Positions 1 through 64,000 of a stretch of 64,000 nucleotides of DNA are shown piece by piece. The translations under genes were made by a program, and so were the position numbers. Each line of letters opens with the position of its first letter. Positions within the stretch are counted from its first letter, which is position 1. The notes beneath the pieces were generated by a model, which was not told the origin of the DNA, made no database searches, and was given only the letters and a program-made list of their open reading frames with translations. Source of the DNA: Cyclobacteriaceae bacterium (GTDB lineage Bacteria > Bacteroidota > Bacteroidia > Cytophagales > Cyclobacteriaceae); the NCBI GenBank assembly GCA_019694875.1, contig JAIBBC010000001.1:310001-374000 (forward strand), read 5' to 3'.

Positions 1-255
1 GATTTCAGGGTATTTTTTAAGGTTTTCGAGATAGCGTCTACTTTTCATCTGTTTTAGATGTCGTTCTATCAGCCTTGCCTGACCAAACTGTAATTCATCC
101 ATAGAAAAAAATAATTGCCAATCTTCGGCTCTGGCTGTAAAACTTCGGCTAAAAGATTTACTCAAGTGTTGATCAATCCGGTAAGAAAGATTTTTACAAC
201 TGCCTATGTAAAACCTGTCCAATTTTTTCGAATGCAGAATATAAACCGAGGCCAT
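1..255 (-). CDS. GIY-YIG nuclease family protein (partial, 3' end outside window)
   Basis: An open frame on the minus strand runs from an ATG at 255 off the left edge (85 codons seen, no stop). The product has the GIY-YIG signature in the form VYIL at residues 4-7 and FYIGS at 15-19, then the family pattern of a conserved Arg in YRIDQH, a Phe-Thr-Ala-Arg stretch, and a Glu in the ARLIERHLK helix followed by YLENLKKYPE. Bacteroidota carry many such stand-alone 80-100 residue proteins; their substrate is generally unknown. It is followed upstream by a noncoding stretch and has no operon partner in view. Confidence 0.8.
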   Translation of the reverse strand, partial: MASVYILHSKKLDRFYIGSCKNLSYRIDQHLSKSFSRSFTARAEDWQLFFSMDELQFGQARLIERHLKQMKSRRYLENLKKYPEI

Positions 256-371
256 GAAGATATAAGCAACGGAAAAATATCTAGGCAAAAAATAAAAAAT
301 GACCTTTTTAGGCCGAAACTGGCAGGCGTATTGGCGAACAACTTGTAAAAATCTACTATGCCATTTCGGTC

Positions 372-402
372 AAAAAAAAGAGCTAGCAAAACGCTAACTC
401 TT
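372..402 (-). terminator. Rho-independent terminator (minus strand)
   Basis: On the minus strand the stem AAGAGTTAGC pairs with GCTAGCTCTT around a loop of about 4 T and is followed directly by a run of T. It would end minus-strand transcription entering from about 500. Confidence 0.75.
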
Positions 403-588
403 CCTGTACCCCCGATGGTCAGAAAGTCGAACCAGGTTTATTGAGGATTTGAAACTTTTGCATAGGTTCGAGTCTGTCATTTTGGCCGACCGGTTTTTTG
501 ATAGCTAATTTCCATTGATATCAGTTCATGGTCTTTTGGCTGAATTGCGACAGACGTGTATTCACATAGATTTTAAGTAGCAACGGGA

Positions 589-723
589 TCAAGGCAAAAC
601 GTTCTGGCATGTTTCCGTAACACTACATTTATGACTTTTTAAGGATTTGTAGCAATTTTTTTCGACCACACTTCCATTGAAATTGTCCAATACGTCGCAA
701 GCTGTTTTTTGATACATGTTCAT
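589..723 (-). CDS. Possible 44-residue Cys-containing small protein
   Basis: A short minus-strand ORF starts at ATG 723 and stops at 589, 21 bases after the stop of the upstream membrane protein gene and in the same direction. It encodes four cysteines (two in KCSVTETC) in a hydrophilic sequence. I recognise no family. The position behind the 745-1221 gene would let it be co-transcribed from the operator at 1355. Short length and lack of a ribosome binding site make it uncertain. Confidence 0.2.
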   Translation of the reverse strand: MNMYQKTACDVLDNFNGSVVEKNCYKSLKSHKCSVTETCQNVLP

Positions 724-744
724 CGATGCTGTTTGAATCCTTTG

Positions 745-1221
745 CTAATCGTCGTCTTGAGGCGCTGTTCTTGATTCGGTAATCTCCGTGTGCCTTATCT
801 TCCCACCCAGCCAGGCAGTCCTCGCGGCAAGTGAGAATGCGAGTGCGCTAACCGCAAGCACAGCCGCAGCAAGCTTACGTTGAAGATGCTGCTTGCGCTG
901 CGTTAAAATTATAGTCACCACCGTGAAACAACCAAGGATGACGAATCCTATCAGCGTAACCTTAGCGGAATCTTCATGTTGCTCAATAGCAGACTCTGAA
1001 ACTCCCGCAATCTGTTCGACAGTCTCTTCCGCGCCTTCCCCGGAAAAGTATGCAACGAATGCGCTTGCCGTAGCTATGATAAGAACTGTGTATGCAGCGA
1101 AATAAGTGTGGCGCGAATCCGTCTTGATGGCAAAAAGAAGTACAACAACTGCGAGAAAGGTGCCAATCACAGCCATGTGATTAATCACTAGATGGACGTA
1201 AGTCGGGTTCATAATTTTCAT
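745..1221 (-). CDS. Four-helix membrane protein, DUF2231-like
   Basis: About 158 residues if the ATG at 1221 is used; an upstream ATG at 1275 would add 18 residues that do not look like a membrane protein N-terminus. Four hydrophobic segments are visible. The loop after the second carries SGEGAEE and a later IEQHED, the pattern seen in DUF2231-like inner-membrane proteins with conserved His that may bind heme. It is divergent from the porin gene and shares the palindromic operator at 1355-1370; on this strand a box TAGATTAG lies at the -7 position (1326-1333). Function unknown; induction under low oxygen or NO is inferred. Confidence 0.6.
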   Translation of the reverse strand: MKIMNPTYVHLVINHMAVIGTFLAVVVLLFAIKTDSRHTYFAAYTVLIIATASAFVAYFSGEGAEETVEQIAGVSESAIEQHEDSAKVTLIGFVILGCFTVVTIILTQRKQHLQRKLAAAVLAVSALAFSLAARTAWLGGKIRHTEITESRTAPQDDD

Positions 1222-1354
1222 TCGTTGGTTTGAAACTTGCGAAAAAAGACAATGGCGTCCAGTGACAAACGACATCTATATGACGATCATTTCGTCATTG
1301 TTCACCGGGCGATACGCGAATGCATCTAATCTACCGGAAATAAAACACTGCTAA

Positions 1355-1370
1355 CATGATCTGAATCATA
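1355..1370. promoter_or_regulatory. Crp/Fnr-type operator A (CATGA-N6-TCATA)
   Basis: Palindrome CATGATCTGAATCATA between divergent genes. On the plus strand TACCTTGT (1392-1399) and on the minus strand TAGATTAG (1326-1333) are both centred exactly 33 bp from the palindrome centre, matching the Bacteroidota -7 box TAnnTTTG. Predicted to activate both the porin-ctaA unit and the membrane protein gene. Confidence 0.7.
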
Positions 1371-1420
1371 AGGACAGGCATTCGCTGAAACTACCTTGTT
1401 TTTTCAAATTTTCAGTGATC

Positions 1421-2695
1421 ATGCGTATCGCAATCACCGTGGCTTTCATACTGATCGCAGGTATTGCTAAAGGCCAGACCAAACTTGAAGTCAGTGGCGA
1501 TCTCAGAGCAAGAGCTGAGTATCGTCATGGTTTTGGTACGCTTGCAGCGAAGGATCAGCGTCCGGCATTTTTTGTCGACCAGCGCAGTCGCTTAATAGCG
1601 CATTACGTTGCATCCAGGTATGCTGTAAAATTGAGTTTGCAGGACGTTCGTGTTTGGGGTAATCAATCTCAGATGGTTCGTGAAGACGGAGCATTGACTG
1701 CAATGCATGAAGCATGGGGCGAAATATTTTTTACCCAAAAAATTTCCGCACGTCTTGGCCGCCAAGAGATCGCGATGGATGACCATCGAATATTTGGGAA
1801 TGTGGATTGGGCCATGCAGGCTCGAAGTCATGACGCGTTAGTGCTGAAGTATTTGAAAAGTCGATTTGAGGTACAAGCTGGTTTAGCTTTTAACCAAGAC
1901 AAGCCGCAGCTTGCAACCACCTATTATACCATCGCCAACAATTACAAAACATTCCAGTACCTATGGCTACACCATAATGACGATTCTTTTTCGTCAAGTG
2001 TTTTGTTCCTTAACAATGGCAAACAAGGAGGTACAATAGATGATTACAAGACTTACTACAGTCAGACTATCGGATTACGCTCAACGTATGCAAAGAAGCG
2101 CATCAAGCCAACTATCGCGTACTATCATCAGCTTGGAAACGAGGCGGACGACACTACCAACATTAACGCGTCCTATATTAATGTTGATTTGAAGTATCAA
2201 TTGTTCAGTTCGTTCAGCGTTAATGCAGGATGTGAGTTACTCAGCGGAAATGATCGGAAACCTTCGAAAGCAAATCGAGCTTTCAACCCGTTTTACGGAA
2301 CAAATCACAAGTTCAATGGCTTGATGGATTATTTCTACGTTGGCAATCATATCAATAATGTGGGACTCCGTGATTACTATTTCCATTTAAACTATCAAGG
2401 AAAAACATTTTCACCTGCTCTTCAATTCCACTTTTTCCAATCAGACGGTTTAGTCACAGACCCAGAGGACGGGTCGATAATGTCCAGATCGTTAGGTATG
2501 GAGTTTGACCTCGTCCTTCAATACAAATTCAATGAAGAAATAAAATTCGATGGTGGATACTCTCAATTTATTCAAACAAACACGTTGGAAGTTCTGAAGG
2601 GAGTCGATGCGGGATCAATGAACAACTGGGCATGGCTTATGGTTACGATCAAGCCTGTATTCTATAAAACTCCCGATCCTTCCAAGACTCCGTGA
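1421..2695 (+). CDS. Outer-membrane beta-barrel porin, alginate-export-like
   Basis: About 424 residues with an N-terminal signal peptide (hydrophobic run ending in AKGQ). I use the ATG at 1421; a GTG lies 6 bases earlier. The mature part opens with LEVSGDLRARAEYR and is rich in alternating aromatic strands, ending in a barrel-like strand pattern. This matches alginate-export/porin family proteins often found beside denitrification genes in Bacteroidota. It should sit in the outer membrane and pass small solutes or anions; the substrate is not visible. It is 3 bases upstream of ctaA, so the two are one operon from operator A. Confidence 0.65.
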   Translation: MRIAITVAFILIAGIAKGQTKLEVSGDLRARAEYRHGFGTLAAKDQRPAFFVDQRSRLIAHYVASRYAVKLSLQDVRVWGNQSQMVREDGALTAMHEAWGEIFFTQKISARLGRQEIAMDDHRIFGNVDWAMQARSHDALVLKYLKSRFEVQAGLAFNQDKPQLATTYYTIANNYKTFQYLWLHHNDDSFSSSVLFLNNGKQGGTIDDYKTYYSQTIGLRSTYAKKRIKPTIAYYHQLGNEADDTTNINASYINVDLKYQLFSSFSVNAGCELLSGNDRKPSKANRAFNPFYGTNHKFNGLMDYFYVGNHINNVGLRDYYFHLNYQGKTFSPALQFHFFQSDGLVTDPEDGSIMSRSLGMEFDLVLQYKFNEEIKFDGGYSQFIQTNTLEVLKGVDAGSMNNWAWLMVTIKPVFYKTPDPSKTP

Positions 2696-2698
2696 TGT

Positions 2699-3718
2699 AT
2701 GAGTGTTTCATCTAACAGTTGGATAAAGAAGTGGTTATGGTCAGGAATCGTTCTGATCATACTGATGATGATGGTTGGAGCAATTACACGCCTGACTGGC
2801 TCTGGATTATCAATTGTTGAATGGAAAGTGATCTCCGGAATCATCCCTCCGTTCACGGCTGAGGATTGGAATCTCACTTTCCTCAAATACAAACAGTTCC
2901 CGCAGTATCAGAAGTTGAATCACAATTTTGATGTCGAAGATTTCAAAAGAATATTCTGGTGGGAATACATACACCGTTTGCTTGGAAGAATAGTTGGATT
3001 GGCTTTTATCATACCATTTGCAGTGATCGTCACGCGAAAGCATGTCCCGCGTTGGTTGAAAGTAAGGCTTGTCGTGATTCTGTTTGCTGGAATCTGTCAA
3101 GGCATTATGGGTTGGCTAATGGTAAAGAGCGGGCTGGTTGACATGCCGCATGTTAATCACTTCCGGCTCGCTCTTCATTTGAGTTTTGCTTTCGGATTGA
3201 TTGCGCTGATCCTTTGGTTGATTTTCGATCTGGAGCACCCGCCAGGCCCAGCGCTGAAATGGAAATTCACGGCAGCACTATTGCCGGCATTTTGTCTTGT
3301 TGTAGTCGTCATCCAGATCATTCTCGGAGTGTTAGTCGCGGGCCTGAAAGCTGGATTTTCATACAACACCTTCCCCATGATGGAAGGCAGGTTTTTTCCG
3401 GATGCTATTAACTCTCAGGCAAGTTTTCTGTACAATGGAGTCGCTCTTCAATTCATACACAGATGGTTTGCCTGGTTTGCACTTGCGTGTGTTGTTTGGC
3501 TATGGATTGAATACCGCAGAAGATCTGGAGCTTTGTCTTCACCCGCGTCACCCGTAAACCTTCTTTTGTTCGTTGTGATCATCCAGTTGGTCATTGGCAT
3601 TCTCACACTTGTACTGAATGTGCCCATTGTACTAGCAGTCCTTCACCAGATGACAGCCGTACTTGCCTTTGGCTTACTTTTGAATCTCACTTACTTAGCA
3701 GGCTACCGATTAGATTGA
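2699..3718 (+). CDS. ctaA: Heme A synthase (COX15/CtaA family)
   Basis: 339 residues with about eight membrane helices. The family motifs are clear: GAITRLTGSGLSIVEWK near residue 27, EYIHRLLGR near 97, and later HVNHFRLALHLS, FIHRWFAW and LHQMTAVLAF, which supply the four heme-ligand histidines. It oxidises the heme O methyl group to make heme A for aa3-type oxidases in the inner membrane. It follows the porin gene by 3 bases and its end overlaps the convergent hemN end by 9 bases. Its place in an island otherwise devoted to NO/N2O and anaerobic functions is unexpected, because its product serves oxygen respiration. Confidence 0.93.
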   Translation: MSVSSNSWIKKWLWSGIVLIILMMMVGAITRLTGSGLSIVEWKVISGIIPPFTAEDWNLTFLKYKQFPQYQKLNHNFDVEDFKRIFWWEYIHRLLGRIVGLAFIIPFAVIVTRKHVPRWLKVRLVVILFAGICQGIMGWLMVKSGLVDMPHVNHFRLALHLSFAFGLIALILWLIFDLEHPPGPALKWKFTAALLPAFCLVVVVIQIILGVLVAGLKAGFSYNTFPMMEGRFFPDAINSQASFLYNGVALQFIHRWFAWFALACVVWLWIEYRRRSGALSSPASPVNLLLFVVIIQLVIGILTLVLNVPIVLAVLHQMTAVLAFGLLLNLTYLAGYRLD

Positions 3719-5086
3719 CTGGCTAAAGAGTTGTTTGGACTCCTCCTTTTTCTCACTGTTCATACGTTCATCAAAAACGGCACAGATGTTTCGGACAAAA
3801 GCCCTTCCAAGTTCTGTCACCTGGAATCCATCAATGTTCGCTGTGAGTATTCCTTCTTCCTGCATTTTATATAACGAGGTCATGACGGCATCATCTCTAA
3901 ATTGTTCAAGAGATTTACTATAGATGTTTCCAACACAAGCGACATCCAGGATGCATCTTCTGATGAGCATATCCTTCTTCGTCATGGTATGGCCCTTGAA
4001 TACCGCCAACCTGTCGTTGACAACATCATTCGAATATGCTTCGACTGTTTTTCTATTCTGCGCGTAAGCATACTTTGCATCGCTGATGGCAGATGCACCA
4101 AGTCCAATCAACAAGTCTGTTGGCATGGTAGTATATCCCATGAAATTCCGGTGGAGCGTACCACTCAGAGAGGCTTTTAATAACTTGTCGGTGCTTAAAG
4201 AGAAGTGATCCATTCCTACATCTTCATAGCCATGAGCTTTCAGCAGTACCCTGCCGGTTTCATAGAGCTTTCTTTTTTCGGCATTCGTTGGCAGGTCGGC
4301 ATTCTCGTAACCACGTTGTCCAGGTTTCATCCAAGGGACATGTGCGTAGCTATAGAACGAGACGCGATCTGGTTTCAAACCCAACACCTTGCGCATCGTA
4401 TTCGAAACAGTGGAAGTAGTTTGAAACGGTAAGCCGTAGATTAAATCGAAGTTGATCGATTTATACCCAATCGAACGGCTTTGTTCAGTGACGTCTTTCA
4501 ACTGGCTGAATGGCTGGAATCGATTAATCGTTTTTTGAACTTTCTCATCCAGATCCTGAACACCATAGCTCACCCGCCTGAAGCCCAGGTGGTATAATGT
4601 CTTGATGTGCTCAAATGTTGTGTTGTTTGGATGACCTTCAAAGCTGAACTCATGGTCTTCGTGGATTACTGCATCTTCCAGGATTATATTAATGAGTCTT
4701 TCCAGATTTAGTGCGCTGAAAAAAGTCGGAGTTCCACCTCCCAAATGAATCTCCCGGATAGTGGGAACACTACCGAAGATGTTTTTGTATAACTGCCACT
4801 CCCTTCTTAGCGCTTCAATATAGCGGTGTTCAACGGTATGATTCCGTGTGATTCTCGTGTTGCAAGCGCAGTATGTGCACAAACTTTCACAAAATGGAAG
4901 ATGAACGTAAAGGCTTATGCCTTTGTCGCTGTTACTTTCCGCGAACGACCTCTCAACTGCGTCAATCCAGTACGTGGTGGAAAAGTGATCTGCATCCCAG
5001 AACGGAACCGCAGGGTAACTTGTGTACCTCGGCACAGGTACATCATATTTCTTGACTAGTTCTGTAAATCGATGGTCGATCATCAC
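3710..5086 (-). CDS. hemN: Oxygen-independent coproporphyrinogen III oxidase
   Basis: 458 residues. A radical SAM cluster motif C-X3-C-X2-C is at residues 66-73 (CESLCTYC), followed by Cys75 in CACN as in true HemN rather than HemW. Next come GGGTPTFF, the GLPFQT stretch and the C-terminal HemN domain. It decarboxylates coproporphyrinogen III to protoporphyrinogen IX without oxygen, allowing heme synthesis for the cytochromes and NO reductase of this island under anoxia. It lies 19 bases behind the OsmC gene and so is probably transcribed from the operator at 5625-5640. Confidence 0.95.
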   Translation of the reverse strand: MMIDHRFTELVKKYDVPVPRYTSYPAVPFWDADHFSTTYWIDAVERSFAESNSDKGISLYVHLPFCESLCTYCACNTRITRNHTVEHRYIEALRREWQLYKNIFGSVPTIREIHLGGGTPTFFSALNLERLINIILEDAVIHEDHEFSFEGHPNNTTFEHIKTLYHLGFRRVSYGVQDLDEKVQKTINRFQPFSQLKDVTEQSRSIGYKSINFDLIYGLPFQTTSTVSNTMRKVLGLKPDRVSFYSYAHVPWMKPGQRGYENADLPTNAEKRKLYETGRVLLKAHGYEDVGMDHFSLSTDKLLKASLSGTLHRNFMGYTTMPTDLLIGLGASAISDAKYAYAQNRKTVEAYSNDVVNDRLAVFKGHTMTKKDMLIRRCILDVACVGNIYSKSLEQFRDDAVMTSLYKMQEEGILTANIDGFQVTELGRAFVRNICAVFDERMNSEKKEESKQLFSQSI

Positions 5087-5105
5087 AATGAAGTTTACGC
5101 GCCTG

Positions 5106-5573
5106 TCAAAGAATATTTTTCACCACCGTATGGACCACGGGCCGCATAGTGACTTTTGACTTAATAGAATTTGAAATGAGACAGGCAGCCTCGGAGCGCT
5201 GCAGAACGCGGAGTGCTTTTTCGCGGTCTTCCTCATTCGATATTGTCACTTCCGGAAACAACACTATTTCAGTCATCAGAAATTTGCCATCAACCTGCTG
5301 AAGCTTTCCCTCAGATTTGCACTTGAAATCTGTGAATACAAGTTTCGAGTTCTCTGCAATCGCAAGAAAGGTTGTCATAAGGCAACTGCTCACTGCCGCG
5401 GTAAATAGATGTTCCGGAGACCAAATTCCAGCCACTCCTTTTGGAAATTCAGGCGGGGTTGCCACAGTAAGGCATCCGTTGTTTGCGGTAAAGTTGCCAA
5501 CCTCCGGTGAGCACATTTTCCCAACTCTGTCGTGTTCCCAGCTGATATCAACATTATAAGAGTGTGTTGTCAT
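5106..5573 (-). CDS. OsmC/Ohr family protein
   Basis: 155 residues. The two family cysteines are present: Cys64 in AVSSCLMTTF and Cys131 in SEAACLISNS, with the usual PEHLFTAA before the first. Members reduce organic peroxides with this Cys pair in the cytoplasm; some OsmC-like proteins have other thiol roles. It heads the unit with hemN and has the best operator/promoter arrangement in the window: a perfect palindrome with TAGGTTTG at the predicted -7 position (5596-5603). Confidence 0.85.
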   Translation of the reverse strand: MTTHSYNVDISWEHDRVGKMCSPEVGNFTANNGCLTVATPPEFPKGVAGIWSPEHLFTAAVSSCLMTTFLAIAENSKLVFTDFKCKSEGKLQQVDGKFLMTEIVLFPEVTISNEEDREKALRVLQRSEAACLISNSIKSKVTMRPVVHTVVKNIL

Positions 5574-5624
5574 GGTGTAATGAGTTTATCCATTGCAAAC
5601 CTAGCCGGATGCTTATCAACAATA

Positions 5625-5640
5625 TATGATCGCAGTCATA
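5625..5640 (-). promoter_or_regulatory. Crp/Fnr-type operator B
   Basis: TATGATCGCAGTCATA, perfect TATGA/TCATA arms. On the minus strand a perfect -7 box TAGGTTTG (5596-5603) is centred 33 bp downstream. Drives osmC-hemN. It lies just downstream of the ferredoxin stop codon. Confidence 0.8.
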
Positions 5641-5662
5641 TCAGCCCGATTTTCCCATGCTT

Positions 5663-5887
5663 TCAGGCGCAAACTTTAATCGCTTTGAGTGGGCATTTCT
5701 CAGCAGCCCTTAAATTCTGTAGCACTTCACGATCATTAATTGCTGCGACATACACCTTTTTTTTAAGCTGGCTTCCCATTAATATAGACTTGCCATCTTT
5801 GCGGGAAATTCGCCAACGGTCTGGGGCCCATTCCACGCATGCATGACAACCAATGCATTTATTCTTCTGGTAGATTATCGTGGCCAT
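5663..5887 (-). CDS. Small iron-sulfur ferredoxin
   Basis: 74 residues. Cys11, Cys14 and Cys17 (KCIGCHACV) and Cys65 in KCPLKAI make one [4Fe-4S] site; Cys73 is extra. It is a single-cluster ferredoxin with a longer middle than bacterial 2[4Fe-4S] types. Its start overlaps the end of the U32 gene by 29 bases, so the two are translationally coupled, and it is a likely electron donor for the U32 protein; that pairing is inferred from the overlap. Confidence 0.85.
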   Translation of the reverse strand: MATIIYQKNKCIGCHACVEWAPDRWRISRKDGKSILMGSQLKKKVYVAAINDREVLQNLRAAEKCPLKAIKVCA

Positions 5888-7136
5888 TTGCTTTTACAAC
5901 CTTATAGAGTTTGTCGAGGGGACGCACAACTTCCGGAACTGGCATAGAAAAATGATTTCTAACTTCAGTATGAGTTGCTGGCAGGTTATCTAAACGTAGC
6001 TCTGAAACACTAGTCCTCACAACTCCAGTTTTTGGGCCGATGATCAATACGTCATCCCCAACTTGCAATGGATTCCGTTCAACCTTGAACTCACCAACCA
6101 TTAACTTCTTGAAGTATCTGGAAACACTGCCGATGTAAATTTTCCGTTCCGGAGCATTTGATCCGTAACTATTGCTCCATTCTCCCATCTTCTTCCCCAA
6201 ATAGTATCCATCCCAGAATCCTCTGTTGTAGACTTTGGAAAGTTGCTCTTTCCAATCTGAAATTCTTTCAGCATTGTAACTTCCATTGACTACTGAGCGC
6301 ACGGCATCTTTATAGCACCTGGTAGTGGTATGAACATATTCTGGCGATCTTCCCCGGCCTTCGATTTTCAGGATTGAAACACCGGTATCAATGATCTTGT
6401 CCATAAACTCTATTGTGCACAGATCTTTTGAGCTCATGATGAATTCGTTATCAATCTCCAACTCGAAACCGCTTTGCTTGTCTGTGACGATGTATTCATG
6501 TCGGCAATTCTGAATGCATGCTCCACGGTTAGCTGAGGCAAAGTCCGAGTGGAGACTTAGATAACATTTTCCAGATACGGCCATGCATAGCGCTCCGTGC
6601 GCGAAGATTTCTATTCGGATTGGATTTCCATCCGGCCCAACGATCTTCTTGCGGTGGATGTGGCGGATGATTGCCTGAATTTGCGTCAATGTTAGTTCCC
6701 TTGCCAGTACGACCACATTTGCAAACGTTGAGTAGAATTCCACGGTTTCAATGTTGCACGCATTCGCCTGGGTAGAGATATGTATCGGCATACCGATTTT
6801 TTTTGCATAGAGCATAACCGAAAGATCGGACGCGATAACTCCATCGATTCCAGATTCCTTAGCGTGCTTCACGATCGACTCCATCAGGCGGAGATCATGG
6901 TCGTAGATGATTGTATTTAGGGTGATGTAGGATTTGACCTTATTGCTTTTACATGTTCTGGAAATCAAATCAATCTCATTGATTGAAAAATTATTGTTCG
7001 ATCTCGCTCTGAGATTGAGCTGTTCTACACCGAAGTAAACGGAGTCCGCTCCAGCCATGATAGCAGTGCTCAGCCCTTCCAGGCTACCCACTGGGGCCAT
7101 AATCTCAGGAATCTTTAGCCTTTTCGTTGACGCCAT
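5859..7136 (-). CDS. Peptidase U32 family protein (TrhP/UbiU-like)
   Basis: 425 residues. A TIM-barrel start (EIMAPVGSLEGLSTAIMAGAD) is followed by the family's four iron-sulfur cysteines: Cys184, Cys191 (CMAVSGKC), Cys207 and Cys211 (RGACIQNC). A C-terminal beta-barrel part (VGDDVLIIGPKTGVV) is typical of the TrhP/RlhA subgroup. U32 members carry out oxygen-independent hydroxylations of tRNA, rRNA or ubiquinone precursors using prephenate. The Bacteroidota use menaquinone, so a tRNA or rRNA hydroxylation role is more likely than ubiquinone. Divergent from the GNAT gene across operator C. Confidence 0.85.
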   Translation of the reverse strand: MASTKRLKIPEIMAPVGSLEGLSTAIMAGADSVYFGVEQLNLRARSNNNFSINEIDLISRTCKSNKVKSYITLNTIIYDHDLRLMESIVKHAKESGIDGVIASDLSVMLYAKKIGMPIHISTQANACNIETVEFYSTFANVVVLARELTLTQIQAIIRHIHRKKIVGPDGNPIRIEIFAHGALCMAVSGKCYLSLHSDFASANRGACIQNCRHEYIVTDKQSGFELEIDNEFIMSSKDLCTIEFMDKIIDTGVSILKIEGRGRSPEYVHTTTRCYKDAVRSVVNGSYNAERISDWKEQLSKVYNRGFWDGYYLGKKMGEWSNSYGSNAPERKIYIGSVSRYFKKLMVGEFKVERNPLQVGDDVLIIGPKTGVVRTSVSELRLDNLPATHTEVRNHFSMPVPEVVRPLDKLYKVVKANGHDNLPEE

Positions 7137-7183
7137 TACATTCTACAAATGCGGACAAGGTTGAAACAAAACGCTTTTTGAAC

Positions 7184-7199
7184 TATGACTCGAATCATA
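7184..7199. promoter_or_regulatory. Crp/Fnr-type operator C (bidirectional)
   Basis: TATGACTCGAATCATA with perfect arms. A box TATTTTGG (7221-7228) on the plus strand and AACCTTGT (7155-7162) on the minus strand are each centred 33 bp from the palindrome centre. It would serve both the U32-ferredoxin and the GNAT-HPF units. The plus-strand start point would fall at about 7233, so the GNAT mRNA may be nearly leaderless. Confidence 0.7.
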
Positions 7200-7233
7200 G
7201 GCGGGTTTGTTTGTATAGATTATTTTGGGATTA

Positions 7234-8424
7234 ATGATAGAGCAAGCCGAACTTTCGTTAGAGACTCCTTCAATAAGTTCCTTGAGTGAGTCTGATAGAT
7301 ATATTGCAGTTGAGGTTCAAAGACCGGGGGATGAGAGAGCTTTTTTACAGGTTCCGGAGGGGATCTACCGCCTTGATCCTTTTTGGATACCTCCGGTGCA
7401 TAGCGACATTTCTTCAATTTTCAACTCAGCGCAGAATCCTTACTTCAGTCATGGCGAAGCTGCACGATGGATAGTAGTTAACCAGACAGGAAAACCATGT
7501 GGGCGGATTGCGGCCTTTATTAACTTCAATAAACAATTCGATGATGATAAAAAGATAGGCGGTATTGGTTTTTTTGAATGCATAGAGGACGATGCTGCCG
7601 CAAATACATTGTTCAGCATTGCGATAGCCTGGCTTAAAGAACGTCACCACGTAGACGTGATTGATGGGCCTATTAATTTCGGTGAGAACGATAAGTATTG
7701 GGGACTACTTGTCAAAGGCACCGGACCGGTTTCATATGGGATGAATTATAATCCGGCTTTTTATCTGAGATTCTTTCATTCTTTTGGATTCAGCATCCTT
7801 TATAAACAGTTGACCACTTATGTCAGCTTAGCAAGGCCCTTACCCGAGAGGTTTGTGAAGATAGCGGCCAGGGTGGCAAAATCACGCAGATATAAATTTG
7901 AGTCTATTAAATATAGAGACCGGGGACGTTTCATTCGGGATTTTGTTCAGGTTAATAACAGCGCATGGGCGACCTTCAAAGGTTTTCATCCAATGGAGGA
8001 ATCAGTGATCGAGAAATCCCTCAGAGAGATGCGACCTATTATGGTTGAGGAACTCATTTGGTTTGCCTATGCCGACAATACACCGATCGGCTTCCTTGTT
8101 GCAATTCCAGATGTAAACCGCATTATCAAGTATGCTGGACCGGAGCTGGATCTTTGGGGGAAATGTAAATTCCTGTTTTATAAATGGGTTAAAGGATTTA
8201 CAACCGTTCGCGTAGTAGTTATGGGAATTGTTCCGGAATACCGAAACCAAGGCATTGAATCTGCGATGATTGTTCACGCCTTTAACGAAGCTCGAAAAAG
8301 GTCAAAATTTAAGCATGTTCAACTTTCCTGGGTTGGTGATTTTAACGATAAAATGATCGCCCTTCACAAGGCAATGAATGGCATTGAATTCACTCAGCAT
8401 GCAACCTTTAGAAAGGTGTTGTGA
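7234..8424 (+). CDS. GNAT-like N-acetyltransferase
   Basis: About 396 residues from ATG 7234 (a TTG 9 bases upstream is less likely). The C-terminal half has the acetyl-CoA binding pattern VMGIVPEYRNQGIESAMI followed by an alpha helix and the WVGDFNDKMIALHKAMN stretch seen in long Bacteroidota GNAT proteins. The N-terminal half (VEVQRPGDERAF, IDGPINFGENDKYWG) also fits this group. Substrate unknown. It overlaps the next gene by a GTGA start/stop if the GTG at 8421 is used and is under operator C. Confidence 0.75.
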   Translation: MIEQAELSLETPSISSLSESDRYIAVEVQRPGDERAFLQVPEGIYRLDPFWIPPVHSDISSIFNSAQNPYFSHGEAARWIVVNQTGKPCGRIAAFINFNKQFDDDKKIGGIGFFECIEDDAAANTLFSIAIAWLKERHHVDVIDGPINFGENDKYWGLLVKGTGPVSYGMNYNPAFYLRFFHSFGFSILYKQLTTYVSLARPLPERFVKIAARVAKSRRYKFESIKYRDRGRFIRDFVQVNNSAWATFKGFHPMEESVIEKSLREMRPIMVEELIWFAYADNTPIGFLVAIPDVNRIIKYAGPELDLWGKCKFLFYKWVKGFTTVRVVVMGIVPEYRNQGIESAMIVHAFNEARKRSKFKHVQLSWVGDFNDKMIALHKAMNGIEFTQHATFRKVL

Positions 8425-8441
8425 ACAGACTGAGACGCGGA

Positions 8442-8741
8442 ATGAAAGTAGAGATATCATCTAAGAGCTTCCATGCTAGTGAAAAGTTGATTGACTTTAC
8501 GGATGATAAAATATCTAAGATCATCAAAGCCTATCCAGGCATATCATCAGTTTTGGTGGTGTTGATTCTAAAAAAGAATTGCCGCGAGAAAGCTCGCGTT
8601 TGCAAAATAAGTTTGGCGATCGGACCAGCGCAGATTGTCGTTGAAAGAAATACTGACTCTTTTGAAGCTTCTGTTCTCGAAGTTGTAAATATTATTTCCA
8701 GGAACTTGGCCCGAGCTAAACAAATGCGAGAATTGACATAA
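8442..8741 (+). CDS. HPF/RaiA-like ribosome hibernation protein
   Basis: 99 residues from the ATG at 8442; a GTG at 8421 would overlap the preceding stop. The sequence has the short beta-alpha-beta-beta-beta-alpha layout of hibernation promoting factors: MKVEISSKSFHASEKL, then DDKISKI, a VLVVLILKK strand, and a C-terminal helix DSFEASVLEVVNIISRNLARAK. Such proteins bind 30S subunits and stop translation in stressed cells. Position behind a predicted low-oxygen operator suggests hibernation on oxygen loss; this is inferred. Its last 26 bases overlap the convergent hemolysin III gene. Confidence 0.7.
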   Translation: MKVEISSKSFHASEKLIDFTDDKISKIIKAYPGISSVLVVLILKKNCREKARVCKISLAIGPAQIVVERNTDSFEASVLEVVNIISRNLARAKQMRELT

Positions 8742-9342
8742 AATGTGAAGCACTTCCGGCAATGACAAACAAATGCCACACCCCGTGATGATATTTCAAT
8801 TTCGACATCCTATAGAAAATAACGCCTGAAGAATAAAACAACCCACCAATCATTAAGAGGATGAAGCTCCAGAACGGCAATGAGTCATAGACGGGTTTAA
8901 TGACGACAATGCACATCCATCCCATCGACAGATATATAAGGAGCGATAGAATTTCAAACTTGCCCGTGAGAAAGATCTTGAAAATGACACCAGCTAATGC
9001 GAGCAGCCAAACTATTGCCAAAATAGTAAGACCAAGGTTATCATTTACAGCAACCAGGCAAAACGGAGTGTAGGTGCCAGCGATGAGCAGGAAAATGCCT
9101 ATATGATCGAGCTTTCTAAAGATGCTTTTAACTTTGATATGTGCAATAAGGTGGTAGAGAGTAGACAGTAGATACAGTAAGATAAGTGTCCCTCCATAAA
9201 CGCAAACAGCAATCAAATGATCATTGCTACCTTTGTTAATTAAAATCACAAGGCCTGCGCACGAAAGTAGAAGTCCGATAGCATGCGTTAGCCAGTTGAT
9301 GATTTCTTCACGTGATGAATTTGAATTTACATTGATCGACAT
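8716..9342 (-). CDS. Hemolysin III family membrane protein (PAQR-like)
   Basis: 208 residues with seven predicted membrane helices. Family motifs: STLYHL near residue 61, KLDHIGIFLLIAGTYTPF near 77-95 and the C-terminal HGVWHLFVIAGSASHF. These conserved Ser, Asp and His form the PAQR metal site. Bacterial members (YqfA/TrhA) influence membrane lipid composition; hemolytic activity is not generally shown. It lies 22 bases after the RIC paralogue and is probably the last gene of the unit led by the cytochrome c gene. Confidence 0.85.
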   Translation of the reverse strand: MSINVNSNSSREEIINWLTHAIGLLLSCAGLVILINKGSNDHLIAVCVYGGTLILLYLLSTLYHLIAHIKVKSIFRKLDHIGIFLLIAGTYTPFCLVAVNDNLGLTILAIVWLLALAGVIFKIFLTGKFEILSLLIYLSMGWMCIVVIKPVYDSLPFWSFILLMIGGLFYSSGVIFYRMSKLKYHHGVWHLFVIAGSASHFMSILAFV

Positions 9343-9364
9343 TGCTTTTCTGGCACGGCAACAT

Positions 9365-10153
9365 TTAGGTTGCTGTATTTTTTAGTTTTGGAAATAGAAT
9401 ATTGTTCTCAAGGTGCAGTCTCTGACTAAGCTCCTTGTCAAATTGCTGGAGCATGATGATGGTAAGTCCAGCATTAGGTGACAGCAGATCAGTGGCATCA
9501 TAATTCCATGTGACCTGGCGAAGCTTATTTACCAAAGAGCCGATGTGCTGATGTTCTTGTTCCAGCTCCATCAAGGGGAACTCTAACCACTGGCTTTTTC
9601 GCAGTGACTCCAGCGTCCGCAGAAGCGCTGTTTCTTCAGAAGCAGAATGCTTGGATACCGCGGTCGCGAGGTCATTGAAGCATGTGAACACCTTATGAAT
9701 TTTATGGAACTCTGCATTAGTGCTTTTTTCCAGGCAATCCTCCAATAAGTTTCTGATATCAGGAAGTCTGGTCCGAAGGTCGCAATAGTGTCGTAGAATC
9801 ACATCCGTCAAAAATTCAGCACTCCAGTCCTTCAATGAGCGATTTAAACTCTTAGACGAGTATTCTGTATTTTGAATTTCTTCCCAAACAATTTTTGGGT
9901 TTACGTTTTTTTCTTTGCATGCGTCAATAAAAGATTTCGATCCGTTGCAATAGTAGTCAAGATTGTAGCGATCGAGTATGTCAACCGAGTGTGGAAAAAA
10001 TACAGTGAGGTCATAGATTGTTGTAGTCAAATCCATACGCAGTCCCATTAGTTCCGAAATATTTGTGAAAAATGTAACAATATCTCCAGCGATGTGTTTA
10101 CGGTGTCTATTCGAATATGAAACTATAAGTGACTCTTCGATGGCAACAGCCAT
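9365..10153 (-). CDS. Divergent RIC (ScdA/YtfE)-like di-iron protein
   Basis: 262 residues: an N-terminal ScdA_N-like part and a C-terminal hemerythrin-like four-helix bundle. Compared with the canonical RIC encoded nearby, the N-terminal DYCCGG is changed to DYYCNG (residues 67-71), and the first bundle motif reads RHYCD, placing Tyr where the canonical copies have a ligand His. The other ligands remain: SKHSASEE, EQEHQH and HLENNILFP. RIC proteins repair iron centres damaged by NO. This copy may have altered metal chemistry. It is 19 bases downstream of a membrane cytochrome c gene, under operator D. Confidence 0.8.
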   Translation of the reverse strand: MAVAIEESLIVSYSNRHRKHIAGDIVTFFTNISELMGLRMDLTTTIYDLTVFFPHSVDILDRYNLDYYCNGSKSFIDACKEKNVNPKIVWEEIQNTEYSSKSLNRSLKDWSAEFLTDVILRHYCDLRTRLPDIRNLLEDCLEKSTNAEFHKIHKVFTCFNDLATAVSKHSASEETALLRTLESLRKSQWLEFPLMELEQEHQHIGSLVNKLRQVTWNYDATDLLSPNAGLTIIMLQQFDKELSQRLHLENNILFPKLKNTAT

Positions 10154-10172
10154 TCATTTAGTGAGTGGTCTC

Positions 10173-10955
10173 TTATTCAAGTTTAGCTGTCTTGACAAAT
10201 TTTTCCCCTTGCGGACCCTTGGCGTCAGGCGGGTTGGTGCCCTGCAGACTCAAGATATAAGATGTAATGTCTCGCACATTGTCGGTGGTTAAAATGCTTC
10301 CCCAGGCAGGCATGCCTTTGTCAGCGACACCATTTTTTACTGTTGAGTAGATGTTCGGTGCATCGCCACCATGCAGCCAATATTCGTCAGTTAAGTTAGG
10401 TCCAATGGTGTTTCCGCCACCGTCATTCTTATGACAGGCACCACAATTCGTAGCAAATACCTGGCTCCCTCTGTCGATGGCGGCTTTATCATTGCTGAAA
10501 TCAGCTACTTTCTCATCGACCAATGATTGTTCGGGCTGAGAAATAACTTCGGCCGAAGCCAACTGCGTTGTTGGTGGTATTTCTGAGCTAGAGACTACTT
10601 CCGATGAAACGATTATCACAATAAATACTAACAGCAAGGCTCCAGTCCCGTACATGTGCCATTTGTATGCTTGAAATACATTTCGTTTTAAGGTGGTGTC
10701 AGGCGCAGATATTTCTCCAGTCGCAGCAGAGTGAACCATTGCTGTTTTTAACAACTGAATCACCTGAACAACATAGATCATTACCAGGGCAACCAAAATT
10801 AAAACTACAGCACCAAAAAGAATAACCACGAACAATGGGAATTGCGGGTGATTAAATGGATCATCTCTAAATGACTTTGTTTGCTGAGCGAGGTCTTGCG
10901 CGGATAAAACAGTGCAAGTCAATAAGCTGGTGATAACTAAGAAAAAGCTTTTCAT
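10173..10955 (-). CDS. Membrane-bound cytochrome c, CcoP-like
   Basis: 260 residues: signal-like N-terminus, two membrane helices at about 40-66 and 103-120, then a class I cytochrome c domain with one heme site CGACH (171-175), the IGPNLTDEYWLHGG stretch, and the Met ligand in KGMPAWG. This is the layout of cbb3 oxidase subunit CcoP of Bacteroidota, but no ccoN or ccoO is present here. It may replace or supplement CcoP of an oxidase coded elsewhere or feed electrons to the NO/N2O pathway. It heads a unit with the divergent RIC and hemolysin III genes. Confidence 0.8.
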   Translation of the reverse strand: MKSFFLVITSLLTCTVLSAQDLAQQTKSFRDDPFNHPQFPLFVVILFGAVVLILVALVMIYVVQVIQLLKTAMVHSAATGEISAPDTTLKRNVFQAYKWHMYGTGALLLVFIVIIVSSEVVSSSEIPPTTQLASAEVISQPEQSLVDEKVADFSNDKAAIDRGSQVFATNCGACHKNDGGGNTIGPNLTDEYWLHGGDAPNIYSTVKNGVADKGMPAWGSILTTDNVRDITSYILSLQGTNPPDAKGPQGEKFVKTAKLE

Positions 10956-11026
10956 ACGATAGTATTGATAGTTGCCATTTTTTTCTGATTGCTTTTACAA
11001 AATTATTTGATGAGCAACACATCTGT

Positions 11027-11042
11027 TATGATTCAAATCATA
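11027..11042 (-). promoter_or_regulatory. Crp/Fnr-type operator D
   Basis: TATGATTCAAATCATA, perfect arms. Minus-strand -7 box TAATTTTG (10998-11005) is a perfect TAnnTTTG centred 33 bp away, upstream of the cytochrome c gene. Confidence 0.8.
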
Positions 11043-11109
11043 GTAGCTCCATTGCCTGATGCCTAAATTCGCTTTGGCGGTGACAAAAGCGCTGACAAAA
11101 GCACAGACC

Positions 11110-11125
11110 TATGATTCAGGTCATA
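11110..11125 (+). promoter_or_regulatory. Crp/Fnr-type operator E
   Basis: TATGATTCAGGTCATA, perfect arms. Plus-strand -7 box TATTTTTG (11147-11154) is a perfect TAnnTTTG centred 33 bp downstream. Drives ric, nrdJ and the first Crp/Fnr gene. Operators D and E lie back to back 83 bp apart. Confidence 0.8.
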
Positions 11126-11176
11126 CGTGGAGAAAATCACAAACAATATTTTTGACGAACAAAATATTTTAAAAAC

Positions 11177-11893
11177 ATGGAAACGGAAATAAAAAGTACT
11201 CTTGAGCAAGACGGTCTGACAGTTGCACAACTTGCTATCACACATCCAGGCGCACTCGCGGTGTTCACGAAATACAATATTGACTATTGCTGCGGAGGTC
11301 AGAGGAGTTTAAAGGAAGCATGCCATCGCATCGGGCTTGATCCCGACAAGATAAAAGCTGAAATAGAGGAGACACCACTGACGGGGTCGAATGAAAACTT
11401 CCATCCGGAAAGCTGGAGTTCCGCTTTTTTGGTTGACTACATACTGCAGAATCATCATTCTTATGTAAGAAAGGCGATACCCGAGTTAGAGCCGCTCCTT
11501 GACAGGGTTTGCGAACGACACGGAAATGATTGCTATGAATTACTCCAGATACGCGAGAGCTTTATTGATCTTGCCGAGGAACTTACGAGTCACATGCAGA
11601 AGGAAGAAACGATACTGTTTCCTGCAATCAAACAATACGATGACGAAAAACAGCCGACTGAAATTTCTGGCAATTTGAATGTGCCTATTCAGGTGATGGA
11701 GCATGAGCATGTTGTAGCGGGAGACCTCGTAAAGAAAATCAGATCTCTTTCGAACAATTATACACCACCCGATTTTGCTTGTCCCACCTTCCGGATCACT
11801 TATCAGAGACTGCAGCAATTTGACAACGATCTAATGAAACACATTCATTTGGAAAACAATATTCTATTCGAGCGTTTCAAGACAAAACAATAA
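11177..11893 (+). CDS. ric: Iron-sulfur cluster repair di-iron protein RIC
   Basis: 238 residues. The ScdA_N part has the canonical DYCCGG (Cys38, Cys39), and the hemerythrin-like bundle has all ligand motifs: NHHSYV, SHMQKEETILFP, EHEHVVAG and HIHLENNILF. RIC (ScdA/YtfE) restores [2Fe-2S] and [4Fe-4S] centres damaged by NO and oxidants in the cytoplasm. It is the first gene of an operon with nrdJ (34 bases later) and a Crp/Fnr gene, under operator E with a perfect promoter box. Confidence 0.93.
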   Translation: METEIKSTLEQDGLTVAQLAITHPGALAVFTKYNIDYCCGGQRSLKEACHRIGLDPDKIKAEIEETPLTGSNENFHPESWSSAFLVDYILQNHHSYVRKAIPELEPLLDRVCERHGNDCYELLQIRESFIDLAEELTSHMQKEETILFPAIKQYDDEKQPTEISGNLNVPIQVMEHEHVVAGDLVKKIRSLSNNYTPPDFACPTFRITYQRLQQFDNDLMKHIHLENNILFERFKTKQ

Positions 11894-11927
11894 TTACATA
11901 TCAATTCAAAACTTTAAGCAGTAGCTC

Positions 11928-13778
11928 ATGCAGTTAAATCAACGTATTCTCAGCGACCTGATCATTCATATGAAATACGCGCGTTACATTCCTCAGGTTC
12001 AGCGAAGGGAATTGTGGCCGGAAATCTGTGATCGATACTCAAAGATGCTGATCGAGCGATATCCCGCGATGGAATCAGAGATCAACGAACAGATGCAGTT
12101 TGTGTTGGACAAGAAAGTCCTTCCCTCCATGCGAGCTATGCAATTCGCTGGGCCTGCAATAGAGAAAAACAATAGTCGCATCTATAATTGTGCATACATG
12201 CCCGTTGATGACATTCGCGCGTTTTCTGAAGCGATGTTTTTGTTGCTTGGCGGGACTGGCGTTGGCTTTTCAGTACAACGTGAACACGTTGAGAACTTGC
12301 CGCCAGTTCGTAAGGCGCAAAAACGAAGGAGATTTTTGGTTGGTGACAGCCTGGAGGGATGGGCCGACAGTGTTAAAGTACTGTTAAAGGGCTACTTCGG
12401 AATAAGCGAATACGTGCCGGACTTTGATTTCTCCGATGTACGCCCGAAGGGAGCACGGCTGGTTACAGCAGGGGGAAAAGCACCTGGACCGGAACCATTA
12501 AAGATTTGTATTGCGCATCTTTCTGCAGTCCTTGACCGAAAACGTGATGGAGAAGCACTGACCCCACTTGAATGTCACGACATGATGTGCCACATCGCAA
12601 ATGCCGTGCTGGCAGGAGGTATCCGGAGGTCAGCGATGATTTCATTATTCTCGTATGATGACGAAGACATGCTGACTTGCAAGTTTGGCAATTGGTGGGA
12701 GTTGAATGAGCAGCGTGGACGTGCCAACAACTCTGTGGTTCTTCCAAGAGATACGACTACCCGTGAGCAGTTCTTCACACTGTGGAAGAAAATCGAGTTT
12801 TCAGGTTTTGGAGAGCCTGGCTTCTATTTCACTAACAACGAAAACTGGGGCACTAATCCATGCTGTGAAATTGCCTTACGCCCATTCCAGTTTTGTAATT
12901 TGTGTGAGGTTAATGCTGCCGATATCGAGAGCCAGGAAGATCTCAACGAGCGTGCAGCAGCTGCATCATTTTTTGGAACATTACAGGCAGGGTTTACAAA
13001 CTTTCACTACCTCAGAGAAATCTGGAAGGCGACAACGGAGGACGAAGCGCTCATTGGTGTTGGGATGACGGGTATTGCGAGCGGAGCTGTTTTCAACTAT
13101 GATCTTAAGGAGGCAGCCGATGCTGTCAGGCACGCCAATAATGTTACCTCTGAAAAGATTGGAATCCAGTTTGCTGCCAGATGCACAACCGTGAAACCAT
13201 CAGGAACTTCTTCGATTGTACTGGGCACTTCATCCGGCATTCATGCTTGGCACAATGATTACTATCTGAGGCGCGTGAGAATTGGCAAGAACGAAGCCTT
13301 GTATGAATACCTCAAAGACAATCATCCGGAATTACTGGAAGACGATCTTTTGAATTCAAAACAGGCGATTATCAGAATTCCGCAGATGGCGCCAGAAGGA
13401 TCAATCCTTCGCACCGAAAGTGCTTTGCAACTACTTGAACGGATCAAGAAGTTCAATTCCGAATGGGTTCGGAGAGGCTATAGAAATGGAAGCAACGCGA
13501 ACAACGTGTCAGCTACTGTTAGCATTCCTGATGGCGAATGGGAGAAAGTCGGGGAATGGATGTGGGAAAATAAGGCTTCATACAACGGCTTAAGCGTGCT
13601 GCCCTTCGACAATGGTAATTACAAACAGGCTCCATTCGAAGATATCAGCCGAGAAGAATTTATGCAACTGGAAAGGAGCTTGAAAGAACTTGACTTGGCT
13701 CGGGTGCTGGAACCGGATGACCTAACCGATCTTCAAGCGGAAGCTGCCTGTGCTGGAGGGGCGTGTACGATAACATGA
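11928..13778 (+). CDS. nrdJ: Class II (adenosylcobalamin-dependent) ribonucleotide reductase
   Basis: 616 residues. Motifs of the B12-dependent reductase: Cys88 in YNCAYMP, FLLLGGTGVGFSVQ, NNSVVLP, NPCCEI (Cys312, Cys313), KPSGTSSIVLGTSSG and a C-terminal redox pair CAGGAC (608-613). No ATP-cone is visible at the N-terminus. The enzyme reduces ribonucleotides without oxygen or a second subunit, so DNA synthesis can continue in anoxia if cobalamin is available. It sits between ric and a Crp/Fnr gene, each within about 35 bases. I looked for a cobalamin riboswitch upstream and saw none. Confidence 0.9.
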   Translation: MQLNQRILSDLIIHMKYARYIPQVQRRELWPEICDRYSKMLIERYPAMESEINEQMQFVLDKKVLPSMRAMQFAGPAIEKNNSRIYNCAYMPVDDIRAFSEAMFLLLGGTGVGFSVQREHVENLPPVRKAQKRRRFLVGDSLEGWADSVKVLLKGYFGISEYVPDFDFSDVRPKGARLVTAGGKAPGPEPLKICIAHLSAVLDRKRDGEALTPLECHDMMCHIANAVLAGGIRRSAMISLFSYDDEDMLTCKFGNWWELNEQRGRANNSVVLPRDTTTREQFFTLWKKIEFSGFGEPGFYFTNNENWGTNPCCEIALRPFQFCNLCEVNAADIESQEDLNERAAAASFFGTLQAGFTNFHYLREIWKATTEDEALIGVGMTGIASGAVFNYDLKEAADAVRHANNVTSEKIGIQFAARCTTVKPSGTSSIVLGTSSGIHAWHNDYYLRRVRIGKNEALYEYLKDNHPELLEDDLLNSKQAIIRIPQMAPEGSILRTESALQLLERIKKFNSEWVRRGYRNGSNANNVSATVSIPDGEWEKVGEWMWENKASYNGLSVLPFDNGNYKQAPFEDISREEFMQLERSLKELDLARVLEPDDLTDLQAEAACAGGACTIT

Positions 13779-13800
13779 GAATGGGAAATTCCCGAATAAC

Positions 13801-14433
13801 ATGCATTCAACTACTGATAAAAAAAGAGCGGCAAAGGTAATCCCTTCGAGGATGCTTCAGAAGTATCGTGCGAAGCTGATTGAGCTCGTCAGTGACGAGA
13901 TATTGTTTCGTGTGGGGGATCCTGCAGCTGATTATTTTCAGGTCGAGGCTGGTAGCATAAAGACATCAGTCGTAAATCCGGAGGGTCATGAGTTTATTTT
14001 AGGAATCTATGAGCGAGGTGAAAGTTTTGGAGAAGCTGCGTTGATCGGAAAATATCCTCACCATGGAAACGCCTGTGCGATCGAGGCCTCAAAAGTCTGG
14101 CGAATGCCGGGAAATTTCTTTTTTCAAATGTTGAAAGAAAATTTTTCGAGCCACGTAAACATAGATCAGGTATTATGTCAGCGACTGAAATATAAATCGA
14201 TGGTACTAACCGAGGTCTCGAGTCACGCTCCTGAACATCGCATTCATTCGCTGTTGCAATACTTCAAAGCAAAGCATGGCGTCAACCAGAATTCCCAAAC
14301 GCTTACAATCCCTTATACCCGCCAACAGCTTGCGGATATGGTTGGACTCAGGGTGGAGACAGTTATTCGAACGGTGAAAAGAATGGAAAAGGAAGGAGTG
14401 CTTCAGCTACAAGGGCATAAAATAATTTTCTGA
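13801..14433 (+). CDS. Crp/Fnr family transcriptional regulator 1
   Basis: 210 residues: cyclic-nucleotide-binding-like beta roll (RVGDPAADYFQVEAGSIK, GESFGEAALIG), dimer helix, and C-terminal winged helix with recognition helix in TRQQLADMVGLRVETVIRTV. There is no N-terminal Cys cluster, so it is not an oxygen-sensing [4Fe-4S] FNR; an NO- or heme-sensing DNR/NnrR-like role fits the context. The recognition helix keeps the FNR Glu and Arg (VETVIR) but has Ile in place of Ser, consistent with a TATGA rather than TTGAT half-site. An 11-bp palindrome GGGAAATTCCC lies 7 bases before its start. Likely regulator of the island with its paralogue at 26170. Confidence 0.88.
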   Translation: MHSTTDKKRAAKVIPSRMLQKYRAKLIELVSDEILFRVGDPAADYFQVEAGSIKTSVVNPEGHEFILGIYERGESFGEAALIGKYPHHGNACAIEASKVWRMPGNFFFQMLKENFSSHVNIDQVLCQRLKYKSMVLTEVSSHAPEHRIHSLLQYFKAKHGVNQNSQTLTIPYTRQQLADMVGLRVETVIRTVKRMEKEGVLQLQGHKIIF

Positions 14434-14527
14434 CATGTATGTAACGAATTGCTCTCCGTAAGGTCTGAATGATGGTATGCTTTTCAGAGTAATTGAAAAG
14501 CATTCAATAAGCCTGCTACTCCATAGT

Positions 14528-15191
14528 TTAAGGAGCGAGCCGTTTAATTATCCACGAGCCATTGATGCGTGTGTACAAAATTCGATCATGCAACCGACTT
14601 TGTCTCCCTTGCCAGAATTCTATTTTTGTTGGCTCAATAGCGTAACCACCCCAATCCGGAGGTTTTGGCAATACGGAGTGGTTTTTAAATTGAGCCATTA
14701 CCTGGCCAATGCGACTTTCCAATTCTTGTCTGCTTTCGATCACTTCGCTCTGAGGAGATGCCCACGCACTAATTTGAGCGTCTCGGGGGCGGCTATTGAA
14801 ATATTGCTGGGAGGCATTTTCGGAGATTAATAAAGATTAATAATACGTCTCCTTCAATACGAACTTGGCGTGCAAGTTCTGGCCAATAGAAGGTTGCCGC
14901 ACATGCTTTGTTATTGGCTAACTCCTTGGCCTTTCCGCTTTTCAGGTTCGTGTAAAAGACAAATTTGTCGTTTTCAATGCCCTTCAATAGAACTACGCGT
15001 AAGGAAGGCCGGCCGTCCCTGCTTACCGTTCCGAGATGCATTGCATTGGGTTCCATCGCAGAAACTTCCAACGCTTGTTTAAACCAGGTGTCAAATTGGT
15101 GGAGGGGATTTGGAGCAAGCGCTGTTTCATCAAGCGGTGCGTTTGAATATTCTCTTCGCATAGTGGCGTAATCTGTCCTAGCAATTATCAT
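14528..15191 (-). pseudogene. pdxH: Pyridoxamine 5'-phosphate oxidase, frameshifted
   Basis: The N-terminal frame (start ATG at 15191) gives MRREYSNAPLDETALAPNP, SRDGRPSLRVVLLKG and RQVRIEGDV, then shifts and stops at 14793. The rest of PdxH continues in another frame: ISENASQQYFNSRPRDAQIS, then PDWGGYAIEPTKIEFWQG and RLHDRILY, to a stop at 14528. The break is an exact 10-bp tandem duplication at 14824-14843; removing one copy restores a full-length enzyme. PdxH makes pyridoxal 5'-phosphate using oxygen. It lies under operator F. The lesion could be a real recent mutation, a reversible slippage, or an assembly artefact. Confidence 0.85.
14824..14843. repeat. Exact 10-bp tandem duplication inside pdxH
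   Basis: AGATTAATAA occurs twice in direct succession. One copy is superfluous for the pdxH reading frame; ten bases is not a multiple of three, hence the frameshift. Confidence 0.9.
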
Positions 15192-15240
15192 AAGCAAGTA
15201 GTGATCGGGCCCGAATGTATGATGGAAAATATCTTCCGAG

Positions 15241-15256
15241 TATGATTTTAATCATA
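15241..15256 (-). promoter_or_regulatory. Crp/Fnr-type operator F
   Basis: TATGATTTTAATCATA, perfect arms. On the minus strand TACATTCG (15212-15219) is centred 33 bp away, upstream of pdxH. No matching box is found at that spacing on the plus strand, so the haloperoxidase-like gene at 15344 is probably not a class II target. Confidence 0.7.
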
Positions 15257-15343
15257 ACAGTCCGGCCTCGGTATGTGGATATTAACCCATCAAATTCCAT
15301 TGATTAATAAACTGAAAGGCAGAAAAGCATATCTGATAAGTGC

Positions 15344-16702
15344 ATGAAAAAAATATGTAGAATACTGATCCAAATCCTGGCAATTTTCCTTTTTGCAGCA
15401 TGTGACGAAAATAGCGTATCATGGCAAGTCAAGACTGGCGACCCGGAAATCATGCATCGGTCCATCAAGCAGATCACGGATGTAATTGTTCATGATATTT
15501 TTTCACCGCCCGTGGCCGCGCGAATTTACGCCTATGTGAGTGTTGCTGGATATGAAGCCGGGGTACCCGGTGATAAGAGATTTCAAAGTCTGGCTGGACA
15601 GCTTAACGGTTTGACAGCGGTTCCTCAACCCGATCCAGGCTTGGAATATTGTTACAGACTGGCATCAGTGCACGCGATGCTGAAGGTCGCTAAGGTGCTG
15701 GTTTTTTCGGAGGAGAAGATTGAAAGCTTTCACGATGAAATTCTGCTTCAATTTAAGGAAATGGGAATGCCCGAGGACGTATATGACAGGTCGATAGAAT
15801 ATGGGTCGAAGGTAGCAGAACATGTCGTCTCATGGTCGGAAGCCGATAACTACAAGCAAACCCGTTCGTTCCCAAAATATAGTATAGTTGACGATCCTTC
15901 CACCTGGAAACCCACGCCACCGGCATACATGGATGCGGTAGAACCACACTGGAACGAACTACGGACTTTTGTTATTGACTCTGCAACGCAGTTCACGCCA
16001 GTACCTCCAACGCAATTTGCAATTGTTGAGGGCACCAGATTCTTTGATGAAGCATTAGAAGTTTATACGATTGGAAAAAATCTATCCGAAGAGCAACGCG
16101 AGATCGCTTTCTTCTGGGATTGCAATCCCTTCATGTTGAATGTGAAAGGTCACGTGATGTTTGCAACAAAAAAGATATCGCCTGGAGGTCACTGGATGAA
16201 CATTGCGCATGTGGCTTGTAAAAAAGCGAACGCTGACTTTCAAGAGTCGGCCGAAGCTTATGCGCTGGTTTCACTTTCTCTTATCGATGGGTTTATTAGT
16301 TGTTGGGATGAGAAGTACCGAAGCAGACTTGTCCGACCGGAAACTTATATAAATCAATATATCGATGAAGATTGGGTACCGATTCTTCAAACTCCACCGT
16401 TTCCTGAATACACAAGTGGTCATAGTGTTATATCCGGATCTGCTGCTGTGGCGCTTACAAATTTGTTTGGTGACAACTTTTCATTTGTGGATTCCACTGA
16501 AATTGAATTTGGAATGAATAGCAGAAGTTTTAATTCTTTCTATCATGCATCCGAAGAAGCCGCAGTCAGCCGATTGTATGGAGGTATTCATTATCGCCCG
16601 GCAATTGATAACGGTGTAACCCAGGGTAAGTCAATTGGGGAATTTATACATGAAAAAATTAGCACAAGAGTATTACAAAACGTTAAAGCGAAGATTCAAT
16701 AG
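15344..16702 (+). CDS. PAP2 / vanadium haloperoxidase-like lipoprotein
   Basis: 452 residues with a lipoprotein signal ending LFAACDE (Cys20). The C-terminal half has the acid phosphatase/vanadium haloperoxidase signatures: RLVRPETYI, PPFPEYTSGHSVISGSAA and SRLYGGIHYRPAIDNG, which provide the phosphate/vanadate-binding Arg, Ser-Gly-His and Arg-His residues. Bacteroidota have many such vanadium-dependent haloperoxidase-like proteins; halide oxidation versus phosphatase activity cannot be read from sequence. It probably sits in the periplasm or outer membrane. No obvious link to the denitrification genes on either side. Confidence 0.8.
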   Translation: MKKICRILIQILAIFLFAACDENSVSWQVKTGDPEIMHRSIKQITDVIVHDIFSPPVAARIYAYVSVAGYEAGVPGDKRFQSLAGQLNGLTAVPQPDPGLEYCYRLASVHAMLKVAKVLVFSEEKIESFHDEILLQFKEMGMPEDVYDRSIEYGSKVAEHVVSWSEADNYKQTRSFPKYSIVDDPSTWKPTPPAYMDAVEPHWNELRTFVIDSATQFTPVPPTQFAIVEGTRFFDEALEVYTIGKNLSEEQREIAFFWDCNPFMLNVKGHVMFATKKISPGGHWMNIAHVACKKANADFQESAEAYALVSLSLIDGFISCWDEKYRSRLVRPETYINQYIDEDWVPILQTPPFPEYTSGHSVISGSAAVALTNLFGDNFSFVDSTEIEFGMNSRSFNSFYHASEEAAVSRLYGGIHYRPAIDNGVTQGKSIGEFIHEKISTRVLQNVKAKIQ

Positions 16703-16766
16703 TATTGGCAAGGCAATAATCTGAATTAGCACGATCGTGTTATCAACAAGCATAAACGGTAAAGTC

Positions 16767-17216
16767 CTAGGGATGTGCAGGGTCGTTTTCATAAGAATGC
16801 CAGGCCGCGCAGCTGGTAGGCGTCTCACGTAGCATTACGCATCGAAGCATGGCACCGTCATTGAAATTACGCCTTAATCGTGATACAAAGTCAAGAAGTA
16901 AATTTTCGGCTGTGGGTTGATAGGGGACAAAGTGGACGCGAGGTAAGTCACTTAAAGAATTGAACCTCGCATCCTCCTCCCATAAGACGATCGAGTGATC
17001 AAATGTATCCAATACCTCCGTTTTCACGAGTTCTTTCAAATCCGAAAAATCCATGACCATCCCTGTTTTTCCTCCTTTCTCGGCTATTGGTTTTCCGGAT
17101 ACAGTAACTGATAAGAAGTATGTGTGACCGTGAATATGGCTGCATTTGCCTTCATAGTTAGCAAGCGCATGCGCCATGTCAAATGTGAATTCCTTAGTAA
17201 TCTGAATGGTGCCCAT
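16767..17216 (-). CDS. queD: 6-carboxytetrahydropterin synthase / PTPS family
   Basis: 149 residues. Zinc-ligand histidines are in DMAHAL (His16) and HIHGHTYFLSV, with the family's Asp/Glu in GMVMDFSDLK and DHSIVLWEED and the C-terminal LRETPTS. QueD-type enzymes convert dihydroneopterin triphosphate to 6-carboxytetrahydropterin for queuosine; other members make pterins. It is divergent from nadA with operator G between them, which is unusual for a queuosine gene and suggests a pterin or queuosine need under low oxygen. Confidence 0.85.
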   Translation of the reverse strand: MGTIQITKEFTFDMAHALANYEGKCSHIHGHTYFLSVTVSGKPIAEKGGKTGMVMDFSDLKELVKTEVLDTFDHSIVLWEEDARFNSLSDLPRVHFVPYQPTAENLLLDFVSRLRRNFNDGAMLRCVMLRETPTSCAAWHSYENDPAHP

Positions 17217-17289
17217 TTGCCCGTTAGATATCGTGAATAAATGCTACAGCTGCCCAACTTCAAATAGGATAATATTTGGCTGCATGGGT

Positions 17290-17305
17290 TATGACTTCGA
17301 TCATA
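17290..17305. promoter_or_regulatory. Crp/Fnr-type operator G (bidirectional)
   Basis: TATGACTTCGATCATA, perfect arms. Plus-strand box TAAACTTG (17327-17334) is centred 33 bp downstream, before nadA. On the minus strand CCTATTTG (17261-17268) occupies the same position before queD, a weaker match. Confidence 0.7.
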
Positions 17306-17375
17306 ACCAATGTAACGTCTTGTGCCTAAACTTGAAGGCATGAAAGACCGAAAATTAATATGACAACAAAGGGGA

Positions 17376-18341
17376 ATGCCGTGGTTGGCATTAGTTGAAA
17401 TGCTGCAGAGAGAATTTATTGTATCCGAAATCGAAAGGCTCAAGAAGGAGAAAAGCATGATAGTGCTGGCACATTACTATCAGGATAAATCTGTTCAGGA
17501 TGTTGCCGATTACATAGGCGACAGTTTGGGCCTGTCGATCGAAGCACAACGCACCAATGCAAAGGCAATAGTTTTTGCAGGCGTGCACTTTATGGCAGAG
17601 ACTGCCAAGATACTTAACCTTCGATGCAAAGTTCTGCTTCCCGACATGGCTGCCGGGTGTTCACTGTCTGACGCTTGTCCACCGGATTCATTTAGAGAGT
17701 TTATTCTTATGCATCCCGATCATGTTGTAGTAAGCTATATTAATTGTTCAGCGGAAATTAAGGCTGAGAGTGATATCATTTGCACTTCAGCAAATGCGGA
17801 AAAAGTTATTAGGTCCATTCCGATCGATGAGCCAATTATTTTTGCGCCAGACAAAAACCTCGGTAATTATCTAATACAAAAGACAGGACGCAAGATGTTG
17901 CTTTGGGATGGAGCTTGCGTAGTTCATGAAGCTTTTTCAATTGACAAGATATTGGTTCTCCATCAGCAACATCCGCAAGCAAAAATAATTGCACATCCGG
18001 AGTCTGAACCTCACCTTCTGAGAGTGGCGCACTTTGTCGGATCTACTACAGCTTTGATCAACTTTGTAAAAAAGGACAGCTGCAATCAATTTATTGTGGC
18101 AACAGAGGCGGGTATCCTGCATGAAATGGCTAAAGAGGTTCCCGGTAAGTTATTGATCCCAGCCCCAGCGAAAGAAGACAACACCTGTGCATGCAGCGAG
18201 TGCGGCTTTATGAAATTGACCACCGTTGAAAAGGTTTACAATTGTATGCTGAATGAATATCCGGAGATCGAAATTGAAGAGTCGTTAAGGGTACGCGCGT
18301 TGCGACCCATTTTGCAAATGGTCGAAATAACTAAAAATTAA
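17376..18341 (+). CDS. nadA: Quinolinate synthase A
   Basis: 321 residues from ATG 17376; an internal ATG at 17400 is an equally good start. Motifs: LAHYYQDKSVQDVADYIGDS, FAGVHFMAETAKIL, LLPDMAAGCSLSDAC and late cysteines in CACSECGFMKLTTVEKVY. NadA condenses iminoaspartate with dihydroxyacetone phosphate to quinolinate and carries an oxygen-sensitive [4Fe-4S] cluster on three Cys. One base separates it from nadB, a standard pair. Operator G upstream puts NAD synthesis under the island's control. Confidence 0.95.
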   Translation: MPWLALVEMLQREFIVSEIERLKKEKSMIVLAHYYQDKSVQDVADYIGDSLGLSIEAQRTNAKAIVFAGVHFMAETAKILNLRCKVLLPDMAAGCSLSDACPPDSFREFILMHPDHVVVSYINCSAEIKAESDIICTSANAEKVIRSIPIDEPIIFAPDKNLGNYLIQKTGRKMLLWDGACVVHEAFSIDKILVLHQQHPQAKIIAHPESEPHLLRVAHFVGSTTALINFVKKDSCNQFIVATEAGILHEMAKEVPGKLLIPAPAKEDNTCACSECGFMKLTTVEKVYNCMLNEYPEIEIEESLRVRALRPILQMVEITKN

Positions 18342-18342
18342 C

Positions 18343-19932
18343 ATGCCGGTAGCAGATGTGTTAGTTGTCGGAAGCGGAATTGCAGGCCTGTTGGCCGCAA
18401 TCAAAATTGGCGAGCATTTTCCGAGTCGTAAAATTTGCGTGATCACAAAAAATGAGGCAGCTGAATCGAACACGCAATATGCTCAGGGAGGAATTTCCGT
18501 TGTGACGGATTTTCTTAATGACTCATTTGATTCTCATATCAAGGATACTCTGATTGCGGGCGATGGCCTTTGCGATGAAGAAGTTGTCAGGTTTGTCGTG
18601 GCACAAGCATATGATCGGTTGGAGGAGTTGATAGCATATGGTGTCAAGTTTGATCGCGACAGTGAAGGACGATTGTCTCTTGCAAAGGAGGGCGGTCATC
18701 ATAGGAACAGAATTGTTCATTGCAAAGATGCCACCGGTGCCAGCGTATCATCCGTACTTCTGCAGAAATTGGCGACACTCCCAAATGTAACGCTGCTAAC
18801 AAATCAGATCGTGATTGATCTGATCACCAGGCAACCTACAGCGTGGCACTCAAGAGCCGGAACTTCCTGCCATGGAGTCACTTTGCTTGACTGCGCAAGT
18901 AGTAAGGTGAGCAATATTTTTTCTCGCACCACTATTTTGGCGACAGGAGGTTTAGGTCAAGTTTATGAAACCACAACGAATCCGCTTGTCGCTACCGGGG
19001 ACGGTATAGCAATGGCCTGGAGAGCGGGTGCCGAAGTAAGCAACATGGAATTCATTCAGTTTCATCCTACAGCGTTAACTTCTTTTGGCAGTAATCCATG
19101 CTTCTTGATTTCTGAGGCGGTGAGAGGGCATGGTGCGCATTTGATAAATCAGTTGGGCGAGCGATTCATGTTTAAGTATCATCCTGATGGCGAACTTGCG
19201 TGTCGGGATGTCGTGGCTCGCGCAATTGCCATGGAAATGAATGTCAGTGGTGACAGTGAAGTTTACCTCGACTGCGCACACATTGCCCATCACTTACCTG
19301 ATAAATTTCCAACCATTTATCAAAAGTGCGTGAGTCTTGGCCTCGACCTTTATCTCGAGCCCATACCTGTTGCACCGGCTGCCCATTATGTATGCGGAGG
19401 AGTTGATGTCGATATGGAAGGAAGGACAACGATTGAGAATTTATACGCTTGTGGTGAATGTGCAAATACAGGACTTCATGGAGCTAATCGCCTTGCTTCG
19501 AATTCACTACTAGAGGCAATGGTCTTTGCGCACAGCTGCTATCAGGATATTGCAAGACGCCTTGATAACATTCCTTTGAGGATCGAGTCGTTGGAAGTAA
19601 AAACCTCACAGCCATTGCAGGCCGCGGAGCGGACTTTGGTTTTGCAGACAAGAGCAAGTCTCAGAAAACTAATGACAGAGCAGGTTGGGATCATCCGCAG
19701 CGAGAAAGGACTCCAATTGACTAAGACCTGTCTGGCGGAGTTAAGCAAACTGATAAGCAAACTCGCAACGGGGATTGTTGACTTCGATCTTCAAGAGCTG
19801 AGAAATATCATCGATGTTGCTCAACTAATCGTAGACCAGTCTTTAAAACGACAGCAAAATTGCGGGGCGTACTTCAATATTGACCATGAGGTGCATAGTC
19901 ATTTCCCTCTGGAGCGGGTGGTTCAGGATTGA
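18343..19932 (+). CDS. nadB: L-aspartate oxidase
   Basis: 529 residues. FAD-binding start VLVVGSGIAGLLAAIKIGE, then the NTQYAQGGISVV motif, GGLGQVYETTTNP, EFIQFHPTAL, and the active-site stretch GERFMFKYHPDGELACRDVVARAI, with the C-terminal ANTGLHGANRLASNSLLEA. It oxidises aspartate to iminoaspartate for NadA and can use fumarate instead of oxygen, so it works in anoxia. Its last 59 bases overlap the convergent DGC-like gene. Confidence 0.95.
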   Translation: MPVADVLVVGSGIAGLLAAIKIGEHFPSRKICVITKNEAAESNTQYAQGGISVVTDFLNDSFDSHIKDTLIAGDGLCDEEVVRFVVAQAYDRLEELIAYGVKFDRDSEGRLSLAKEGGHHRNRIVHCKDATGASVSSVLLQKLATLPNVTLLTNQIVIDLITRQPTAWHSRAGTSCHGVTLLDCASSKVSNIFSRTTILATGGLGQVYETTTNPLVATGDGIAMAWRAGAEVSNMEFIQFHPTALTSFGSNPCFLISEAVRGHGAHLINQLGERFMFKYHPDGELACRDVVARAIAMEMNVSGDSEVYLDCAHIAHHLPDKFPTIYQKCVSLGLDLYLEPIPVAPAAHYVCGGVDVDMEGRTTIENLYACGECANTGLHGANRLASNSLLEAMVFAHSCYQDIARRLDNIPLRIESLEVKTSQPLQAAERTLVLQTRASLRKLMTEQVGIIRSEKGLQLTKTCLAELSKLISKLATGIVDFDLQELRNIIDVAQLIVDQSLKRQQNCGAYFNIDHEVHSHFPLERVVQD

Positions 19933-20263
19933 TTTCTTGCGAGTATGGCGATATTTGTTCCCTATAAAATTCTTGCATATTAAAATCCTTATCGCTTTTG
20001 TGGATGGAGACGTCTACATAAATGAATTCATTTGGATGAAAACCGTTTGTCAGCAGCTTGACACAACTTGCGTTGCAGTCATTCAGAAATAGCATTTTTC
20101 TTCGATGTCCTGAAGGCATCGATAGTTGCTCCCCAAGATTTTGTACTCGCCCAATCTCACCTATGCCAATGCCCTCAAGATATTTGGCTATACGGTGCGA
20201 CAATCTCCTTTCATTGATTTCCTGGGACCGAGTGCAAACAAAGACCAATAATTTTTGGTTTGC
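19874..20263 (-). CDS. DGC-like putative zinc-binding small protein
   Basis: 129 residues from ATG 20263; the open frame extends upstream to 20341 but that part overlaps the neighbouring gene's end and the operator. An N-terminal LLVFVCTRSQE (Cys11) and a central FLNDCNASCVKLLTNGF resemble the Cys pattern of the DGC domain (putative metal-binding proteins with a DGCxxxC motif), here NDCNASC. The C-terminus is proline-rich and low complexity. Function unknown. TACTCTCG at 20282-20289 lies 33 bp from the centre of operator H, so it is probably induced with the island. Confidence 0.55.
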   Translation of the reverse strand, partial: ANQKLLVFVCTRSQEINERRLSHRIAKYLEGIGIGEIGRVQNLGEQLSMPSGHRRKMLFLNDCNASCVKLLTNGFHPNEFIYVDVSIHKSDKDFNMQEFYREQISPYSQEINPEPPAPEGNDYAPHGQY

Positions 20264-20310
20264 CATTCGTGTGTTCCAACGCGAGAGTAGAAAGAAACAA
20301 TCAGAAAAAA

Positions 20311-20326
20311 TATGACAAAAGTCATT
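20311..20326 (-). promoter_or_regulatory. Crp/Fnr-type operator H
   Basis: TATGACAAAAGTCATT; one arm perfect, the other TCATT. It overlaps the stop codon of the upstream gene at 20322. Minus-strand box TACTCTCG (20282-20289) is centred 33 bp away. Confidence 0.55.
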
Positions 20327-22142
20327 TTGCAGCCGAGTCAACGCTGCACATTTTTTCTAGTTTTATAATAAGACTGTTTATTTCATTTTCACCGCTCGTA
20401 AGCTGATCTTTAAATTGACCAGCATCGGATGGAATGTGCAGTGCGAGGTCGCGATAATAGCTAATTCCTTTTAAAAGATTCTTGCTAAAGTCCAGCAAGT
20501 CCTTAGCTGTCTTGACATCTTTGTCAGTCAGGTCAAGTATCTGTTCCTCGAGATACTTGATATTCAGGATCAGCTCTTTTATGAACATGTGTGGTCGATT
20601 TTTATTGGCGATCAGGTTTGTGCGGCCATAAATGTGGTCTGTCATTTCTTTTAATGTGACAACATTACTGAAATAGGCAAGATTAGGGCCCGGGCAGATT
20701 GTGACGGCTTCCATTTTCTTAATTGGTGGCAATTGATATTTCAAGATAGCGGAGTTGATCAAACCAATGCAAAGGCATTCTCTGCTGACAACGTCATTAA
20801 ACTGCTTTGTATATTCATCCTGGGACAAGTTCAAAGACTGTAATTGCTCTATTTTCTTTTTCTGGTACGAATGAGAGGCCGTGCAAATTGGATCGGCAGT
20901 GAATTCGGTATTCGAGACCAGGTGTTTTTCTGTACAAGGGCTGCCGGGCTTGCCTTTCATGACTCGTGACAGTCTTTCAGTTTCAGCGGTGGTTCCTTTC
21001 AGATAGTTGAACCTTATTCCCAATGGGGAAGACTTGCTTAATATTATATCTTTTTCACCCGCCTCGCTTAACTTCCGAAGTGTATTGGCGTCAACGGTGG
21101 TGGCTTCCGGGCAAAGTAAAAACGGTGTACCCCAACCGGTACTATCAAGATTGTAATATGCTGTCAGGAAAGAGGCTTCTTCGAAAGTCCCGATACCACC
21201 TTGCGCAGTTATCCTGATCGGGTGAGGGTCCTCAAAGGTCGGGATCCCTTTGCTCCGTGCCGCGGGTTGGTACAATGAATGGAGCGCCTCGGTCAATTCA
21301 TTCTTTTTCGTTTTAAACTCTTCCAGAATTGGACCAAGTAAAGTTCCATCAGTTGCAAAAGCATGTCCGCCACAGTTTAGACCAGATTCGATTCTGAATT
21401 CGCTTACCCAAATGCCTTTCTTGGCAAGATACTTTCCTTGAATAAGGGCCGACCGATAGTCACTTACCTTTATGACAACTTCCTTGTCAAAGATACCGTG
21501 ACCCTTGGCGTAAAAGGCAGCAAGTTTTTCAAGGTAATTATAGAGACGCGGGTTGAGCCCTGCCGAAAAGACTATTGAAGAATGCGTGAGATTGCTGTTG
21601 GCATAACCGCGAAGGGCGGCTACCGCGTCAGAAGAATCAGCAATAATATCGCCTTTTTTGTCATAATTATTTTTATCGACTTTGGTCATGATGTTGACAT
21701 CGATCTTTCCCGGATGGATTTGACTGCGCAAATATTTTAACATAGCTTCCTTTTCCAGATCATTATCTGCAGCTAACATTCTTTCATAAGCCAGACGAAG
21801 GACATTTTTTCCGGGAAGCATTTCGAAGTATTTCACAATGTCGGAACCCGTTTCGAATGCAGATTGTCGGAGTTTTTCGACTTGCTCCTTTACGATTGTA
21901 TTGACGAGATTTAGATAGTCGGTTATCCGGTTTGCCCTGTAGTCTGGTTCACCTAAGCGAATTTCTTTGTAGGGTCTTTTAGACTCATGGTAATAATGCT
22001 TACGCATTAACTCTATAAGCTTATCTTCAATAATCGAGATAACTGAATCAATACCAAACCTGGCGACTTTGATTGGGGTGTCAACGGTGTAAGCCAGGCC
22101 CATTACAGGAATGTGGAATGTGTGCATTTGAGTCGTTTGCAT
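20322..22142 (-). CDS. Unknown 606-residue protein with nitronate-monooxygenase-like TIM barrel
   Basis: I recognise no named family. The N-terminus (IPVMGLAYTVDTPIKVARFG) looks like the first strand and helix of a nitronate monooxygenase/FMN TIM barrel. Later NCGGHAFATDG (257-266) resembles the family's GGH motif, and ITAQGGIGTFEEAS (311-324) with GTPFLLCPEA (338-347) resembles its flavin-phosphate loop and GTRFLATxEA. The protein is far longer than usual nitronate monooxygenases (about 320-370), with a 100-residue insert after residue 50 and a C-terminal extension with CTEKHLVSNTEF, DPICTASHS and ECLCIG. Seven Cys in total suggest a metal or redox centre. It is under operator I and stands between norZ and the DGC-like gene, so a role in nitrogen-oxide stress is plausible but unproven. 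Confidence 0.6.
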   Translation of the reverse strand: MQTTQMHTFHIPVMGLAYTVDTPIKVARFGIDSVISIIEDKLIELMRKHYYHESKRPYKEIRLGEPDYRANRITDYLNLVNTIVKEQVEKLRQSAFETGSDIVKYFEMLPGKNVLRLAYERMLAADNDLEKEAMLKYLRSQIHPGKIDVNIMTKVDKNNYDKKGDIIADSSDAVAALRGYANSNLTHSSIVFSAGLNPRLYNYLEKLAAFYAKGHGIFDKEVVIKVSDYRSALIQGKYLAKKGIWVSEFRIESGLNCGGHAFATDGTLLGPILEEFKTKKNELTEALHSLYQPAARSKGIPTFEDPHPIRITAQGGIGTFEEASFLTAYYNLDSTGWGTPFLLCPEATTVDANTLRKLSEAGEKDIILSKSSPLGIRFNYLKGTTAETERLSRVMKGKPGSPCTEKHLVSNTEFTADPICTASHSYQKKKIEQLQSLNLSQDEYTKQFNDVVSRECLCIGLINSAILKYQLPPIKKMEAVTICPGPNLAYFSNVVTLKEMTDHIYGRTNLIANKNRPHMFIKELILNIKYLEEQILDLTDKDVKTAKDLLDFSKNLLKGISYYRDLALHIPSDAGQFKDQLTSGENEINSLIIKLEKMCSVDSAAK

Positions 22143-22190
22143 GAAAAAAATTTATCGAATTTAAAACAACCACTTTCGGCTCTTTTGTCT

Positions 22191-22206
22191 TATGATTCAA
22201 GTCATA
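22191..22206 (-). promoter_or_regulatory. Crp/Fnr-type operator I
   Basis: TATGATTCAAGTCATA, perfect arms, 49 bp upstream of the 606-residue gene. At the expected -7 position the minus strand reads TTGTTTTA (four of six matches); TAAATTCG lies 6 bp further on. Confidence 0.65.
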
Positions 22207-22351
22207 GTTTTACAATATCACCTGTCTTTTTTAAAAGAAGAATGACCTTGCGAGCATAGAAGCTGAAATGGCACAGAACATGGCTGGCGAAAATAGAGGG
22301 TAAGAAATAGGCCAGGACTTTGAACGTGATTAGACGACTGTCCTGGACCTA

Positions 22352-24679
22352 TTAGACCTGGGCTGTGACCTCCAGGTCTTTTTCCGTTGCGACCAAATTC
22401 GCAGAGATCGGTTTCAAGTTCCGCGAAGATTTGATGATGATTAACACAAGCGGAAAAACTCCTCCAATGGTGAAAATTGTTCCCCCAACAATTCTCAACC
22501 ATGTCAGTGTCTGAAAACTATTTTGTTCAATAAATTCATTCGACCTCGCGTACCACATTCCATGCTCAACAACGGCCATGAATTGCAAGACTCCTGCTGG
22601 AAACAAATCGAGTAAGATCATTAGCATCAATCCCACGTTGATTGACCAAAATGAAAGTTTCGTCAGCGCAGGTCTCCATCCAACATTTTCAGTAAGCAAC
22701 TTTGAACAGAATAGAACTCCGGCAATTGAAAGGTTTCCGTAAACTCCCATCAGAGCAGCATGTCCGTGATTTACCGTTAGGTATGTTCCATGCTCATAAT
22801 AGTTTGTTAACGGAAGATTAATAATAAAACCCATGACGCCAGCGCCAAAGAAATTCCAGAAGTTCACTCCCACCAGAAAGAGGAAAACATCAGACATGCC
22901 GAATTGAATTCCTTTATGGTCACCGTTGCCATTGCTCATGTTTTTCGTTGCTAATTTTGGTAGCTTTTGAAAACGCCAGGCCTCAAGTGTAAGAAGAATT
23001 AAGGGCACGACTTGCAGTGTGGAGAAGACCGAACCAAGGGCCATGGTCGCAACTGGCTTTGCGTTCCAATAAAAATTATGTGAAATACCCAGAAGCCCTG
23101 ATCCCAGAAATAATAAAGTGGCAAGGTATATTACTCTTACCGCAGATTCCTTGCTGACAAGTCCCATCAATATCATGAAGTAGCCCACAAGTACAGTGGT
23201 GAAGACTTCAAAAAAAGCTTCCGCCCACATGTGGATTACACACCATCTCCAAAAATCTGCGATGACAAAATTCGTTTTAGGAGTTGCAATGAATCCAGAT
23301 ATTAACAATATCAGAATGCTGAACGTAGCGTATACAAGCCAGTTGGGAAGTTCCCATGGTTGCCTCAGGGAAATTGCTGGCCTCAGTGCTTTGTATAATG
23401 TCACGGCCCATAATGCAAAAATTACAAAGAGAAGACCTTGCCATATTTTACCGGGCTCAACATATTCCCATCCCTGATTTCCAAGCCAATACCAATAATC
23501 AGTTAGACCCATTGGTCCAATGTAAATTCCAACAATTGAACCTGCGACCAAAGTGAATACAAGCCAAAACAAAATGTTGATATACATCCTGTACCCTGAC
23601 GGCTCTTTGGTAATGAACGGGGTAACGAATAGCGAAGCGCCTATCCAGCAAGCGGATATCCAAAGTAGGGAAAGTTGTACGTGCCACCCCCTTGTTATTG
23701 TAATAGGAAAGAGATCTCTTAGATCGTAACCAAAGAAGACAGTAAAATTTACAAAGTCATGGACTGTTAGAATTCCGGCCAGCACCTGGAATAGCAACAC
23801 GAAGATGGCAGCATAAAAGAATTTGAAGGTGGCTTTTTGTGCTGCTGTCGGGTTGAATTTATTAACTCCTTTGAGTGTCATTAGGGGCCTGGAATTATCC
23901 AGGAATGTACGGTCACTGAGTTTTTCTAACCTTCCGTGATAGAACAGAACAATACCGAGTGCGAGCACGAGTCCTAGCGACCCTATAATTGTCCAGATAA
24001 TGACAGGAGTTTCTGGTAGGTTGCCTGCATCAGGATCGTACGGCCAATTGTGTGTGTAACTGTAGCTTTCTCCTGGTCTTTTTACACTACAAACCCACGC
24101 GCCCCAGTAGAAAAATGCAGTCAACTTCTCAATCGACCCATCTCCTGATATGTAACCATTTTTCAATGACTTCTGCCCGGATGCGCCCTTGAAATACTCT
24201 CTATAAAACTCAACCAGTCGATTGCAAGCATACTCTTGAGCAGGCGTGAGCTTTACAGCGTTGGAAGATTTTTCGTATCGGTTTTCCTTCAACTCTCTTT
24301 TAACTTGTTCCTTTACCCCAAGAAATGCCAGTTTGCTTAGATCTGGTTGGTTTTGATAATACTCTTCAATGTAAACGGTAACCTGATGGAGACTTTGTGC
24401 TGTGAAGTCCGGACCTCGATTCGCGCCATCACCAAACATGCTACCAAAATCCATTAGCGCCAGACGTTGAAAAGTAGCCTGGCCATCAAGGATGTCATCC
24501 GCTGTAAAAATATTTTCGCCTGATTCGCTTATAAAAGTTGGAATCGGTGGCGCTTCATAATACGTTTCATACCCAATGATACCTACCCCTGTAAAGCTCA
24601 CAACAAATATGAAGGTGAGGGGTATCCACCATTTCTCCGGGTTCATGAGAAAGTGAATAAATCCTTTCTTTGGTTCCAT
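22352..24679 (-). CDS. norZ: Quinol-dependent nitric oxide reductase (qNor)
   Basis: 775 residues. An N-terminal periplasmic cytochrome-c-like domain without heme motif (YETYYEAPPIPTF to about residue 220) is fused to the NorB catalytic core of twelve helices, as in quinol NO reductases. Heme and non-heme iron ligands are in TRGWHVQLSLLW, HMWAEAFFEVF and NHGHAALMGVYGN. It reduces 2 NO to N2O in the inner membrane using menaquinol. It stands alone under operator J. The N2O formed is the substrate of the nos operon downstream. Confidence 0.95.
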   Translation of the reverse strand: MEPKKGFIHFLMNPEKWWIPLTFIFVVSFTGVGIIGYETYYEAPPIPTFISESGENIFTADDILDGQATFQRLALMDFGSMFGDGANRGPDFTAQSLHQVTVYIEEYYQNQPDLSKLAFLGVKEQVKRELKENRYEKSSNAVKLTPAQEYACNRLVEFYREYFKGASGQKSLKNGYISGDGSIEKLTAFFYWGAWVCSVKRPGESYSYTHNWPYDPDAGNLPETPVIIWTIIGSLGLVLALGIVLFYHGRLEKLSDRTFLDNSRPLMTLKGVNKFNPTAAQKATFKFFYAAIFVLLFQVLAGILTVHDFVNFTVFFGYDLRDLFPITITRGWHVQLSLLWISACWIGASLFVTPFITKEPSGYRMYINILFWLVFTLVAGSIVGIYIGPMGLTDYWYWLGNQGWEYVEPGKIWQGLLFVIFALWAVTLYKALRPAISLRQPWELPNWLVYATFSILILLISGFIATPKTNFVIADFWRWCVIHMWAEAFFEVFTTVLVGYFMILMGLVSKESAVRVIYLATLLFLGSGLLGISHNFYWNAKPVATMALGSVFSTLQVVPLILLTLEAWRFQKLPKLATKNMSNGNGDHKGIQFGMSDVFLFLVGVNFWNFFGAGVMGFIINLPLTNYYEHGTYLTVNHGHAALMGVYGNLSIAGVLFCSKLLTENVGWRPALTKLSFWSINVGLMLMILLDLFPAGVLQFMAVVEHGMWYARSNEFIEQNSFQTLTWLRIVGGTIFTIGGVFPLVLIIIKSSRNLKPISANLVATEKDLEVTAQV

Positions 24680-24728
24680 TGGTTTGCGTTTATAAGGCCG
24701 TAAAGTATTGTCTTTAGCAGACTGCTCC

Positions 24729-24744
24729 TATGACTCCAGTCATA
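24729..24744 (-). promoter_or_regulatory. Crp/Fnr-type operator J
   Basis: TATGACTCCAGTCATA, perfect arms, 49 bp upstream of norZ. Minus-strand TACTTTAC (24700-24707) is centred 33 bp away. Confidence 0.75.
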
Positions 24745-24787
24745 AGCTGTTTAAAAAAATGTCTTGTATTTAAGGTATTCATCTGAA

Positions 24788-25981
24788 TCAATGGGCGTCA
24801 AATCCGTCTGGGATTTCTCGTTTTCGCCTGCGGATTTCTTGCCGGATCAATTGCAGTTCCCTGCTGCTTTGACCAGCGACAGAAGTATTTTCGGAAGCTC
24901 TTCTAAGGAGGTAAGGCATCACAGCTTTTATCGGACCGTAGGGAAGATATTTGGCAACGTTATAGCCCGACCTTGCAAGTATGAACGAGATGTTATCACT
25001 CATACCATACAATTGAGAGAACCATATGCGAGGGTCATTTTTGTCGATCCGTTTGTCTGCCATCAATGCTACGAGATATCTGTTGCTGTAGTCATTGTGC
25101 GATCCACACATCAGTGAAATGTATTTCAGATTGTCAATACAAAAGTCGATTGCAGCATTGAAAGCTCTATCAGTGGATTCACGATCATCATGTATTGGAC
25201 TCTTATATCCACGGTGCATGGCTCTTTCCCGCTCCTTTTCCATGTAAGCTCCACGAACCAGTTTAACGCCAAAATAATATCCGTCTTTTTTTGCATTGTT
25301 AAACGCTTCTTTCATTTTGGCCAAACTATCAGTTCTGTACAGTTGATAAGTATTGAACACAATCGCTTTCTCTTTGTTGTATTTTGCCATCATCTCACTC
25401 ACCACAGAGTCAATGGCACATTGTATCCAGCTTTCTTCAGCATCAATCAGCAAGCGGATATTATTCTCATACGCAGCCGAGCAAATTGCGTTGATTCGCT
25501 CCCTGAATAGCTTAGCGCATGCTTCTTCTTTCAGGGTAAGCCCTTTTTTGTTTTGGATTTTTTCCAACAGGTTTGCAGAAGCAACGCCCGTAACTTTAAA
25601 TACTCCAAACGCAATGTGATTACACTGCGAAGCATTGTGAATAGTTCTGATAATTTCATCCATCGTGCGATCAAAGAGATCCTCCTTGTTTCCACCTTCC
25701 ACTGAGTAATCCAAAATGGTTGCAACTCCGCAGGAGCCGAGTTTTTCAATTAGAGGATTCGCTCTTTTAATGTTGTTGCCACCGCAGAAATGCGCAAACA
25801 CGGTCCGTTTAATAATGCCTTCGATGGGCAGTCGCAATTTTAGGCTCAATTTAACCGCGTTGGTAGCAACGGAGCATATTATCGGATTATCAATGATCGA
25901 GAAAATAAACTTGGCGTTTCTCAATTCTGCATTGGACTTGTGGGCGTATGCAATGCTGGTGTCATCAAATGTAACTGGCAT
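24788..25981 (-). CDS. Proline dehydrogenase
   Basis: 397 residues. FAD-barrel motifs of PRODH are clear: LDYSVEGG, LLIDAEESWIQ, VKLVRGAYMEKER, CGSHNDYSN, SQLYGMSDN and the C-terminal YLPYGPIKAVMPYLLRRASENTS. It oxidises proline to pyrroline-5-carboxylate and passes electrons to the quinone pool at the membrane. It is a monofunctional enzyme without the P5C dehydrogenase of PutA. Operator K upstream hints that proline serves as an electron donor during NO/N2O respiration; that is inference. Confidence 0.93.
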   Translation of the reverse strand: MPVTFDDTSIAYAHKSNAELRNAKFIFSIIDNPIICSVATNAVKLSLKLRLPIEGIIKRTVFAHFCGGNNIKRANPLIEKLGSCGVATILDYSVEGGNKEDLFDRTMDEIIRTIHNASQCNHIAFGVFKVTGVASANLLEKIQNKKGLTLKEEACAKLFRERINAICSAAYENNIRLLIDAEESWIQCAIDSVVSEMMAKYNKEKAIVFNTYQLYRTDSLAKMKEAFNNAKKDGYYFGVKLVRGAYMEKERERAMHRGYKSPIHDDRESTDRAFNAAIDFCIDNLKYISLMCGSHNDYSNRYLVALMADKRIDKNDPRIWFSQLYGMSDNISFILARSGYNVAKYLPYGPIKAVMPYLLRRASENTSVAGQSSRELQLIRQEIRRRKREIPDGFDAH

Positions 25982-26050
25982 GTTTTAATGTTAATGGCGG
26001 ATAACTCAACAGGTCTCGGATACAATATGTGGCGTTATTTGTTTTGGTGC

Positions 26051-26066
26051 TATGAGCTTGATCATA
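26051..26066 (-). promoter_or_regulatory. Crp/Fnr-type operator K
   Basis: TATGAGCTTGATCATA, perfect arms, 69 bp upstream of the proline dehydrogenase gene. The -7 box at the standard spacing is poor (CATATTGT), so activation by the class II layout is less certain here. Confidence 0.5.
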
Positions 26067-26127
26067 TCGGAGGTTAACAACTTCAGCATGCAGGGAATTG
26101 GGTGCAATGTCCTTTTTCTGGTTAAAG

Positions 26128-26143
26128 ACTGACTTTTGTCATA
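26128..26143 (+). promoter_or_regulatory. Weak Crp/Fnr-type operator L upstream of regulator 2
   Basis: ACTGACTTTTGTCATA: one perfect arm, one degenerate. AACCTTTG (26165-26172) lies at the exact 33-bp spacing. If it is the -7 box, transcription would begin at about 26177, after the TTG start, so a GTG start at 26185 would be needed. Autoregulation is possible. Confidence 0.4.
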
Positions 26144-26169
26144 GAATATCTTTATGAATTATTCAACCT

Positions 26170-26781
26170 TTGAAAAAAGAAAAAGTGATACCTGCTCAGC
26201 TTTTCGAAAAATTCAAGGCTCGTCTTGTTAGTGTCCAAAAAGGCCAAACCTTGTTTGACGAAGGCGATCCTGCCAATGATTTTTTTCAGGTCGCTTCCGG
26301 TCAAATTAAAATGTCCATTCTTAATCCGGATGGTCAGGAATTTACTCAGGGAATTTTCAACGCTGGAGAGAGTTTTGGCGAGCCAGCGCTGCTAGGTGGT
26401 TTCCCTTATCCAAGCAGTGCCCAGGCAACGGAGGAGAGTAAGGTATGGCGCTTGCCCAAGCACGAGTTTCTAGAGCTTCTACGAGAAAATTTTGATGTAC
26501 ACCTAAAGTTAAATCAGGTTCTGTGCAAAAGACTACAGTACAAGTCGATGATTTTAACCGAAGTCTCATCGTATGATCCTGAACACCGGCTGGTAACTAT
26601 CCTCAAATATTTCAAGAGTAAAATCAAAAAGAAGGATGGAGAGGAAAGTCTTGTTATTCCGTTTACTCGTCAGCAACTTGCGGATATGACCGGTTTGCGT
26701 GTTGAAGCTGTCATCCGGGCAGTGAAAAAAATGGAGAAAGACGGGAGGCTAAAACTTCAAGGACATAAGATTACGATTTAA
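26170..26781 (+). CDS. Crp/Fnr family transcriptional regulator 2
   Basis: 203 residues from a TTG at 26170; GTG at 26185 is an alternative and no in-frame ATG exists upstream of the domain. Beta-roll motifs (DEGDPANDFFQVASGQIK, GESFGEPALLGG) and the winged helix TRQQLADMTGLRVEAVIRAV match regulator 1 closely along the whole length, so the two are paralogues, probably by duplication. No N-terminal Cys cluster. Nearly the same recognition helix predicts the same or overlapping DNA target. Convergent with the truncated haemoglobin gene. Confidence 0.85.
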   Translation: MKKEKVIPAQLFEKFKARLVSVQKGQTLFDEGDPANDFFQVASGQIKMSILNPDGQEFTQGIFNAGESFGEPALLGGFPYPSSAQATEESKVWRLPKHEFLELLRENFDVHLKLNQVLCKRLQYKSMILTEVSSYDPEHRLVTILKYFKSKIKKKDGEESLVIPFTRQQLADMTGLRVEAVIRAVKKMEKDGRLKLQGHKITI

Positions 26782-26787
26782 GTAATG

Positions 26788-27141
26788 CTATTTTAGAAGG
26801 CCCATCTTATGTTGAAATATCCTCGCGATATTTTGTGCGCGTTCCTTTATCTCATCCGCTTTCCTCCCCTTAAAAGTTGCATCAACAGTTTCGACAAATA
26901 GCAAAATCCACTGCGTAAAATGCTCTTGCTTGATTGGAAGTTTTGCATGTTTCTCAAAAGGGTTGCCTCGATAGCTGTACTCTCCCAGGATCATTGACGA
27001 CCAGAAATTATGCATGATTGGAAGATGCGTCACCCAATCAACATGGCTAAACGAAGGTGCAAGCAGCGGATCAGCCTGCACCTTTTCGTAAAACCGGTTT
27101 ACAAGTATCTCGATGTCTTCCCGTTCTTTAATGTCAGTCAC
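26788..27141 (-). CDS. Group III truncated haemoglobin
   Basis: 117 residues. The 2-on-2 globin pattern of group III is seen: FYEKVQADPLLAPSF, HNFWSSMILGEYSYRGNPFEKH, and the proximal His in KQEHFTQWILLF. Group III proteins are linked to NO or low-oxygen chemistry in the cytoplasm. It lies 10 bases after the fasciclin gene and is probably expressed with it from operator M. Confidence 0.9.
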   Translation of the reverse strand: MTDIKEREDIEILVNRFYEKVQADPLLAPSFSHVDWVTHLPIMHNFWSSMILGEYSYRGNPFEKHAKLPIKQEHFTQWILLFVETVDATFKGRKADEIKERAQNIARIFQHKMGLLK

Positions 27142-27151
27142 GATAGTTCAG

Positions 27152-27697
27152 TTATTTGGTAGGTGGCAGAAGCACCTGATCAACAACGTAAATTATTCCA
27201 TTGGAGGTCGCTACAGTGGCTAAAACGCTAGCTCCGTTCACTGTCAACTTATCTCCGTTTTTTCCGAACTTAACATTTTGACCATTTACCTGGTTAAGAC
27301 TCATACCATCTGTAATCATATTTTCCCTGATCGTTCCTACATAGACATGATATTCAAGAATGTTTCTGAGGTTGTCTTGATTTTCAGGCTTCACAAGATC
27401 TTCAACAGTCCCGGCCGGGAGTTTTCCGAAAGCCTGATCTGTCGGAGCAAACACAGTAAATGGGCCAGCGTTTGAAAGCGCGTCCACATATGATGCTGCC
27501 TTCAGCGCGGCAACTAGAGTTTTATGGTCGGGCGATGCGATGGCAGTCTGCACAACGTTCTTTTGTGATTCGTCATCTTGTACAGAAGATTGGCCAGCCT
27601 CAACAGGTTCAGAGATGGTCGCGGCTTCTTCAGCAGGTTTTGAACACGCCAAAGTAACAAGCGCCAAAATCAGAGCGGGAAAATGTTTTGTTTTCAT
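27152..27697 (-). CDS. Fasciclin (FAS1) domain lipoprotein
   Basis: 181 residues with a lipoprotein signal (LVTLACSK, Cys18). One FAS1 domain: VQTAIASPDHKTLVAALKAA, GPFTVFAPTDQAF and the C-terminal ASNGIIYVVDQVLLPP-type strand. FAS1 lipoproteins are common near nos and nor genes in Bacteroidota; their role is not established. It is under operator M and is followed by the haemoglobin gene. Confidence 0.88.
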   Translation of the reverse strand: MKTKHFPALILALVTLACSKPAEEAATISEPVEAGQSSVQDDESQKNVVQTAIASPDHKTLVAALKAASYVDALSNAGPFTVFAPTDQAFGKLPAGTVEDLVKPENQDNLRNILEYHVYVGTIRENMITDGMSLNQVNGQNVKFGKNGDKLTVNGASVLATVATSNGIIYVVDQVLLPPTK

Positions 27698-27746
27698 AAT
27701 TTGAAAGTTTTACGCTACTAATATTGGGTGATTTGATTTACCACGA

Positions 27747-27762
27747 TATGATCAGAATCATA
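27747..27762 (-). promoter_or_regulatory. Crp/Fnr-type operator M
   Basis: TATGATCAGAATCATA, perfect arms, in the 69-bp gap between nosY and the fasciclin gene. Minus-strand AATATTAG (27718-27725) holds the -7 position (four of six matches). Confidence 0.65.
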
Positions 27763-27766
27763 AAAC

Positions 27767-28534
27767 CTAAAGATCTTTTTTACTGAAAATTCGGAGCGAG
27801 ATACTAAATGGAATGATGATCCACAAACAGAGCACAACGGTTGAAAGTACTACACCGAGGCTGCTACCAAAGAAGTCTTTATAGAAAGCCCCCGTGTATC
27901 CCATTAGTGCCGAGATATCCAACTGCAAAAGCATGATTACGCGTGCGAGATCAACTGGATTGAGTGCAATAAGGGTTAACGTGATTTTCTCAAGTGGATA
28001 ATCGCTAAAAGCATAGACAAACCACAAAAGGAATCCATCGTAAATCAATGAGAAATAGAACCAGAACAGCAAGGCAATACCTATCGCCTTCGCTTTATCG
28101 CGTGTTAATACTGAGGCAAGAAACGCAAGGGATACGAACCCCATTGTTAGTATTACTCCGCAAAACAACAATGTCAATGCCGTGAAACTTGCTCCATGCA
28201 GAAAAATTGGAATGCCACAGCCAATCAGGAATGCAATGCACAGTGATGATACCACAGCCAGGTATTCGCCAATGAAGATAACCTTCCTGTCAATAGGCTG
28301 GGCAAGCATCAATTCGATAAACTCGTACGAATTGTAAAAATGAATTGTGGTGAAGACTATGCTGATCAAAGGAATTACCATAAGAACGATGTTCAGCAAG
28401 CTCATTACAACTTTGTCTGCGTCACTGTCAATCTGGAACATTGCAAACGTGCTGACAAATAGAAGGGCCGTATAAAGAACAATAAACCTTGTCCTTAACA
28501 TGTCATAAAATACGTATTTGATAATCCGGTTCAT
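27767..28534 (-). CDS. nosY: Nos ABC transporter permease
   Basis: 255 residues with six membrane helices and no ATPase domain; ABC-2 type permease sequence (FEPYVL-like replaced here by EFIELMLAQPIDRKVIF near residue 70). Position directly behind nosF (2-base gap) and nosD identifies it as NosY. NosFY with NosD is needed to load the copper-sulfur centre of NosZ in the periplasm. Confidence 0.9.
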   Translation of the reverse strand: MNRIIKYVFYDMLRTRFIVLYTALLFVSTFAMFQIDSDADKVVMSLLNIVLMVIPLISIVFTTIHFYNSYEFIELMLAQPIDRKVIFIGEYLAVVSSLCIAFLIGCGIPIFLHGASFTALTLLFCGVILTMGFVSLAFLASVLTRDKAKAIGIALLFWFYFSLIYDGFLLWFVYAFSDYPLEKITLTLIALNPVDLARVIMLLQLDISALMGYTGAFYKDFFGSSLGVVLSTVVLCLWIIIPFSISLRIFSKKDL

Positions 28535-28536
28535 CG

Positions 28537-29265
28537 CTACTTGTTTATTGATTCAATTAACTCTTTCTGTCCAATCATCGTTGCAATCGCTTTTCCAAGT
28601 TTCTGTTCACTGGTCTCCTCTTTTAATGAAGTAATTGAGTTATTGAAATGGACTTTGCCTTCGAACAAGTAAACCATGTCGGTTGTCAATTCATCCAGAT
28701 CGCTAAGGATGTGAGAAGAGACGATGATCAGTTTTCCGTTTTCCTTCTCCACCAGAATTTTCGCTTTAAGAAGTTCGACTGATACCGGGTCGAGTCCCGC
28801 AGTTGGTTCGTCAAGTATCAGGGCTGGGGGATTAAAAAGAAATGCAAGGGCTGCACTTACTTTTTGGCGAGTGCCTCCAGAGAGGGTGTGCATTCTTTTG
28901 TCATACATCTTAAAGAGTTTGAATTCATCAATAAGCTGCTCATCAAATTCTGATACATTCTTTCGGATATTCTTCATCATGTCGATAATCTGACCGATGG
29001 TCATGTTTTCGGGATAGTGACCGATCTGAGGCATGTATCCAATCTTCTCCCTGTATTTCCAATCATTTTTGATCGAAACATTGTCGAACAGAATATCCCC
29101 GGTAGAAGGGATCACCATGCCGAGAATACTTTTTATAAGCGTTGTCTTGCCCGAACCGTTTGGACCAACCAGCGCATAAGATTTCCCTTTGCACAGATCA
29201 ATGCTTACATTGTTAAGCACCATTAGTTTGCCGAAGGTCTTGTTAACTTCTTTTATTGAGATCAT
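28537..29265 (-). CDS. nosF: Nos ABC transporter ATPase
   Basis: 242 residues. Walker A GPNGSGKTTL near residue 35, signature LSGGTRQKV, Walker B ALILDEPTAGLDP and the switch His in IIVSSHILSDL. It energises NosY for maturation of NosZ. Its start overlaps the end of nosD by 23 bases, indicating translational coupling. Confidence 0.93.
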   Translation of the reverse strand: MISIKEVNKTFGKLMVLNNVSIDLCKGKSYALVGPNGSGKTTLIKSILGMVIPSTGDILFDNVSIKNDWKYREKIGYMPQIGHYPENMTIGQIIDMMKNIRKNVSEFDEQLIDEFKLFKMYDKRMHTLSGGTRQKVSAALAFLFNPPALILDEPTAGLDPVSVELLKAKILVEKENGKLIIVSSHILSDLDELTTDMVYLFEGKVHFNNSITSLKEETSEQKLGKAIATMIGQKELIESINK

Positions 29266-30505
29266 AAGGTTTCATTAAAGGGGAATTGTCTTTCAAATTC
29301 TCAGGAGTAATTGCCGGGATTGCTTTCTCTGCTTTGTCCATAAGCAACACGAGGAAACTTCTCCATAACAATACAGCCGAGGGCATTTGCTCAACTACCA
29401 TTGAATACAAGCTTACCGGGTGAAAAGGAACATCACCAATCAAGTCTTTATTCAGGTCGTACCCTTCGTACTTGTCCCAGTAATTGCCCTCGACTTTGTT
29501 GAGAACTAAGGTTCCGTTGGTGGCGAGGTCAAAAGTGTTTGCTGAAAAATTGTTTTTGGAAAATGTGTTGTCATCACAGCTAGCCTGGAGCCTGATCGCG
29601 TAACCATTTTGCTTGAATTCATTTTCGGTGAATTGGATCCGACTTGAACCTTCCATAAAAATGCCAACACTGTTTCCCACAAAATGATTATTCCGGACTT
29701 CGCTGTCACGAATGTCTTTCAATAGCAATCCATAGGAAGAGGAGCCCCAGTTATGTTTAAACGTATTGTTAATCATCTTGACTCCTGTAGTGTACATTAC
29801 CGCCACTCCAGCACCGTTTTTGCTAAAAGTGTTTTCTCTGTATTCGTTATTGTGAGAGAACATAAAGTGCAGGCCGTATCGAATGTTTCCCTCGCTGAAA
29901 TTTTTTGTGATCAGGGAGTTGGTTACGAATTCAAAATAGATTCCGTCCCTATGACCCTTGATTGTATTATTATTTATTGTAATATGATTGCATTTCCAGA
30001 GGTGAATACCATTTCCGATTTGGTGTTCGGCTTCAGCATCTGATTCGAGCTGATTATCTTCGATCCACGATTGTGAAGAGTTTGAGAAATGGATGCCGAA
30101 GAAAGTATTTTCAAATCGATTGTTAATAATTCGCAATCTCTTTGAGTCTAATACTTTGATAGCCGCCAGATCGTTGATGCTCGCAACGCCTGTATTAATA
30201 AATTTCAATCCTTTTATTGTAACGTCATTGGCATGAATGGTGAAAATCTCGTATTTGTTATCTCCATCCAATACAGGGAAATTTTCGCCAATGATGGTCA
30301 GGCTTTTTTCGATTATGATATTACCTTCTAGATATCTTCCGGATTCGATGAGCAAAGTATCACCAGGGTTGGCAAGAGCGATAGCCTGCTTTAAATTTTT
30401 TACCTGTCCTGTTCGACCTACGGTTATAGTGTTGCAGTATGCTGCGAAGCAACAAAAAGTTAAAAAAGTAAATATTGTTAAAAGTCTCATTTTGTTGTCG
30501 CACAA
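29243..30505 (-). CDS. nosD: Nitrous oxide reductase maturation protein NosD
   Basis: 420 residues with a signal peptide (FLTFCCFAAYC). Most of the protein is a right-handed beta helix with repeated N-N-x-F/I turns (INNRFENTFFG, IEDNQL, INNNTIKGH, YRENTFSKNG), the CASH/NosD fold. A short hydrophobic C-terminal segment follows (SAVLLWRSFLVLLMD). It acts in the periplasm in sulfur/copper delivery to the CuZ site. Part of the nos operon between nosL and nosF. Confidence 0.93.
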   Translation of the reverse strand: MCDNKMRLLTIFTFLTFCCFAAYCNTITVGRTGQVKNLKQAIALANPGDTLLIESGRYLEGNIIIEKSLTIIGENFPVLDGDNKYEIFTIHANDVTIKGLKFINTGVASINDLAAIKVLDSKRLRIINNRFENTFFGIHFSNSSQSWIEDNQLESDAEAEHQIGNGIHLWKCNHITINNNTIKGHRDGIYFEFVTNSLITKNFSEGNIRYGLHFMFSHNNEYRENTFSKNGAGVAVMYTTGVKMINNTFKHNWGSSSYGLLLKDIRDSEVRNNHFVGNSVGIFMEGSSRIQFTENEFKQNGYAIRLQASCDDNTFSKNNFSANTFDLATNGTLVLNKVEGNYWDKYEGYDLNKDLIGDVPFHPVSLYSMVVEQMPSAVLLWRSFLVLLMDKAEKAIPAITPENLKDNSPLMKPYDLNKRS

Positions 30506-30542
30506 AAATTCAGATGTTAAGGAGTGTCCTAACCTGAAATCA

Positions 30543-31559
30543 TCATTTAAATTGTGTTTGTAACTCTCCCCAGCTCAACAGAATTCCATTCCATTCATCG
30601 TTCAATTTTTTAAGATCTTCGTTAGACTCGAAAGCCGCGACATTGCTTGCCATCGGGCTCTTGATAGATTCGGACTTCACGTAAAGTGCATTTCGCGCAT
30701 CGATCAGTTTTCCTGGTTTTGAAAAATCAACGATCAGAATCTCCTTCATTTCGTCTGCATGCACCATACCGCTATTGTAAAAATTTAGCATACAATTAGC
30801 ATCATCGAACTTATAGATTTTGCCTTTTGATGTTACGAGTTCCGCACCAAATTTATTATCCATGAGCGTCATTTTGCAAGCATGACATCCGTCTTTCCCG
30901 AATTGCAATGGCTCAGGTTCAGCTTTGCATGCTGCCAAAGACAAACAAAGTAAAATTATCATCGCTGTTGTAATCTTCTTTTTTTCCATCTTCGATTTAT
31001 AGATTTCGAAAATAAGCGCACCGATAGCCATGATACCTGAAACCAGGAATATCCATCCGCCTATTGCTGGGCCGGAGTATGCGGTAAAATTCAATAGTTG
31101 TTTTGTTCCGATGAGCGGAGGCTGATAAGACATGCCCGGAACAACGATGGGTGCTGTAGGATCAAGGTTATGGCCATAGTCATATCCCCAGACGTAAAAG
31201 TCTACCAATGCGGCAATGCCACCTGCGACAATCACAGTTGCAAAGAGAACAAGCATAAGCCGCCTGTTTACAATTGCAGTGAGAACTCCTATCGCGATCA
31301 TCGTACCTACGATGTAGACCATGTACTTAAATTCCGGGAACATACTTACCTCGATGTGCTTCATGCCAATGTAGTGATTGAGAGCACTGATGATTCTCAC
31401 ATCGCCAGTTAGATTGTCAATCCAGATTTTCATGGAGAGACCTTCCGGATATTGTGGCGCCCACATCAGAATCTCCCACAATGGTACATAATAGGCTGAT
31501 ATCATCGAAAGGGCTGATAGCAGGATTAGTATTCGTGATATCGGTTTCAGTTTTTTCAT
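30543..31559 (-). CDS. nosL: NosL fused to an N-terminal four-helix membrane domain
   Basis: About 338 residues from the ATG at 31559 (the frame is open 21 codons further but that part is not protein-like). Residues 1-190 hold four membrane helices. Met191 then begins what looks like a complete lipoprotein signal, with LSLAAC at its end (Cys211), followed by the NosL domain with GCHACKM (225-231) and KFDDANCMLNFYNS. NosL is a copper chaperone for NosZ. Either this is a real fusion with an internal lipoprotein-like segment, or an internal start at 30989 gives separate NosL. The neighbouring genes are nosZ and nosD. Confidence 0.88.
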   Translation of the reverse strand: MKKLKPISRILILLSALSMISAYYVPLWEILMWAPQYPEGLSMKIWIDNLTGDVRIISALNHYIGMKHIEVSMFPEFKYMVYIVGTMIAIGVLTAIVNRRLMLVLFATVIVAGGIAALVDFYVWGYDYGHNLDPTAPIVVPGMSYQPPLIGTKQLLNFTAYSGPAIGGWIFLVSGIMAIGALIFEIYKSKMEKKKITTAMIILLCLSLAACKAEPEPLQFGKDGCHACKMTLMDNKFGAELVTSKGKIYKFDDANCMLNFYNSGMVHADEMKEILIVDFSKPGKLIDARNALYVKSESIKSPMASNVAAFESNEDLKKLNDEWNGILLSWGELQTQFK

Positions 31560-31636
31560 CCTGTTCGGTTTTAAAGTAGGCCCCGGTCTTATTAATGGTA
31601 AGCCGGGGCCATCAACCTGCAAACTATGAATTTGAT

Positions 31637-33622
31637 CTATTGATCAGCGCCAGTCGTCTGATCTTCGATTTTTCCGGTTGAGTATTTTGTAGGCACGTTA
31701 CTGCCAGGAGCCGAGACACGTGCGTAGCCTTGCATTTCCTGGTGGAGTGCAGAGCAGAAGTCGGTGCAATAGAAGGGAAATACACCAATTCTATCTGCTT
31801 TCCATTTTAAAGTCTGTGTTTCACCCGGCATAATTAGTATCTCAGCATTATTGGCGCCTTTGATCGCAAAACCATGCGGAACATCCCAGTCTTGTTCAAG
31901 GTTAGTAACGTGGAAGTAGACATCATCACCTTGCTTGATACCTTCGATGTTATCAGGTGTAAGGTGTGAACGAATGGCTGTCATGTAAACATGCACTTCG
32001 TTGCCTTTTCTTTCCACTTTTGTTTTGCCTTCGCCCAATGCTGCGTAGGGGTGCTTATTATCCTCCAGCTTGTATATTTTTTGAGATTTAGGCATTAACA
32101 TCTCCGCTGGGATGGATTCAGCATAGTGAGGTTCACCATTTGTTGGAAAGTCAAGGATCAATTTCATCTTGTCACCACTGATATCGTACAACTGAGCTGA
32201 CTGCGTTAATTCCGGACCGGTTGGGAGGTAGCGATCTTTTGTGATTTTATTGTACGCTACAACATACTTGCCATGAGGCTTCCTGGTTGGCCCTCCGGGC
32301 ACACTCAAGTGACCGATTGAATAGTAAGTCGGAACGCGATCCAAAACTTTCAGATCCTTAACATTCCATTTTACGATCTCAGACGAAACGAACATCGAGG
32401 TGTACGCGTTTCCTTTTTCATCAAACTCGGTGTGCAATGGTCCGAGTCCAGGCTTTGGAACTTCACCATACAGAGCGGATTCATACTTCACCACAGGTAT
32501 TCCTGCAAAATCTCCTTCGAAGTCTTTCTTGCTGATCGCGTCCATAAGTTTGGTGAAGGAAAATACCGGAATTGTTGCCGCAAGCTTTCCGCTTGCTACA
32601 ATATATTCTCCTGACGGATCAACATCACAACCGTGGGGTGATTTAGGACATGGAATAAAGTAAAGAATATCTTTCAATTCGGCAGGATCAAGTTGCAGTA
32701 CTTCTTCCAGAATTTTAGAGCTTGAAAGATGCGTACTCTCATCGAGCGTATTATGTGCATATTTGGTTTTAACGCTTTTTCCTTTTCCTGCTTTGATATA
32801 TTCCTCTGCTTTTTTCCAGTTCACCGCCATGATAAAGTCTTTGTCCTTTTGGGAGGCATTAACCTCTAACAAAGTGTAAGCTTGCTCGGTATTGTATGTT
32901 GAGAAAAAGAACCAACCATGTGACGGACCTTTACCTGCGCGAGCTAAATCAAAGCTTACACCGGGGGTAATGAGCTGGAAGGCAATATTCATGTGACCCG
33001 ATGTATCCACTTTAATAAAGCTTACTGTGCCTTTGAAATTTTCTTTAAAGGAGCTGATGGGAACATCTAAATTGTTACCGATAGGAACACTAAAACGCGT
33101 ACTGGCCACAACGTATTCCGTATTTTCAGTGATGTATGGAGAAGAGTGATTGCCACCGCTGTTTGGTATTTCAAGGATCTCAACTGTCTTGAAAGTTTTC
33201 AAATCAACCCGTGCAACCCGCGGAGTATTGTTACCGTTTGCGAAGGCCCAACGGCCATCATGCTCTCCGTTGGTTGTTGACAGTGAAATGTGGTGCAAAT
33301 CGTCCCACGGTACAAAACCGTTGGCCGTATTTAGCATCGGCTTGCTTTCTTCACTGTAGCCATAACCATTTTCGGTGAATGTTGAGAAGACAGGAATGAT
33401 CTTCAACAAACGACCTGATGGAAGTCCATATACACCAATCTGACCATTGAATCCTCCGGAGACTATGTTGTAGAATTCGTCATACTTTCCTGGTGCGACA
33501 TATGCCCTAGATGCGGCATCGCCCGTTATTGCTTCTTTCGGACCTGATGGCTTACAACTGTATATGGAGAATGCCGTGATTATTCCAGCTATTCCCCATA
33601 AAATTTTATGTACCGTTTTCAT
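31637..33622 (-). CDS. nosZ: Nitrous oxide reductase, clade II
   Basis: 661 residues. The N-terminus has a Sec lipoprotein-type signal (FSIYSCK, Cys23), not a Tat signal, which with the NosL/D/F/Y order marks clade II. A seven-bladed propeller holds CuZ ligands (WDDLHHISLS, GGNHSSPY, CPKSPHGCDVDPSG, GPLHTEFDEKG, KPHGKYVVAYNK, EPHYAES), and the C-terminal cupredoxin has the CuA set CTDFCSALHQEM. It reduces N2O to N2 in the periplasm or at the membrane. Electrons probably come from the upstream cytochrome c; no NosR is present. Confidence 0.96.
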   Translation of the reverse strand: MKTVHKILWGIAGIITAFSIYSCKPSGPKEAITGDAASRAYVAPGKYDEFYNIVSGGFNGQIGVYGLPSGRLLKIIPVFSTFTENGYGYSEESKPMLNTANGFVPWDDLHHISLSTTNGEHDGRWAFANGNNTPRVARVDLKTFKTVEILEIPNSGGNHSSPYITENTEYVVASTRFSVPIGNNLDVPISSFKENFKGTVSFIKVDTSGHMNIAFQLITPGVSFDLARAGKGPSHGWFFFSTYNTEQAYTLLEVNASQKDKDFIMAVNWKKAEEYIKAGKGKSVKTKYAHNTLDESTHLSSSKILEEVLQLDPAELKDILYFIPCPKSPHGCDVDPSGEYIVASGKLAATIPVFSFTKLMDAISKKDFEGDFAGIPVVKYESALYGEVPKPGLGPLHTEFDEKGNAYTSMFVSSEIVKWNVKDLKVLDRVPTYYSIGHLSVPGGPTRKPHGKYVVAYNKITKDRYLPTGPELTQSAQLYDISGDKMKLILDFPTNGEPHYAESIPAEMLMPKSQKIYKLEDNKHPYAALGEGKTKVERKGNEVHVYMTAIRSHLTPDNIEGIKQGDDVYFHVTNLEQDWDVPHGFAIKGANNAEILIMPGETQTLKWKADRIGVFPFYCTDFCSALHQEMQGYARVSAPGSNVPTKYSTGKIEDQTTGADQ

Positions 33623-33656
33623 TTTTATTTATTGTATTAGTTAGTGGGATATAGTT

Positions 33657-34130
33657 CTATTTTTCGCCATCATTTTGCCTCATGAATTCAAGTATGTCCC
33701 GGGCATCGCCAACACTCACATTCTGGTTCGGCATGCGCATCAGGCACAACTCAAGAAGTTTTTGCGCTTCCGGGTCTTTGTCAAGCATTACGTCTACGTT
33801 TGTGATCATATTCATAATCCACTCTGGTTTTCTCCGGGTGGTTATATCTTTCCAGCCTGGTCCGACAACACGCTGATCGTTTAGCTTATGGCAAGCCTGG
33901 CATTTCATTTCGTAAATTGCCAGTCCACGGCCGATCCTATCCTGTTCAAGAGGGGTTTTTAGGGTAACCTCTTTTACCTCGCCAAGGCCCCTGCCTTCGT
34001 CAACTTTTTTGGGCGTCTCTGGAGTTTCATAGTCGCCATAGCCATCATCGGCTTTTTCTTCTTTTGGTTTTTCGTTACCGCATGAGGCGAGCATTGCGAA
34101 AAGGATAACTAAATGAAACAGCTTTTTCAT
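33657..34130 (-). CDS. Cytochrome c lipoprotein heading the nos operon
   Basis: 157 residues. Lipoprotein signal ASCGN (Cys17), an acidic Pro/Glu/Lys linker to about residue 60, then a class I cytochrome with CQACH (77-81), VVGPGWKDITTR and Met ligands in LCLMRMPNQN. Such small c-type cytochromes precede nosZ in clade II clusters and are thought to be its electron donor. First gene after operators N and N2. Confidence 0.9.
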   Translation of the reverse strand: MKKLFHLVILFAMLASCGNEKPKEEKADDGYGDYETPETPKKVDEGRGLGEVKEVTLKTPLEQDRIGRGLAIYEMKCQACHKLNDQRVVGPGWKDITTRRKPEWIMNMITNVDVMLDKDPEAQKLLELCLMRMPNQNVSVGDARDILEFMRQNDGEK

Positions 34131-34212
34131 AGTGTGCAGTTTTGGTTAAATATTGAAGATAATTTGTCCGTTTTCTTCGATGCTAAAGTACCCCGATCGC
34201 GTGGAGTATCCT

Positions 34213-34228
34213 TATGACTCAAATCATA
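34213..34228 (-). promoter_or_regulatory. Crp/Fnr-type operator N (nos operon)
   Basis: TATGACTCAAATCATA, perfect arms. Minus-strand TACTTTAG (34183-34190) is centred 34 bp away. Predicted main activator site for cytochrome c-nosZLDFY. Confidence 0.75.
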
Positions 34229-34235
34229 GTTAAAA

Positions 34236-34251
34236 CATGATTTAAATCAGC
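34236..34251. promoter_or_regulatory. Second, weaker operator next to N
   Basis: CATGATTTAAATCAGC, a degenerate copy whose centre is 23 bp from that of operator N, about two helical turns, so two dimers could bind on one face. Confidence 0.4.
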
Positions 34252-34344
34252 ATTAAACGACAGGTATAGATGGGCTTATGTTCCACCTCTCTGGAGTCGA
34301 ATCGCCAACGAATTTACCTTTTAAGAACGAAAAATAAAAATTGA

Positions 34345-35523
34345 TCAAACTGACCTATATTTCGTTGTGCTGATTACCAATCCAATTCCAAAAGCAAGCA
34401 CAACAGAGAAAAGGAAAAGCAAGTAGCCGAAAACCGGCACCGGGATATGAAACCACGTGCCATTCCAAGGGGATATTACTAGCATAATTTCCGAAGCAAT
34501 GAATCCGATTAGAACAAGACTAATAGCCCAGGACGACTGGAGTTCAATAATCCGTTTTCGACCTAGCCAAGCAATCAGAAACAAGGAGATACCCCCGAGC
34601 AATATCAAATGAAGGTAGGCTATCACGACCGATCTAAACTCGTTCGCGAAAACTGCGATTGAAGGATGGGCTGACATCAATTGTAAAATTGACTTCAGTA
34701 TGAGCGCGGAAAAGCTTATTGAGAATAATAATTTTTCTTGTCGACTGCCTTGGGCGTTAGCTAAAAACCTGTTGATCGGTCTAATAAAAATAAATAGACC
34801 GATCAACTGCGCAAATGCCGAAACAAAGCCAATAATGTTGAAAATTATCGCGGGTCCAGACCAAAGAATACTGAGAAAGAATGTTGGTAAACAACTGGCA
34901 ATAAGTATAAAAGAGGCTTGTGTGGCCCTGCGATTCTCCTTTTCGGACAGACTATCTTCAGTCAGTTTCAAAAACAAACTTAAAACACCAAAAAGGAAAA
35001 ACCCATTGTATTGGAAATGCAGATAGAAATAAATTGAATTTCGATAAAGGTCCAGGTGGTCGAGTGCATTTGCTTTAAGATATCCAAGGAAGAACGGGCC
35101 CATCGAGGACAATGCAAAATATAATAGCGCTGCTTTTGCTAATGTTAATGCAAGCGTTGAATTAGTTTTAATTGTTCTGAAGAACTGGATAATAAAAACA
35201 AACGCTGTAAAGGTGTGGAGTGTAGAGAAAGTAATCGAAAATGCGCCATACCCTTGAAGCGGAAAAGAAATAAGCATCCCTAGTACGCAAAACTGCAGAA
35301 GCCAAAACAGGACTTTAAAACCTTTGATCTCTGCAAATTCCATTGTGAGTGCGAGAATGAGCACGTTGAATACCCACCCCAAAAACATCACATGCGAATG
35401 GGCGTGAAGCACGTAAGAATAAACCACCCCGTTGACGGGCGAAATCAGTTGATAGCGAAGGAACAATCCGATGCATGAAGCGATGAAGAGAAATACAAGC
35501 GGTATCTTAAACAGCTTTTCCAC
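34345..35523 (-). CDS. Multi-helix membrane protein, heme-copper-oxidase-like
   Basis: 392 residues with about eleven or twelve membrane helices. A helix with HAHSHVMFLGWVFN near residue 40 and a second with YLHFQYNGFFLFG near 165 resemble the heme-ligand helices of heme-copper oxidase/NorB subunit I and of NnrS, but the full metal-ligand set of an oxidase is not evident. It overlaps the NnrS-like gene upstream by 17 bases, so the two are co-translated. Possible role: heme-binding sensor or assembly factor in NO metabolism. Function not established. Confidence 0.6.
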   Translation of the reverse strand: MEKLFKIPLVFLFIASCIGLFLRYQLISPVNGVVYSYVLHAHSHVMFLGWVFNVLILALTMEFAEIKGFKVLFWLLQFCVLGMLISFPLQGYGAFSITFSTLHTFTAFVFIIQFFRTIKTNSTLALTLAKAALLYFALSSMGPFFLGYLKANALDHLDLYRNSIYFYLHFQYNGFFLFGVLSLFLKLTEDSLSEKENRRATQASFILIASCLPTFFLSILWSGPAIIFNIIGFVSAFAQLIGLFIFIRPINRFLANAQGSRQEKLLFSISFSALILKSILQLMSAHPSIAVFANEFRSVVIAYLHLILLGGISLFLIAWLGRKRIIELQSSWAISLVLIGFIASEIMLVISPWNGTWFHIPVPVFGYLLFLFSVVLAFGIGLVISTTKYRSV

Positions 35524-36565
35524 GTTGAATTCGAATTGTGATTACAGCGAGTGATAAAAAATAGCCAATGATCGCAATGCCGGATATCAGTCCAGAATAC
35601 TTTCTCAACTGCATATCAAGTGTAATATCGGAAATTGCCCGCGTTATCCATGAGCCGTGAAGCAGTGCCAGCCAGACGAAAAATATCGGATGATATGGTT
35701 TAGCAGAAATGCCAAGAACGCCAGGCAAAATGATCGGACCGTGAGCGAAGATCATAGAGAATACAAAACCAATAAAGAAACTATGAACGAGTATGTCATA
35801 TTCCAATGGCTGCTCTGTAAGTAGTGAAAGAAATATGCCACTGAGGAGTAATGCAAAATATCCAGACAACAAGGCTACGCCTACATATCGTGGCAAATCT
35901 CTCTTTTTTAGATTCAACGCCACTACATCATGTCGCAACAGCCAGATAGAACTACCTACCAGAGAAAGAGCTGCCAGATAATTTCCAACACCATGAAATG
36001 AAATCAAGCACCCTGTGACAAATGTGAGCAGCATTCCAATAAAAATCAGCTTTTGATTCCTTGACACAGGAAGAAATTTCATTAATTCCAGACGTTCCGC
36101 AGTAATTATCAGGAGAACAAATGCCATCCACCACGGAAGGGAGACGGGATAGAAATTATGGATAATTAAAAGTATGTTGCCGGTTAACCAACATATCGCT
36201 CCGGCAACCATTAAAAAATAAATAGATGATTTTTCACGAATCCAGTATATAAAGAAAATGATACTTAAACCCGCGCTCGCAAATACCAAGCACGCAACTG
36301 AGTAGATGGGCTGTCCAATGAAAAACAATACAACGCTGGCACCCGAAATAATTGGAAATACATAGAGAATATTTCTTTTTAGCGGAATTATCTTCTCGAG
36401 AATAATCAACGTTCCGAGAAACCCACCGACCATAATTGCTCCATGATCTGGAAGTATGTTATTGATTGGCAAATTCCATCCAATCCTTTGAAGTCCCGCG
36501 AGTAATCCAGTAATAAGTGAGAGCATCGCTAGAATGACGAACGGTAACCTTTCTAAGCGTTTCAT
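35507..36565 (-). CDS. NnrS-like membrane protein
   Basis: About 352 residues from the ATG at 36565 (the frame is open to 36610, but the first 15 codons overlap the PAS gene). About eleven or twelve helices. NnrS-like features: DHGAIMVGGFLGTLI near residue 40 and HSFFIGFVFSMIFAHGPIILP near 255 with later LLHGSW. NnrS is a heme- and copper-containing membrane protein that protects cells from NO. Regulated with the PAS gene by the weak operator O, or from a promoter within the PAS gene. Confidence 0.65.
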   Translation of the reverse strand: MKRLERLPFVILAMLSLITGLLAGLQRIGWNLPINNILPDHGAIMVGGFLGTLIILEKIIPLKRNILYVFPIISGASVVLFFIGQPIYSVACLVFASAGLSIIFFIYWIREKSSIYFLMVAGAICWLTGNILLIIHNFYPVSLPWWMAFVLLIITAERLELMKFLPVSRNQKLIFIGMLLTFVTGCLISFHGVGNYLAALSLVGSSIWLLRHDVVALNLKKRDLPRYVGVALLSGYFALLLSGIFLSLLTEQPLEYDILVHSFFIGFVFSMIFAHGPIILPGVLGISAKPYHPIFFVWLALLHGSWITRAISDITLDMQLRKYSGLISGIAIIGYFLSLAVITIRIQRGKAV

Positions 36566-36606
36566 ATTAGTATGTCTTCCATAACGTTTTCGAGATTCCA
36601 TGCACA

Positions 36607-37004
36607 TCAAATGTGAAGTCCGAGCGTTTGTGACTGGAACATAAACTTGCGAATCGCAAGTTCTTCATCTTCGATGAGGTGCCTGATTCCAATATACTTC
36701 AATCCTTGGTCATGGTTATTTAAGACCGGCATTATGAGGGCTTGTACCAGTAATGCGAGCCATCTTTTGCACGGTTCTTAATTATACCTCTGAACGTTTT
36801 GCCCTCCGCAATGGTTTTCCACAGTATTTCGAACAACTTTTTGGGCATATCCGGATGTCTGATAATGCTATGTGGTTGCCCAATTAGCTCGTCCTTTGAG
36901 TACTTTGAAATCTCACAGAAGACTTCATTGGCGAATAAAATATATCCCCGCTCATCCGCTTCTGAATATAACGTTACTAACTTCGATCGGGTGTCGTTGT
37001 GCAT
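36607..37004 (-). pseudogene. Aer-type PAS domain protein, frameshifted
   Basis: The first frame (ATG 37004) encodes 90 residues of a PAS domain: [50 protein letters not shown], then stops just after YKPS. The remaining part of the same domain continues one frame over: [19 protein letters not shown], then IEDEELAIRKFMFQS, ending at 36607. One base missing in the CCC at about 36744-36746 would explain it. The pattern is that of aerotaxis-type PAS domains (Aer). Either a broken redox-sensing protein or a sequencing error at a homopolymer. Confidence 0.75.
36644..36662. repeat. Perfect 19-bp inverted repeat
   Basis: AACTTGCGA-A-TCGCAAGTT, nine-base arms around one base. It lies inside the 3' part of the broken PAS gene and about 80-100 bp before the NnrS-like start, so it may be an operator. 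It is unlike the TATGA-N6-TCATA sites. Confidence 0.6.
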
Positions 37005-37048
37005 TACATTTGAAAAATGTAATGCTACAACTTACCCCTATAAAGGGA

Positions 37049-37064
37049 ACTGATAAAAGTCATG
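37049..37064 (-). promoter_or_regulatory. Weak Crp/Fnr-type operator O
   Basis: ACTGATAAAAGTCATG; both arms depart from consensus. TAGCATTA (37020-37027) is at the 33-bp spacing on the minus strand. Upstream of the PAS/NnrS-like unit. Confidence 0.35.
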
Positions 37065-37287
37065 ATTTTAGGGGATCCTGCAGTTTTTTTTGAAAGGATG
37101 AACCAGAGCCTCATTAAAGTTTTCAATTCTCTTGGAGAGTGAACAGAAGCGTTATATCTATTGAACCTACAAAGTGACAGATTTCTGGCGTGAGGCCCAG
37201 TTTGTCTTATTACAGATTCCATTGATGGTGTAAGAGCCGTTGGAAGAAACTGTGACTGATTAACCTATTTCATGACTGCTTTTAGTA

Positions 37288-37785
37288 CTATGTTTTTATT
37301 AATAAGATCTTTTCAACAATCCTTTTACTTACGTCGTTCAAAAGGGTATTGAACCATAGTTGTCTTTGCTCAAGCACATCATTTTTCTTTTCTAGTTCAG
37401 AAATCTGTTTTTTCAGGACAACATTTTCTTCCTGCAAGCTGATAAGCCGTTGATCTACATTTAGCCGTAGGTTGGATGTTTTCATTGAACGATCGCTAAT
37501 TTTATCTCCATTCTTGCTCGGCGGCTCACCGAAATAGAATATTCTTTTTTCGTTATTGTTGCTACTCCCTGAAAAAAGCAGTACCTGCATAACACGTGTG
37601 TCTTCGGCTATGAAATTTTTAAACACCAAAAAATTCTCTGGATCATTCGTTCTTCGCACCGCTTTGAAATTGTCAATCAAAATTTCATAGTCAACCGGTT
37701 GACCTTTTTCGCTATAAAACCACAAGTACTGAATCAATTTTTCAATCTTTGCTGGCTCATATCTTTCTTCAGTTCTACTTTTCAT
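37288..37785 (-). CDS. Unknown protein with C-terminal coiled coil
   Basis: 165 residues. N-terminal half has predicted helices and strands (EPAKIEKLIQYLWFYSEKG, VFKNFIAEDTRVMQV); residues 115-155 form a leucine-rich coiled coil (ISLQEENVVLKKQISELEKK). No family recognised. It is 46 bases downstream of a gene with an N-terminal coiled coil and possible winged helix, in the same direction, so the two products may act together. Confidence 0.6.
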   Translation of the reverse strand: MKSRTEERYEPAKIEKLIQYLWFYSEKGQPVDYEILIDNFKAVRRTNDPENFLVFKNFIAEDTRVMQVLLFSGSSNNNEKRIFYFGEPPSKNGDKISDRSMKTSNLRLNVDQRLISLQEENVVLKKQISELEKKNDVLEQRQLWFNTLLNDVSKRIVEKILLIKT

Positions 37786-37831
37786 GGCTTTGATTCAAAT
37801 TGAATTAAGGTGGGTTTATTTTAGTTGTTCG

Positions 37832-38350
37832 TTATTTAAAGAAAATTTTGTCTTCGTATTCCTTGGCAAGTTGTCCGTTAATGTCCAGCCAGGTCGGAAG
37901 CACATAGTAGTAGCCGCGCGATCCCGAGAGTTTATAAGCTTTTACCCGGTCATACTTTACTGCTTTATTCAGATTTGCTGAGAAAGCCTGTGCGCGATAA
38001 TGGCTGTGTTGCAAAACTGGTTCGTAAGGCGTTATGAAATTGATGATTTCAGATGATCGGAGCGGACGATTGATCTTTTTCAGCACGAATACGATCTTAT
38101 TTACCCAACCCCAGCTCTTATTGTAATCAGCTTGATCGATATGCGGATTAGTTGCCTTGAGGAGTTTGTATTCATCCGAAGATTTGATCAGTAGTTTCCT
38201 TAGAATCTCAATTTCGTTCCTGGCATTTTTCAAGTCTGCCTCAAGATCAAGGTATTTTTTGATGACGGCAGTTTTGTCCATGTTTTCCAAGAATAACAAT
38301 CCACGCTCTTTTGCGGCTAGCTCATCAGATTTTTCTCTTTCACGCTCCAT
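37832..38350 (-). CDS. Unknown coiled-coil protein with possible winged helix
   Basis: 172 residues. Residues 1-70 are a charged coiled coil (YLDLEADLKNARNEIEILRK). The C-terminal half (PLRSSEIINFITPYEP, AFSANLNKAVKYDRVKAYK, SGSRGYYYVLPTWL) looks like a HARE-HTH or winged-helix DNA-binding fold, where a helix pair is followed by a two-stranded wing ending GYYYVLP. DNA binding is inferred. It belongs to the element beside the serine recombinase. Confidence 0.6.
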   Translation of the reverse strand: MEREREKSDELAAKERGLLFLENMDKTAVIKKYLDLEADLKNARNEIEILRKLLIKSSDEYKLLKATNPHIDQADYNKSWGWVNKIVFVLKKINRPLRSSEIINFITPYEPVLQHSHYRAQAFSANLNKAVKYDRVKAYKLSGSRGYYYVLPTWLDINGQLAKEYEDKIFFK

Positions 38351-38464
38351 ACTCCAACAGGAATCAATCCTCCCTCACGTTTTCTAAAACCGAATTATTA
38401 TCCTGATATAACTAATTTCAACTTGTTCTTATTCTATTCTAATAGTTGTATTACTGTCGTATAA

Positions 38465-39205
38465 CTATGTATCACTCTGTTCTAATTTACCACGAACGAT
38501 GCTATCAACGAATTCAATGCTCTTGTTAACCATTGAGTGAGACTGAGAATAATGCTCTTTCAATTTTTCACGGAAACCATTCACTGCGGAATTGTCAAGC
38601 CATTCAATAATAGTAGGGAAGGTATACTGAAAGAATGAGCCTCGATATAGCTTCATAAAAAGCTGATATGCCTCGATCTCCTGATCAAAATCCTTTGGCA
38701 GCAACGATGCGAAATCCTTGTAAAGTTTCCTGGCCATTTTGTAAAGCGTGTCGAACTCAACATCCGGATCGTTAAAATTCAAAGCTTTAGCAAATTCAAA
38801 TGGCTCTAATCTCATGAGGATATTCCATAACAGCATTTTCATGTGTTCGCTGAGTAACATATGAATGCCAATACAGTATTGATCATACTTTTTGTAAATG
38901 CCCTTCAGGTCAAATTCGCTCTTGCTTTGAGCCATTTCATAGTCGATACTTTTTCGGATGACTCGTTCTTCCATCGCTAGCAAGCCAGGGTAATGAGCTT
39001 TATCTATTTCGGCCAAATCTTTATAGTACTGGCCGTAATGGCATCGCATCATTGTGTTTTTCCGGTCATAAGTTATTAACGCATACAACGGATACCGTTT
39101 TACTTTCCCTTCAATCATCGGCTGAACGGCCTGGTTAAGAAAAAACTTAACAGTAACCTTCTTTGGTTTAGATGACACTGATCTTTTTCGTTGCTCCTTT
39201 TTCAT
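38465..39205 (-). CDS. Unknown protein with arm-domain-like N-terminus
   Basis: 246 residues. The start (KKVTVKFFLNQAVQP, then YPLYALITYDRKNTMM) resembles the arm DNA-binding domain at the N-terminus of Bacteroidota tyrosine integrases, but no catalytic domain with R-H-R-Y follows. The rest is helical and charged. It could be an accessory protein (excisionase-like) or an unrelated family; unproven. It is divergent from the recombinase operon. Confidence 0.5.
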   Translation of the reverse strand: MKKEQRKRSVSSKPKKVTVKFFLNQAVQPMIEGKVKRYPLYALITYDRKNTMMRCHYGQYYKDLAEIDKAHYPGLLAMEERVIRKSIDYEMAQSKSEFDLKGIYKKYDQYCIGIHMLLSEHMKMLLWNILMRLEPFEFAKALNFNDPDVEFDTLYKMARKLYKDFASLLPKDFDQEIEAYQLFMKLYRGSFFQYTFPTIIEWLDNSAVNGFREKLKEHYSQSHSMVNKSIEFVDSIVRGKLEQSDT

Positions 39206-39352
39206 CTTATGGTAGTATTAACGTAAATGCAAAGATAAATGTTATTTATATTTATTCTAAATTAATAACAATTATATTTGTATTACTCCTGCCATGTTCT
39301 TCTAACCGTCTTTCCTGAATTAGTGAGGATTGAAAAAGAGGCGTATTGTATT

Positions 39353-39553
39353 ATGGAAGAGGTGAAAAAGCTTTCTCTTGCCCAATGCAGGAGAATTCTT
39401 GAAGAAGGTGGGGTGAAATATTCTGATGAGCAGGCCCTCAAGATCAGGGACATTCTTTATGTTCTTGGAGAACTTGACTATCTTATCTTTAAAGACAAGC
39501 TAAAATCAGTCGAAAAGACTGATTTGAATACCAGTTGCGATAAAGCAGCATAA
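39353..39553 (+). CDS. Small protein preceding the serine recombinase
   Basis: 66 residues from ATG 39353; the open frame reaches a TTG at 39278 but the first part is not protein-like. Helical sequence LSLAQCRRILEEGG, then YSDEQALKIRDILYVLGELDYLIF. Small proteins of this kind are often found just before recombinase genes in Bacteroidota elements. It is 35 bases upstream of the recombinase start. Function unknown. Confidence 0.6.
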   Translation: MEEVKKLSLAQCRRILEEGGVKYSDEQALKIRDILYVLGELDYLIFKDKLKSVEKTDLNTSCDKAA

Positions 39554-39588
39554 TCTTTGTTGTTAATTCTTTAAAGGTTTATTCAGCT

Positions 39589-41334
39589 ATGAAAAATGTG
39601 ATTCTATATGTCAGGGTGTCAACTGACGAGCAAGCTAAACTTGGCTATAGTTTAGGACACCAGGAACTTGTCTTAACCAAATTCTCTGAAATTAAAGAGT
39701 TCAAGGTTGTCGGCATTTACCGGGAAGATTTTTCTGCCAAGAACTTTGAACGACCTGAGTATAAAAAGCTTATTAAATATTGCAAAGCTCATCGCAAGGA
39801 GGTTGATTATGTACTTGTGACTAAGTGGGACAGGTTCTCACGTAACCAAACCGATGCCCTTCAAGAGATTAAGAGCTTCGGTGAATTGGGTATCGAGGTC
39901 AATGCTGCGGAGCAGTGGATAGATTTTTCGATTCCGCATAATAAGATGATGCTCTCTATCTACCTGACTATTCCCGAGATAGACAATGATGTGAGAGGCA
40001 TTAACACCAAGATGGGTCTACGCAGGAGCTGGAAATCTGGACGCTGGACTGGCGTGGCTCCTGCCGGGTATAAAAACGGAAGAGATCAATCGAACAAACC
40101 TGTCTTAGTGGTCGATCCTGAAAAAGCAGACCTCGTTCGCGAGATGTTTGAGCAATTTGCTACTGGTCTTTACGACAAAGAAGAATTAAGGAGGATAATG
40201 TGGAATAAGGGACTAAAGCTTAGCAAAAGCACTTTTCCAAGAACCTTGCAGAATCATGTCTATGCCGGAAAGGTCTTCATTCCACAACATAAAGATGAAG
40301 ATGAAGAAGTTATTCAAGGAATACACGAACCCATAATCAGTGAGGAACTTTTTAATAAAGTGCAACGCATCGCCTCAGGCAACAGAAAGCACAAATTGCA
40401 ATATGAAAAGTTAGATGAAGATACTCCTCTACGAGCGTTGCTAACTTGCCGAAAATGTGGCCGCAAGCTTACAAGCAGTGCTTCGAAGGGACGCAACGGG
40501 TACTATCACTATTACCATTGTAAAAGCCAGTGTGGTGAGCGAATTCCAGCTGCGAAGGCACACGAGGCTCTACTATCATATTTTGACGAAGTTGCTGTCA
40601 AACCGGAGATTGCAAATCTTTATGTGAATGTGATGGAGACTATTTTCAAGGCTAACGAAACGCAGGCAAATACTGATGTGAAGAAAACGAGGGAAGGTTT
40701 ATCTCAGGCAGAAACTAAGCTTGCTTCATTAGAAGAAAAATATGTCCTGAATGAAATAGAAAAAGACAGCTATAATTTTATGAAGCCTAAGTTCAAGGCA
40801 GAGATCAGGAAGTTCCAGAACAAGCTTGACGAAATGTCAGAACAGGAAACGAACCATTCAAAGTACCTGAATTTTGGAGTCAACCTCATCCAGAATCTTC
40901 GCCTTTACTATGAAAACGCAAGCCTCATAAACAAGCAAAAACTCATTGGTTCGATTTTCCCTGAAAACTTGATCATCGAAAATAGTAAATGTCGAACCAC
41001 TCGTGAGAACGAGGTAATCCTCGCTTTAAAAGGTTTTGAGCAGGATTTTAAAAAGGAAAAACCCAACGGACAGTCGGGTTTTCCCACTGAGTACCGAAGG
41101 CGGGACTCGAACCCGCACATCTTGCGACACACGCCCCTGAAACGTGCGTGTCTACCAATTCCACCACTTCGGCAGCTTTATAAAATGGTGCCCAGAACAG
41201 GATTCGAACCTGCACACCGGTTAAGGCTCTACCACCTCAAAGTAGCGTGTCTACCAATTTCACCACCTGGGCATCTTGATCGATCAAAAGACATAAAAAA
41301 AGCCCTTTCTGATCGAACAGGGCGACAAATGTAA
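39589..41334 (+). CDS. Large serine recombinase, C-terminus read through host tRNA genes
   Basis: 581 residues as an open frame. Catalytic resolvase domain with nucleophile Ser in YVRVSTDEQ (Ser10) and the conserved KWDRFSRN; Recombinase domain (GRWTGVAPAGYKNG, FPRTLQNHVYAGKV); zinc ribbon with CRKCGRK and YHCKSQC; then a coiled coil. The native protein probably ends near residue 490. The last about 90 residues are translated from a terminator and two antisense tRNA-Leu genes and include the telltale RRRDSNPHILRH and RTGFEPAHRL. This means the stop codon was separated from the gene at integration. It catalyses site-specific integration and excision. Confidence 0.9.
   Translation: MKNVILYVRVSTDEQAKLGYSLGHQELVLTKFSEIKEFKVVGIYREDFSAKNFERPEYKKLIKYCKAHRKEVDYVLVTKWDRFSRNQTDALQEIKSFGELGIEVNAAEQWIDFSIPHNKMMLSIYLTIPEIDNDVRGINTKMGLRRSWKSGRWTGVAPAGYKNGRDQSNKPVLVVDPEKADLVREMFEQFATGLYDKEELRRIMWNKGLKLSKSTFPRTLQNHVYAGKVFIPQHKDEDEEVIQGIHEPIISEELFNKVQRIASGNRKHKLQYEKLDEDTPLRALLTCRKCGRKLTSSASKGRNGYYHYYHCKSQCGERIPAAKAHEALLSYFDEVAVKPEIANLYVNVMETIFKANETQANTDVKKTREGLSQAETKLASLEEKYVLNEIEKDSYNFMKPKFKAEIRKFQNKLDEMSEQETNHSKYLNFGVNLIQNLRLYYENASLINKQKLIGSIFPENLIIENSKCRTTRENEVILALKGFEQDFKKEKPNGQSGFPTEYRRRDSNPHILRHTPLKRACLPIPPLRQLYKMVPRTGFEPAHRLRLYHLKVACLPISPPGHLDRSKDIKKALSDRTGRQM
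41051..41082 (-). terminator. Terminator of the tRNA-Leu pair
   Basis: On the minus strand AAAACCCGAC pairs with GTTGGGTTTT around a TGTCC loop, followed by a T-rich run TTTTTCCTTTTT. It lies 10 bases after the 3' end of the CAG tRNA and inside the recombinase reading frame. Confidence 0.8.
41092..41173 (-). tRNA. tRNA-Leu (CAG)
   Basis: 82 nt. Acceptor stem GCCGAAG with CTTCGGT plus discriminator A; D arm with GGTGGAATTGGTAGACAC; anticodon stem CACGT/GCGTG around TTCAGGG gives anticodon CAG; long class II variable arm; T arm GCGGGTTCGAGTCCCGC. No CCA is encoded. Antisense to the 3' part of the recombinase frame. Confidence 0.92.
41186..41272 (-). tRNA. tRNA-Leu (GAG)
   Basis: 84 nt plus encoded CCA. 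Acceptor GCCCAGG with TCTGGGC plus A; anticodon stem CTACT/GGTAG around TTGAGGT gives anticodon GAG; variable arm GAGCCTTAACCGGTGT-like; T arm GCAGGTTCGAATCCTGT. Thirteen bases upstream of the CAG tRNA in the same transcript. Confidence 0.92.
41295..41323 (-). terminator. Possible minus-strand terminator upstream of the tRNAs
   Basis: On the minus strand GCCCT pairs with AGGGC around a 12-base loop and is followed by seven T. It would end transcripts from the 41427-41549 small ORF before the tRNA pair. Short stem, so moderate support. Confidence 0.5.
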
Positions 41335-41426
41335 TAAGCTTTGGGTGCATTAACAAGGCATCGTGCTCACACAGATTGCACGACCACAGCAAAACTCAGG
41401 GTAACGATCTCCGGGCAAACTTCATC

Positions 41427-41549
41427 CTATTTATGAGGCCATGCCCAGTGCACGAGCTCAATACCTGAAACCGTTTTGTACAATTTAGTCACGCTCCAGA
41501 AAAACAGCGTAAAAAACATAATGGTCGTTGTTACAGCTATCATAATCAT
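41427..41549 (-). CDS. Possible 40-residue single-helix membrane protein
   Basis: ATG at 41549, stop at 41427. A strong AAAGGAG lies 3-4 bases before the ATG, rare in this window. One membrane helix (MIAVTTTIMFFTLFFWSV) is followed by a short polar tail ending LVHWAWPHK. It is followed by a terminator at 41295. Small single-helix proteins of this kind can be oxidase or transporter subunits, but no family is recognised. Confidence 0.45.
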   Translation of the reverse strand: MIMIAVTTTIMFFTLFFWSVTKLYKTVSGIELVHWAWPHK

Positions 41550-41747
41550 ACTCCTTTCCCGTTTAAATTGAACTATACAAATCAGCCATTTTACCTTAGA
41601 CTCTGCGGGTCTATTCGGGTTTGATCATCACAGAAGTAATATTTGGCATGGTTTTGCCATTTTAAGCTAACCGCTGGTCAGATTCAGGCACGAAATGCCC
41701 GTTTTTGACGTTATTTTGCATTGAAATTTTTACTGAACGTTTTTCGA

Positions 41748-43427
41748 ATGACAAAAGCCAGATTTTTTCTACTCTCCACAGTCCTTGTTTTAACCTCTGC
41801 CGCAAGGGTTTTTTCGCAATCCGCTACTGATACCACCGACTTCCTGACAGACTGGTTCTTACGTGACCCGGAAACTGATAAAGTGCAAGGCTTGAGCGTT
41901 GAAAAAGCATATGCTACCGTGCTGAAAGGAAAGCCTTCCCGCACTATAACCGTAGCAGTTATTGATTCAGGAATTGATTTCGATCATGAAGACTTGAAAG
42001 ATGTGATGTGGACCAATCCCAAAGAAATTGCCGGCAACGGTATTGATGACGATAAAAACGGGTATATCGATGATATTCATGGCTGGAGTTTTATCGGTGG
42101 AAAAACCGGAAACGTTACAAAAGACACATACGAAGTAACGCGGGAGTACGTCCGCCTGAAGGGGAAGTATGGCAATCTTGCCGAAAACGATGTGCCCGCA
42201 AAAAGCAAAGACGAATTCGCTTACTGGCTAAAGATTAAGGCTGCTTATACGGAAGCACGCGATCAGAATGAAACGGACGCCAAGTCGTGCCTGGATATTT
42301 TGGCACAATACGACCAGTTTCATCGCGGGTTAACGTCAGCCATTGACTTTGTAAAATCGGAATATAAAGTCAGTACGATAACTTCTCAACTGGTGGATAC
42401 ACTTAAGGGCGGAGCAAAAACCCGCGCTGCTCAGTCTATTCTTAAATTTGTTTACGAAAATGAAGGTCCGGAAGCTGACGTGGAAAAATTCTCGGCTGAA
42501 TTAAAAGACGTCATTGAAAGCAATCGCGAGGTGTGCGACAATTACAAAAATGCAATTGAGTACGGTTATAATCCTGAATTCGATCCGAGGTCGATTGTAG
42601 GCGATAACTACGCCAATACGGAAGAACGTTTTTATGGAAGTCCTGATGTAAAAGGAACTTTCCCGGCACATGGAACAGAAGTTGCAGGAGTCATTGGCGC
42701 TAACCGGAAAAATGATTTGGGCATCAAAGGTATTGCCGACAATGTTCGTATTATGGCCATTCGCGCAGTGCCCAATGGAGATGAACGCGACAAGGACATC
42801 GCTAACGCGATCCGTTATGCGGTAGACAATGGCGCAAAAATCATTAACATGAGTTTTGGTAAAGACTGGTCGCCACAGAAAGATGCGGTCGATAAAGCTG
42901 TGAGGTATGCCGATTCAAAGGGCGTGTTGATGATTCATGCAGCCGGAAATGACGATGACAACAACGATGTCAAACCCTCTTATCCCACACCGATATATAA
43001 AGATGGAAAAACCGCAGCCCTTTGGATTGAAGTTGGTGCCTCTTCCTGGGGTGCCGACAGCACATTGGCGGCAGAGTTTTCGAACTACGGTAAGAAAGTA
43101 GTGAACGTTTTTGCACCCGGAGTGCACATGCATTCAACTGCGCCAAACAATACCTACGATGATGTTGACGGAACAAGTTTTGCGTCACCTGCAACAGCAG
43201 GAGTGGCAGCGTTAGTGATGTCGTATTTCCCGAACCTCACACCCGCTCAGGTAAAGGAGGTTCTGGTGAAGTCAAGCCGGAAGTTCGATAACCTCATGGT
43301 CAAAAAGTCAGACAAAACCGGATTGGTCAAATTCAGTGAACTCAGTAGTTCAGGCGGTTTGCTCAATGCCTATGAAGCTGTTAAACTGGCTCAGTCGATG
43401 GAAACAAAAACTCCGGAAAAGAAATAA
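41748..43427 (+). CDS. Subtilisin-like serine peptidase (S8), exported
   Basis: About 559 residues from ATG 41748 with a signal peptide ending ARVFSQ. The catalytic triad is present: Asp in VIDSGIDFDHE (about residue 73), His in FPAHGTEVAGVIGA (about 307) and Ser in GTSFASPATAGVAAL (about 476). A roughly 200-residue insert lies between Asp and His, as in a group of Bacteroidota S8 peptidases. Probably periplasmic or secreted. It converges on the cyanophycinase gene with a 3-base gap and may belong functionally to the neighbouring uptake locus. Confidence 0.92.
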   Translation: MTKARFFLLSTVLVLTSAARVFSQSATDTTDFLTDWFLRDPETDKVQGLSVEKAYATVLKGKPSRTITVAVIDSGIDFDHEDLKDVMWTNPKEIAGNGIDDDKNGYIDDIHGWSFIGGKTGNVTKDTYEVTREYVRLKGKYGNLAENDVPAKSKDEFAYWLKIKAAYTEARDQNETDAKSCLDILAQYDQFHRGLTSAIDFVKSEYKVSTITSQLVDTLKGGAKTRAAQSILKFVYENEGPEADVEKFSAELKDVIESNREVCDNYKNAIEYGYNPEFDPRSIVGDNYANTEERFYGSPDVKGTFPAHGTEVAGVIGANRKNDLGIKGIADNVRIMAIRAVPNGDERDKDIANAIRYAVDNGAKIINMSFGKDWSPQKDAVDKAVRYADSKGVLMIHAAGNDDDNNDVKPSYPTPIYKDGKTAALWIEVGASSWGADSTLAAEFSNYGKKVVNVFAPGVHMHSTAPNNTYDDVDGTSFASPATAGVAALVMSYFPNLTPAQVKEVLVKSSRKFDNLMVKKSDKTGLVKFSELSSSGGLLNAYEAVKLAQSMETKTPEKK

Positions 43428-43430
43428 GAC

Positions 43431-44264
43431 TCAAGGAAGTTTGAATTTTTCACCCGGAAGATAAATGTCTACCGTGAGCTTCCGGGCCGCAAGCTTTTCG
43501 TTCTTTAACATTTTCGACTTTGAAGGGTTTTTGTAAACGAGTACCTGCGAAGCTCCGAGCACTTCCACGTTTTTGCCACTCACCAGAATGGCCGTTGATT
43601 CGTCAATTCCGATACCGGTCATTTCAGGATGTTCGATGATGGCCGTTAACAACCGGTTGTGGCGGCTGCGGATGAGGAAATGCTGATCGATAATGGTTGT
43701 CGTTAATAAACCAAGACCGGTTTTAATTTCAATATTATTGGATTCAATGGTTTCGAAGGTAGCTGAATATTCCTTTTTCTTGAGTTCGTTACCGGTAATC
43801 ATCAGTTTACTCATCACCGCTGCGCCGGCGCTCGTTCCGCTTACAACGGCTCCGTTCCGGTAAGCATCGTGAATGGCTGTTACGATTTCAGTTCCTTCCG
43901 CGATACCCATAAAACGTGTTTGATCTCCGCCTGTAATGTATATTAGACTAGCCGTGCGGATAGAATCAATCCATGAAGATTTTATCGGCTCACCCTTTTT
44001 GAAGTTAAAGCCGAAAAGTTTTTTGATTCCCCGCTCGAGAAATTGCTGACTCGCATAATACACAGACGAATCCGGATCTTCGCTCGACATGGGAAGGATA
44101 ACACAATAACCACCCGACCGTAATTTTGACTCTTCGATAATTCTCTCCACCAGGGCATCCGGCCGCGAACCTCCGCCAATGATGATCAGTTTTCCTTTTA
44201 TCGACTGTGCCTGGACGAACGCGAAGCTGTTCAGGGCGAACAAAAAAATGAATAGTTTTTTCAT
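43431..44264 (-). CDS. cphB-like: Cyanophycinase-like S51 peptidase, periplasmic
   Basis: About 277 residues from ATG 44264 with a signal peptide ending FVQAQ. Motifs of peptidase S51/cyanophycinase: LIIIGGGSRPDA, ITGGDQTRF, catalytic Ser in VVSGTSAGAAVMS (about residue 145), IIDQHFLIRSRHNRL and MTGIGIDESTAI. Cyanophycinase hydrolyses cyanophycin into beta-Asp-Arg dipeptides. It is separated by a terminator (44271-44304) from the propeller genes upstream but lies in the same block as SusC/SusD and a second cyanophycinase. Confidence 0.85.
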   Translation of the reverse strand: MKKLFIFLFALNSFAFVQAQSIKGKLIIIGGGSRPDALVERIIEESKLRSGGYCVILPMSSEDPDSSVYYASQQFLERGIKKLFGFNFKKGEPIKSSWIDSIRTASLIYITGGDQTRFMGIAEGTEIVTAIHDAYRNGAVVSGTSAGAAVMSKLMITGNELKKKEYSATFETIESNNIEIKTGLGLLTTTIIDQHFLIRSRHNRLLTAIIEHPEMTGIGIDESTAILVSGKNVEVLGASQVLVYKNPSKSKMLKNEKLAARKLTVDIYLPGEKFKLP

Positions 44265-44270
44265 AGAAAT

Positions 44271-44304
44271 AAAAAAGCTCATGCCTCTTTCAGGAAGCAT
44301 GAGC
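44271..44304 (-). terminator. Terminator after the susC-susD operon
   Basis: On the minus strand GCTCATGC and GCATGAGC pair around a 12-base loop and are followed by six T. It ends the unit susC-susD-propeller genes, seventeen bases after the 44321 stop and just before the cyanophycinase start. Confidence 0.8.
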
Positions 44305-44320
44305 TCTGAGTTAATCGTTA

Positions 44321-45469
44321 TTATTCTTTTCCAATAGCAAGGCCACGTACACTTAATCCTGACGACCAGGTTTCTGTTCCGGTACCATCGGTGTTGGCAC
44401 GCTTAATCAGCTTAGGCGTACGGTCGCCCCAATAAATCTTATCGTTGATTTCATCGTAAGCAAGTGCAAACACAACCCGCGAAATACCGGTTGTTACCGT
44501 TGCGATACCCGAACCATCAAGATTAGCAGATTTGATGTGAATATCACCCGTGGCTACGAATACATCGTAGAAGATTCGCGATCCAACAATCACCGTGCTT
44601 CCGCCACCGCCTCCGTCACCTGCACCGTCAAGATCAGCAATTATCTCCTGTAAGCCGGTGCCATTTTTGTTTTTACGCCAAACGCCACCATTGTAAGTGT
44701 TCCAGAACACATACCCGGTAACCGGATCGATAGAAACTCCTTCCGGGTCATCGGCCTGACCGGTTGCAAAGTCTTCCATCTGGCTTAGGCTGGCATTATT
44801 CATGTCGGCACGTCTAATGCCGTCATCGGTATCCCAATAGATCATTTCATCGTCATAGTCGATGGCAATTCCATCCGGGCCTCCCGCGCCTGTGCGGAAA
44901 TCATGCAAGTCGCTGCCGTCCAGATTTGCAATAAGTATCTTGTCGTTATCGTAGTCCGTTATATACAGCTTATCATTAACCGTATCGACAGCCATGCCGT
45001 AGGAATCACCCAACGTGGTGATGCCAATGGATGATGCAATCGGTTCATCGTCATTAATAAGCGCTTTATATACGGTTGTTCCGTCTGTAAAGAACACCGG
45101 TATACCTGACGCATTCGCATCTTTGACAATAACTTTCTGAACATACTCCGTTGCTTCGGCAAGTTTAAAGCTGGTGATTGTAAGCTTCACATTATAAACA
45201 CCGGGTGCGACATAATCATGCACCGGATTAGTCTCCGCAGAAGTACCTCCGTCACCGAAAACCCAGGCATACGCAACTTCGCCTGCACGCTCAGGAACTA
45301 TTGATTGATCCGTAAAGGTTGCCGTGGCAGGAGCAAACCCGTCATTGGTTAGTGTAACCGAAAATTTAGGCACCGTGCTGGCGGGTGGCACAGGAAAGCC
45401 GTCATCCGAACAGCTTTCCCATGTCACAATACTCACTCCCACCAATAATGTCAACAATATCTTCCTCAT
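44321..45469 (-). CDS. PKD domain plus beta-propeller lipoprotein
   Basis: 382 residues. Lipoprotein signal with Cys20 (VTWESCSDD). A PKD domain at about 30-115 (AYAWVFGDGGTSAETNPVHDY) is followed by a six-bladed propeller made of LDL-receptor class B (YWTD)-like repeats: KLYITDYDNDKI, MIYWDTDDGIRRAD, YVFWNTYNGGVWR, KIYWGDRTPKLIKRAN. PKD and propeller modules usually bind surface substrates. Last gene of the susC-susD operon; its role in binding the nutrient polymer is inferred from context. Confidence 0.85.
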   Translation of the reverse strand: MRKILLTLLVGVSIVTWESCSDDGFPVPPASTVPKFSVTLTNDGFAPATATFTDQSIVPERAGEVAYAWVFGDGGTSAETNPVHDYVAPGVYNVKLTITSFKLAEATEYVQKVIVKDANASGIPVFFTDGTTVYKALINDDEPIASSIGITTLGDSYGMAVDTVNDKLYITDYDNDKILIANLDGSDLHDFRTGAGGPDGIAIDYDDEMIYWDTDDGIRRADMNNASLSQMEDFATGQADDPEGVSIDPVTGYVFWNTYNGGVWRKNKNGTGLQEIIADLDGAGDGGGGGSTVIVGSRIFYDVFVATGDIHIKSANLDGSGIATVTTGISRVVFALAYDEINDKIYWGDRTPKLIKRANTDGTGTETWSSGLSVRGLAIGKE

Positions 45470-45487
45470 CGTGCAAAAGTTATTTAC

Positions 45488-46384
45488 TTACTTAATAAAC
45501 AGACCGCGCGGGCTTGACAGGCCGGTTTTCAACGTAATTTTATTGCCTCCGTCAAGATCAGCGCTATAGATTTCTCCATTGTCGCGTGCCGACCAGTAAA
45601 TCTTCCCAGCGGCATTATCTACTGCAATTCCATAAATTCTGGATGCTGTTGCGTCTACAGTTTCCACTCCGCTGCCATCCAAGTTCGCCATTCTCAAAAC
45701 GCCATCTCCCTCATTCTGATCATCAAAATATATTTTTCCGTTTTTAGTATCAACCGCAACCGCATATCCATACACATCCGGAACTACGATTTCTGCATTG
45801 GTTCCGTCAATATCAGCAATCCAAAGATCCCCGAGTTCATCATCGTCTTCCACATCGTAGAAGTAAATTTTGTCATGCTTCAAATCCAATGCTACAGCAC
45901 GGAAATATGAATCTGCTGCGGTAATCAGAGGTGTTACACTTGAACCGTCAAGGTTTGCGCGGTAGATGTGTCCGATACCATCCAGATCATAATCATCTGC
46001 GTAGTAAATCTTGCCGTCACCGATGGCAATGCCGTATGGTGAGTAGATGCCGGTAATGATGTCATCCAGGCCGGTTGCATCCGTGTTCATGCTCCAGATT
46101 TTACCTTCTTCATCAACTTCAAAATCGCTGAAGAAAATCATATCGCTCTTCTTGTCGTAAGCAAGTCCAACGCCTCCAAAGCCATTTACATCAAGCACCG
46201 TTGACATATCAGCAGGGTTGCTGATTGTGAACTTTTGAATAAGTCCATCCGAATAATCGGTAAAATAAAGTTCTTCTGCCGGAGTTGCTTTTTTTGTTGT
46301 TTCGTCATCGCCACACGCGCCCACAAAAACTGCTACAAAAGCCAGCAGCAGACCTGATAATAGTAGATTGAGTCTTCTTTTCAT
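45488..46384 (-). CDS. Beta-propeller (YWTD-repeat) lipoprotein
   Basis: 298 residues. Lipoprotein signal with VGACGDD (Cys24). The rest is six propeller blades of the LDL-receptor class B type: MIFFSDFEVDEEGKIWSMN, KIYYADDYDLDGIGHIYRAN, KIYFYDVEDDDELGDLWIAD, KIYWSARDNGEIYSADLDG. Closely related in fold to the next gene, without a PKD domain; the pair probably arose by duplication. Encoded between susD and the PKD-propeller gene. Confidence 0.85.
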   Translation of the reverse strand: MKRRLNLLLSGLLLAFVAVFVGACGDDETTKKATPAEELYFTDYSDGLIQKFTISNPADMSTVLDVNGFGGVGLAYDKKSDMIFFSDFEVDEEGKIWSMNTDATGLDDIITGIYSPYGIAIGDGKIYYADDYDLDGIGHIYRANLDGSSVTPLITAADSYFRAVALDLKHDKIYFYDVEDDDELGDLWIADIDGTNAEIVVPDVYGYAVAVDTKNGKIYFDDQNEGDGVLRMANLDGSGVETVDATASRIYGIAVDNAAGKIYWSARDNGEIYSADLDGGNKITLKTGLSSPRGLFIK

Positions 46385-46409
46385 ATTGGTTAGTTTAAAG
46401 TTTACAAAA

Positions 46410-47732
46410 TTAATAGTCCGGGTTTTGCTTCATATCCGGATTGGTGTTCGTGATAATTTCCGATAACGGGATCGGGAACAATGTTTTGCTAAGTTTCGTA
46501 ACGTTTGGCAACACGTCCATCGCGCGATCTGTTCTCACGAGATCGAACCAGCGATGACCCTCAAAGGCGAATTCAACCCAGCGTTCCTGTTCGATTGCGT
46601 TCAACAATGCCGGATAGCTGCCAGCCGGAGTATCGCCAAGGTCCGCCCGATTACGGATGGTGTTGATGTCGTCCTGAACAGACGAAAGGTTTTGTGCCAG
46701 TTTCGCGTTGGCCTCCGCCCGGATCAGGTACATCTCCGAAAGACGCAACACGATCACGTTGTCGGTACCGGTTGAAAGATCATCATACTTGATTGCGTAC
46801 GCCAGCGAACCCTCAAAAGCGATTGATGCCGCCTCACGCTCATCACCAGATTCGTACGCATTTAAAATTTCCGGTGTTGGCGCAACTTCCCGTCTTCCGT
46901 TAAGAGATTTCGGGAAATTGTACTCTGCAATCCGGTTACGGTTTTGTACAGTAAAGTCAATCTCAAAAATTGATTCGGCCGATGCATCTGTAAAAACATC
47001 TGCATAATCCTCAATCAACGCATAACCACCATTGTCAATAACTTCCGTAGCGCGGGTAATGGCATCCGCATAGTTTTTCATATACAAATGAACACGCGCC
47101 AGTAACGCGACAGCGGCATATTTCGAAGCCCTGACTTTCACCGATGATTCAGGAAGATGATCGGCTGCATATTCCAGGTCTTCAACAATCTGCGCATATA
47201 CTTCCACTTTCGGTTTACGCGGGATGTTTACATCTTCCGGGCTGCGGGTTGGTGTTATCTTAATCGGAACATCACCAAAGTAAACCATCAGGTTAAAATG
47301 ATTGAGCGCCCGGATAAAATACAACTCGCCCAGTGCCACTCCTTTTTCTTCATCGGTCATATCGCTCATGTCGGGCACGTGTGCAATAACGTTGTTAGCA
47401 TTATTGATACTTTCAAACGCTGATGACCAAATACCCAGAACGCCTCCGTTTTCAGGAAGAATGTTGTTGTTGTCAATCTCGCGGTAGTCAGCCGAAGTTC
47501 CGTCAACCGGTTGTTGAAGATTATCGGCCGATAAATCTGAAAAAGTAATGTAGCTTCGCCCGTAATAACTCAGGTTCTGGAATGGTGCGTACGCACCCAA
47601 AATTCCTTTCTCGATTCCTTCTTTATCTTTAAAAGCGTCATCCGCTGAGATCCGGTCGTATGGTTTTACATCAAGCACATCGCACGCTGTAAATGTCAAC
47701 AAGCCGATGATCAGAATAAATATCTTCTTCAT
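46410..47732 (-). CDS. SusD/RagB family outer-membrane nutrient-binding lipoprotein
   Basis: 440 residues. Lipoprotein signal TFTACDV (Cys17). SusD features: YDRISADDAFKDKEGIEKG, TPR-like helices (IRALNHFNLMVYFGDVPI, AVALLARVHLYMKNYADA), and the C-terminal block NTIRNRADLGD, EFAFEGHRWFDLVR and LFPIPLSEI. It covers the SusC pore and binds substrate at the cell surface. Six bases after susC. Confidence 0.95.
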   Translation of the reverse strand: MKKIFILIIGLLTFTACDVLDVKPYDRISADDAFKDKEGIEKGILGAYAPFQNLSYYGRSYITFSDLSADNLQQPVDGTSADYREIDNNNILPENGGVLGIWSSAFESINNANNVIAHVPDMSDMTDEEKGVALGELYFIRALNHFNLMVYFGDVPIKITPTRSPEDVNIPRKPKVEVYAQIVEDLEYAADHLPESSVKVRASKYAAVALLARVHLYMKNYADAITRATEVIDNGGYALIEDYADVFTDASAESIFEIDFTVQNRNRIAEYNFPKSLNGRREVAPTPEILNAYESGDEREAASIAFEGSLAYAIKYDDLSTGTDNVIVLRLSEMYLIRAEANAKLAQNLSSVQDDINTIRNRADLGDTPAGSYPALLNAIEQERWVEFAFEGHRWFDLVRTDRAMDVLPNVTKLSKTLFPIPLSEIITNTNPDMKQNPDY

Positions 47733-47737
47733 GATTC

Positions 47738-50692
47738 CTAGAATTTAAGGTTAAGACCAACGGTGAGTGATCGCGCCTGCGGGAACGTAAAAAAGTCAGT
47801 TCCGATAAGGCTTGTGCTGTTTCCGCTGTAGTTAACTTCGGGGTCCAGTCCGGAATACTTCGTGAACGTGAACAGGTTCTGGGCACTCACGTAAAGCCGC
47901 AGGCTCGAAATATGAACGCGGTCTAATAACTCCTTGTTAAAGTTATACCCGAGCGTTACGTTCTTTACGCGGAGGTACGATCCATCTTCAATAAATCGCG
48001 ATGAAACACGCTTATTGTCGGCCGCTACCGGTTCAAGCGTTGCGCGCGGAATGTCAGTTATGTCGCCCGGTTGTTTCCACCGTCTTAACACATCGGTGGT
48101 CTGGTTGTCGCCACCTTGTAATGATTCGAGAAACAGGCGTGATCCGTTGAATACATCGTTTCCATATGTAAACTGAAGAAATACACTTAAGTCAAATCCC
48201 GCGTATGAAAACGTGTTGGTGAAGCCTCCGATAAACTTGGGTTGCGGATTACCAACCACCGTACGGTCGTCTGTAGTTATATCTCCGTCATCATTTTTAT
48301 CGTAATACACCATATCTCCGGTTGATGGGTCAACGCCAAGCGATTTGAAGCTATAGAATACACCAATCGGCTGGCCAACCATCACGCGGTTTCCGCCACG
48401 ACCGATATCATCAATCGGCTGATTGCCATACAGCTTGGTAACCTTATTTCGGTTGGCTGAAATGTTCAGGTTACTTGTCCAATGCACAGGCCCGAGATCG
48501 TGCCCGCCACCGATGGTCAACTCCACGCCTTTGTTTTCCATTTCACCGATGTTCTCCGCTACGCCTGTAAATCCCGAACCGGGAGGTAAAGGCCTGTCGA
48601 GCAGGAGGTCCTTTGTGCGCTTGTTATAAAAATCAGCGGTAAGTGTAATCTTATCATTGAATAAACCCAGATCTACGCCCATGTCGAACTGAACTGTTGT
48701 TTCCCATTTCAAATTCGGGTTTGGCATGTTAATCGGGTACACAGTCGGCTGACCGTTATACGTTCCTGTGCCATACAATGCAGCATATTGAAATGCGCTT
48801 GTTGCATCGTTACCCAATAAGCCGTAGCTGGCGCGTAATTTAAGTTGTGAGATTTGTTCAACATTGTCGCGAATGAATGATTCTTCGCTCAGGCGCCAGG
48901 CAGCCGAAGCAGCCGGGAAAAATCCGTTTTTGTTGTTCTCTCCAAAGTTCGAAGAAGCGTCAATCCTTCCCGACAATCCGAACAGGTACTTATTGTCAAA
49001 ATTGTAATTGGCTTTCGCGAAGAATGACCGGATGCCCTTATCGACCGCACTTGCGCTCGGATCAACAAATGTGGATGCGGAATTCAAATACTGCAAATCC
49101 GGGCTCGCATAATCCTGACCACGGATATAGATGTCGCGCACTTGTTTCTTTTCAAAGCTGTAACCCAATAATACATCAACGGTGTGCTTATCGAACGATT
49201 TTTCGTACCGGAGGATGTTGTTGCTTACCAGGTTCAGCGCATTGGTATAGGTTTCGAAGCCAAGGCCATTGTATTTCTGTCCCTGTACGGTATTGAATTC
49301 GAACGCATGTTCACGCAGGTTATAAAAATCCACGCCCCACTTGCTCGTGAACGTTAGCCCTGACATAATCTGATATTCTGCAAACACGTTACCGATTGCG
49401 CGGTAAGTAAAGTTTTCATTCGTTGCTTCTTTCGCGATCGAAACCGGGTTCGAGTATGGGCCGTCCTGGTTATACGTTCCATCATCGTTATACACCGGGT
49501 AGATGGCCGGCATCGAAATACCGTTTGGCAACGGACCGTGCAACGATGCATCACCCTCAATCCGGTTTGATTTGGAATTCGTTAAACCGATGCTGACACC
49601 CATGTTCAACTTTTTGTTCACACGATGATCGAGGTTAAAGCGTGCGTTGATACGTCTGAATGCTGAACCGATCACGATTCCATCCTGTTGGAAATAACTT
49701 CCTGATGCGAAGAATTTTGTCTTGTCATCGCCACCGGTAACGGACAGGTCGTAGCTTGACATCGCTGCAGAGCGAAAAATTACATCCTGCCAGTCGGTGT
49801 TGGGAATGCTCGGATCTTTCATATCATCCTCTGTAAAAACCTCAGAATCTGTAAGATCATTGCGATATTCCATCCACTGCCGTTTGTTAAGCATATCAAG
49901 TTTATGCCATACCTGCTGTACACCCTGGTAGGTATTAAACGCAATCACCGAATTACCTTTCTTTCCGCGCTTGGTGGTGATCAACACAACGCCATTGGAA
50001 GCGCGGGCGCCATAGATCGCTACCGCGGCTGCATCTTTCAATACACTGAAAGATTCTACTTCATTGGGGTTCAAATCTGAAAGTGCACTGATGCCCTGGC
50101 CCTCGTATCCAACCTGCGCATAATCATCCGTTGTCACGGGAATACCATCGATGACATAGAGTGGCTGGCCGGAGCCATTAATTGACGTGGTTCCGCGAAT
50201 GCGCACCGACATGGCTCCGCCCGGTGTTCCGGAATTTTGCAAAACCTGTATACCCGATGTTTGACCCTGGAGAATGCCATCGATTGATGCCACCGGAAGA
50301 TCTTTGATTGCATCTGCCTTTACTACGCCCACCGATTCGTTCAGTAAACGTTTGTCCACCGAAGTGTATCCGGTAACGACAATTTCGGAAAGCTGTTTGG
50401 TATCGGTTTGCAGCGTTACGTTCACCGCTTCACGATTATCAATCGCTGCTTCCTGTGTAGTATACCCGATGAAAGAAAACACAAGCGTATTTTCACCCGG
50501 AGCAACTTCCAATTGGTACAAACCATCCTGGTCAGTTACGGTTCCTTTGCTCGTCCCTTTAACAAACACACTTACGCCCGGAAGACCCGTACCGTCTTCC
50601 GGACTGATCACTTTCCCTCGAACAATTTTGTTTTGAGCATACAGGCTGCACGCCAGAAAGGAAAAAATTAAAAATAGTAGAGCTTTCCTCAT
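47738..50692 (-). CDS. SusC/RagA family TonB-dependent receptor
   Basis: 984 residues. Signal peptide, CarboxypepD_reg-like domain (GVSVFVKGTSKGTVTDQDG, residues 25-100), the SusC-type plug with GYTSVDKRLLNESVGVV, VLKDAAAVAIYGARASNGVV, and a 22-strand barrel ending LTVGLNLKF. It imports substrate bound by SusD using TonB energy. First gene of the operon susC-susD-propeller-propeller. The substrate is not readable from the receptor, but two cyanophycinases flank the operon. Confidence 0.96.
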   Translation of the reverse strand: MRKALLFLIFSFLACSLYAQNKIVRGKVISPEDGTGLPGVSVFVKGTSKGTVTDQDGLYQLEVAPGENTLVFSFIGYTTQEAAIDNREAVNVTLQTDTKQLSEIVVTGYTSVDKRLLNESVGVVKADAIKDLPVASIDGILQGQTSGIQVLQNSGTPGGAMSVRIRGTTSINGSGQPLYVIDGIPVTTDDYAQVGYEGQGISALSDLNPNEVESFSVLKDAAAVAIYGARASNGVVLITTKRGKKGNSVIAFNTYQGVQQVWHKLDMLNKRQWMEYRNDLTDSEVFTEDDMKDPSIPNTDWQDVIFRSAAMSSYDLSVTGGDDKTKFFASGSYFQQDGIVIGSAFRRINARFNLDHRVNKKLNMGVSIGLTNSKSNRIEGDASLHGPLPNGISMPAIYPVYNDDGTYNQDGPYSNPVSIAKEATNENFTYRAIGNVFAEYQIMSGLTFTSKWGVDFYNLREHAFEFNTVQGQKYNGLGFETYTNALNLVSNNILRYEKSFDKHTVDVLLGYSFEKKQVRDIYIRGQDYASPDLQYLNSASTFVDPSASAVDKGIRSFFAKANYNFDNKYLFGLSGRIDASSNFGENNKNGFFPAASAAWRLSEESFIRDNVEQISQLKLRASYGLLGNDATSAFQYAALYGTGTYNGQPTVYPINMPNPNLKWETTVQFDMGVDLGLFNDKITLTADFYNKRTKDLLLDRPLPPGSGFTGVAENIGEMENKGVELTIGGGHDLGPVHWTSNLNISANRNKVTKLYGNQPIDDIGRGGNRVMVGQPIGVFYSFKSLGVDPSTGDMVYYDKNDDGDITTDDRTVVGNPQPKFIGGFTNTFSYAGFDLSVFLQFTYGNDVFNGSRLFLESLQGGDNQTTDVLRRWKQPGDITDIPRATLEPVAADNKRVSSRFIEDGSYLRVKNVTLGYNFNKELLDRVHISSLRLYVSAQNLFTFTKYSGLDPEVNYSGNSTSLIGTDFFTFPQARSLTVGLNLKF

Positions 50693-50751
50693 AAGTTAAG
50701 GTTTACGTAGCAATTAAAATTTTTTCTGAGCCGATTCAAAAGGGATGCTCC

Positions 50752-52743
50752 CTAGCGAACCAGTTTCAGTGTATATTTTTTCTTACCTGAAACAACCGTC
50801 AGATAATACATGCCTGGTGCACACGAGGACAGATCAACAACATCGTTCTCCGCGACTGCCCGAGCCTCGAGAATTTTGCCAACCGGATCAGAAACCGTCA
50901 TCGTGTAAGGGAAAGAAATTGGATTCATTCTGACTTGAAAAATACCATTCTTGGACGGATTTGGAAACACTTTCAGTGACAATACTTCGTCTTCCGGAGT
51001 TGCGGTGATCACTTCCGGAACGTACGGATCGTCATTTGACGGTTGCGCAATTCCTGCTACCAGTTGTTCGTTTCCGTGCAGCAGCACATATTTCATTTCA
51101 GAAAAGCCGGCATAGTTACGGATGTCGCCTTGCGTATTAACCGGCCGGGAAGCCAACGCTGCCCTTGTTCCGGAATTGACAGCAATAATTGTCGTAAAAT
51201 CTCCCTGAGATTTCAACGTATTGATACCGCCTTGTTGAAAAAATTTAAGATAACTATTTCTGTTTAGATAGATTCCAAACTTGAGTTTGTCTGAAATCGT
51301 TGCATATGGAACGGCAGCTGTGGTATTTTCATAAAAGTCAGACGTAAATTCATCGTACGTATTTGACATCACCGAAGATGTTTTTAACAACGCAAGACCT
51401 TCCCGGAATTCCAACTCTCCATAATAAGCCGCATAAGGATCGGAAAGATGATTGGTTACAAATGTTTTTCCCGCATATCTACTGTCCTCCCCCACAAATG
51501 CACTAACAATGTTGTTCCTGCGAATGTGATTATAAATGAGCTGGCCGGTCGGGCCGTCATTCAAAAAATCAAAGAGTGTTTCATCATTGTTCTCTACAAA
51601 CAGAACTTTCTTCGATTTACGGATGTCGTTTCTTAGCCTCGTTCGTGACGCAGCGTTGCTGGCCTCCGTGGTTTCAATAATTACAACGTCAGCGCCAAGT
51701 GCAATCAGTTTTTCAATTATCGCATGCCCTTTACCGGGTGCTGTTACAACTGCGATTGAATCCGTAGGTTCTCCCGCATCCTCAACGAAATACGCAAGCA
51801 TGTCACCATTGGCTGAAAGACCTTCACTCCCGCTGAGGATTACTTCATAGTTCCCAAATTCTGACGAGATATCCGGCACGACCATGTCTTCGGGGGAATT
51901 TAAAATTTCGAGGGATTGAAGATTAATGGTGTTACCATATAATAATTGAGTAACATGAACAGAATCGCTTACCATGTTATCATTATCCGATACCCGAAAA
52001 TTGCCGGCATTATAAATGGAAACCGTTCCGGTTCCGTATACAAGTCCTGTTTTATTTTCATCAATGCAAAGAGCGGTTCGATCATCCACTCCTATGCCTG
52101 TAAGCAGCTCACCTGTAGCAGCATACCAGTTGGCCATAAATCCGAGCAGGCGCGCACCGCGACCGCGTTCGGTAAGATGGGTGTCGACAATGATGCCTGG
52201 CAGAAACGGGAGAAAATCATCGCGAAGGGTGATATCCGAATCTTTAAAGTTCTGAAGAACCTCGTCCGGATAAACTGAATTGGTGAGTGCAGCGTAAATA
52301 ACGCCCGATAAAATTGCCATGCCGGCAGATGTGCCGCTCATTACACCACCGCTGTTAAACTTGTCGATGATAGCCTGCTCGGTTTTTGTCTCCTTGAAAT
52401 AATTGTAATAGTATGATTGATCACCGCCCTTGAAAAAGAAGGCATCATACTGCATGAGCAGATCGTAGGTTGATTGAAGATCAGATTTTGAACGACTGTC
52501 GAGTTTTATGTTGTCGGCCGAAACGGCACCCAGCGATTTGAAATAATCCGGGATCCAGTTATCCTCATCGCTGTAACTGATGACCGCAACTTTTTTGTTC
52601 GGTGCGTGATTGACTATCCAGGAATAAGGTTCGTTGCTCCAGCCATTTTCATCTTCTGAACCGCCACCCACCAGCACCAGTTTTCCCTGTGCACCTGCCG
52701 ACCCTGCGGCCAGCATGAAAATTAGACACCATCGCACCATCAT
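50752..52743 (-). CDS. cphB-like: Cyanophycinase-like S51 peptidase secreted by type IX system
   Basis: About 663 residues from ATG 52743 with a signal peptide ending AGAQ. N-terminal cyanophycinase domain: LVLVGGGSEDENG, FFKGGDQSYYY, catalytic Ser in MSGTSAGMAIL (about residue 139), IVDTHLTERGRGARLL and GIGVDDRTALCID. A middle region of about 300 residues has no recognised family; its GHAIIEKLIALGADVVII resembles a Rossmann-like or amidotransferase-like segment. The C-terminus is a T9SS type A sorting domain (VFPNPSKNG, PGMYYLTVVSGKKKYTLKLVR). Predicted cell-surface or extracellular release of dipeptides from cyanophycin. Confidence 0.85.
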   Translation of the reverse strand: MMVRWCLIFMLAAGSAGAQGKLVLVGGGSEDENGWSNEPYSWIVNHAPNKKVAVISYSDEDNWIPDYFKSLGAVSADNIKLDSRSKSDLQSTYDLLMQYDAFFFKGGDQSYYYNYFKETKTEQAIIDKFNSGGVMSGTSAGMAILSGVIYAALTNSVYPDEVLQNFKDSDITLRDDFLPFLPGIIVDTHLTERGRGARLLGFMANWYAATGELLTGIGVDDRTALCIDENKTGLVYGTGTVSIYNAGNFRVSDNDNMVSDSVHVTQLLYGNTINLQSLEILNSPEDMVVPDISSEFGNYEVILSGSEGLSANGDMLAYFVEDAGEPTDSIAVVTAPGKGHAIIEKLIALGADVVIIETTEASNAASRTRLRNDIRKSKKVLFVENNDETLFDFLNDGPTGQLIYNHIRRNNIVSAFVGEDSRYAGKTFVTNHLSDPYAAYYGELEFREGLALLKTSSVMSNTYDEFTSDFYENTTAAVPYATISDKLKFGIYLNRNSYLKFFQQGGINTLKSQGDFTTIIAVNSGTRAALASRPVNTQGDIRNYAGFSEMKYVLLHGNEQLVAGIAQPSNDDPYVPEVITATPEDEVLSLKVFPNPSKNGIFQVRMNPISFPYTMTVSDPVGKILEARAVAENDVVDLSSCAPGMYYLTVVSGKKKYTLKLVR

Positions 52744-52801
52744 CGATGCAAAATATCTTACTCTTTCCCGAGAGTTCCTATGAAAATTACATGAGGGGAA
52801 T

Positions 52802-53269
52802 TTAGTCAACCGGCAAATTACCAAGACCAAGCAATGCATTTAAGGAAAGGCCGCCTAACACAATCACACGAATCAGCATCGGCAGAAACTTCTGTATATG
52901 TCCTTTTACAGCCAGAAATATAATGATCAATGCGCATGCAGCCATGCTCAACAAACCAATGAGTAATTGTTCCCGCGCTCCGGGCAACCGCATAAACGTG
53001 AACAGTAAACCGATTACGCTAACCGAACTCGCAATCTGAAATATCTGTGTAACAATTATTACAGCTTTACTTTCCTGACGGTGCAGGAAGGCTGTAAGAA
53101 AATAAAAACTGGCGAGGGCTAACATGGCTAATATGAACGCGTCATCAGCGCCTGTCATGTTCCGGAACTTCAACGCTGCTGTAAGTAAAACCAGCGCTGC
53201 CAGGATAATTTCCAAAATGATCTGCCGCTCTTTTATCCAGCGGGAGACGTTTCCGGGGAGGCGGTCCAT
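52802..53269 (-). CDS. Membrane protein of unknown function
   Basis: 155 residues with about five hydrophobic segments (IILEIILAALVLLTAALKF, AFILAMLALASFYFLTAFL, IIIFLAVKGHIQ). No family recognised. It lies 58 bases upstream of the T9SS cyanophycinase start in the same direction. A Bacteroidota-specific small membrane protein. Confidence 0.6.
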   Translation of the reverse strand: MDRLPGNVSRWIKERQIILEIILAALVLLTAALKFRNMTGADDAFILAMLALASFYFLTAFLHRQESKAVIIVTQIFQIASSVSVIGLLFTFMRLPGAREQLLIGLLSMAACALIIIFLAVKGHIQKFLPMLIRVIVLGGLSLNALLGLGNLPVD

Positions 53270-53398
53270 TTAAGATTAATTTATCATGTTAAAGATAATC
53301 TTGCGTGTGAAAATCTTTCCCCACAACTGAAAAATTAAAGTTTGAAAATCACATTTTCAACGCTGATTTCGAATTGGTCTACAATTTGTCTACTGGCT

Positions 53399-53569
53399 AT
53401 GCAAACGTTATCGACTATGACAACCGCTACTTTACAGAATCCAAATGCTGCTCAAGCAAGCCAGGCCGTTCAGCAAGTTGTTCAAACTGCTATTAAACTT
53501 AAGGCTACCACTGCCGCCATTTGTGGTTCAGCCTTGAAACGCTGGAGCATTGTTTGGTCGAACCAATAA
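53399..53569 (+). CDS. Possible small hypothetical protein
   Basis: 56 residues from ATG 53399. Ala/Gln/Thr-rich helix-forming sequence (NPNAAQASQAVQQVVQTAIKL) ending SIVWSNQ. No family recognised and no ribosome binding site; the composition is protein-like, but the reading frame is short. Uncertain. Confidence 0.3.
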   Translation: MQTLSTMTTATLQNPNAAQASQAVQQVVQTAIKLKATTAAICGSALKRWSIVWSNQ

Positions 53570-53710
53570 TTACATCATTCACACACGTGTGGAGCAAGCT
53601 GTGGATAAAAATCCCCTGTCGCACACTGTTTATGTAAATATTCTGCCATCAGAGGGCTCGCTGGCATTGGCATAATTCTTAGCCGGGTTAATCCGAAAAA
53701 AAATAGCCTT

Positions 53711-54292
53711 ATGAAAAAAGCCTTAATCCTTTTCGCATGTGCAGCAGCGTTAACGCTGACGAACTGTGGAAAACAAAAAGAAGAATCAACCGAGACAACG
53801 GTAAGCGCAGAAAATGCCGCCTCGTCTGTTACGCCTGCTGAATCAGCCGAAGAAAGACGCGCGCGCATTAAACGTGAACGTGAAGAGTATGCGGAACGCA
53901 GAAGACTTTCAAATGAAGAACGTGCGAAGACTGCTCCCACGTACAAAGATGCTAAAGGCCGCACGGTTTACAACTCGGCCGAGGTAATGCCTTCCTTCGG
54001 CGGAAGCGAAGATGAACTTGAACAATACATTCAGGATAACATCAACTATCCGTCTACGGCACAAACCGATCAGATTGAAGGAACCGTGTTCGTTGAATTT
54101 GTGGTTGGCGCTGACGGAAAAGTTCGTGACGCTGAAGTTGTTGAAGCCACTAACGATACGGCCAAACAAAATTTCAGTGAAGAAGCTGTTCGTGTGGTTT
54201 CCAATATGCCAACCTGGACAGCCGGTACGCAGGCCGGAAAGCCCGTTGATGTGCGTGTTACCCTACCCATTACGTTCCAACTGGAAATGTAA
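53711..54292 (+). CDS. TonB C-terminal domain lipoprotein
   Basis: 193 residues. Lipoprotein signal LTNCGK (Cys19), a charged helical linker (ERRARIKREREEYAERRRL), then a TonB-C domain: FGGSEDELEQYIQDNINYP, GTVFVEFVVGADGKV, VVSNMPTWTAGTQAGKPVDV. Stand-alone TonB-C lipoproteins are frequent in Bacteroidota, and their partner is unknown. Followed by a strong terminator at 54322. Confidence 0.88.
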   Translation: MKKALILFACAAALTLTNCGKQKEESTETTVSAENAASSVTPAESAEERRARIKREREEYAERRRLSNEERAKTAPTYKDAKGRTVYNSAEVMPSFGGSEDELEQYIQDNINYPSTAQTDQIEGTVFVEFVVGADGKVRDAEVVEATNDTAKQNFSEEAVRVVSNMPTWTAGTQAGKPVDVRVTLPITFQLEM

Positions 54293-54321
54293 TCCGTAAT
54301 ACTTTTACAGGTTTTTACGGG

Positions 54322-54347
54322 GAAGGCGCGGAAACGCGCCTTCTTTG
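54322..54347 (+). terminator. Rho-independent terminator
   Basis: GAAGGCGCG, a GAAA tetraloop and CGCGCCTTC, followed by TTTGCATTT, 29 bases after the TonB-domain gene's stop. Confidence 0.85.
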
Positions 54348-54437
54348 CATTTACGGAGGTTACCCCGAATCTTCACAGCCGATTTAGTGCAAAACTTTTA
54401 ATTACCTTAGTTGTCTAATCCGTAAAACCCTCAGTCT

Positions 54438-54995
54438 ATGATTATTGTATTGGTTATCGTTGGCGTATTGCTCATCGCGGGAATTGGAATTTTTAACAAT
54501 CTCGTAGGGGCACGCAATCAGGTGGAAAATGCTTTCGGCAGTATCGATGTTATGCTGAAAAAACGTTACGACCTGATTCCAAACCTGGTAGAAACCGCGA
54601 AGGCTTACATGAAGCATGAGCGGGAAACATTAACCAGCATCACTGAAATGCGCACACGGGCAATCTCCCCGAATATTTCAACTGACGAAAAGGTTCAGCT
54701 GGAAAATAAAATCAGTGGCATGATGAAGAGTGTGATGGTTTCTGTCGAGAATTACCCTGATCTGAAAGCCAGCGAGCAGTTTACCATGCTTCAGCGCAGC
54801 TGGAACGAAACCGAAGAGCAAATCTCGGCAGCCCGCAGAAATTACAATGCATCCGTGACGGCTTACAATAATGCGGTAGAAAAATTCCCGTCAAACATTT
54901 TCGCTTCCATGTTCGGCCATAAGCGCAAGTATGTTCTTGAAATTCCGGAAACGGAACGTCAGAACGTTAGCGCGAAGGCGATGTTTAACTCCTGA
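54438..54995 (+). CDS. lemA: LemA family protein
   Basis: 185 residues: N-terminal membrane anchor (IIVLVIVGVLLIAGIGIF), then the LemA helices with NQVENAFGSIDVMLKKRYDLIPNLVETAKAYMKHE and the end SAARRNYNASVTAYNNAVEKFP. Function unclear in the family; often paired with membrane proteins. Five bases before a DUF3137 gene, a known pairing. Confidence 0.93.
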   Translation: MIIVLVIVGVLLIAGIGIFNNLVGARNQVENAFGSIDVMLKKRYDLIPNLVETAKAYMKHERETLTSITEMRTRAISPNISTDEKVQLENKISGMMKSVMVSVENYPDLKASEQFTMLQRSWNETEEQISAARRNYNASVTAYNNAVEKFPSNIFASMFGHKRKYVLEIPETERQNVSAKAMFNS

Positions 54996-55000
54996 TCGTT

Positions 55001-55942
55001 ATGGCATCCGAGGAATCATTCCGGGCATTTTACGATGCCACGCTTCTTCCTGTGTTACAGGAAATAGAAACTGAGCGGAAAAAAGTTTTAAATGCCTTTT
55101 TAATCCACATAGGCATTGGGGTTGGTGCCGGCCTGCCGTTATTTGCTTTCGTCAGCCCGATCGTTGGAATTGTATGCGTGGTGGTAGCCGCTATTGTATT
55201 TTTTATCCGGTTCGGAGGCAAGATCGGTGAGCTTAAAAAACGCTTTAAGCAGGAAGTTGTTGGCAAGATCGTTACGTTTATTCATGCGGACTTATCGTTC
55301 GATCACAATCGGTTTATTCCGCAATCGGTTTATAATAAGAGTAAGCTCTACCTCAGCAGCATTTCGCGCTATAACGGTGACGATATGGTAAGCGGAACCA
55401 TTGGGAAAACTACCATCCGCTTCAGCGAGTTACATACGCAACAGGTTCGTAAAAGCGGTAAGAGCACCACTGTTGTTACGATCTTTCACGGACTGTTTTT
55501 TGTAGCAGATTTCAACAAACATTTTGTTGGCGAAACGTTTGTACTTCCGGACGTTGCCGAAAGCACCTTTGGCGGATTGGGAACATTTTTTCAGAAGATG
55601 AACATATCGCGACCAAAGCTCGTTAAGCTGGAGGACATTGAATTTGAAAAAGCTTTTGCTGTCTATGGCAGCGATCAGATCGAAGCGCGATACATTCTTT
55701 CTACCGCGCTGATGCAGAGAATCCTGTCGTTTAAAAAGAAAACAGGTCGGGATATCTCGATGTCATTCATCGACTCAAGTGTTTTTATCGGAATCCCGGT
55801 TGGCAAAGATTTATTCGAAGCGCCTATGTTCAGCAGCATGATCAACTATTCGATGATTGCTGAATATTACAATTACCTGATGTTGTGCATTGGCATTGTG
55901 GAAGATCTTGACCTCAATACCCGCATCTGGTCGAAGGAATAA
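55001..55942 (+). CDS. DUF3137 domain membrane protein
   Basis: 313 residues. Two adjacent membrane helices near 30-70 (IHIGIGVGAGLPLFAF, IVCVVVAAIVFFIRF) and a soluble C-terminal domain with the family pattern (HTQQVRKSGKSTTVVTIFHGLFFVADFNK). Pairs with lemA. The role is unknown; association with cell-envelope stress proteins has been suggested for the pair, unproven here. Confidence 0.85.
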   Translation: MASEESFRAFYDATLLPVLQEIETERKKVLNAFLIHIGIGVGAGLPLFAFVSPIVGIVCVVVAAIVFFIRFGGKIGELKKRFKQEVVGKIVTFIHADLSFDHNRFIPQSVYNKSKLYLSSISRYNGDDMVSGTIGKTTIRFSELHTQQVRKSGKSTTVVTIFHGLFFVADFNKHFVGETFVLPDVAESTFGGLGTFFQKMNISRPKLVKLEDIEFEKAFAVYGSDQIEARYILSTALMQRILSFKKKTGRDISMSFIDSSVFIGIPVGKDLFEAPMFSSMINYSMIAEYYNYLMLCIGIVEDLDLNTRIWSKE

Positions 55943-56284
55943 TTATTCCGAGTAAATATATTTTTTCAGAATCTGTTCGATCTCTTTATAAAAGACTTTT
56001 TCGTTACCCTGCGAAAGCGCGGCACTTCCCGTTTCGGAGATTGTTTCCAGCACTTCCCGGTAATGTTCGTTATCCAGCGGAGATTGGATTAACAATTTCA
56101 GGTCGCGTTTGATGAATTCCACTTTCACACGCGACACATCCATCATGCGGTATTCGCGCGATAAATATTCGATCAGGTTACGTTCATCCAGGAAATCCTT
56201 AATCAGGTCGTTCCGGAGTTTCAGCACAATCTCGTTCGGGTTAAATGCCTGCTGATCAGTTGAAAAAGTGGTATTTGAATTCAT
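55943..56284 (-). CDS. Conserved hypothetical protein
   Basis: 113 residues, mostly alpha-helical (NEIVLKLRNDLIKDFLDERN, EKVFYKEIEQILKKYIYSE). No domain recognised. Convergent with the DUF3137 gene, end to end with no gap. Confidence 0.6.
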   Translation of the reverse strand: MNSNTTFSTDQQAFNPNEIVLKLRNDLIKDFLDERNLIEYLSREYRMMDVSRVKVEFIKRDLKLLIQSPLDNEHYREVLETISETGSAALSQGNEKVFYKEIEQILKKYIYSE

Positions 56285-56415
56285 CGCAGCTTAAAAAATG
56301 TCTTTTGAATGGTCAAAAATACATGGAAGGTTATTCAAGTTATCCACATAACAGAGAATGTGACAGAAGCTGTCAGCGGATCGCAATAATTTTAACTAAT
56401 TAAAGTTTAGATCAC

Positions 56416-56679
56416 ATGGAGCCAGTGTTGAGAGTTTCGGTGCGGAATGGGCAGGAAATACCCGCAGAGGGTGTTTTAATTGATGCGTTTGGGCTTGCAG
56501 TCGTGTTCAGCACACTTACAGAAGCGGCCAGCAGCCGTGTGTATGTGTACGAAGGCGTTCAATTCTGGCGCTCAGACAATACGTTTGTGATTTCCTATGG
56601 CGGAGATTCGTTTATTGTGCGGAACGAGATTGGGTTAGAGGCTTTTCATTCGCTTTTGCTCAAACAAAAAGCCTCCTAG
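56416..56679 (+). CDS. Small hypothetical beta-rich protein
   Basis: 87 residues, beta-strand-rich (VLRVSVRNGQEIPAEGVLIDA, VYVYEGVQFWRSDNTFVIS). No recognised family. It lies between the 113-residue gene and the ABC permease, convergent with the latter. Confidence 0.5.
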   Translation: MEPVLRVSVRNGQEIPAEGVLIDAFGLAVVFSTLTEAASSRVYVYEGVQFWRSDNTFVISYGGDSFIVRNEIGLEAFHSLLLKQKAS

Positions 56680-56683
56680 AAAT

Positions 56684-59110
56684 CTATTCACTTCTTAAGG
56701 AATCAACCGGGTTCCGGATCGCTGCGCGGATTGAATGATAACTCACGGTAATCAGTGAAACAGCAATCGCGATCACTCCTGCGAGGCCTGCCACCAGCAA
56801 ATTAAAATCAACACGGTATGCAAATCCTTTCAACCATTCCGTCACGGCATACCACGTTACCGGCAATGCAATCACGAACGCTATGGCAATGAGCTTCACA
56901 AAATCTTTCGACAATAACACGACTACCTGCCGCACGGACGCACCCATAACTTTGCGAACGCTGATTTCCTTCGCCCGTTGCTCTGCCGTGAATGTAGCCA
57001 AACCGAATAATCCCAAACACGCGATAATCACAGCCAGCGTAGTAAATACAACTATCACGTTGCTCAATTGCTGCTCAGCCCGGAATTTCGCATCAATGTT
57101 TTGATCAACAAAGGAATATTCGAATGGAGCGGTAGGCGCAAATTTTTTCCAGATACTTTCGAGTCGTTTGATTTTTTCTTCCGGATTGCCGGGCGTCAGG
57201 CGAATGGCGACTCCCCAGTTAGGCGATGGCCCCAGCGTGATAACCAATGGCCGGATGTTGCTTCGCAACGATTCGTAGTTAAAGTCTTTCACGACCCCAA
57301 TAATTTCCAGCCCCCTGCCCTGCAGGTCGCCCGGAATCTTTAGTTTCTTACCCTGCCAGTCTTTAAGGTTCATTTGGCGTACTGCAGCTTCATTTAATAT
57401 GACCGCCATCGTGTCTGATGGGAAGTCGCGTGAAAAATAACGGCCTTCCAACATTTCCAGTCCAAGCACCGGCAGGTGATCGTAGTCAGTTTGATAATAT
57501 CCGGTCAGGTAATTCTCATCCGATTCAGATGTTTGAAATGTTCCGAACCAATCTACATTAGGCGGAAGACGATTGCAATAACTAACAGCTGAAAACTCCG
57601 GGTATTTGAGAACTTCCTGTTTGAATGCTTCCGCATTTCTTCCAAGCGACATCGTATGCATCAGTCCAACAACGTTAGCTTTATTGAAACCCACACTATG
57701 CTCCTGAAGATACTTCAATTGATGATACACCATGATCGATGAAATGATCAACGCGATCGAAATGAAAAACTGAAAAACTACCAGCGTATTCCGAATTCCT
57801 GAACTACGGGCTCCTGACCGGATTTTTCCCTTCAACACTTCCACCGGCTTGAAGGCTGTGAGGTAAAAGGCCGGGTAACTTCCAGCCAGCAATCCGATGA
57901 TGATCATGAACGCAATAAATCCAGCAATAAATACCGGCTGAAGCAGCATCGATGCAGTAAGTGCCTTTCCTGAAAGCGTGTTGAACGGATTCAACAGCAG
58001 ATATACGAGGCAACACGAAAACACAAATGCTACCAATACATACACAAATGATTCAAGGATAAACTGAAGCACAAGCTTTTTCCGCGCTGCACCAATCGTT
58101 TTTCGAACACCGATTTCTTTCGCACGGTTAGCCGAGCGGGCCGTGGACAGGTTCATAAAGTTAATGCATGCCAATACCACGATAAATCCGGCAATAATGC
58201 TAAACAGGTACACGTATTGAATGTTTCCGTTCGGCTCGAGTTCATCGTTCAACTGTGAATGCAAATGAATGCTCGTCATCGGCACTGCAATAAATTTGAT
58301 ATGACCACCCTGTTTGTTAAACTGATCAAGTGACACATTCAGAAACTGCTCCAACTCACGCGCGCAGTACTTCTCAACAAAACCGGTTAGCGTTTTTTGA
58401 ACAACAGCAAGGTCTGTTTCCGGATAGGTTTTAAAGTAAGTGTACACCTCAGAGTTAAGCCATATCGGGTTATTTATATACCCGGACGTTTGCAGCGACA
58501 TAACAAAATCAAAAGCAATGTGCGAATTCTGCGGAGGATCGGCTGCAATACCGGTAACCTCGGCCATAATGTTGCCTTCACTTCCCACAACCATTGTTTT
58601 TCCGATGGGCGACAAATCTCCGGCTCCTTTGTATCCGAAGTATCTTTTCGCGGCACTTTCTGTGATCACAATTTTATTCGGACCCAGTAGCACATCAGAA
58701 GGATTGCCGTGAATCAATGGGAAATTGAAAAACGAAAAGAAGTTTGAGTCCGCCAGCATGAAATGCATTTCCGTGAATGTGTTTTCTTCATAGCGTATCG
58801 GGCAGGTTGGCCATTTGTCAATCCTTACCACCGATTCAATTCCGGATGCTTCCCGCTGGATCGCATCTGCCATGGGCAGGCCCGTGGTTGGGGTAATTAA
58901 CGGCTCATCCTGAATTTTACCGTGAAAGTCAACCCGGTAAATTCGTTCGGCATCCGGATGGAACCTGTCGTAACTTAACTCATCGGCCACATATAATAGA
59001 ATCAACAGCGAAGCCGTGACTCCTGTTGTAAGTCCGAAAATATTGATGGCGGAGTAAATCTTCTGGCGTTGCAACGTGCGCCATACAATCGTCAGGTAAC
59101 TTTTGATCAT
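56684..59110 (-). CDS. FtsX/MacB-type ABC transporter permease
   Basis: 808 residues, the long two-module form of Bacteroidota: an N-terminal helix (YSAINIFGLTTGVTASLLILLYV), a periplasmic MacB-like domain, three helices (FVLACINFMNLSTARSANRAKEIGVRKTIGA), a second periplasmic domain, and a final three-helix bundle ending with GVIAIAVSLITVSYHSIRAAIRNPVDSL. No ATPase gene is adjacent. Paralogous to the gene at 61501. Probably efflux or lipoprotein-related, unassigned. Confidence 0.9.
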   Translation of the reverse strand: MIKSYLTIVWRTLQRQKIYSAINIFGLTTGVTASLLILLYVADELSYDRFHPDAERIYRVDFHGKIQDEPLITPTTGLPMADAIQREASGIESVVRIDKWPTCPIRYEENTFTEMHFMLADSNFFSFFNFPLIHGNPSDVLLGPNKIVITESAAKRYFGYKGAGDLSPIGKTMVVGSEGNIMAEVTGIAADPPQNSHIAFDFVMSLQTSGYINNPIWLNSEVYTYFKTYPETDLAVVQKTLTGFVEKYCARELEQFLNVSLDQFNKQGGHIKFIAVPMTSIHLHSQLNDELEPNGNIQYVYLFSIIAGFIVVLACINFMNLSTARSANRAKEIGVRKTIGAARKKLVLQFILESFVYVLVAFVFSCCLVYLLLNPFNTLSGKALTASMLLQPVFIAGFIAFMIIIGLLAGSYPAFYLTAFKPVEVLKGKIRSGARSSGIRNTLVVFQFFISIALIISSIMVYHQLKYLQEHSVGFNKANVVGLMHTMSLGRNAEAFKQEVLKYPEFSAVSYCNRLPPNVDWFGTFQTSESDENYLTGYYQTDYDHLPVLGLEMLEGRYFSRDFPSDTMAVILNEAAVRQMNLKDWQGKKLKIPGDLQGRGLEIIGVVKDFNYESLRSNIRPLVITLGPSPNWGVAIRLTPGNPEEKIKRLESIWKKFAPTAPFEYSFVDQNIDAKFRAEQQLSNVIVVFTTLAVIIACLGLFGLATFTAEQRAKEISVRKVMGASVRQVVVLLSKDFVKLIAIAFVIALPVTWYAVTEWLKGFAYRVDFNLLVAGLAGVIAIAVSLITVSYHSIRAAIRNPVDSLRSE

Positions 59111-59263
59111 GCCGGAGGGAGTTTGGATGCAAAGTAAGATAACGAAAAAAGCGCCCCACGGTTATCTCTTCGAAGGGAAGATTAATGCAAAACCATATTG
59201 GATCGCCTCAGGTCGGATAAAAAAGGGCTTTTCTGGATTCTGGTTGGTGTTAATAACCTATTT

Positions 59264-59878
59264 CTAATCCGGAAGTATTTTGACCATGATGTCTTTGTAC
59301 ATCACCTTGCTGCCGGGATCGTGACCCTGAAGGGCAATTGTTCCACCGGTTAACCGGCCATTCTCGCCTTCCGTAAAATCATTAACAACCTTATCGTTCA
59401 GTTTCACGATAATCCGATTGCCTTGCACGGTAATGTGCATGTAGAACCATTCGTTGTCTTTCATGTAAACTTCTTTCACATCCTGCACCGCATAAATACT
59501 GGCCGTTCTTCTCCAGTCGCTTTGGGTATTATTTACCTGAACTTCGTAGCCTTTCGAAGGCCAGCCCTCTTCCTGGTACAACGTATGAATAAAAATTCCG
59601 GAATTGGCGCCCGGGAACGTCATCACTTTCAGCTTAAGCTCAAAATTTTTGAAAGCATGATTGTTTACCGCGCCATCATAAAATAAATGTGCACGGTCGC
59701 CATACACAACAATCGCTCCATCAGCTACGGTAAAAGTTGTCGGATGCTCGGCTGCCTTCCAGCCATTGAGTGTTTTGCCATCGAACAAGCTAACCCATTC
59801 AGCGTATTTATCCGACTTCATGGAAGTCATGCATACCAGGGTGACTAACAAGGCAATAAGTGTTCGAAGCAATTTCAT
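59264..59878 (-). CDS. DUF1080 (3-keto-disaccharide hydrolase-like) protein
   Basis: 204 residues with a signal peptide (LIALLVTLVCMTS). A concanavalin-like beta sandwich with SLFDGKTLNGWKAAEHP at about 28-44 and SGIFIHTLYQEEGWPSKGYEVQV. DUF1080 proteins act on or bind glycans; activity here is not determined. Followed 6 bases upstream by a small exported protein gene. Confidence 0.85.
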   Translation of the reverse strand: MKLLRTLIALLVTLVCMTSMKSDKYAEWVSLFDGKTLNGWKAAEHPTTFTVADGAIVVYGDRAHLFYDGAVNNHAFKNFELKLKVMTFPGANSGIFIHTLYQEEGWPSKGYEVQVNNTQSDWRRTASIYAVQDVKEVYMKDNEWFYMHITVQGNRIIVKLNDKVVNDFTEGENGRLTGGTIALQGHDPGSKVMYKDIMVKILPD

Positions 59879-59884
59879 ATCGGA

Positions 59885-60313
59885 TTATTTAAAAATAAAG
59901 ATAATGGTTGCAAGCTTACGATTTTGTTGCCCACGGTCGTCAGTGTAATAAAAATCAAGCTCGTAGCGGACGTTCGACTGATGTGTGCCAATCAACTCGC
60001 GCACCGGTATGCGAAAGTACGCACCCATTACCGGATCTTGTTCAATCGTTCTCAGCACGTCATTTTTCTCCTTCACGATCAGTGAACTTGATGCGGGCTG
60101 GCCGGAGTCGTAGATGAAGGAAACTATCAGGTCCTTAACGGCATCCGGCTTAACACTCAATTCATATCCGGCAGGCGCAGGAGAATTGATATTTCCGCGG
60201 ATGATAACTTTGCTTCCATAACTAACGTGCCAGTACGGGATTGTATCATACGTAACATCCGCAAAAGCAGCTCCCGAAAGCAACAACAAACACAAACAAA
60301 AGATACACTTCAT
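59885..60313 (-). CDS. Exported hypothetical protein
   Basis: 142 residues with a signal peptide (CLLLLSGAAFA). Beta-rich mature part (VTYDTIPYWHVSYGSKVIIRG, VRYELDFYYTDDRGQQNR). No family recognised. Same strand as the DUF1080 gene with a 6-base gap. Confidence 0.7.
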   Translation of the reverse strand: MKCIFCLCLLLLSGAAFADVTYDTIPYWHVSYGSKVIIRGNINSPAPAGYELSVKPDAVKDLIVSFIYDSGQPASSSLIVKEKNDVLRTIEQDPVMGAYFRIPVRELIGTHQSNVRYELDFYYTDDRGQQNRKLATIIFIFK

Positions 60314-60323
60314 TCCAGCTTAT

Positions 60324-61328
60324 TCAGGATTCTTCCTGATAGTAAAGTTTGTAATATTTGCGGCCGTTCTCGTCCGTACCCCGTTCAATCAGTTCACGGT
60401 TTCCGTGGATATAAACGTGAAAATTCTTATCTAATTTCAATACCGACTTAAAAATCCGTGCCTGGCGTTTAACGGCCTGTTGCGAAATATCAAATTCCCG
60501 ATTCACTTCCAACAACCCGCCTTTGTCGTACGATTGAAATGCATCAATTACCTGCTTGTCCTGAAGAACTTCGTCTTCAAATTCCTGCATGGTAAAGGAA
60601 TCGCGGTTCTTGAAATATTTTACCGAGCGGTTCAGCAAATCGATCTGATCGGCTTTTTCAATTTCAAATTGTTCCGGTAACGAATCCGTGATGAATGATT
60701 TTGTCAGCGACATCAGCCGGCTTGTGTTATTCAGCGGATCCTGCTTGAGCTGGATGTTAAGGAAATCATTCTTCCAATACTCCGCATCTACCGGGGCATG
60801 ATCAATGCTGAACACTGTATATGGCTCGTTAGTGAAAACAATCAGGCAGGCCTTGTCGTGCTTGCGGCCGCTGATGCCTCTCCGAAATTTCAACTCTCCT
60901 TTTCCACCGCGAAGGCTGCTCTCCACAAAAGACTCTTTGTTCTCAACTTTATAAATGCCCAGCGCCTCGCATAAATTTCCATTATACATCACGTCCGCGA
61001 ACTTGATTACGAACACATCACCATCTTTTATGTTGGGATGTGTGGATACTGATTTTAAATGTTTGCAAATGTTCACCGATCCGATCACGAAATTACCATC
61101 ACCATAAAGCTCCCTGGCAAGGTTATGCAACGGGTTGGATCCGGGGTCTTTAAATTCCCAGGTCGATCCCGCAGAAATAAAAGGCTTTAAAAATATAGCC
61201 CTGATAAGGGTATTTTCCTCTTCGTTGCTGATGTCCGTTTCTTCCGTATTCAATTGTGTGTTAGCTTCGTCTGTGCTAACGCGATGGAAAATAAGGCTTT
61301 CGGCCACAGCCTGATCAATGGAAAGCAT
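60324..61328 (-). CDS. 37-kDa nucleoid-associated protein (NdpA/YejK family)
   Basis: 334 residues. Family motifs: the central KFADVMYNGNLCEALGIYKVE, LRGGKGELKFRRGISGRKHDKACLIV, and a final SVLKLDKNFHVYIHG. The NdpA/YejK family is associated with the nucleoid and sometimes with phage defence contexts; no such context is evident. Single gene. Confidence 0.85.
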   Translation of the reverse strand: MLSIDQAVAESLIFHRVSTDEANTQLNTEETDISNEEENTLIRAIFLKPFISAGSTWEFKDPGSNPLHNLARELYGDGNFVIGSVNICKHLKSVSTHPNIKDGDVFVIKFADVMYNGNLCEALGIYKVENKESFVESSLRGGKGELKFRRGISGRKHDKACLIVFTNEPYTVFSIDHAPVDAEYWKNDFLNIQLKQDPLNNTSRLMSLTKSFITDSLPEQFEIEKADQIDLLNRSVKYFKNRDSFTMQEFEDEVLQDKQVIDAFQSYDKGGLLEVNREFDISQQAVKRQARIFKSVLKLDKNFHVYIHGNRELIERGTDENGRKYYKLYYQEES

Positions 61329-61500
61329 ATTGCGTAGTGGTTAAAAAGCCTAAATGTCATGTTTTGCGGGATAACATTCAAGCTTCGCAGGATGCCGAAA
61401 ACTTTTAGGATTTGAGATATCCGAAGAACCGGACTTCTCCGTTAGAACATTACCCTGCTTGAACTTTTATAAGAACCTCGGATTATTAACCCCCACTCCT

Positions 61501-64000
61501 ATGTTCTCCAACTACCTGCTTCTGGCTATCCGAAACATTCTTAAACAGCGCGGTTACGCGATTGTGAACACGATTGGGCTGTCGGTCGGATTGGCTGCTG
61601 CTATTTTCATTTTGCTGTACGTGCGTGATGAGCTTACGTTCGACACCATCCACCCGAACGCTGCACAAACCTACCGGATGGGATATTGGCTACAGGGCTC
61701 GAACGGAGAAGTGAACAAGTTTCCCGAAGTACCTGCCGGATGGGACAATTACCTGAAGGATGCCTATCCCCAGGTGACACACGCAGGCAGTTATCTTCAG
61801 TATGGCATGCCAACCAGCATTCATGATGAGGTGGCCGACAAGATTATTCTCACGGAGTCAATTATCTGGGCCGAGCCCGGCATGCGCGACATGCTTGCGA
61901 TTTCGTTTATCACCGGTGATGCGAACACGGCACTTCAGGAACCAAATAGTTTGATTATCTCAGAAACAGCTGCGCAGAAATTATTCGCAGATGGCGATGC
62001 ACTCGACAAGCGCGTTACGATAACACACCAGTGGGTAACCAACAATGAAAAGGTTGATATGGTAGTGAAGGGTGTCTATCGCGATTTTCCGACCAACTCT
62101 CACATCAGGCCGCAATACATCGCCAATGTTTACACGCTTAAAAAATTCAATGAAAACCTGGAGAAGCGTTTGAATACCAGCATGGGTGCAGAAAATGACT
62201 TGTTGTGGACTCAAAGTTATTTTACATGCACCGATGAAAAACAGATTCCGGTTATGGTGGATGACCTGCAGAAACGGGCCAATGCTATCATTGCTCAACT
62301 CAAGCTCGATATCAAGTTCAAGCCGATGATCCGAAAACTCACGGACGTACACTTCGACAAAGAAATGGATTGGTCGGTATCGCATAAATCGGCCGACAAA
62401 AATTACATGTACATCTTTATTACCATTGCTATCCTTATCCTGGTTGTGGCGAGCGTTAACTACATCAACCTGGCCGTTGCCAAATCAGTAACGCGGGCAA
62501 AAGAAATCGGACTCCGAAAAACATTTGGCAGTCAGCGAACGCAACTGTTCATTCAATTCATGCTCGAATCGTTCCTGCTGGTGATGGTTTCGGTTGCCAT
62601 GGCTCTTTTGTTTGTGATGCTGCTGCTTCCGCAATTCAACTCACTCACCGAAAAAACATTTTCGATAAGTCATCTTGTCGAGCCCGGAATGCTGCTTATC
62701 CTGCTGAGCGTAATTCTCTTTGTTACGTTATTGGGCGGAAGTTATCCCGCTTTGTTTATTTCGGGTTTCCAGCCAGCTTCGGTGTTAAAAGGAAAATTTG
62801 CATTCCGGAAAGGGTCAAATGTGTTCCGTCAGTTTCTGATCGGATTACAGTTTACGGTAGCATTAATTCTTTTGATAGGAAGCGTAATTCTTGTCCGGCA
62901 GATGAGTTTGATGCGAAATTCAAAACTGAATGAAGCCGGGGAACAGGTGGTGTCAATTCGCTTTGGTGGCTTTGGTGGTAAAACAACCGACTCGCAGTAT
63001 AATGTTTACAAGAACATGCTATTGCAGGATCCGCAGATCGAATCGGTAACGCTCGCCAATCATTTACCCAGGCTTGATCATTTCGGCCCAATCAATATGC
63101 GCTTTACATTTCCTGACGTTCAGGAAGAACCGCTGGAATGGTTTCAGTTGAATGGCGATTATGATTTCCCGAAAACATTCGCGTTGAAATTTATCGCAGG
63201 CCGCACATTTGATCCTCAAAACGTGACGGACTCAACTGCCATCATTCTGAATGAAACAGCTGTGAAGTTATTGAAGCTTACCCCCAATGAAGCAATTGGT
63301 CAGGCGGTGATGCGGCCGGCCAACAGTTACTATTACATCGATCCGAGGGATAGCTTGTCAAACAACAAACCTCTTTACGGAAAAATTATCGGTGTTGTGG
63401 AAGACTTCCCCTTCCGGTCCATGAATCATAAAATAGAACCGCTCGGCATAGCGGGTAAACCGCATTTTGATGACCGGATCATTCACGTCCGTGTGAATGC
63501 AAAAAAGATCGGGGAAAAAATTCAGTCGATGGAGAAGACCTGGAAACAGGTTTTTCCGCAGTTTGGGTTTGATCACTGGTTTTTGGACGATGAATTCGGC
63601 CGGATGTACGAACAGGAAACCAAGATTGCCGGGCTCACCGAAAAATTTTCCATTCTGGCGATGCTGATCACGTGCATCGGCTTGTATGGACTCGCTTCGT
63701 TTATGGCGCAACAGCGCACGCGTGAAATCGGCATCCGTAAAGCATTGGGCAGCAGCAGCGCCCAGATAATAACCTTATTGCTAAGCGTGTTTGGAAAGTT
63801 GCTCCTGATAGCTTCGCTGGTGGCTATACCGGTAACGTATCTGCTCACTTCAAAATGGCTGGAACGTTTCGCCTATCAAACTCCGCTTTCAGTTTGGGTA
63901 TTTGTATTGTGTCTCCTTACGATTGCGATTGTTACTCTCTTAACCGTTGGATTTGAAACCTGGCGTGCTGCCCGCACAAATCCGGTTGAGTCGTTGCGGC
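61501..64000 (+). CDS. FtsX/MacB-type ABC transporter permease (partial, 3' end outside window)
   Basis: Starts at ATG 61501 and runs open for 833 codons to the right edge; only the last few residues are missing, since VESLR is near the usual C-terminus. N-terminal helix (GYAIVNTIGLSVGLAAAIFILLYV), MacB-like periplasmic domain, helices with SVTRAKEIGLRKTFGSQ, a second periplasmic domain and a final bundle with REIGIRKALGSSSAQI. Divergent from the nucleoid-associated protein gene. Related to the permease at 56684. Confidence 0.9.
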   Translation, partial: MFSNYLLLAIRNILKQRGYAIVNTIGLSVGLAAAIFILLYVRDELTFDTIHPNAAQTYRMGYWLQGSNGEVNKFPEVPAGWDNYLKDAYPQVTHAGSYLQYGMPTSIHDEVADKIILTESIIWAEPGMRDMLAISFITGDANTALQEPNSLIISETAAQKLFADGDALDKRVTITHQWVTNNEKVDMVVKGVYRDFPTNSHIRPQYIANVYTLKKFNENLEKRLNTSMGAENDLLWTQSYFTCTDEKQIPVMVDDLQKRANAIIAQLKLDIKFKPMIRKLTDVHFDKEMDWSVSHKSADKNYMYIFITIAILILVVASVNYINLAVAKSVTRAKEIGLRKTFGSQRTQLFIQFMLESFLLVMVSVAMALLFVMLLLPQFNSLTEKTFSISHLVEPGMLLILLSVILFVTLLGGSYPALFISGFQPASVLKGKFAFRKGSNVFRQFLIGLQFTVALILLIGSVILVRQMSLMRNSKLNEAGEQVVSIRFGGFGGKTTDSQYNVYKNMLLQDPQIESVTLANHLPRLDHFGPINMRFTFPDVQEEPLEWFQLNGDYDFPKTFALKFIAGRTFDPQNVTDSTAIILNETAVKLLKLTPNEAIGQAVMRPANSYYYIDPRDSLSNNKPLYGKIIGVVEDFPFRSMNHKIEPLGIAGKPHFDDRIIHVRVNAKKIGEKIQSMEKTWKQVFPQFGFDHWFLDDEFGRMYEQETKIAGLTEKFSILAMLITCIGLYGLASFMAQQRTREIGIRKALGSSSAQIITLLLSVFGKLLLIASLVAIPVTYLLTSKWLERFAYQTPLSVWVFVLCLLTIAIVTLLTVGFETWRAARTNPVESLR

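Follow-up and report, generated by a model that had tools for sequence, protein, structure and literature searches.

CRP recognizes an operator of the type TGTGA-N6-TCACA, and FNR, which has the recognition helix V-E-T-x-x-R, occupies a class II position around -41.5. Published work gives TTGATnnnnATCAA as the FNR box of E. coli, reports CTTGATnnnnATCAAG ahead of nirS, nirK, norB and nosZ in the Pseudomonas DNR regulon, and lists a consensus for the CRP-like HcpR (PMC1274295). For most Bacteroides GTAACnnnnGTTAC is described as the HcpR2 operator, with a different motif in Porphyromonas, and a regulon of hcp alone in most Bacteroides and P. gingivalis (PMC1274295, PMC12750200). A 2021 bioreactor study that used known Crp/Fnr matrices states that it saw no evidence for denitrification being under Crp/Fnr control in its Ignavibacteria, Flavobacteriales and Saprospiraceae bins (PMC8510549). 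Within full-text literature holding few subscription journals, none of the titles and abstract beginnings among the matches listed names a nos regulator or operator of Bacteroidota.

Here we describe a palindrome, TATGA-N6-TCATA, in a window of 64,000 nt (the whole stretch of DNA analysed). Its first 37.1 kb, called the island below, include the following genes.

11177..11893, + strand: Ric/YtfE iron-sulfur repair protein (TIGR03652, 244 bits against a cut-off of 205)
13801..14433, + strand: Crp/Fnr regulator 1 (cNMP_binding and HTH_Crp_2)
22352..24679, - strand: nitric oxide reductase NorB (PF00115 and PF22085)
26170..26781, + strand: Crp/Fnr regulator 2 (the real start may be a GTG near 26185)
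27767..34130, - strand: nos operon with cytochrome c, NosZ, NosL, NosD, NosF and NosY (NosZ named by model, the rest by eye)

Palindromes and promoter geometry in the island

A scan of the window yields 11 exact sites, all within the first 37 kb (5625, 7184, 11027, 11110, 15241, 17290, 22191, 24729, 26051, 27747 and 34213), and two palindromes with one mismatch (1355 and 20311). When all 1024 arms of 5 bp are ranked with 13 spacers (0-12), no motif being chosen beforehand, TATGA/6 is the top palindrome in positions 1-37100 (11 observed, 0.085 expected, Poisson p 4e-20; an excess of about 129-fold), and it is absent from the five top palindromes given for 37100-64000 by the same ranking. The whole genome (4.68 Mb) has 16 exact sites, whereas the reversed control gives 6; 11 of the 16 lie inside 37.1 kb (binomial p 3e-20, for a stretch picked after sight of the sites). 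The array on the island claimed in a preliminary description of this DNA is thus borne out.

The predicted operators and related palindromes are listed below, each with its match to a TAnnTTTG box (out of six) at a given offset from the palindrome centre.

1355..1370: operator CATGATCTGAATCATA, one mismatch, ahead of the porin gene 1415-2695; box TACCTTGT, 4/6 at +33 toward the + gene
5625..5640, - strand: operator, exact, ahead of an OsmC-like gene 5106-5573 (by eye); TAGGTTTG, 6/6 at +33
7184..7199: operator, exact, between a U32-peptidase gene (-) and a GNAT-like gene (+); TATTTTGG, 5/6 toward +
11027..11042, - strand: operator, exact, ahead of the cytochrome c gene 10173-10955; TAATTTTG, 6/6 at +33
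11110..11125, + strand: operator, exact, ahead of the row Ric/YtfE, NrdJ-like, regulator 1; TATTTTTG, 6/6 at +33
15241..15256, - strand: operator, exact, between a PNPOx-like ORF (-) and a PAP2-domain gene (+); TACATTCG, 5/6 toward -
17290..17305, + strand: operator, exact, ahead of nadA-nadB (by eye); TAAACTTG, 5/6 toward +; on its other side a PTPS-like divergent gene (by eye); CCTATTTG, 4/6 toward -
20311..20326: palindrome, one mismatch, probably no operator; 3/6 at +33, 4/6 at +34, 5/6 at +43 (one direction examined)
22191..22206, - strand: operator, exact, ahead of the 606-aa gene 20322-22142; TTGTTTTA, 4/6 at +33
24729..24744, - strand: operator, exact, ahead of norB; TACTTTAC, 4/6 at +33
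26051..26066: palindrome, exact arms, between proline dehydrogenase (-) and regulator 2 (+); 1/6 toward +, 3/6 toward -
26128..26143, + strand: weak palindrome, two mismatches, possible promoter site of regulator 2; AACCTTTG, 5/6 at +33
27747..27762, - strand: operator, exact, ahead of a fasciclin-like gene 27152-27697 (by eye); AATATTAG, 4/6 at +33
34213..34228, - strand: operator, exact, ahead of the nos operon; TACTTTAG, 5/6 at +34

Taking the better of +33 and +34, the box scores a mean of 4.25/6 over 16 oriented promoters, against 2.11 +/- 0.31 (maximum 2.88) at other offsets, and reaches at least 5/6 in 7 of them. This set consists of the 11 exact sites plus 1355, and four of the exact sites count twice, once for each direction. 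The palindromes at 20311, 26128, 34236 and 37049 are not part of it, nor are 11027 and 11110 in their far directions. The earlier measurements by hand therefore hold for the box at 33 bp in general, for the perfect match at three operators (B, D and E, at 5625, 11027 and 11110) and for the offset of 34 bp at nos. They fail at 26051 and at 34236 (3/6). The palindrome at 37049 combines a 4/6 box with poor arms, and scores of 3/6 are found toward one side each of 7184 (-) and 15241 (+). At 22191 stronger box words (5/6) stand at +39 and +48. Palindromes had also been placed before nearly every transcription unit; the one at 20311 has no target gene, as it lies between converging genes (nadB ends at 19932, the 606-aa gene at 20322).

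With at most one mismatch to the longer form TATGAYYnnRRTCATA the genome has 25 places. Thirteen lie in the island, 10 of them exact, and one place there (31169) falls within the NosL gene; the remaining 12 lie outside. Two of the latter belong to a second nos cluster; inspection of the surroundings of the other ten puts 8 within ORFs and 2 elsewhere. Four exact-arm sites outside the island lack Y..R, one of them (L067) inside an ORF. The two places that fall outside ORFs are on C1 and precede genes named by eye.

C1:261317: precedes an MBL-fold-like gene; 5/6 match to the box at +33
C1:2016607: precedes a permease-like gene; 4/6 match to the box

The operator predicts new regulon members, such as the conserved 606-aa protein. 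This protein has no match in Pfam or NCBIfam and no sequence relative in the PDB (one chance row, E 0.14). Its structure model is poor (pLDDT 63), and Foldseek returns weak leads, none reaching E 0.001, FMN enoyl reductases such as PfaD being found at E 2.7e-3.

Recurrence across other genomes

The pattern recurs beyond the island at regulator loci of Cytophagia-type, Flavobacteriia and Ignavibacteria/Chlorobi-type genomes. Around homologous Crp/Fnr regulators an exact site is present at 61 of 80 named loci, the other 19 having none in the flank examined. Exact sites are 48-fold over expectation in 60 mostly Cytophagia-type loci; TATGA/6 ranks third in the Flavobacteriia loci and fourth in those of the Ignavibacteria/Chlorobi type. 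In a set of 113 distinct sites selected for exact arms, 105 are intergenic, against 14% of random positions.

A motif produced by chance or by the composition of the island would fit one result, namely that matches with two mismatches are little more numerous in the window than in shuffles (51 against 37 +/- 6, a modest excess). The fold excesses in the island and in the regulator loci, the intergenic position and the fixed promoter spacing all argue against it, and we give it a negligible probability. It was rejected on the palindrome ranking in the island and in the regulator loci.

Of 131 oriented promoters, 75 have a box of at least 5/6 at +33/+34; between +20 and +49 each other offset has one in at most 3. 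These counts are not independent events, since the arms were selected as exact and many of the promoters are orthologous. After thinning to downstream stretches less than 50% alike, 40 of 85 keep the box, with at most 3 elsewhere. Sites with one mismatch, outside the 113-site set, have it in 17 of 33 cases, and directions without a called downstream gene start still in 12 of 93. This spacing is of the class II type: a box at +33/+34 would place the operator centre near -41. A centre there would cover the position of a -33 element, from which a repressor could act as well. The Crp/Fnr proteins might accordingly bind the palindromes chiefly for repression or have mixed effects, with the -7 spacing as a legacy of an older promoter design. 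The box is nevertheless fixed in the full, thinned and one-mismatch sets, as contact with the polymerase predicts, and the interval between operator and box shows no further conserved column across the oriented promoters, hence no other element by which they could fire unaided. We therefore hold repression to be unlikely and activation to be the better reading.

The chief targets are nos, Ric/YtfE and the regulator gene itself: downstream of the 131 promoters we find the nos cytochrome c in 24 cases, Ric in 23, the regulator in 18 and fasciclin in 8. At locus L146 and its near-copy L139 the target encodes a protein that combines Cu-oxidase with cytochrome c and is probably NirK.

The number of sites follows the presence of the regulator. 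Among 148 genomes of the host family, those with a close regulator (n = 34) have a mean of 4.97 exact Y..R sites against 2.87 in the others (n = 114; p 2e-5), and reversed-control sites give p 0.47. Exact sites occur in 12 of 16 nosZ neighbourhoods with the regulator and 5 of 20 without (p 0.006). Counted by genome, nosZ (over the TIGR04246 cut-off in 99 of 296 sampled Bacteroidota genomes) is found in 17 of 32 with the regulator and 82 of 264 without, a modest link (p 0.017). In the nosZ set classed as lacking the regulator TATGA/6 is still the top word (8 seen, 0.46 expected), so the site may also serve a second, related regulator. Taken further, the palindrome could belong to a different protein, for instance another Crp-like one, and merely travel with these genes; more distant Crp-family homologs (29-34% identity) do occur in the host family. 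The dependence of site number on the regulator, the 18 promoters that lead into the regulator gene, and the divergent relative (helix IETVIR) present at one of the five site-bearing loci in the 'without' set speak against this, and we consider it very unlikely compared with control by the regulators described here.

The regulator clade and a proposed mechanism

Both of the Crp/Fnr proteins noted earlier are present in the window, but the genome encodes three paralogs rather than two; the third, on C3, adjoins the second nos cluster and is 62% identical to regulator 2. Regulators 1 and 2 belong to the superfamily (PF00027 and PF13545 above gathering score). In Foldseek the structure model of regulator 2 finds CRP folds; its 50 best hits are for the most part CRPs of the cAMP type and do not include DNR. 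Among PDB sequences the top-scoring bacterial regulator is DNR (87 bits), with CRP only 7 bits behind. The predicted FNR-type recognition helix with Ile is confirmed as Val-Glu-x-x-Ile-Arg: Val178, Glu179 and Ile182 are fixed in 83 of 83 aligned proteins and Arg183 in 81. FNR has Ser at the place of this Ile, and CRP has Gly.

Within the homologous part of these 83 proteins, whose ends may be missing, 14 have no cysteine and 38 have one, as does regulator 2. A [4Fe-4S] regulator of the FNR type was rejected, the conserved cysteine set being missing from the alignment. The window regulators score 57 and 52 bits with both the NCBIfam FNR model (NF008365, cut-off 228) and the CRP model (NF008732, cut-off 266). 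The column that we take by eye to correspond to Arg82 of CRP, which binds the cAMP phosphate, holds Pro in 82 proteins and His in one. Two histidines are near-invariant (H111 in 81/83, H139 in 77/83) and are candidate haem residues only.

Given the observed motif, geometry, co-occurrence with the regulator and target genes, we are confident that the palindrome is a class II operator of DNR-like Crp/Fnr activators lacking the FNR cysteines, for N2O and NO genes. TATGAYYnnRRTCATA would be the operator of an FNR/DNR-like activator clade in Bacteroidota and Ignavibacteria/Chlorobi-type genomes. A regulator dimer would sit on it, centred near -40.5/-41.5, and recruit RNA polymerase to the TAnnTTTG -7 box. 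The predicted regulon serves the respiration of nitrous and nitric oxide and the associated repair (nos, nor, Ric, truncated globin). In the host genome it extends to several oxygen-independent enzymes, and the regulator gene is frequently among the targets. The signal is probably NO, perhaps sensed via haem, rather than O2 via the iron-sulfur cluster of FNR. As a sequence-based prediction, the defined operator with class II-like spacing first proposed for these proteins survives the statistical and comparative tests.

On balance we lean toward a wider reading, in which this is a separate NO/N2O regulator next to FNR, DNR, NnrR and HcpR, spread across Bacteroidota and Ignavibacteria/Chlorobi-type bacteria. 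It would read its own operator, TATGAYYnnRRTCATA, through the Val-Glu-x-x-Ile-Arg helix and supply the switch so far lacking for many N2O reducers there, with a regulon readable from genomes. With a defined operator at a fixed distance from the promoter, the control of N2O consumption by these bacteria becomes open to direct test.

Comparison with known systems

CRP shares the arm spacing and the fold with the regulators described here, but its second arm base is G instead of A and its cAMP-phosphate Arg is replaced by Pro. FNR has the same centre-to-arm geometry and a similar V-E-T-x-x-R helix, whereas its cysteine set is missing here and its NCBIfam cut-off is not reached. The preliminary contrast between CRP-like spacing and FNR-like context dissolves, as the GA-N6-TC core is common to both known boxes. 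The Crp/Fnr recognition code gains a further case: one base can be G, T or A, and one residue Gly (CRP), Ser (FNR) or Ile.

HcpR and HcpR2 are likewise Crp/Fnr regulators responding to NO, the latter in the same phylum, but their operators differ, and the TATGA motif does not conform to GTAACnnnnGTTAC of HcpR2. DNR is alike in its Crp/Fnr fold, its denitrification and NO-handling targets and a similar geometry. It differs in phylum and in operator: the palindrome departs from TTGATnnnnATCAA, since the DNR/FNR half-site carries T at a position that is A in the arm TATGA, and the helix carries Ile at the place of the FNR Ser.

Operators and promoter geometry in the island

It had been proposed in the preliminary description that a single TATGA-N6-TCATA regulon covers the island, and the counts bear this out: the window holds 11 exact palindromes, every one inside the first 37 kb. 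Because the motif should not be chosen first, we counted every palindrome with 5-bp arms and spacers of 0 to 12. TATGA with spacer 6 is the top palindrome of window 1-37100 (11 seen, 0.085 expected) and is absent from the five listed top palindromes of the remainder of the window. The 5 contigs of the own genome (4.68 Mb) contain 16 exact sites against 6 for the reversed pattern, and the island, 0.8% of the genome, carries 11 of the 16 (p 3e-20, for a stretch picked after sight). Exact sites with the spacer preference TATGAYYnnRRTCATA (Y..R) number 11 genome-wide, 10 of them in the island.

Elsewhere in this genome, an exact-arm operator (L063:8318, C1:261317) lies ~68 bp upstream of an MBL-fold-like gene, with TAATTTTC at +33. 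Judged by eye, the gene may encode a persulfide dioxygenase; it is a likely regulon member beyond the island.

TAnnTTTG is the -7 element of Bacteroidota. Scored out of 6 and counted from the palindrome centre, it is perfect at +33 for sites 5625, 11027 and 11110 (named by window start) and 5/6 at +34 for the nos operon site (34213), confirming the fixed spacing that had been described. Over 16 oriented promoters (site 1355 plus the 11 exact ones, with four read in both directions) the better of +33/+34 averages 4.25/6; other offsets have a mean of 2.11 (sd 0.31, maximum 2.88). A box of at least 5/6 is found at +33/+34 in 7 of the 16. Not in this set are sites 20311, 26128, 34236 and 37049, nor sites 11027 and 11110 in their far direction. 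Site 20311 is flanked by two converging genes, and 26051, inside the set, scores 1/6 and 3/6. Scores for 7184(-) and 15241(+) are 3/6 each.

Recurrence in other genomes

Regulator 2 (26170..26781, +) was used as query in 148 family genomes, yielding matches at E 1e-20 in 56, 34 of these at <=1e-39 and one with an internal stop. Across the 20 neighbourhoods retrieved (377 kb), TATGA with spacer 6 ranks first again (36 seen vs 0.70). A scan of named genomes gave a best 80 loci, several on contigs of an earlier sample. The largest group is 60 mostly Cytophagia-type loci (exact sites in 49; 81 seen, 1.7 expected), followed by Flavobacteriia (9 of 14 loci; 9 seen, 0.5 expected), Ignavibacteria/Chlorobi-type (3 of 5 loci, two of these being near-copies; 3 seen, 0.04 expected) and one Spirosoma locus with no exact site. 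The palindrome ranks third in the Flavobacteriia set and fourth in the Ignavibacteria/Chlorobi-type set.

Once identical flanks had been discarded, 102 sources left 113 sites. Greedy ORF calls place 105 of them between genes, against 14% of random positions, and despite selection on the arms alone, pyrimidines prevail at spacer positions 6-7 and purines at 10-11. Among 131 site-gene orientations a box of at least 5/6 occurs at +33 in 52, at +34 in 23 and at both in none, with at most 3 at any remaining offset from +20 to +49; orientations without a called downstream gene start have it in 12/93. When downstream stretches are thinned to <50% alike, the box is kept in 40/85 (other offsets <=3). 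One-arm-mismatch sites outside the 113 have it in 17/33 orientations (next best offset 3), and intragenic near-sites in 1 and 1 of 34. No conserved columns other than operator and box were found between the two in the 131 orientations. A class II Crp/Fnr activator would need just a palindrome and a -7 box at fixed distance, with no further conserved element; given a start presumably ~7 bp beyond the box centre, the operator centre would lie at ~-40.5/-41.5.

Site number follows the regulator. Exact Y..R sites average 4.97 in the 34 family genomes with a close regulator vs 2.87 in the other 114, which include 22 with more distant matches (p 2e-5; own genome omitted, 4e-5; reversed control, 0.47). 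Of 16 nosZ loci from regulator-bearing genomes, 12 have an exact Y..R site, vs 5/20 from genomes without it (p 0.006), the 20 being fetched out of 82 such genomes. The set without is enriched all the same (8 exact-arm sites vs 0.46 expected). One of its five loci with sites, L247, encodes a 31%-identical regulator relative below the match threshold (helix IETVIR), and another, L237, a 24%-identical relative with Phe at the Ile place. L247 has sites at 5415, 5986 and 12486 and its divergent regulator at 14407-14982, hinting that a wider clade may read the same site. By genome, nosZ passes the cut-off in 17/32 with and 82/264 without the regulator (p 0.017); thus the regulator is neither needed for nosZ everywhere nor confined to nosZ carriers.

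Target genes and the second nos cluster

Island sites lie upstream of norB, cytochrome c and a U32-peptidase gene, and also of nadAB and OsmC genes (identities by eye); OsmC is followed by a co-directional HemN-like gene (3710). Across genomes, 93 of the 131 oriented genes have a counterpart among the window proteins: nos cytochrome c (24), Ric/YtfE (23), regulator (18), fasciclin (8), a 606-aa protein (5) and others with 1-2 each. For the 38 that match none, thirteen groups or singles were searched against Pfam. One is a Cu-oxidase/cytochrome c fusion in L146 (near-copy L139), likely NirK; TauE, ribonucleotide reductase and cytochrome c were also obtained, while peptidase S9, epimerase and an erythromycin-esterase-family gene have no evident link and two of the thirteen have no Pfam match. 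In Flavobacteria a 97-aa protein stands upstream of a globin-like gene (L156). Regulator flanks in the best 80 named loci contain NosZ (43), truncated globin (34) and Ric (33).

The conserved 606-aa protein (window 20322-22142, -) has no match in Pfam or NCBIfam; copies 59-70% identical occur <=10 kb from the regulator in eight named loci, and weak structural leads point to FMN TIM-barrel enoyl reductases. A pyridoxamine-phosphate-oxidase-like ORF downstream of an operator (14793-15197, -; 134 aa) is perhaps truncated.

The own genome has two nosZ genes, the second in a cluster with its own Crp/Fnr paralog (C3:618554) adjoining:

L062 (own genome C3:611000-627000), 214-8145: second nos cluster, NosZ by model and the rest by eye

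Its genes are cytochrome c, fasciclin-like, NosZ, two ORFs where NosL would stand, and then NosD, NosF and NosY. A 1-mismatch operator lies 66 bp upstream of the first gene, with a 4/6 box at +33.

The regulators and known systems

The Crp/Fnr pair reported earlier is a set of three paralogs in this genome (13801, 26170 and C3:618554). The Ile of its FNR-type helix stands: Val178, Glu179 and Ile182 are fixed in 83/83 proteins and Arg183 in 81. At the Ile place FNR has Ser and CRP has Gly. Both window regulators (regulator 1, 13801..14433, +) contain PF00027 and PF13545 and do not reach the NCBIfam cut-offs for FNR and CRP. The best bacterial regulators among PDB sequences are DNR (87 bits) and then CRP (80), below a large eukaryotic protein aligned on its cNMP part (89 bits); the predicted structure is an ordinary Crp fold (pLDDT 85). 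In genus g90, 3-7 regulator matches per genome occur in four (G159, G240, G352, G407) of five listed genomes. No Cys set is conserved across the 83 aligned regulators. Given this and the target genes, NO would be a likelier signal than O2.

The protein family and the promoter logic are already known. In the literature searched, the operator, its clade and the regulon seem not to have been described: among the matches listed, no title or abstract opening mentions such an operator or regulon, and the available part of a study with Ignavibacteria, Flavobacteriales and Saprospiraceae bins reports no evidence for Crp/Fnr control of denitrification in them (PMC8510549). In the part of PMC1274295 available, CRP residue 180 is linked to an operator position occupied by G in CRP-like boxes and by T in FNR-like ones. 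The counterpart of this residue here, matched by eye, is Val178, and the operator position has A. The operators given there for HcpR, HcpR2, DNR and NnrR are all other sequences, from which the operator of this clade differs.
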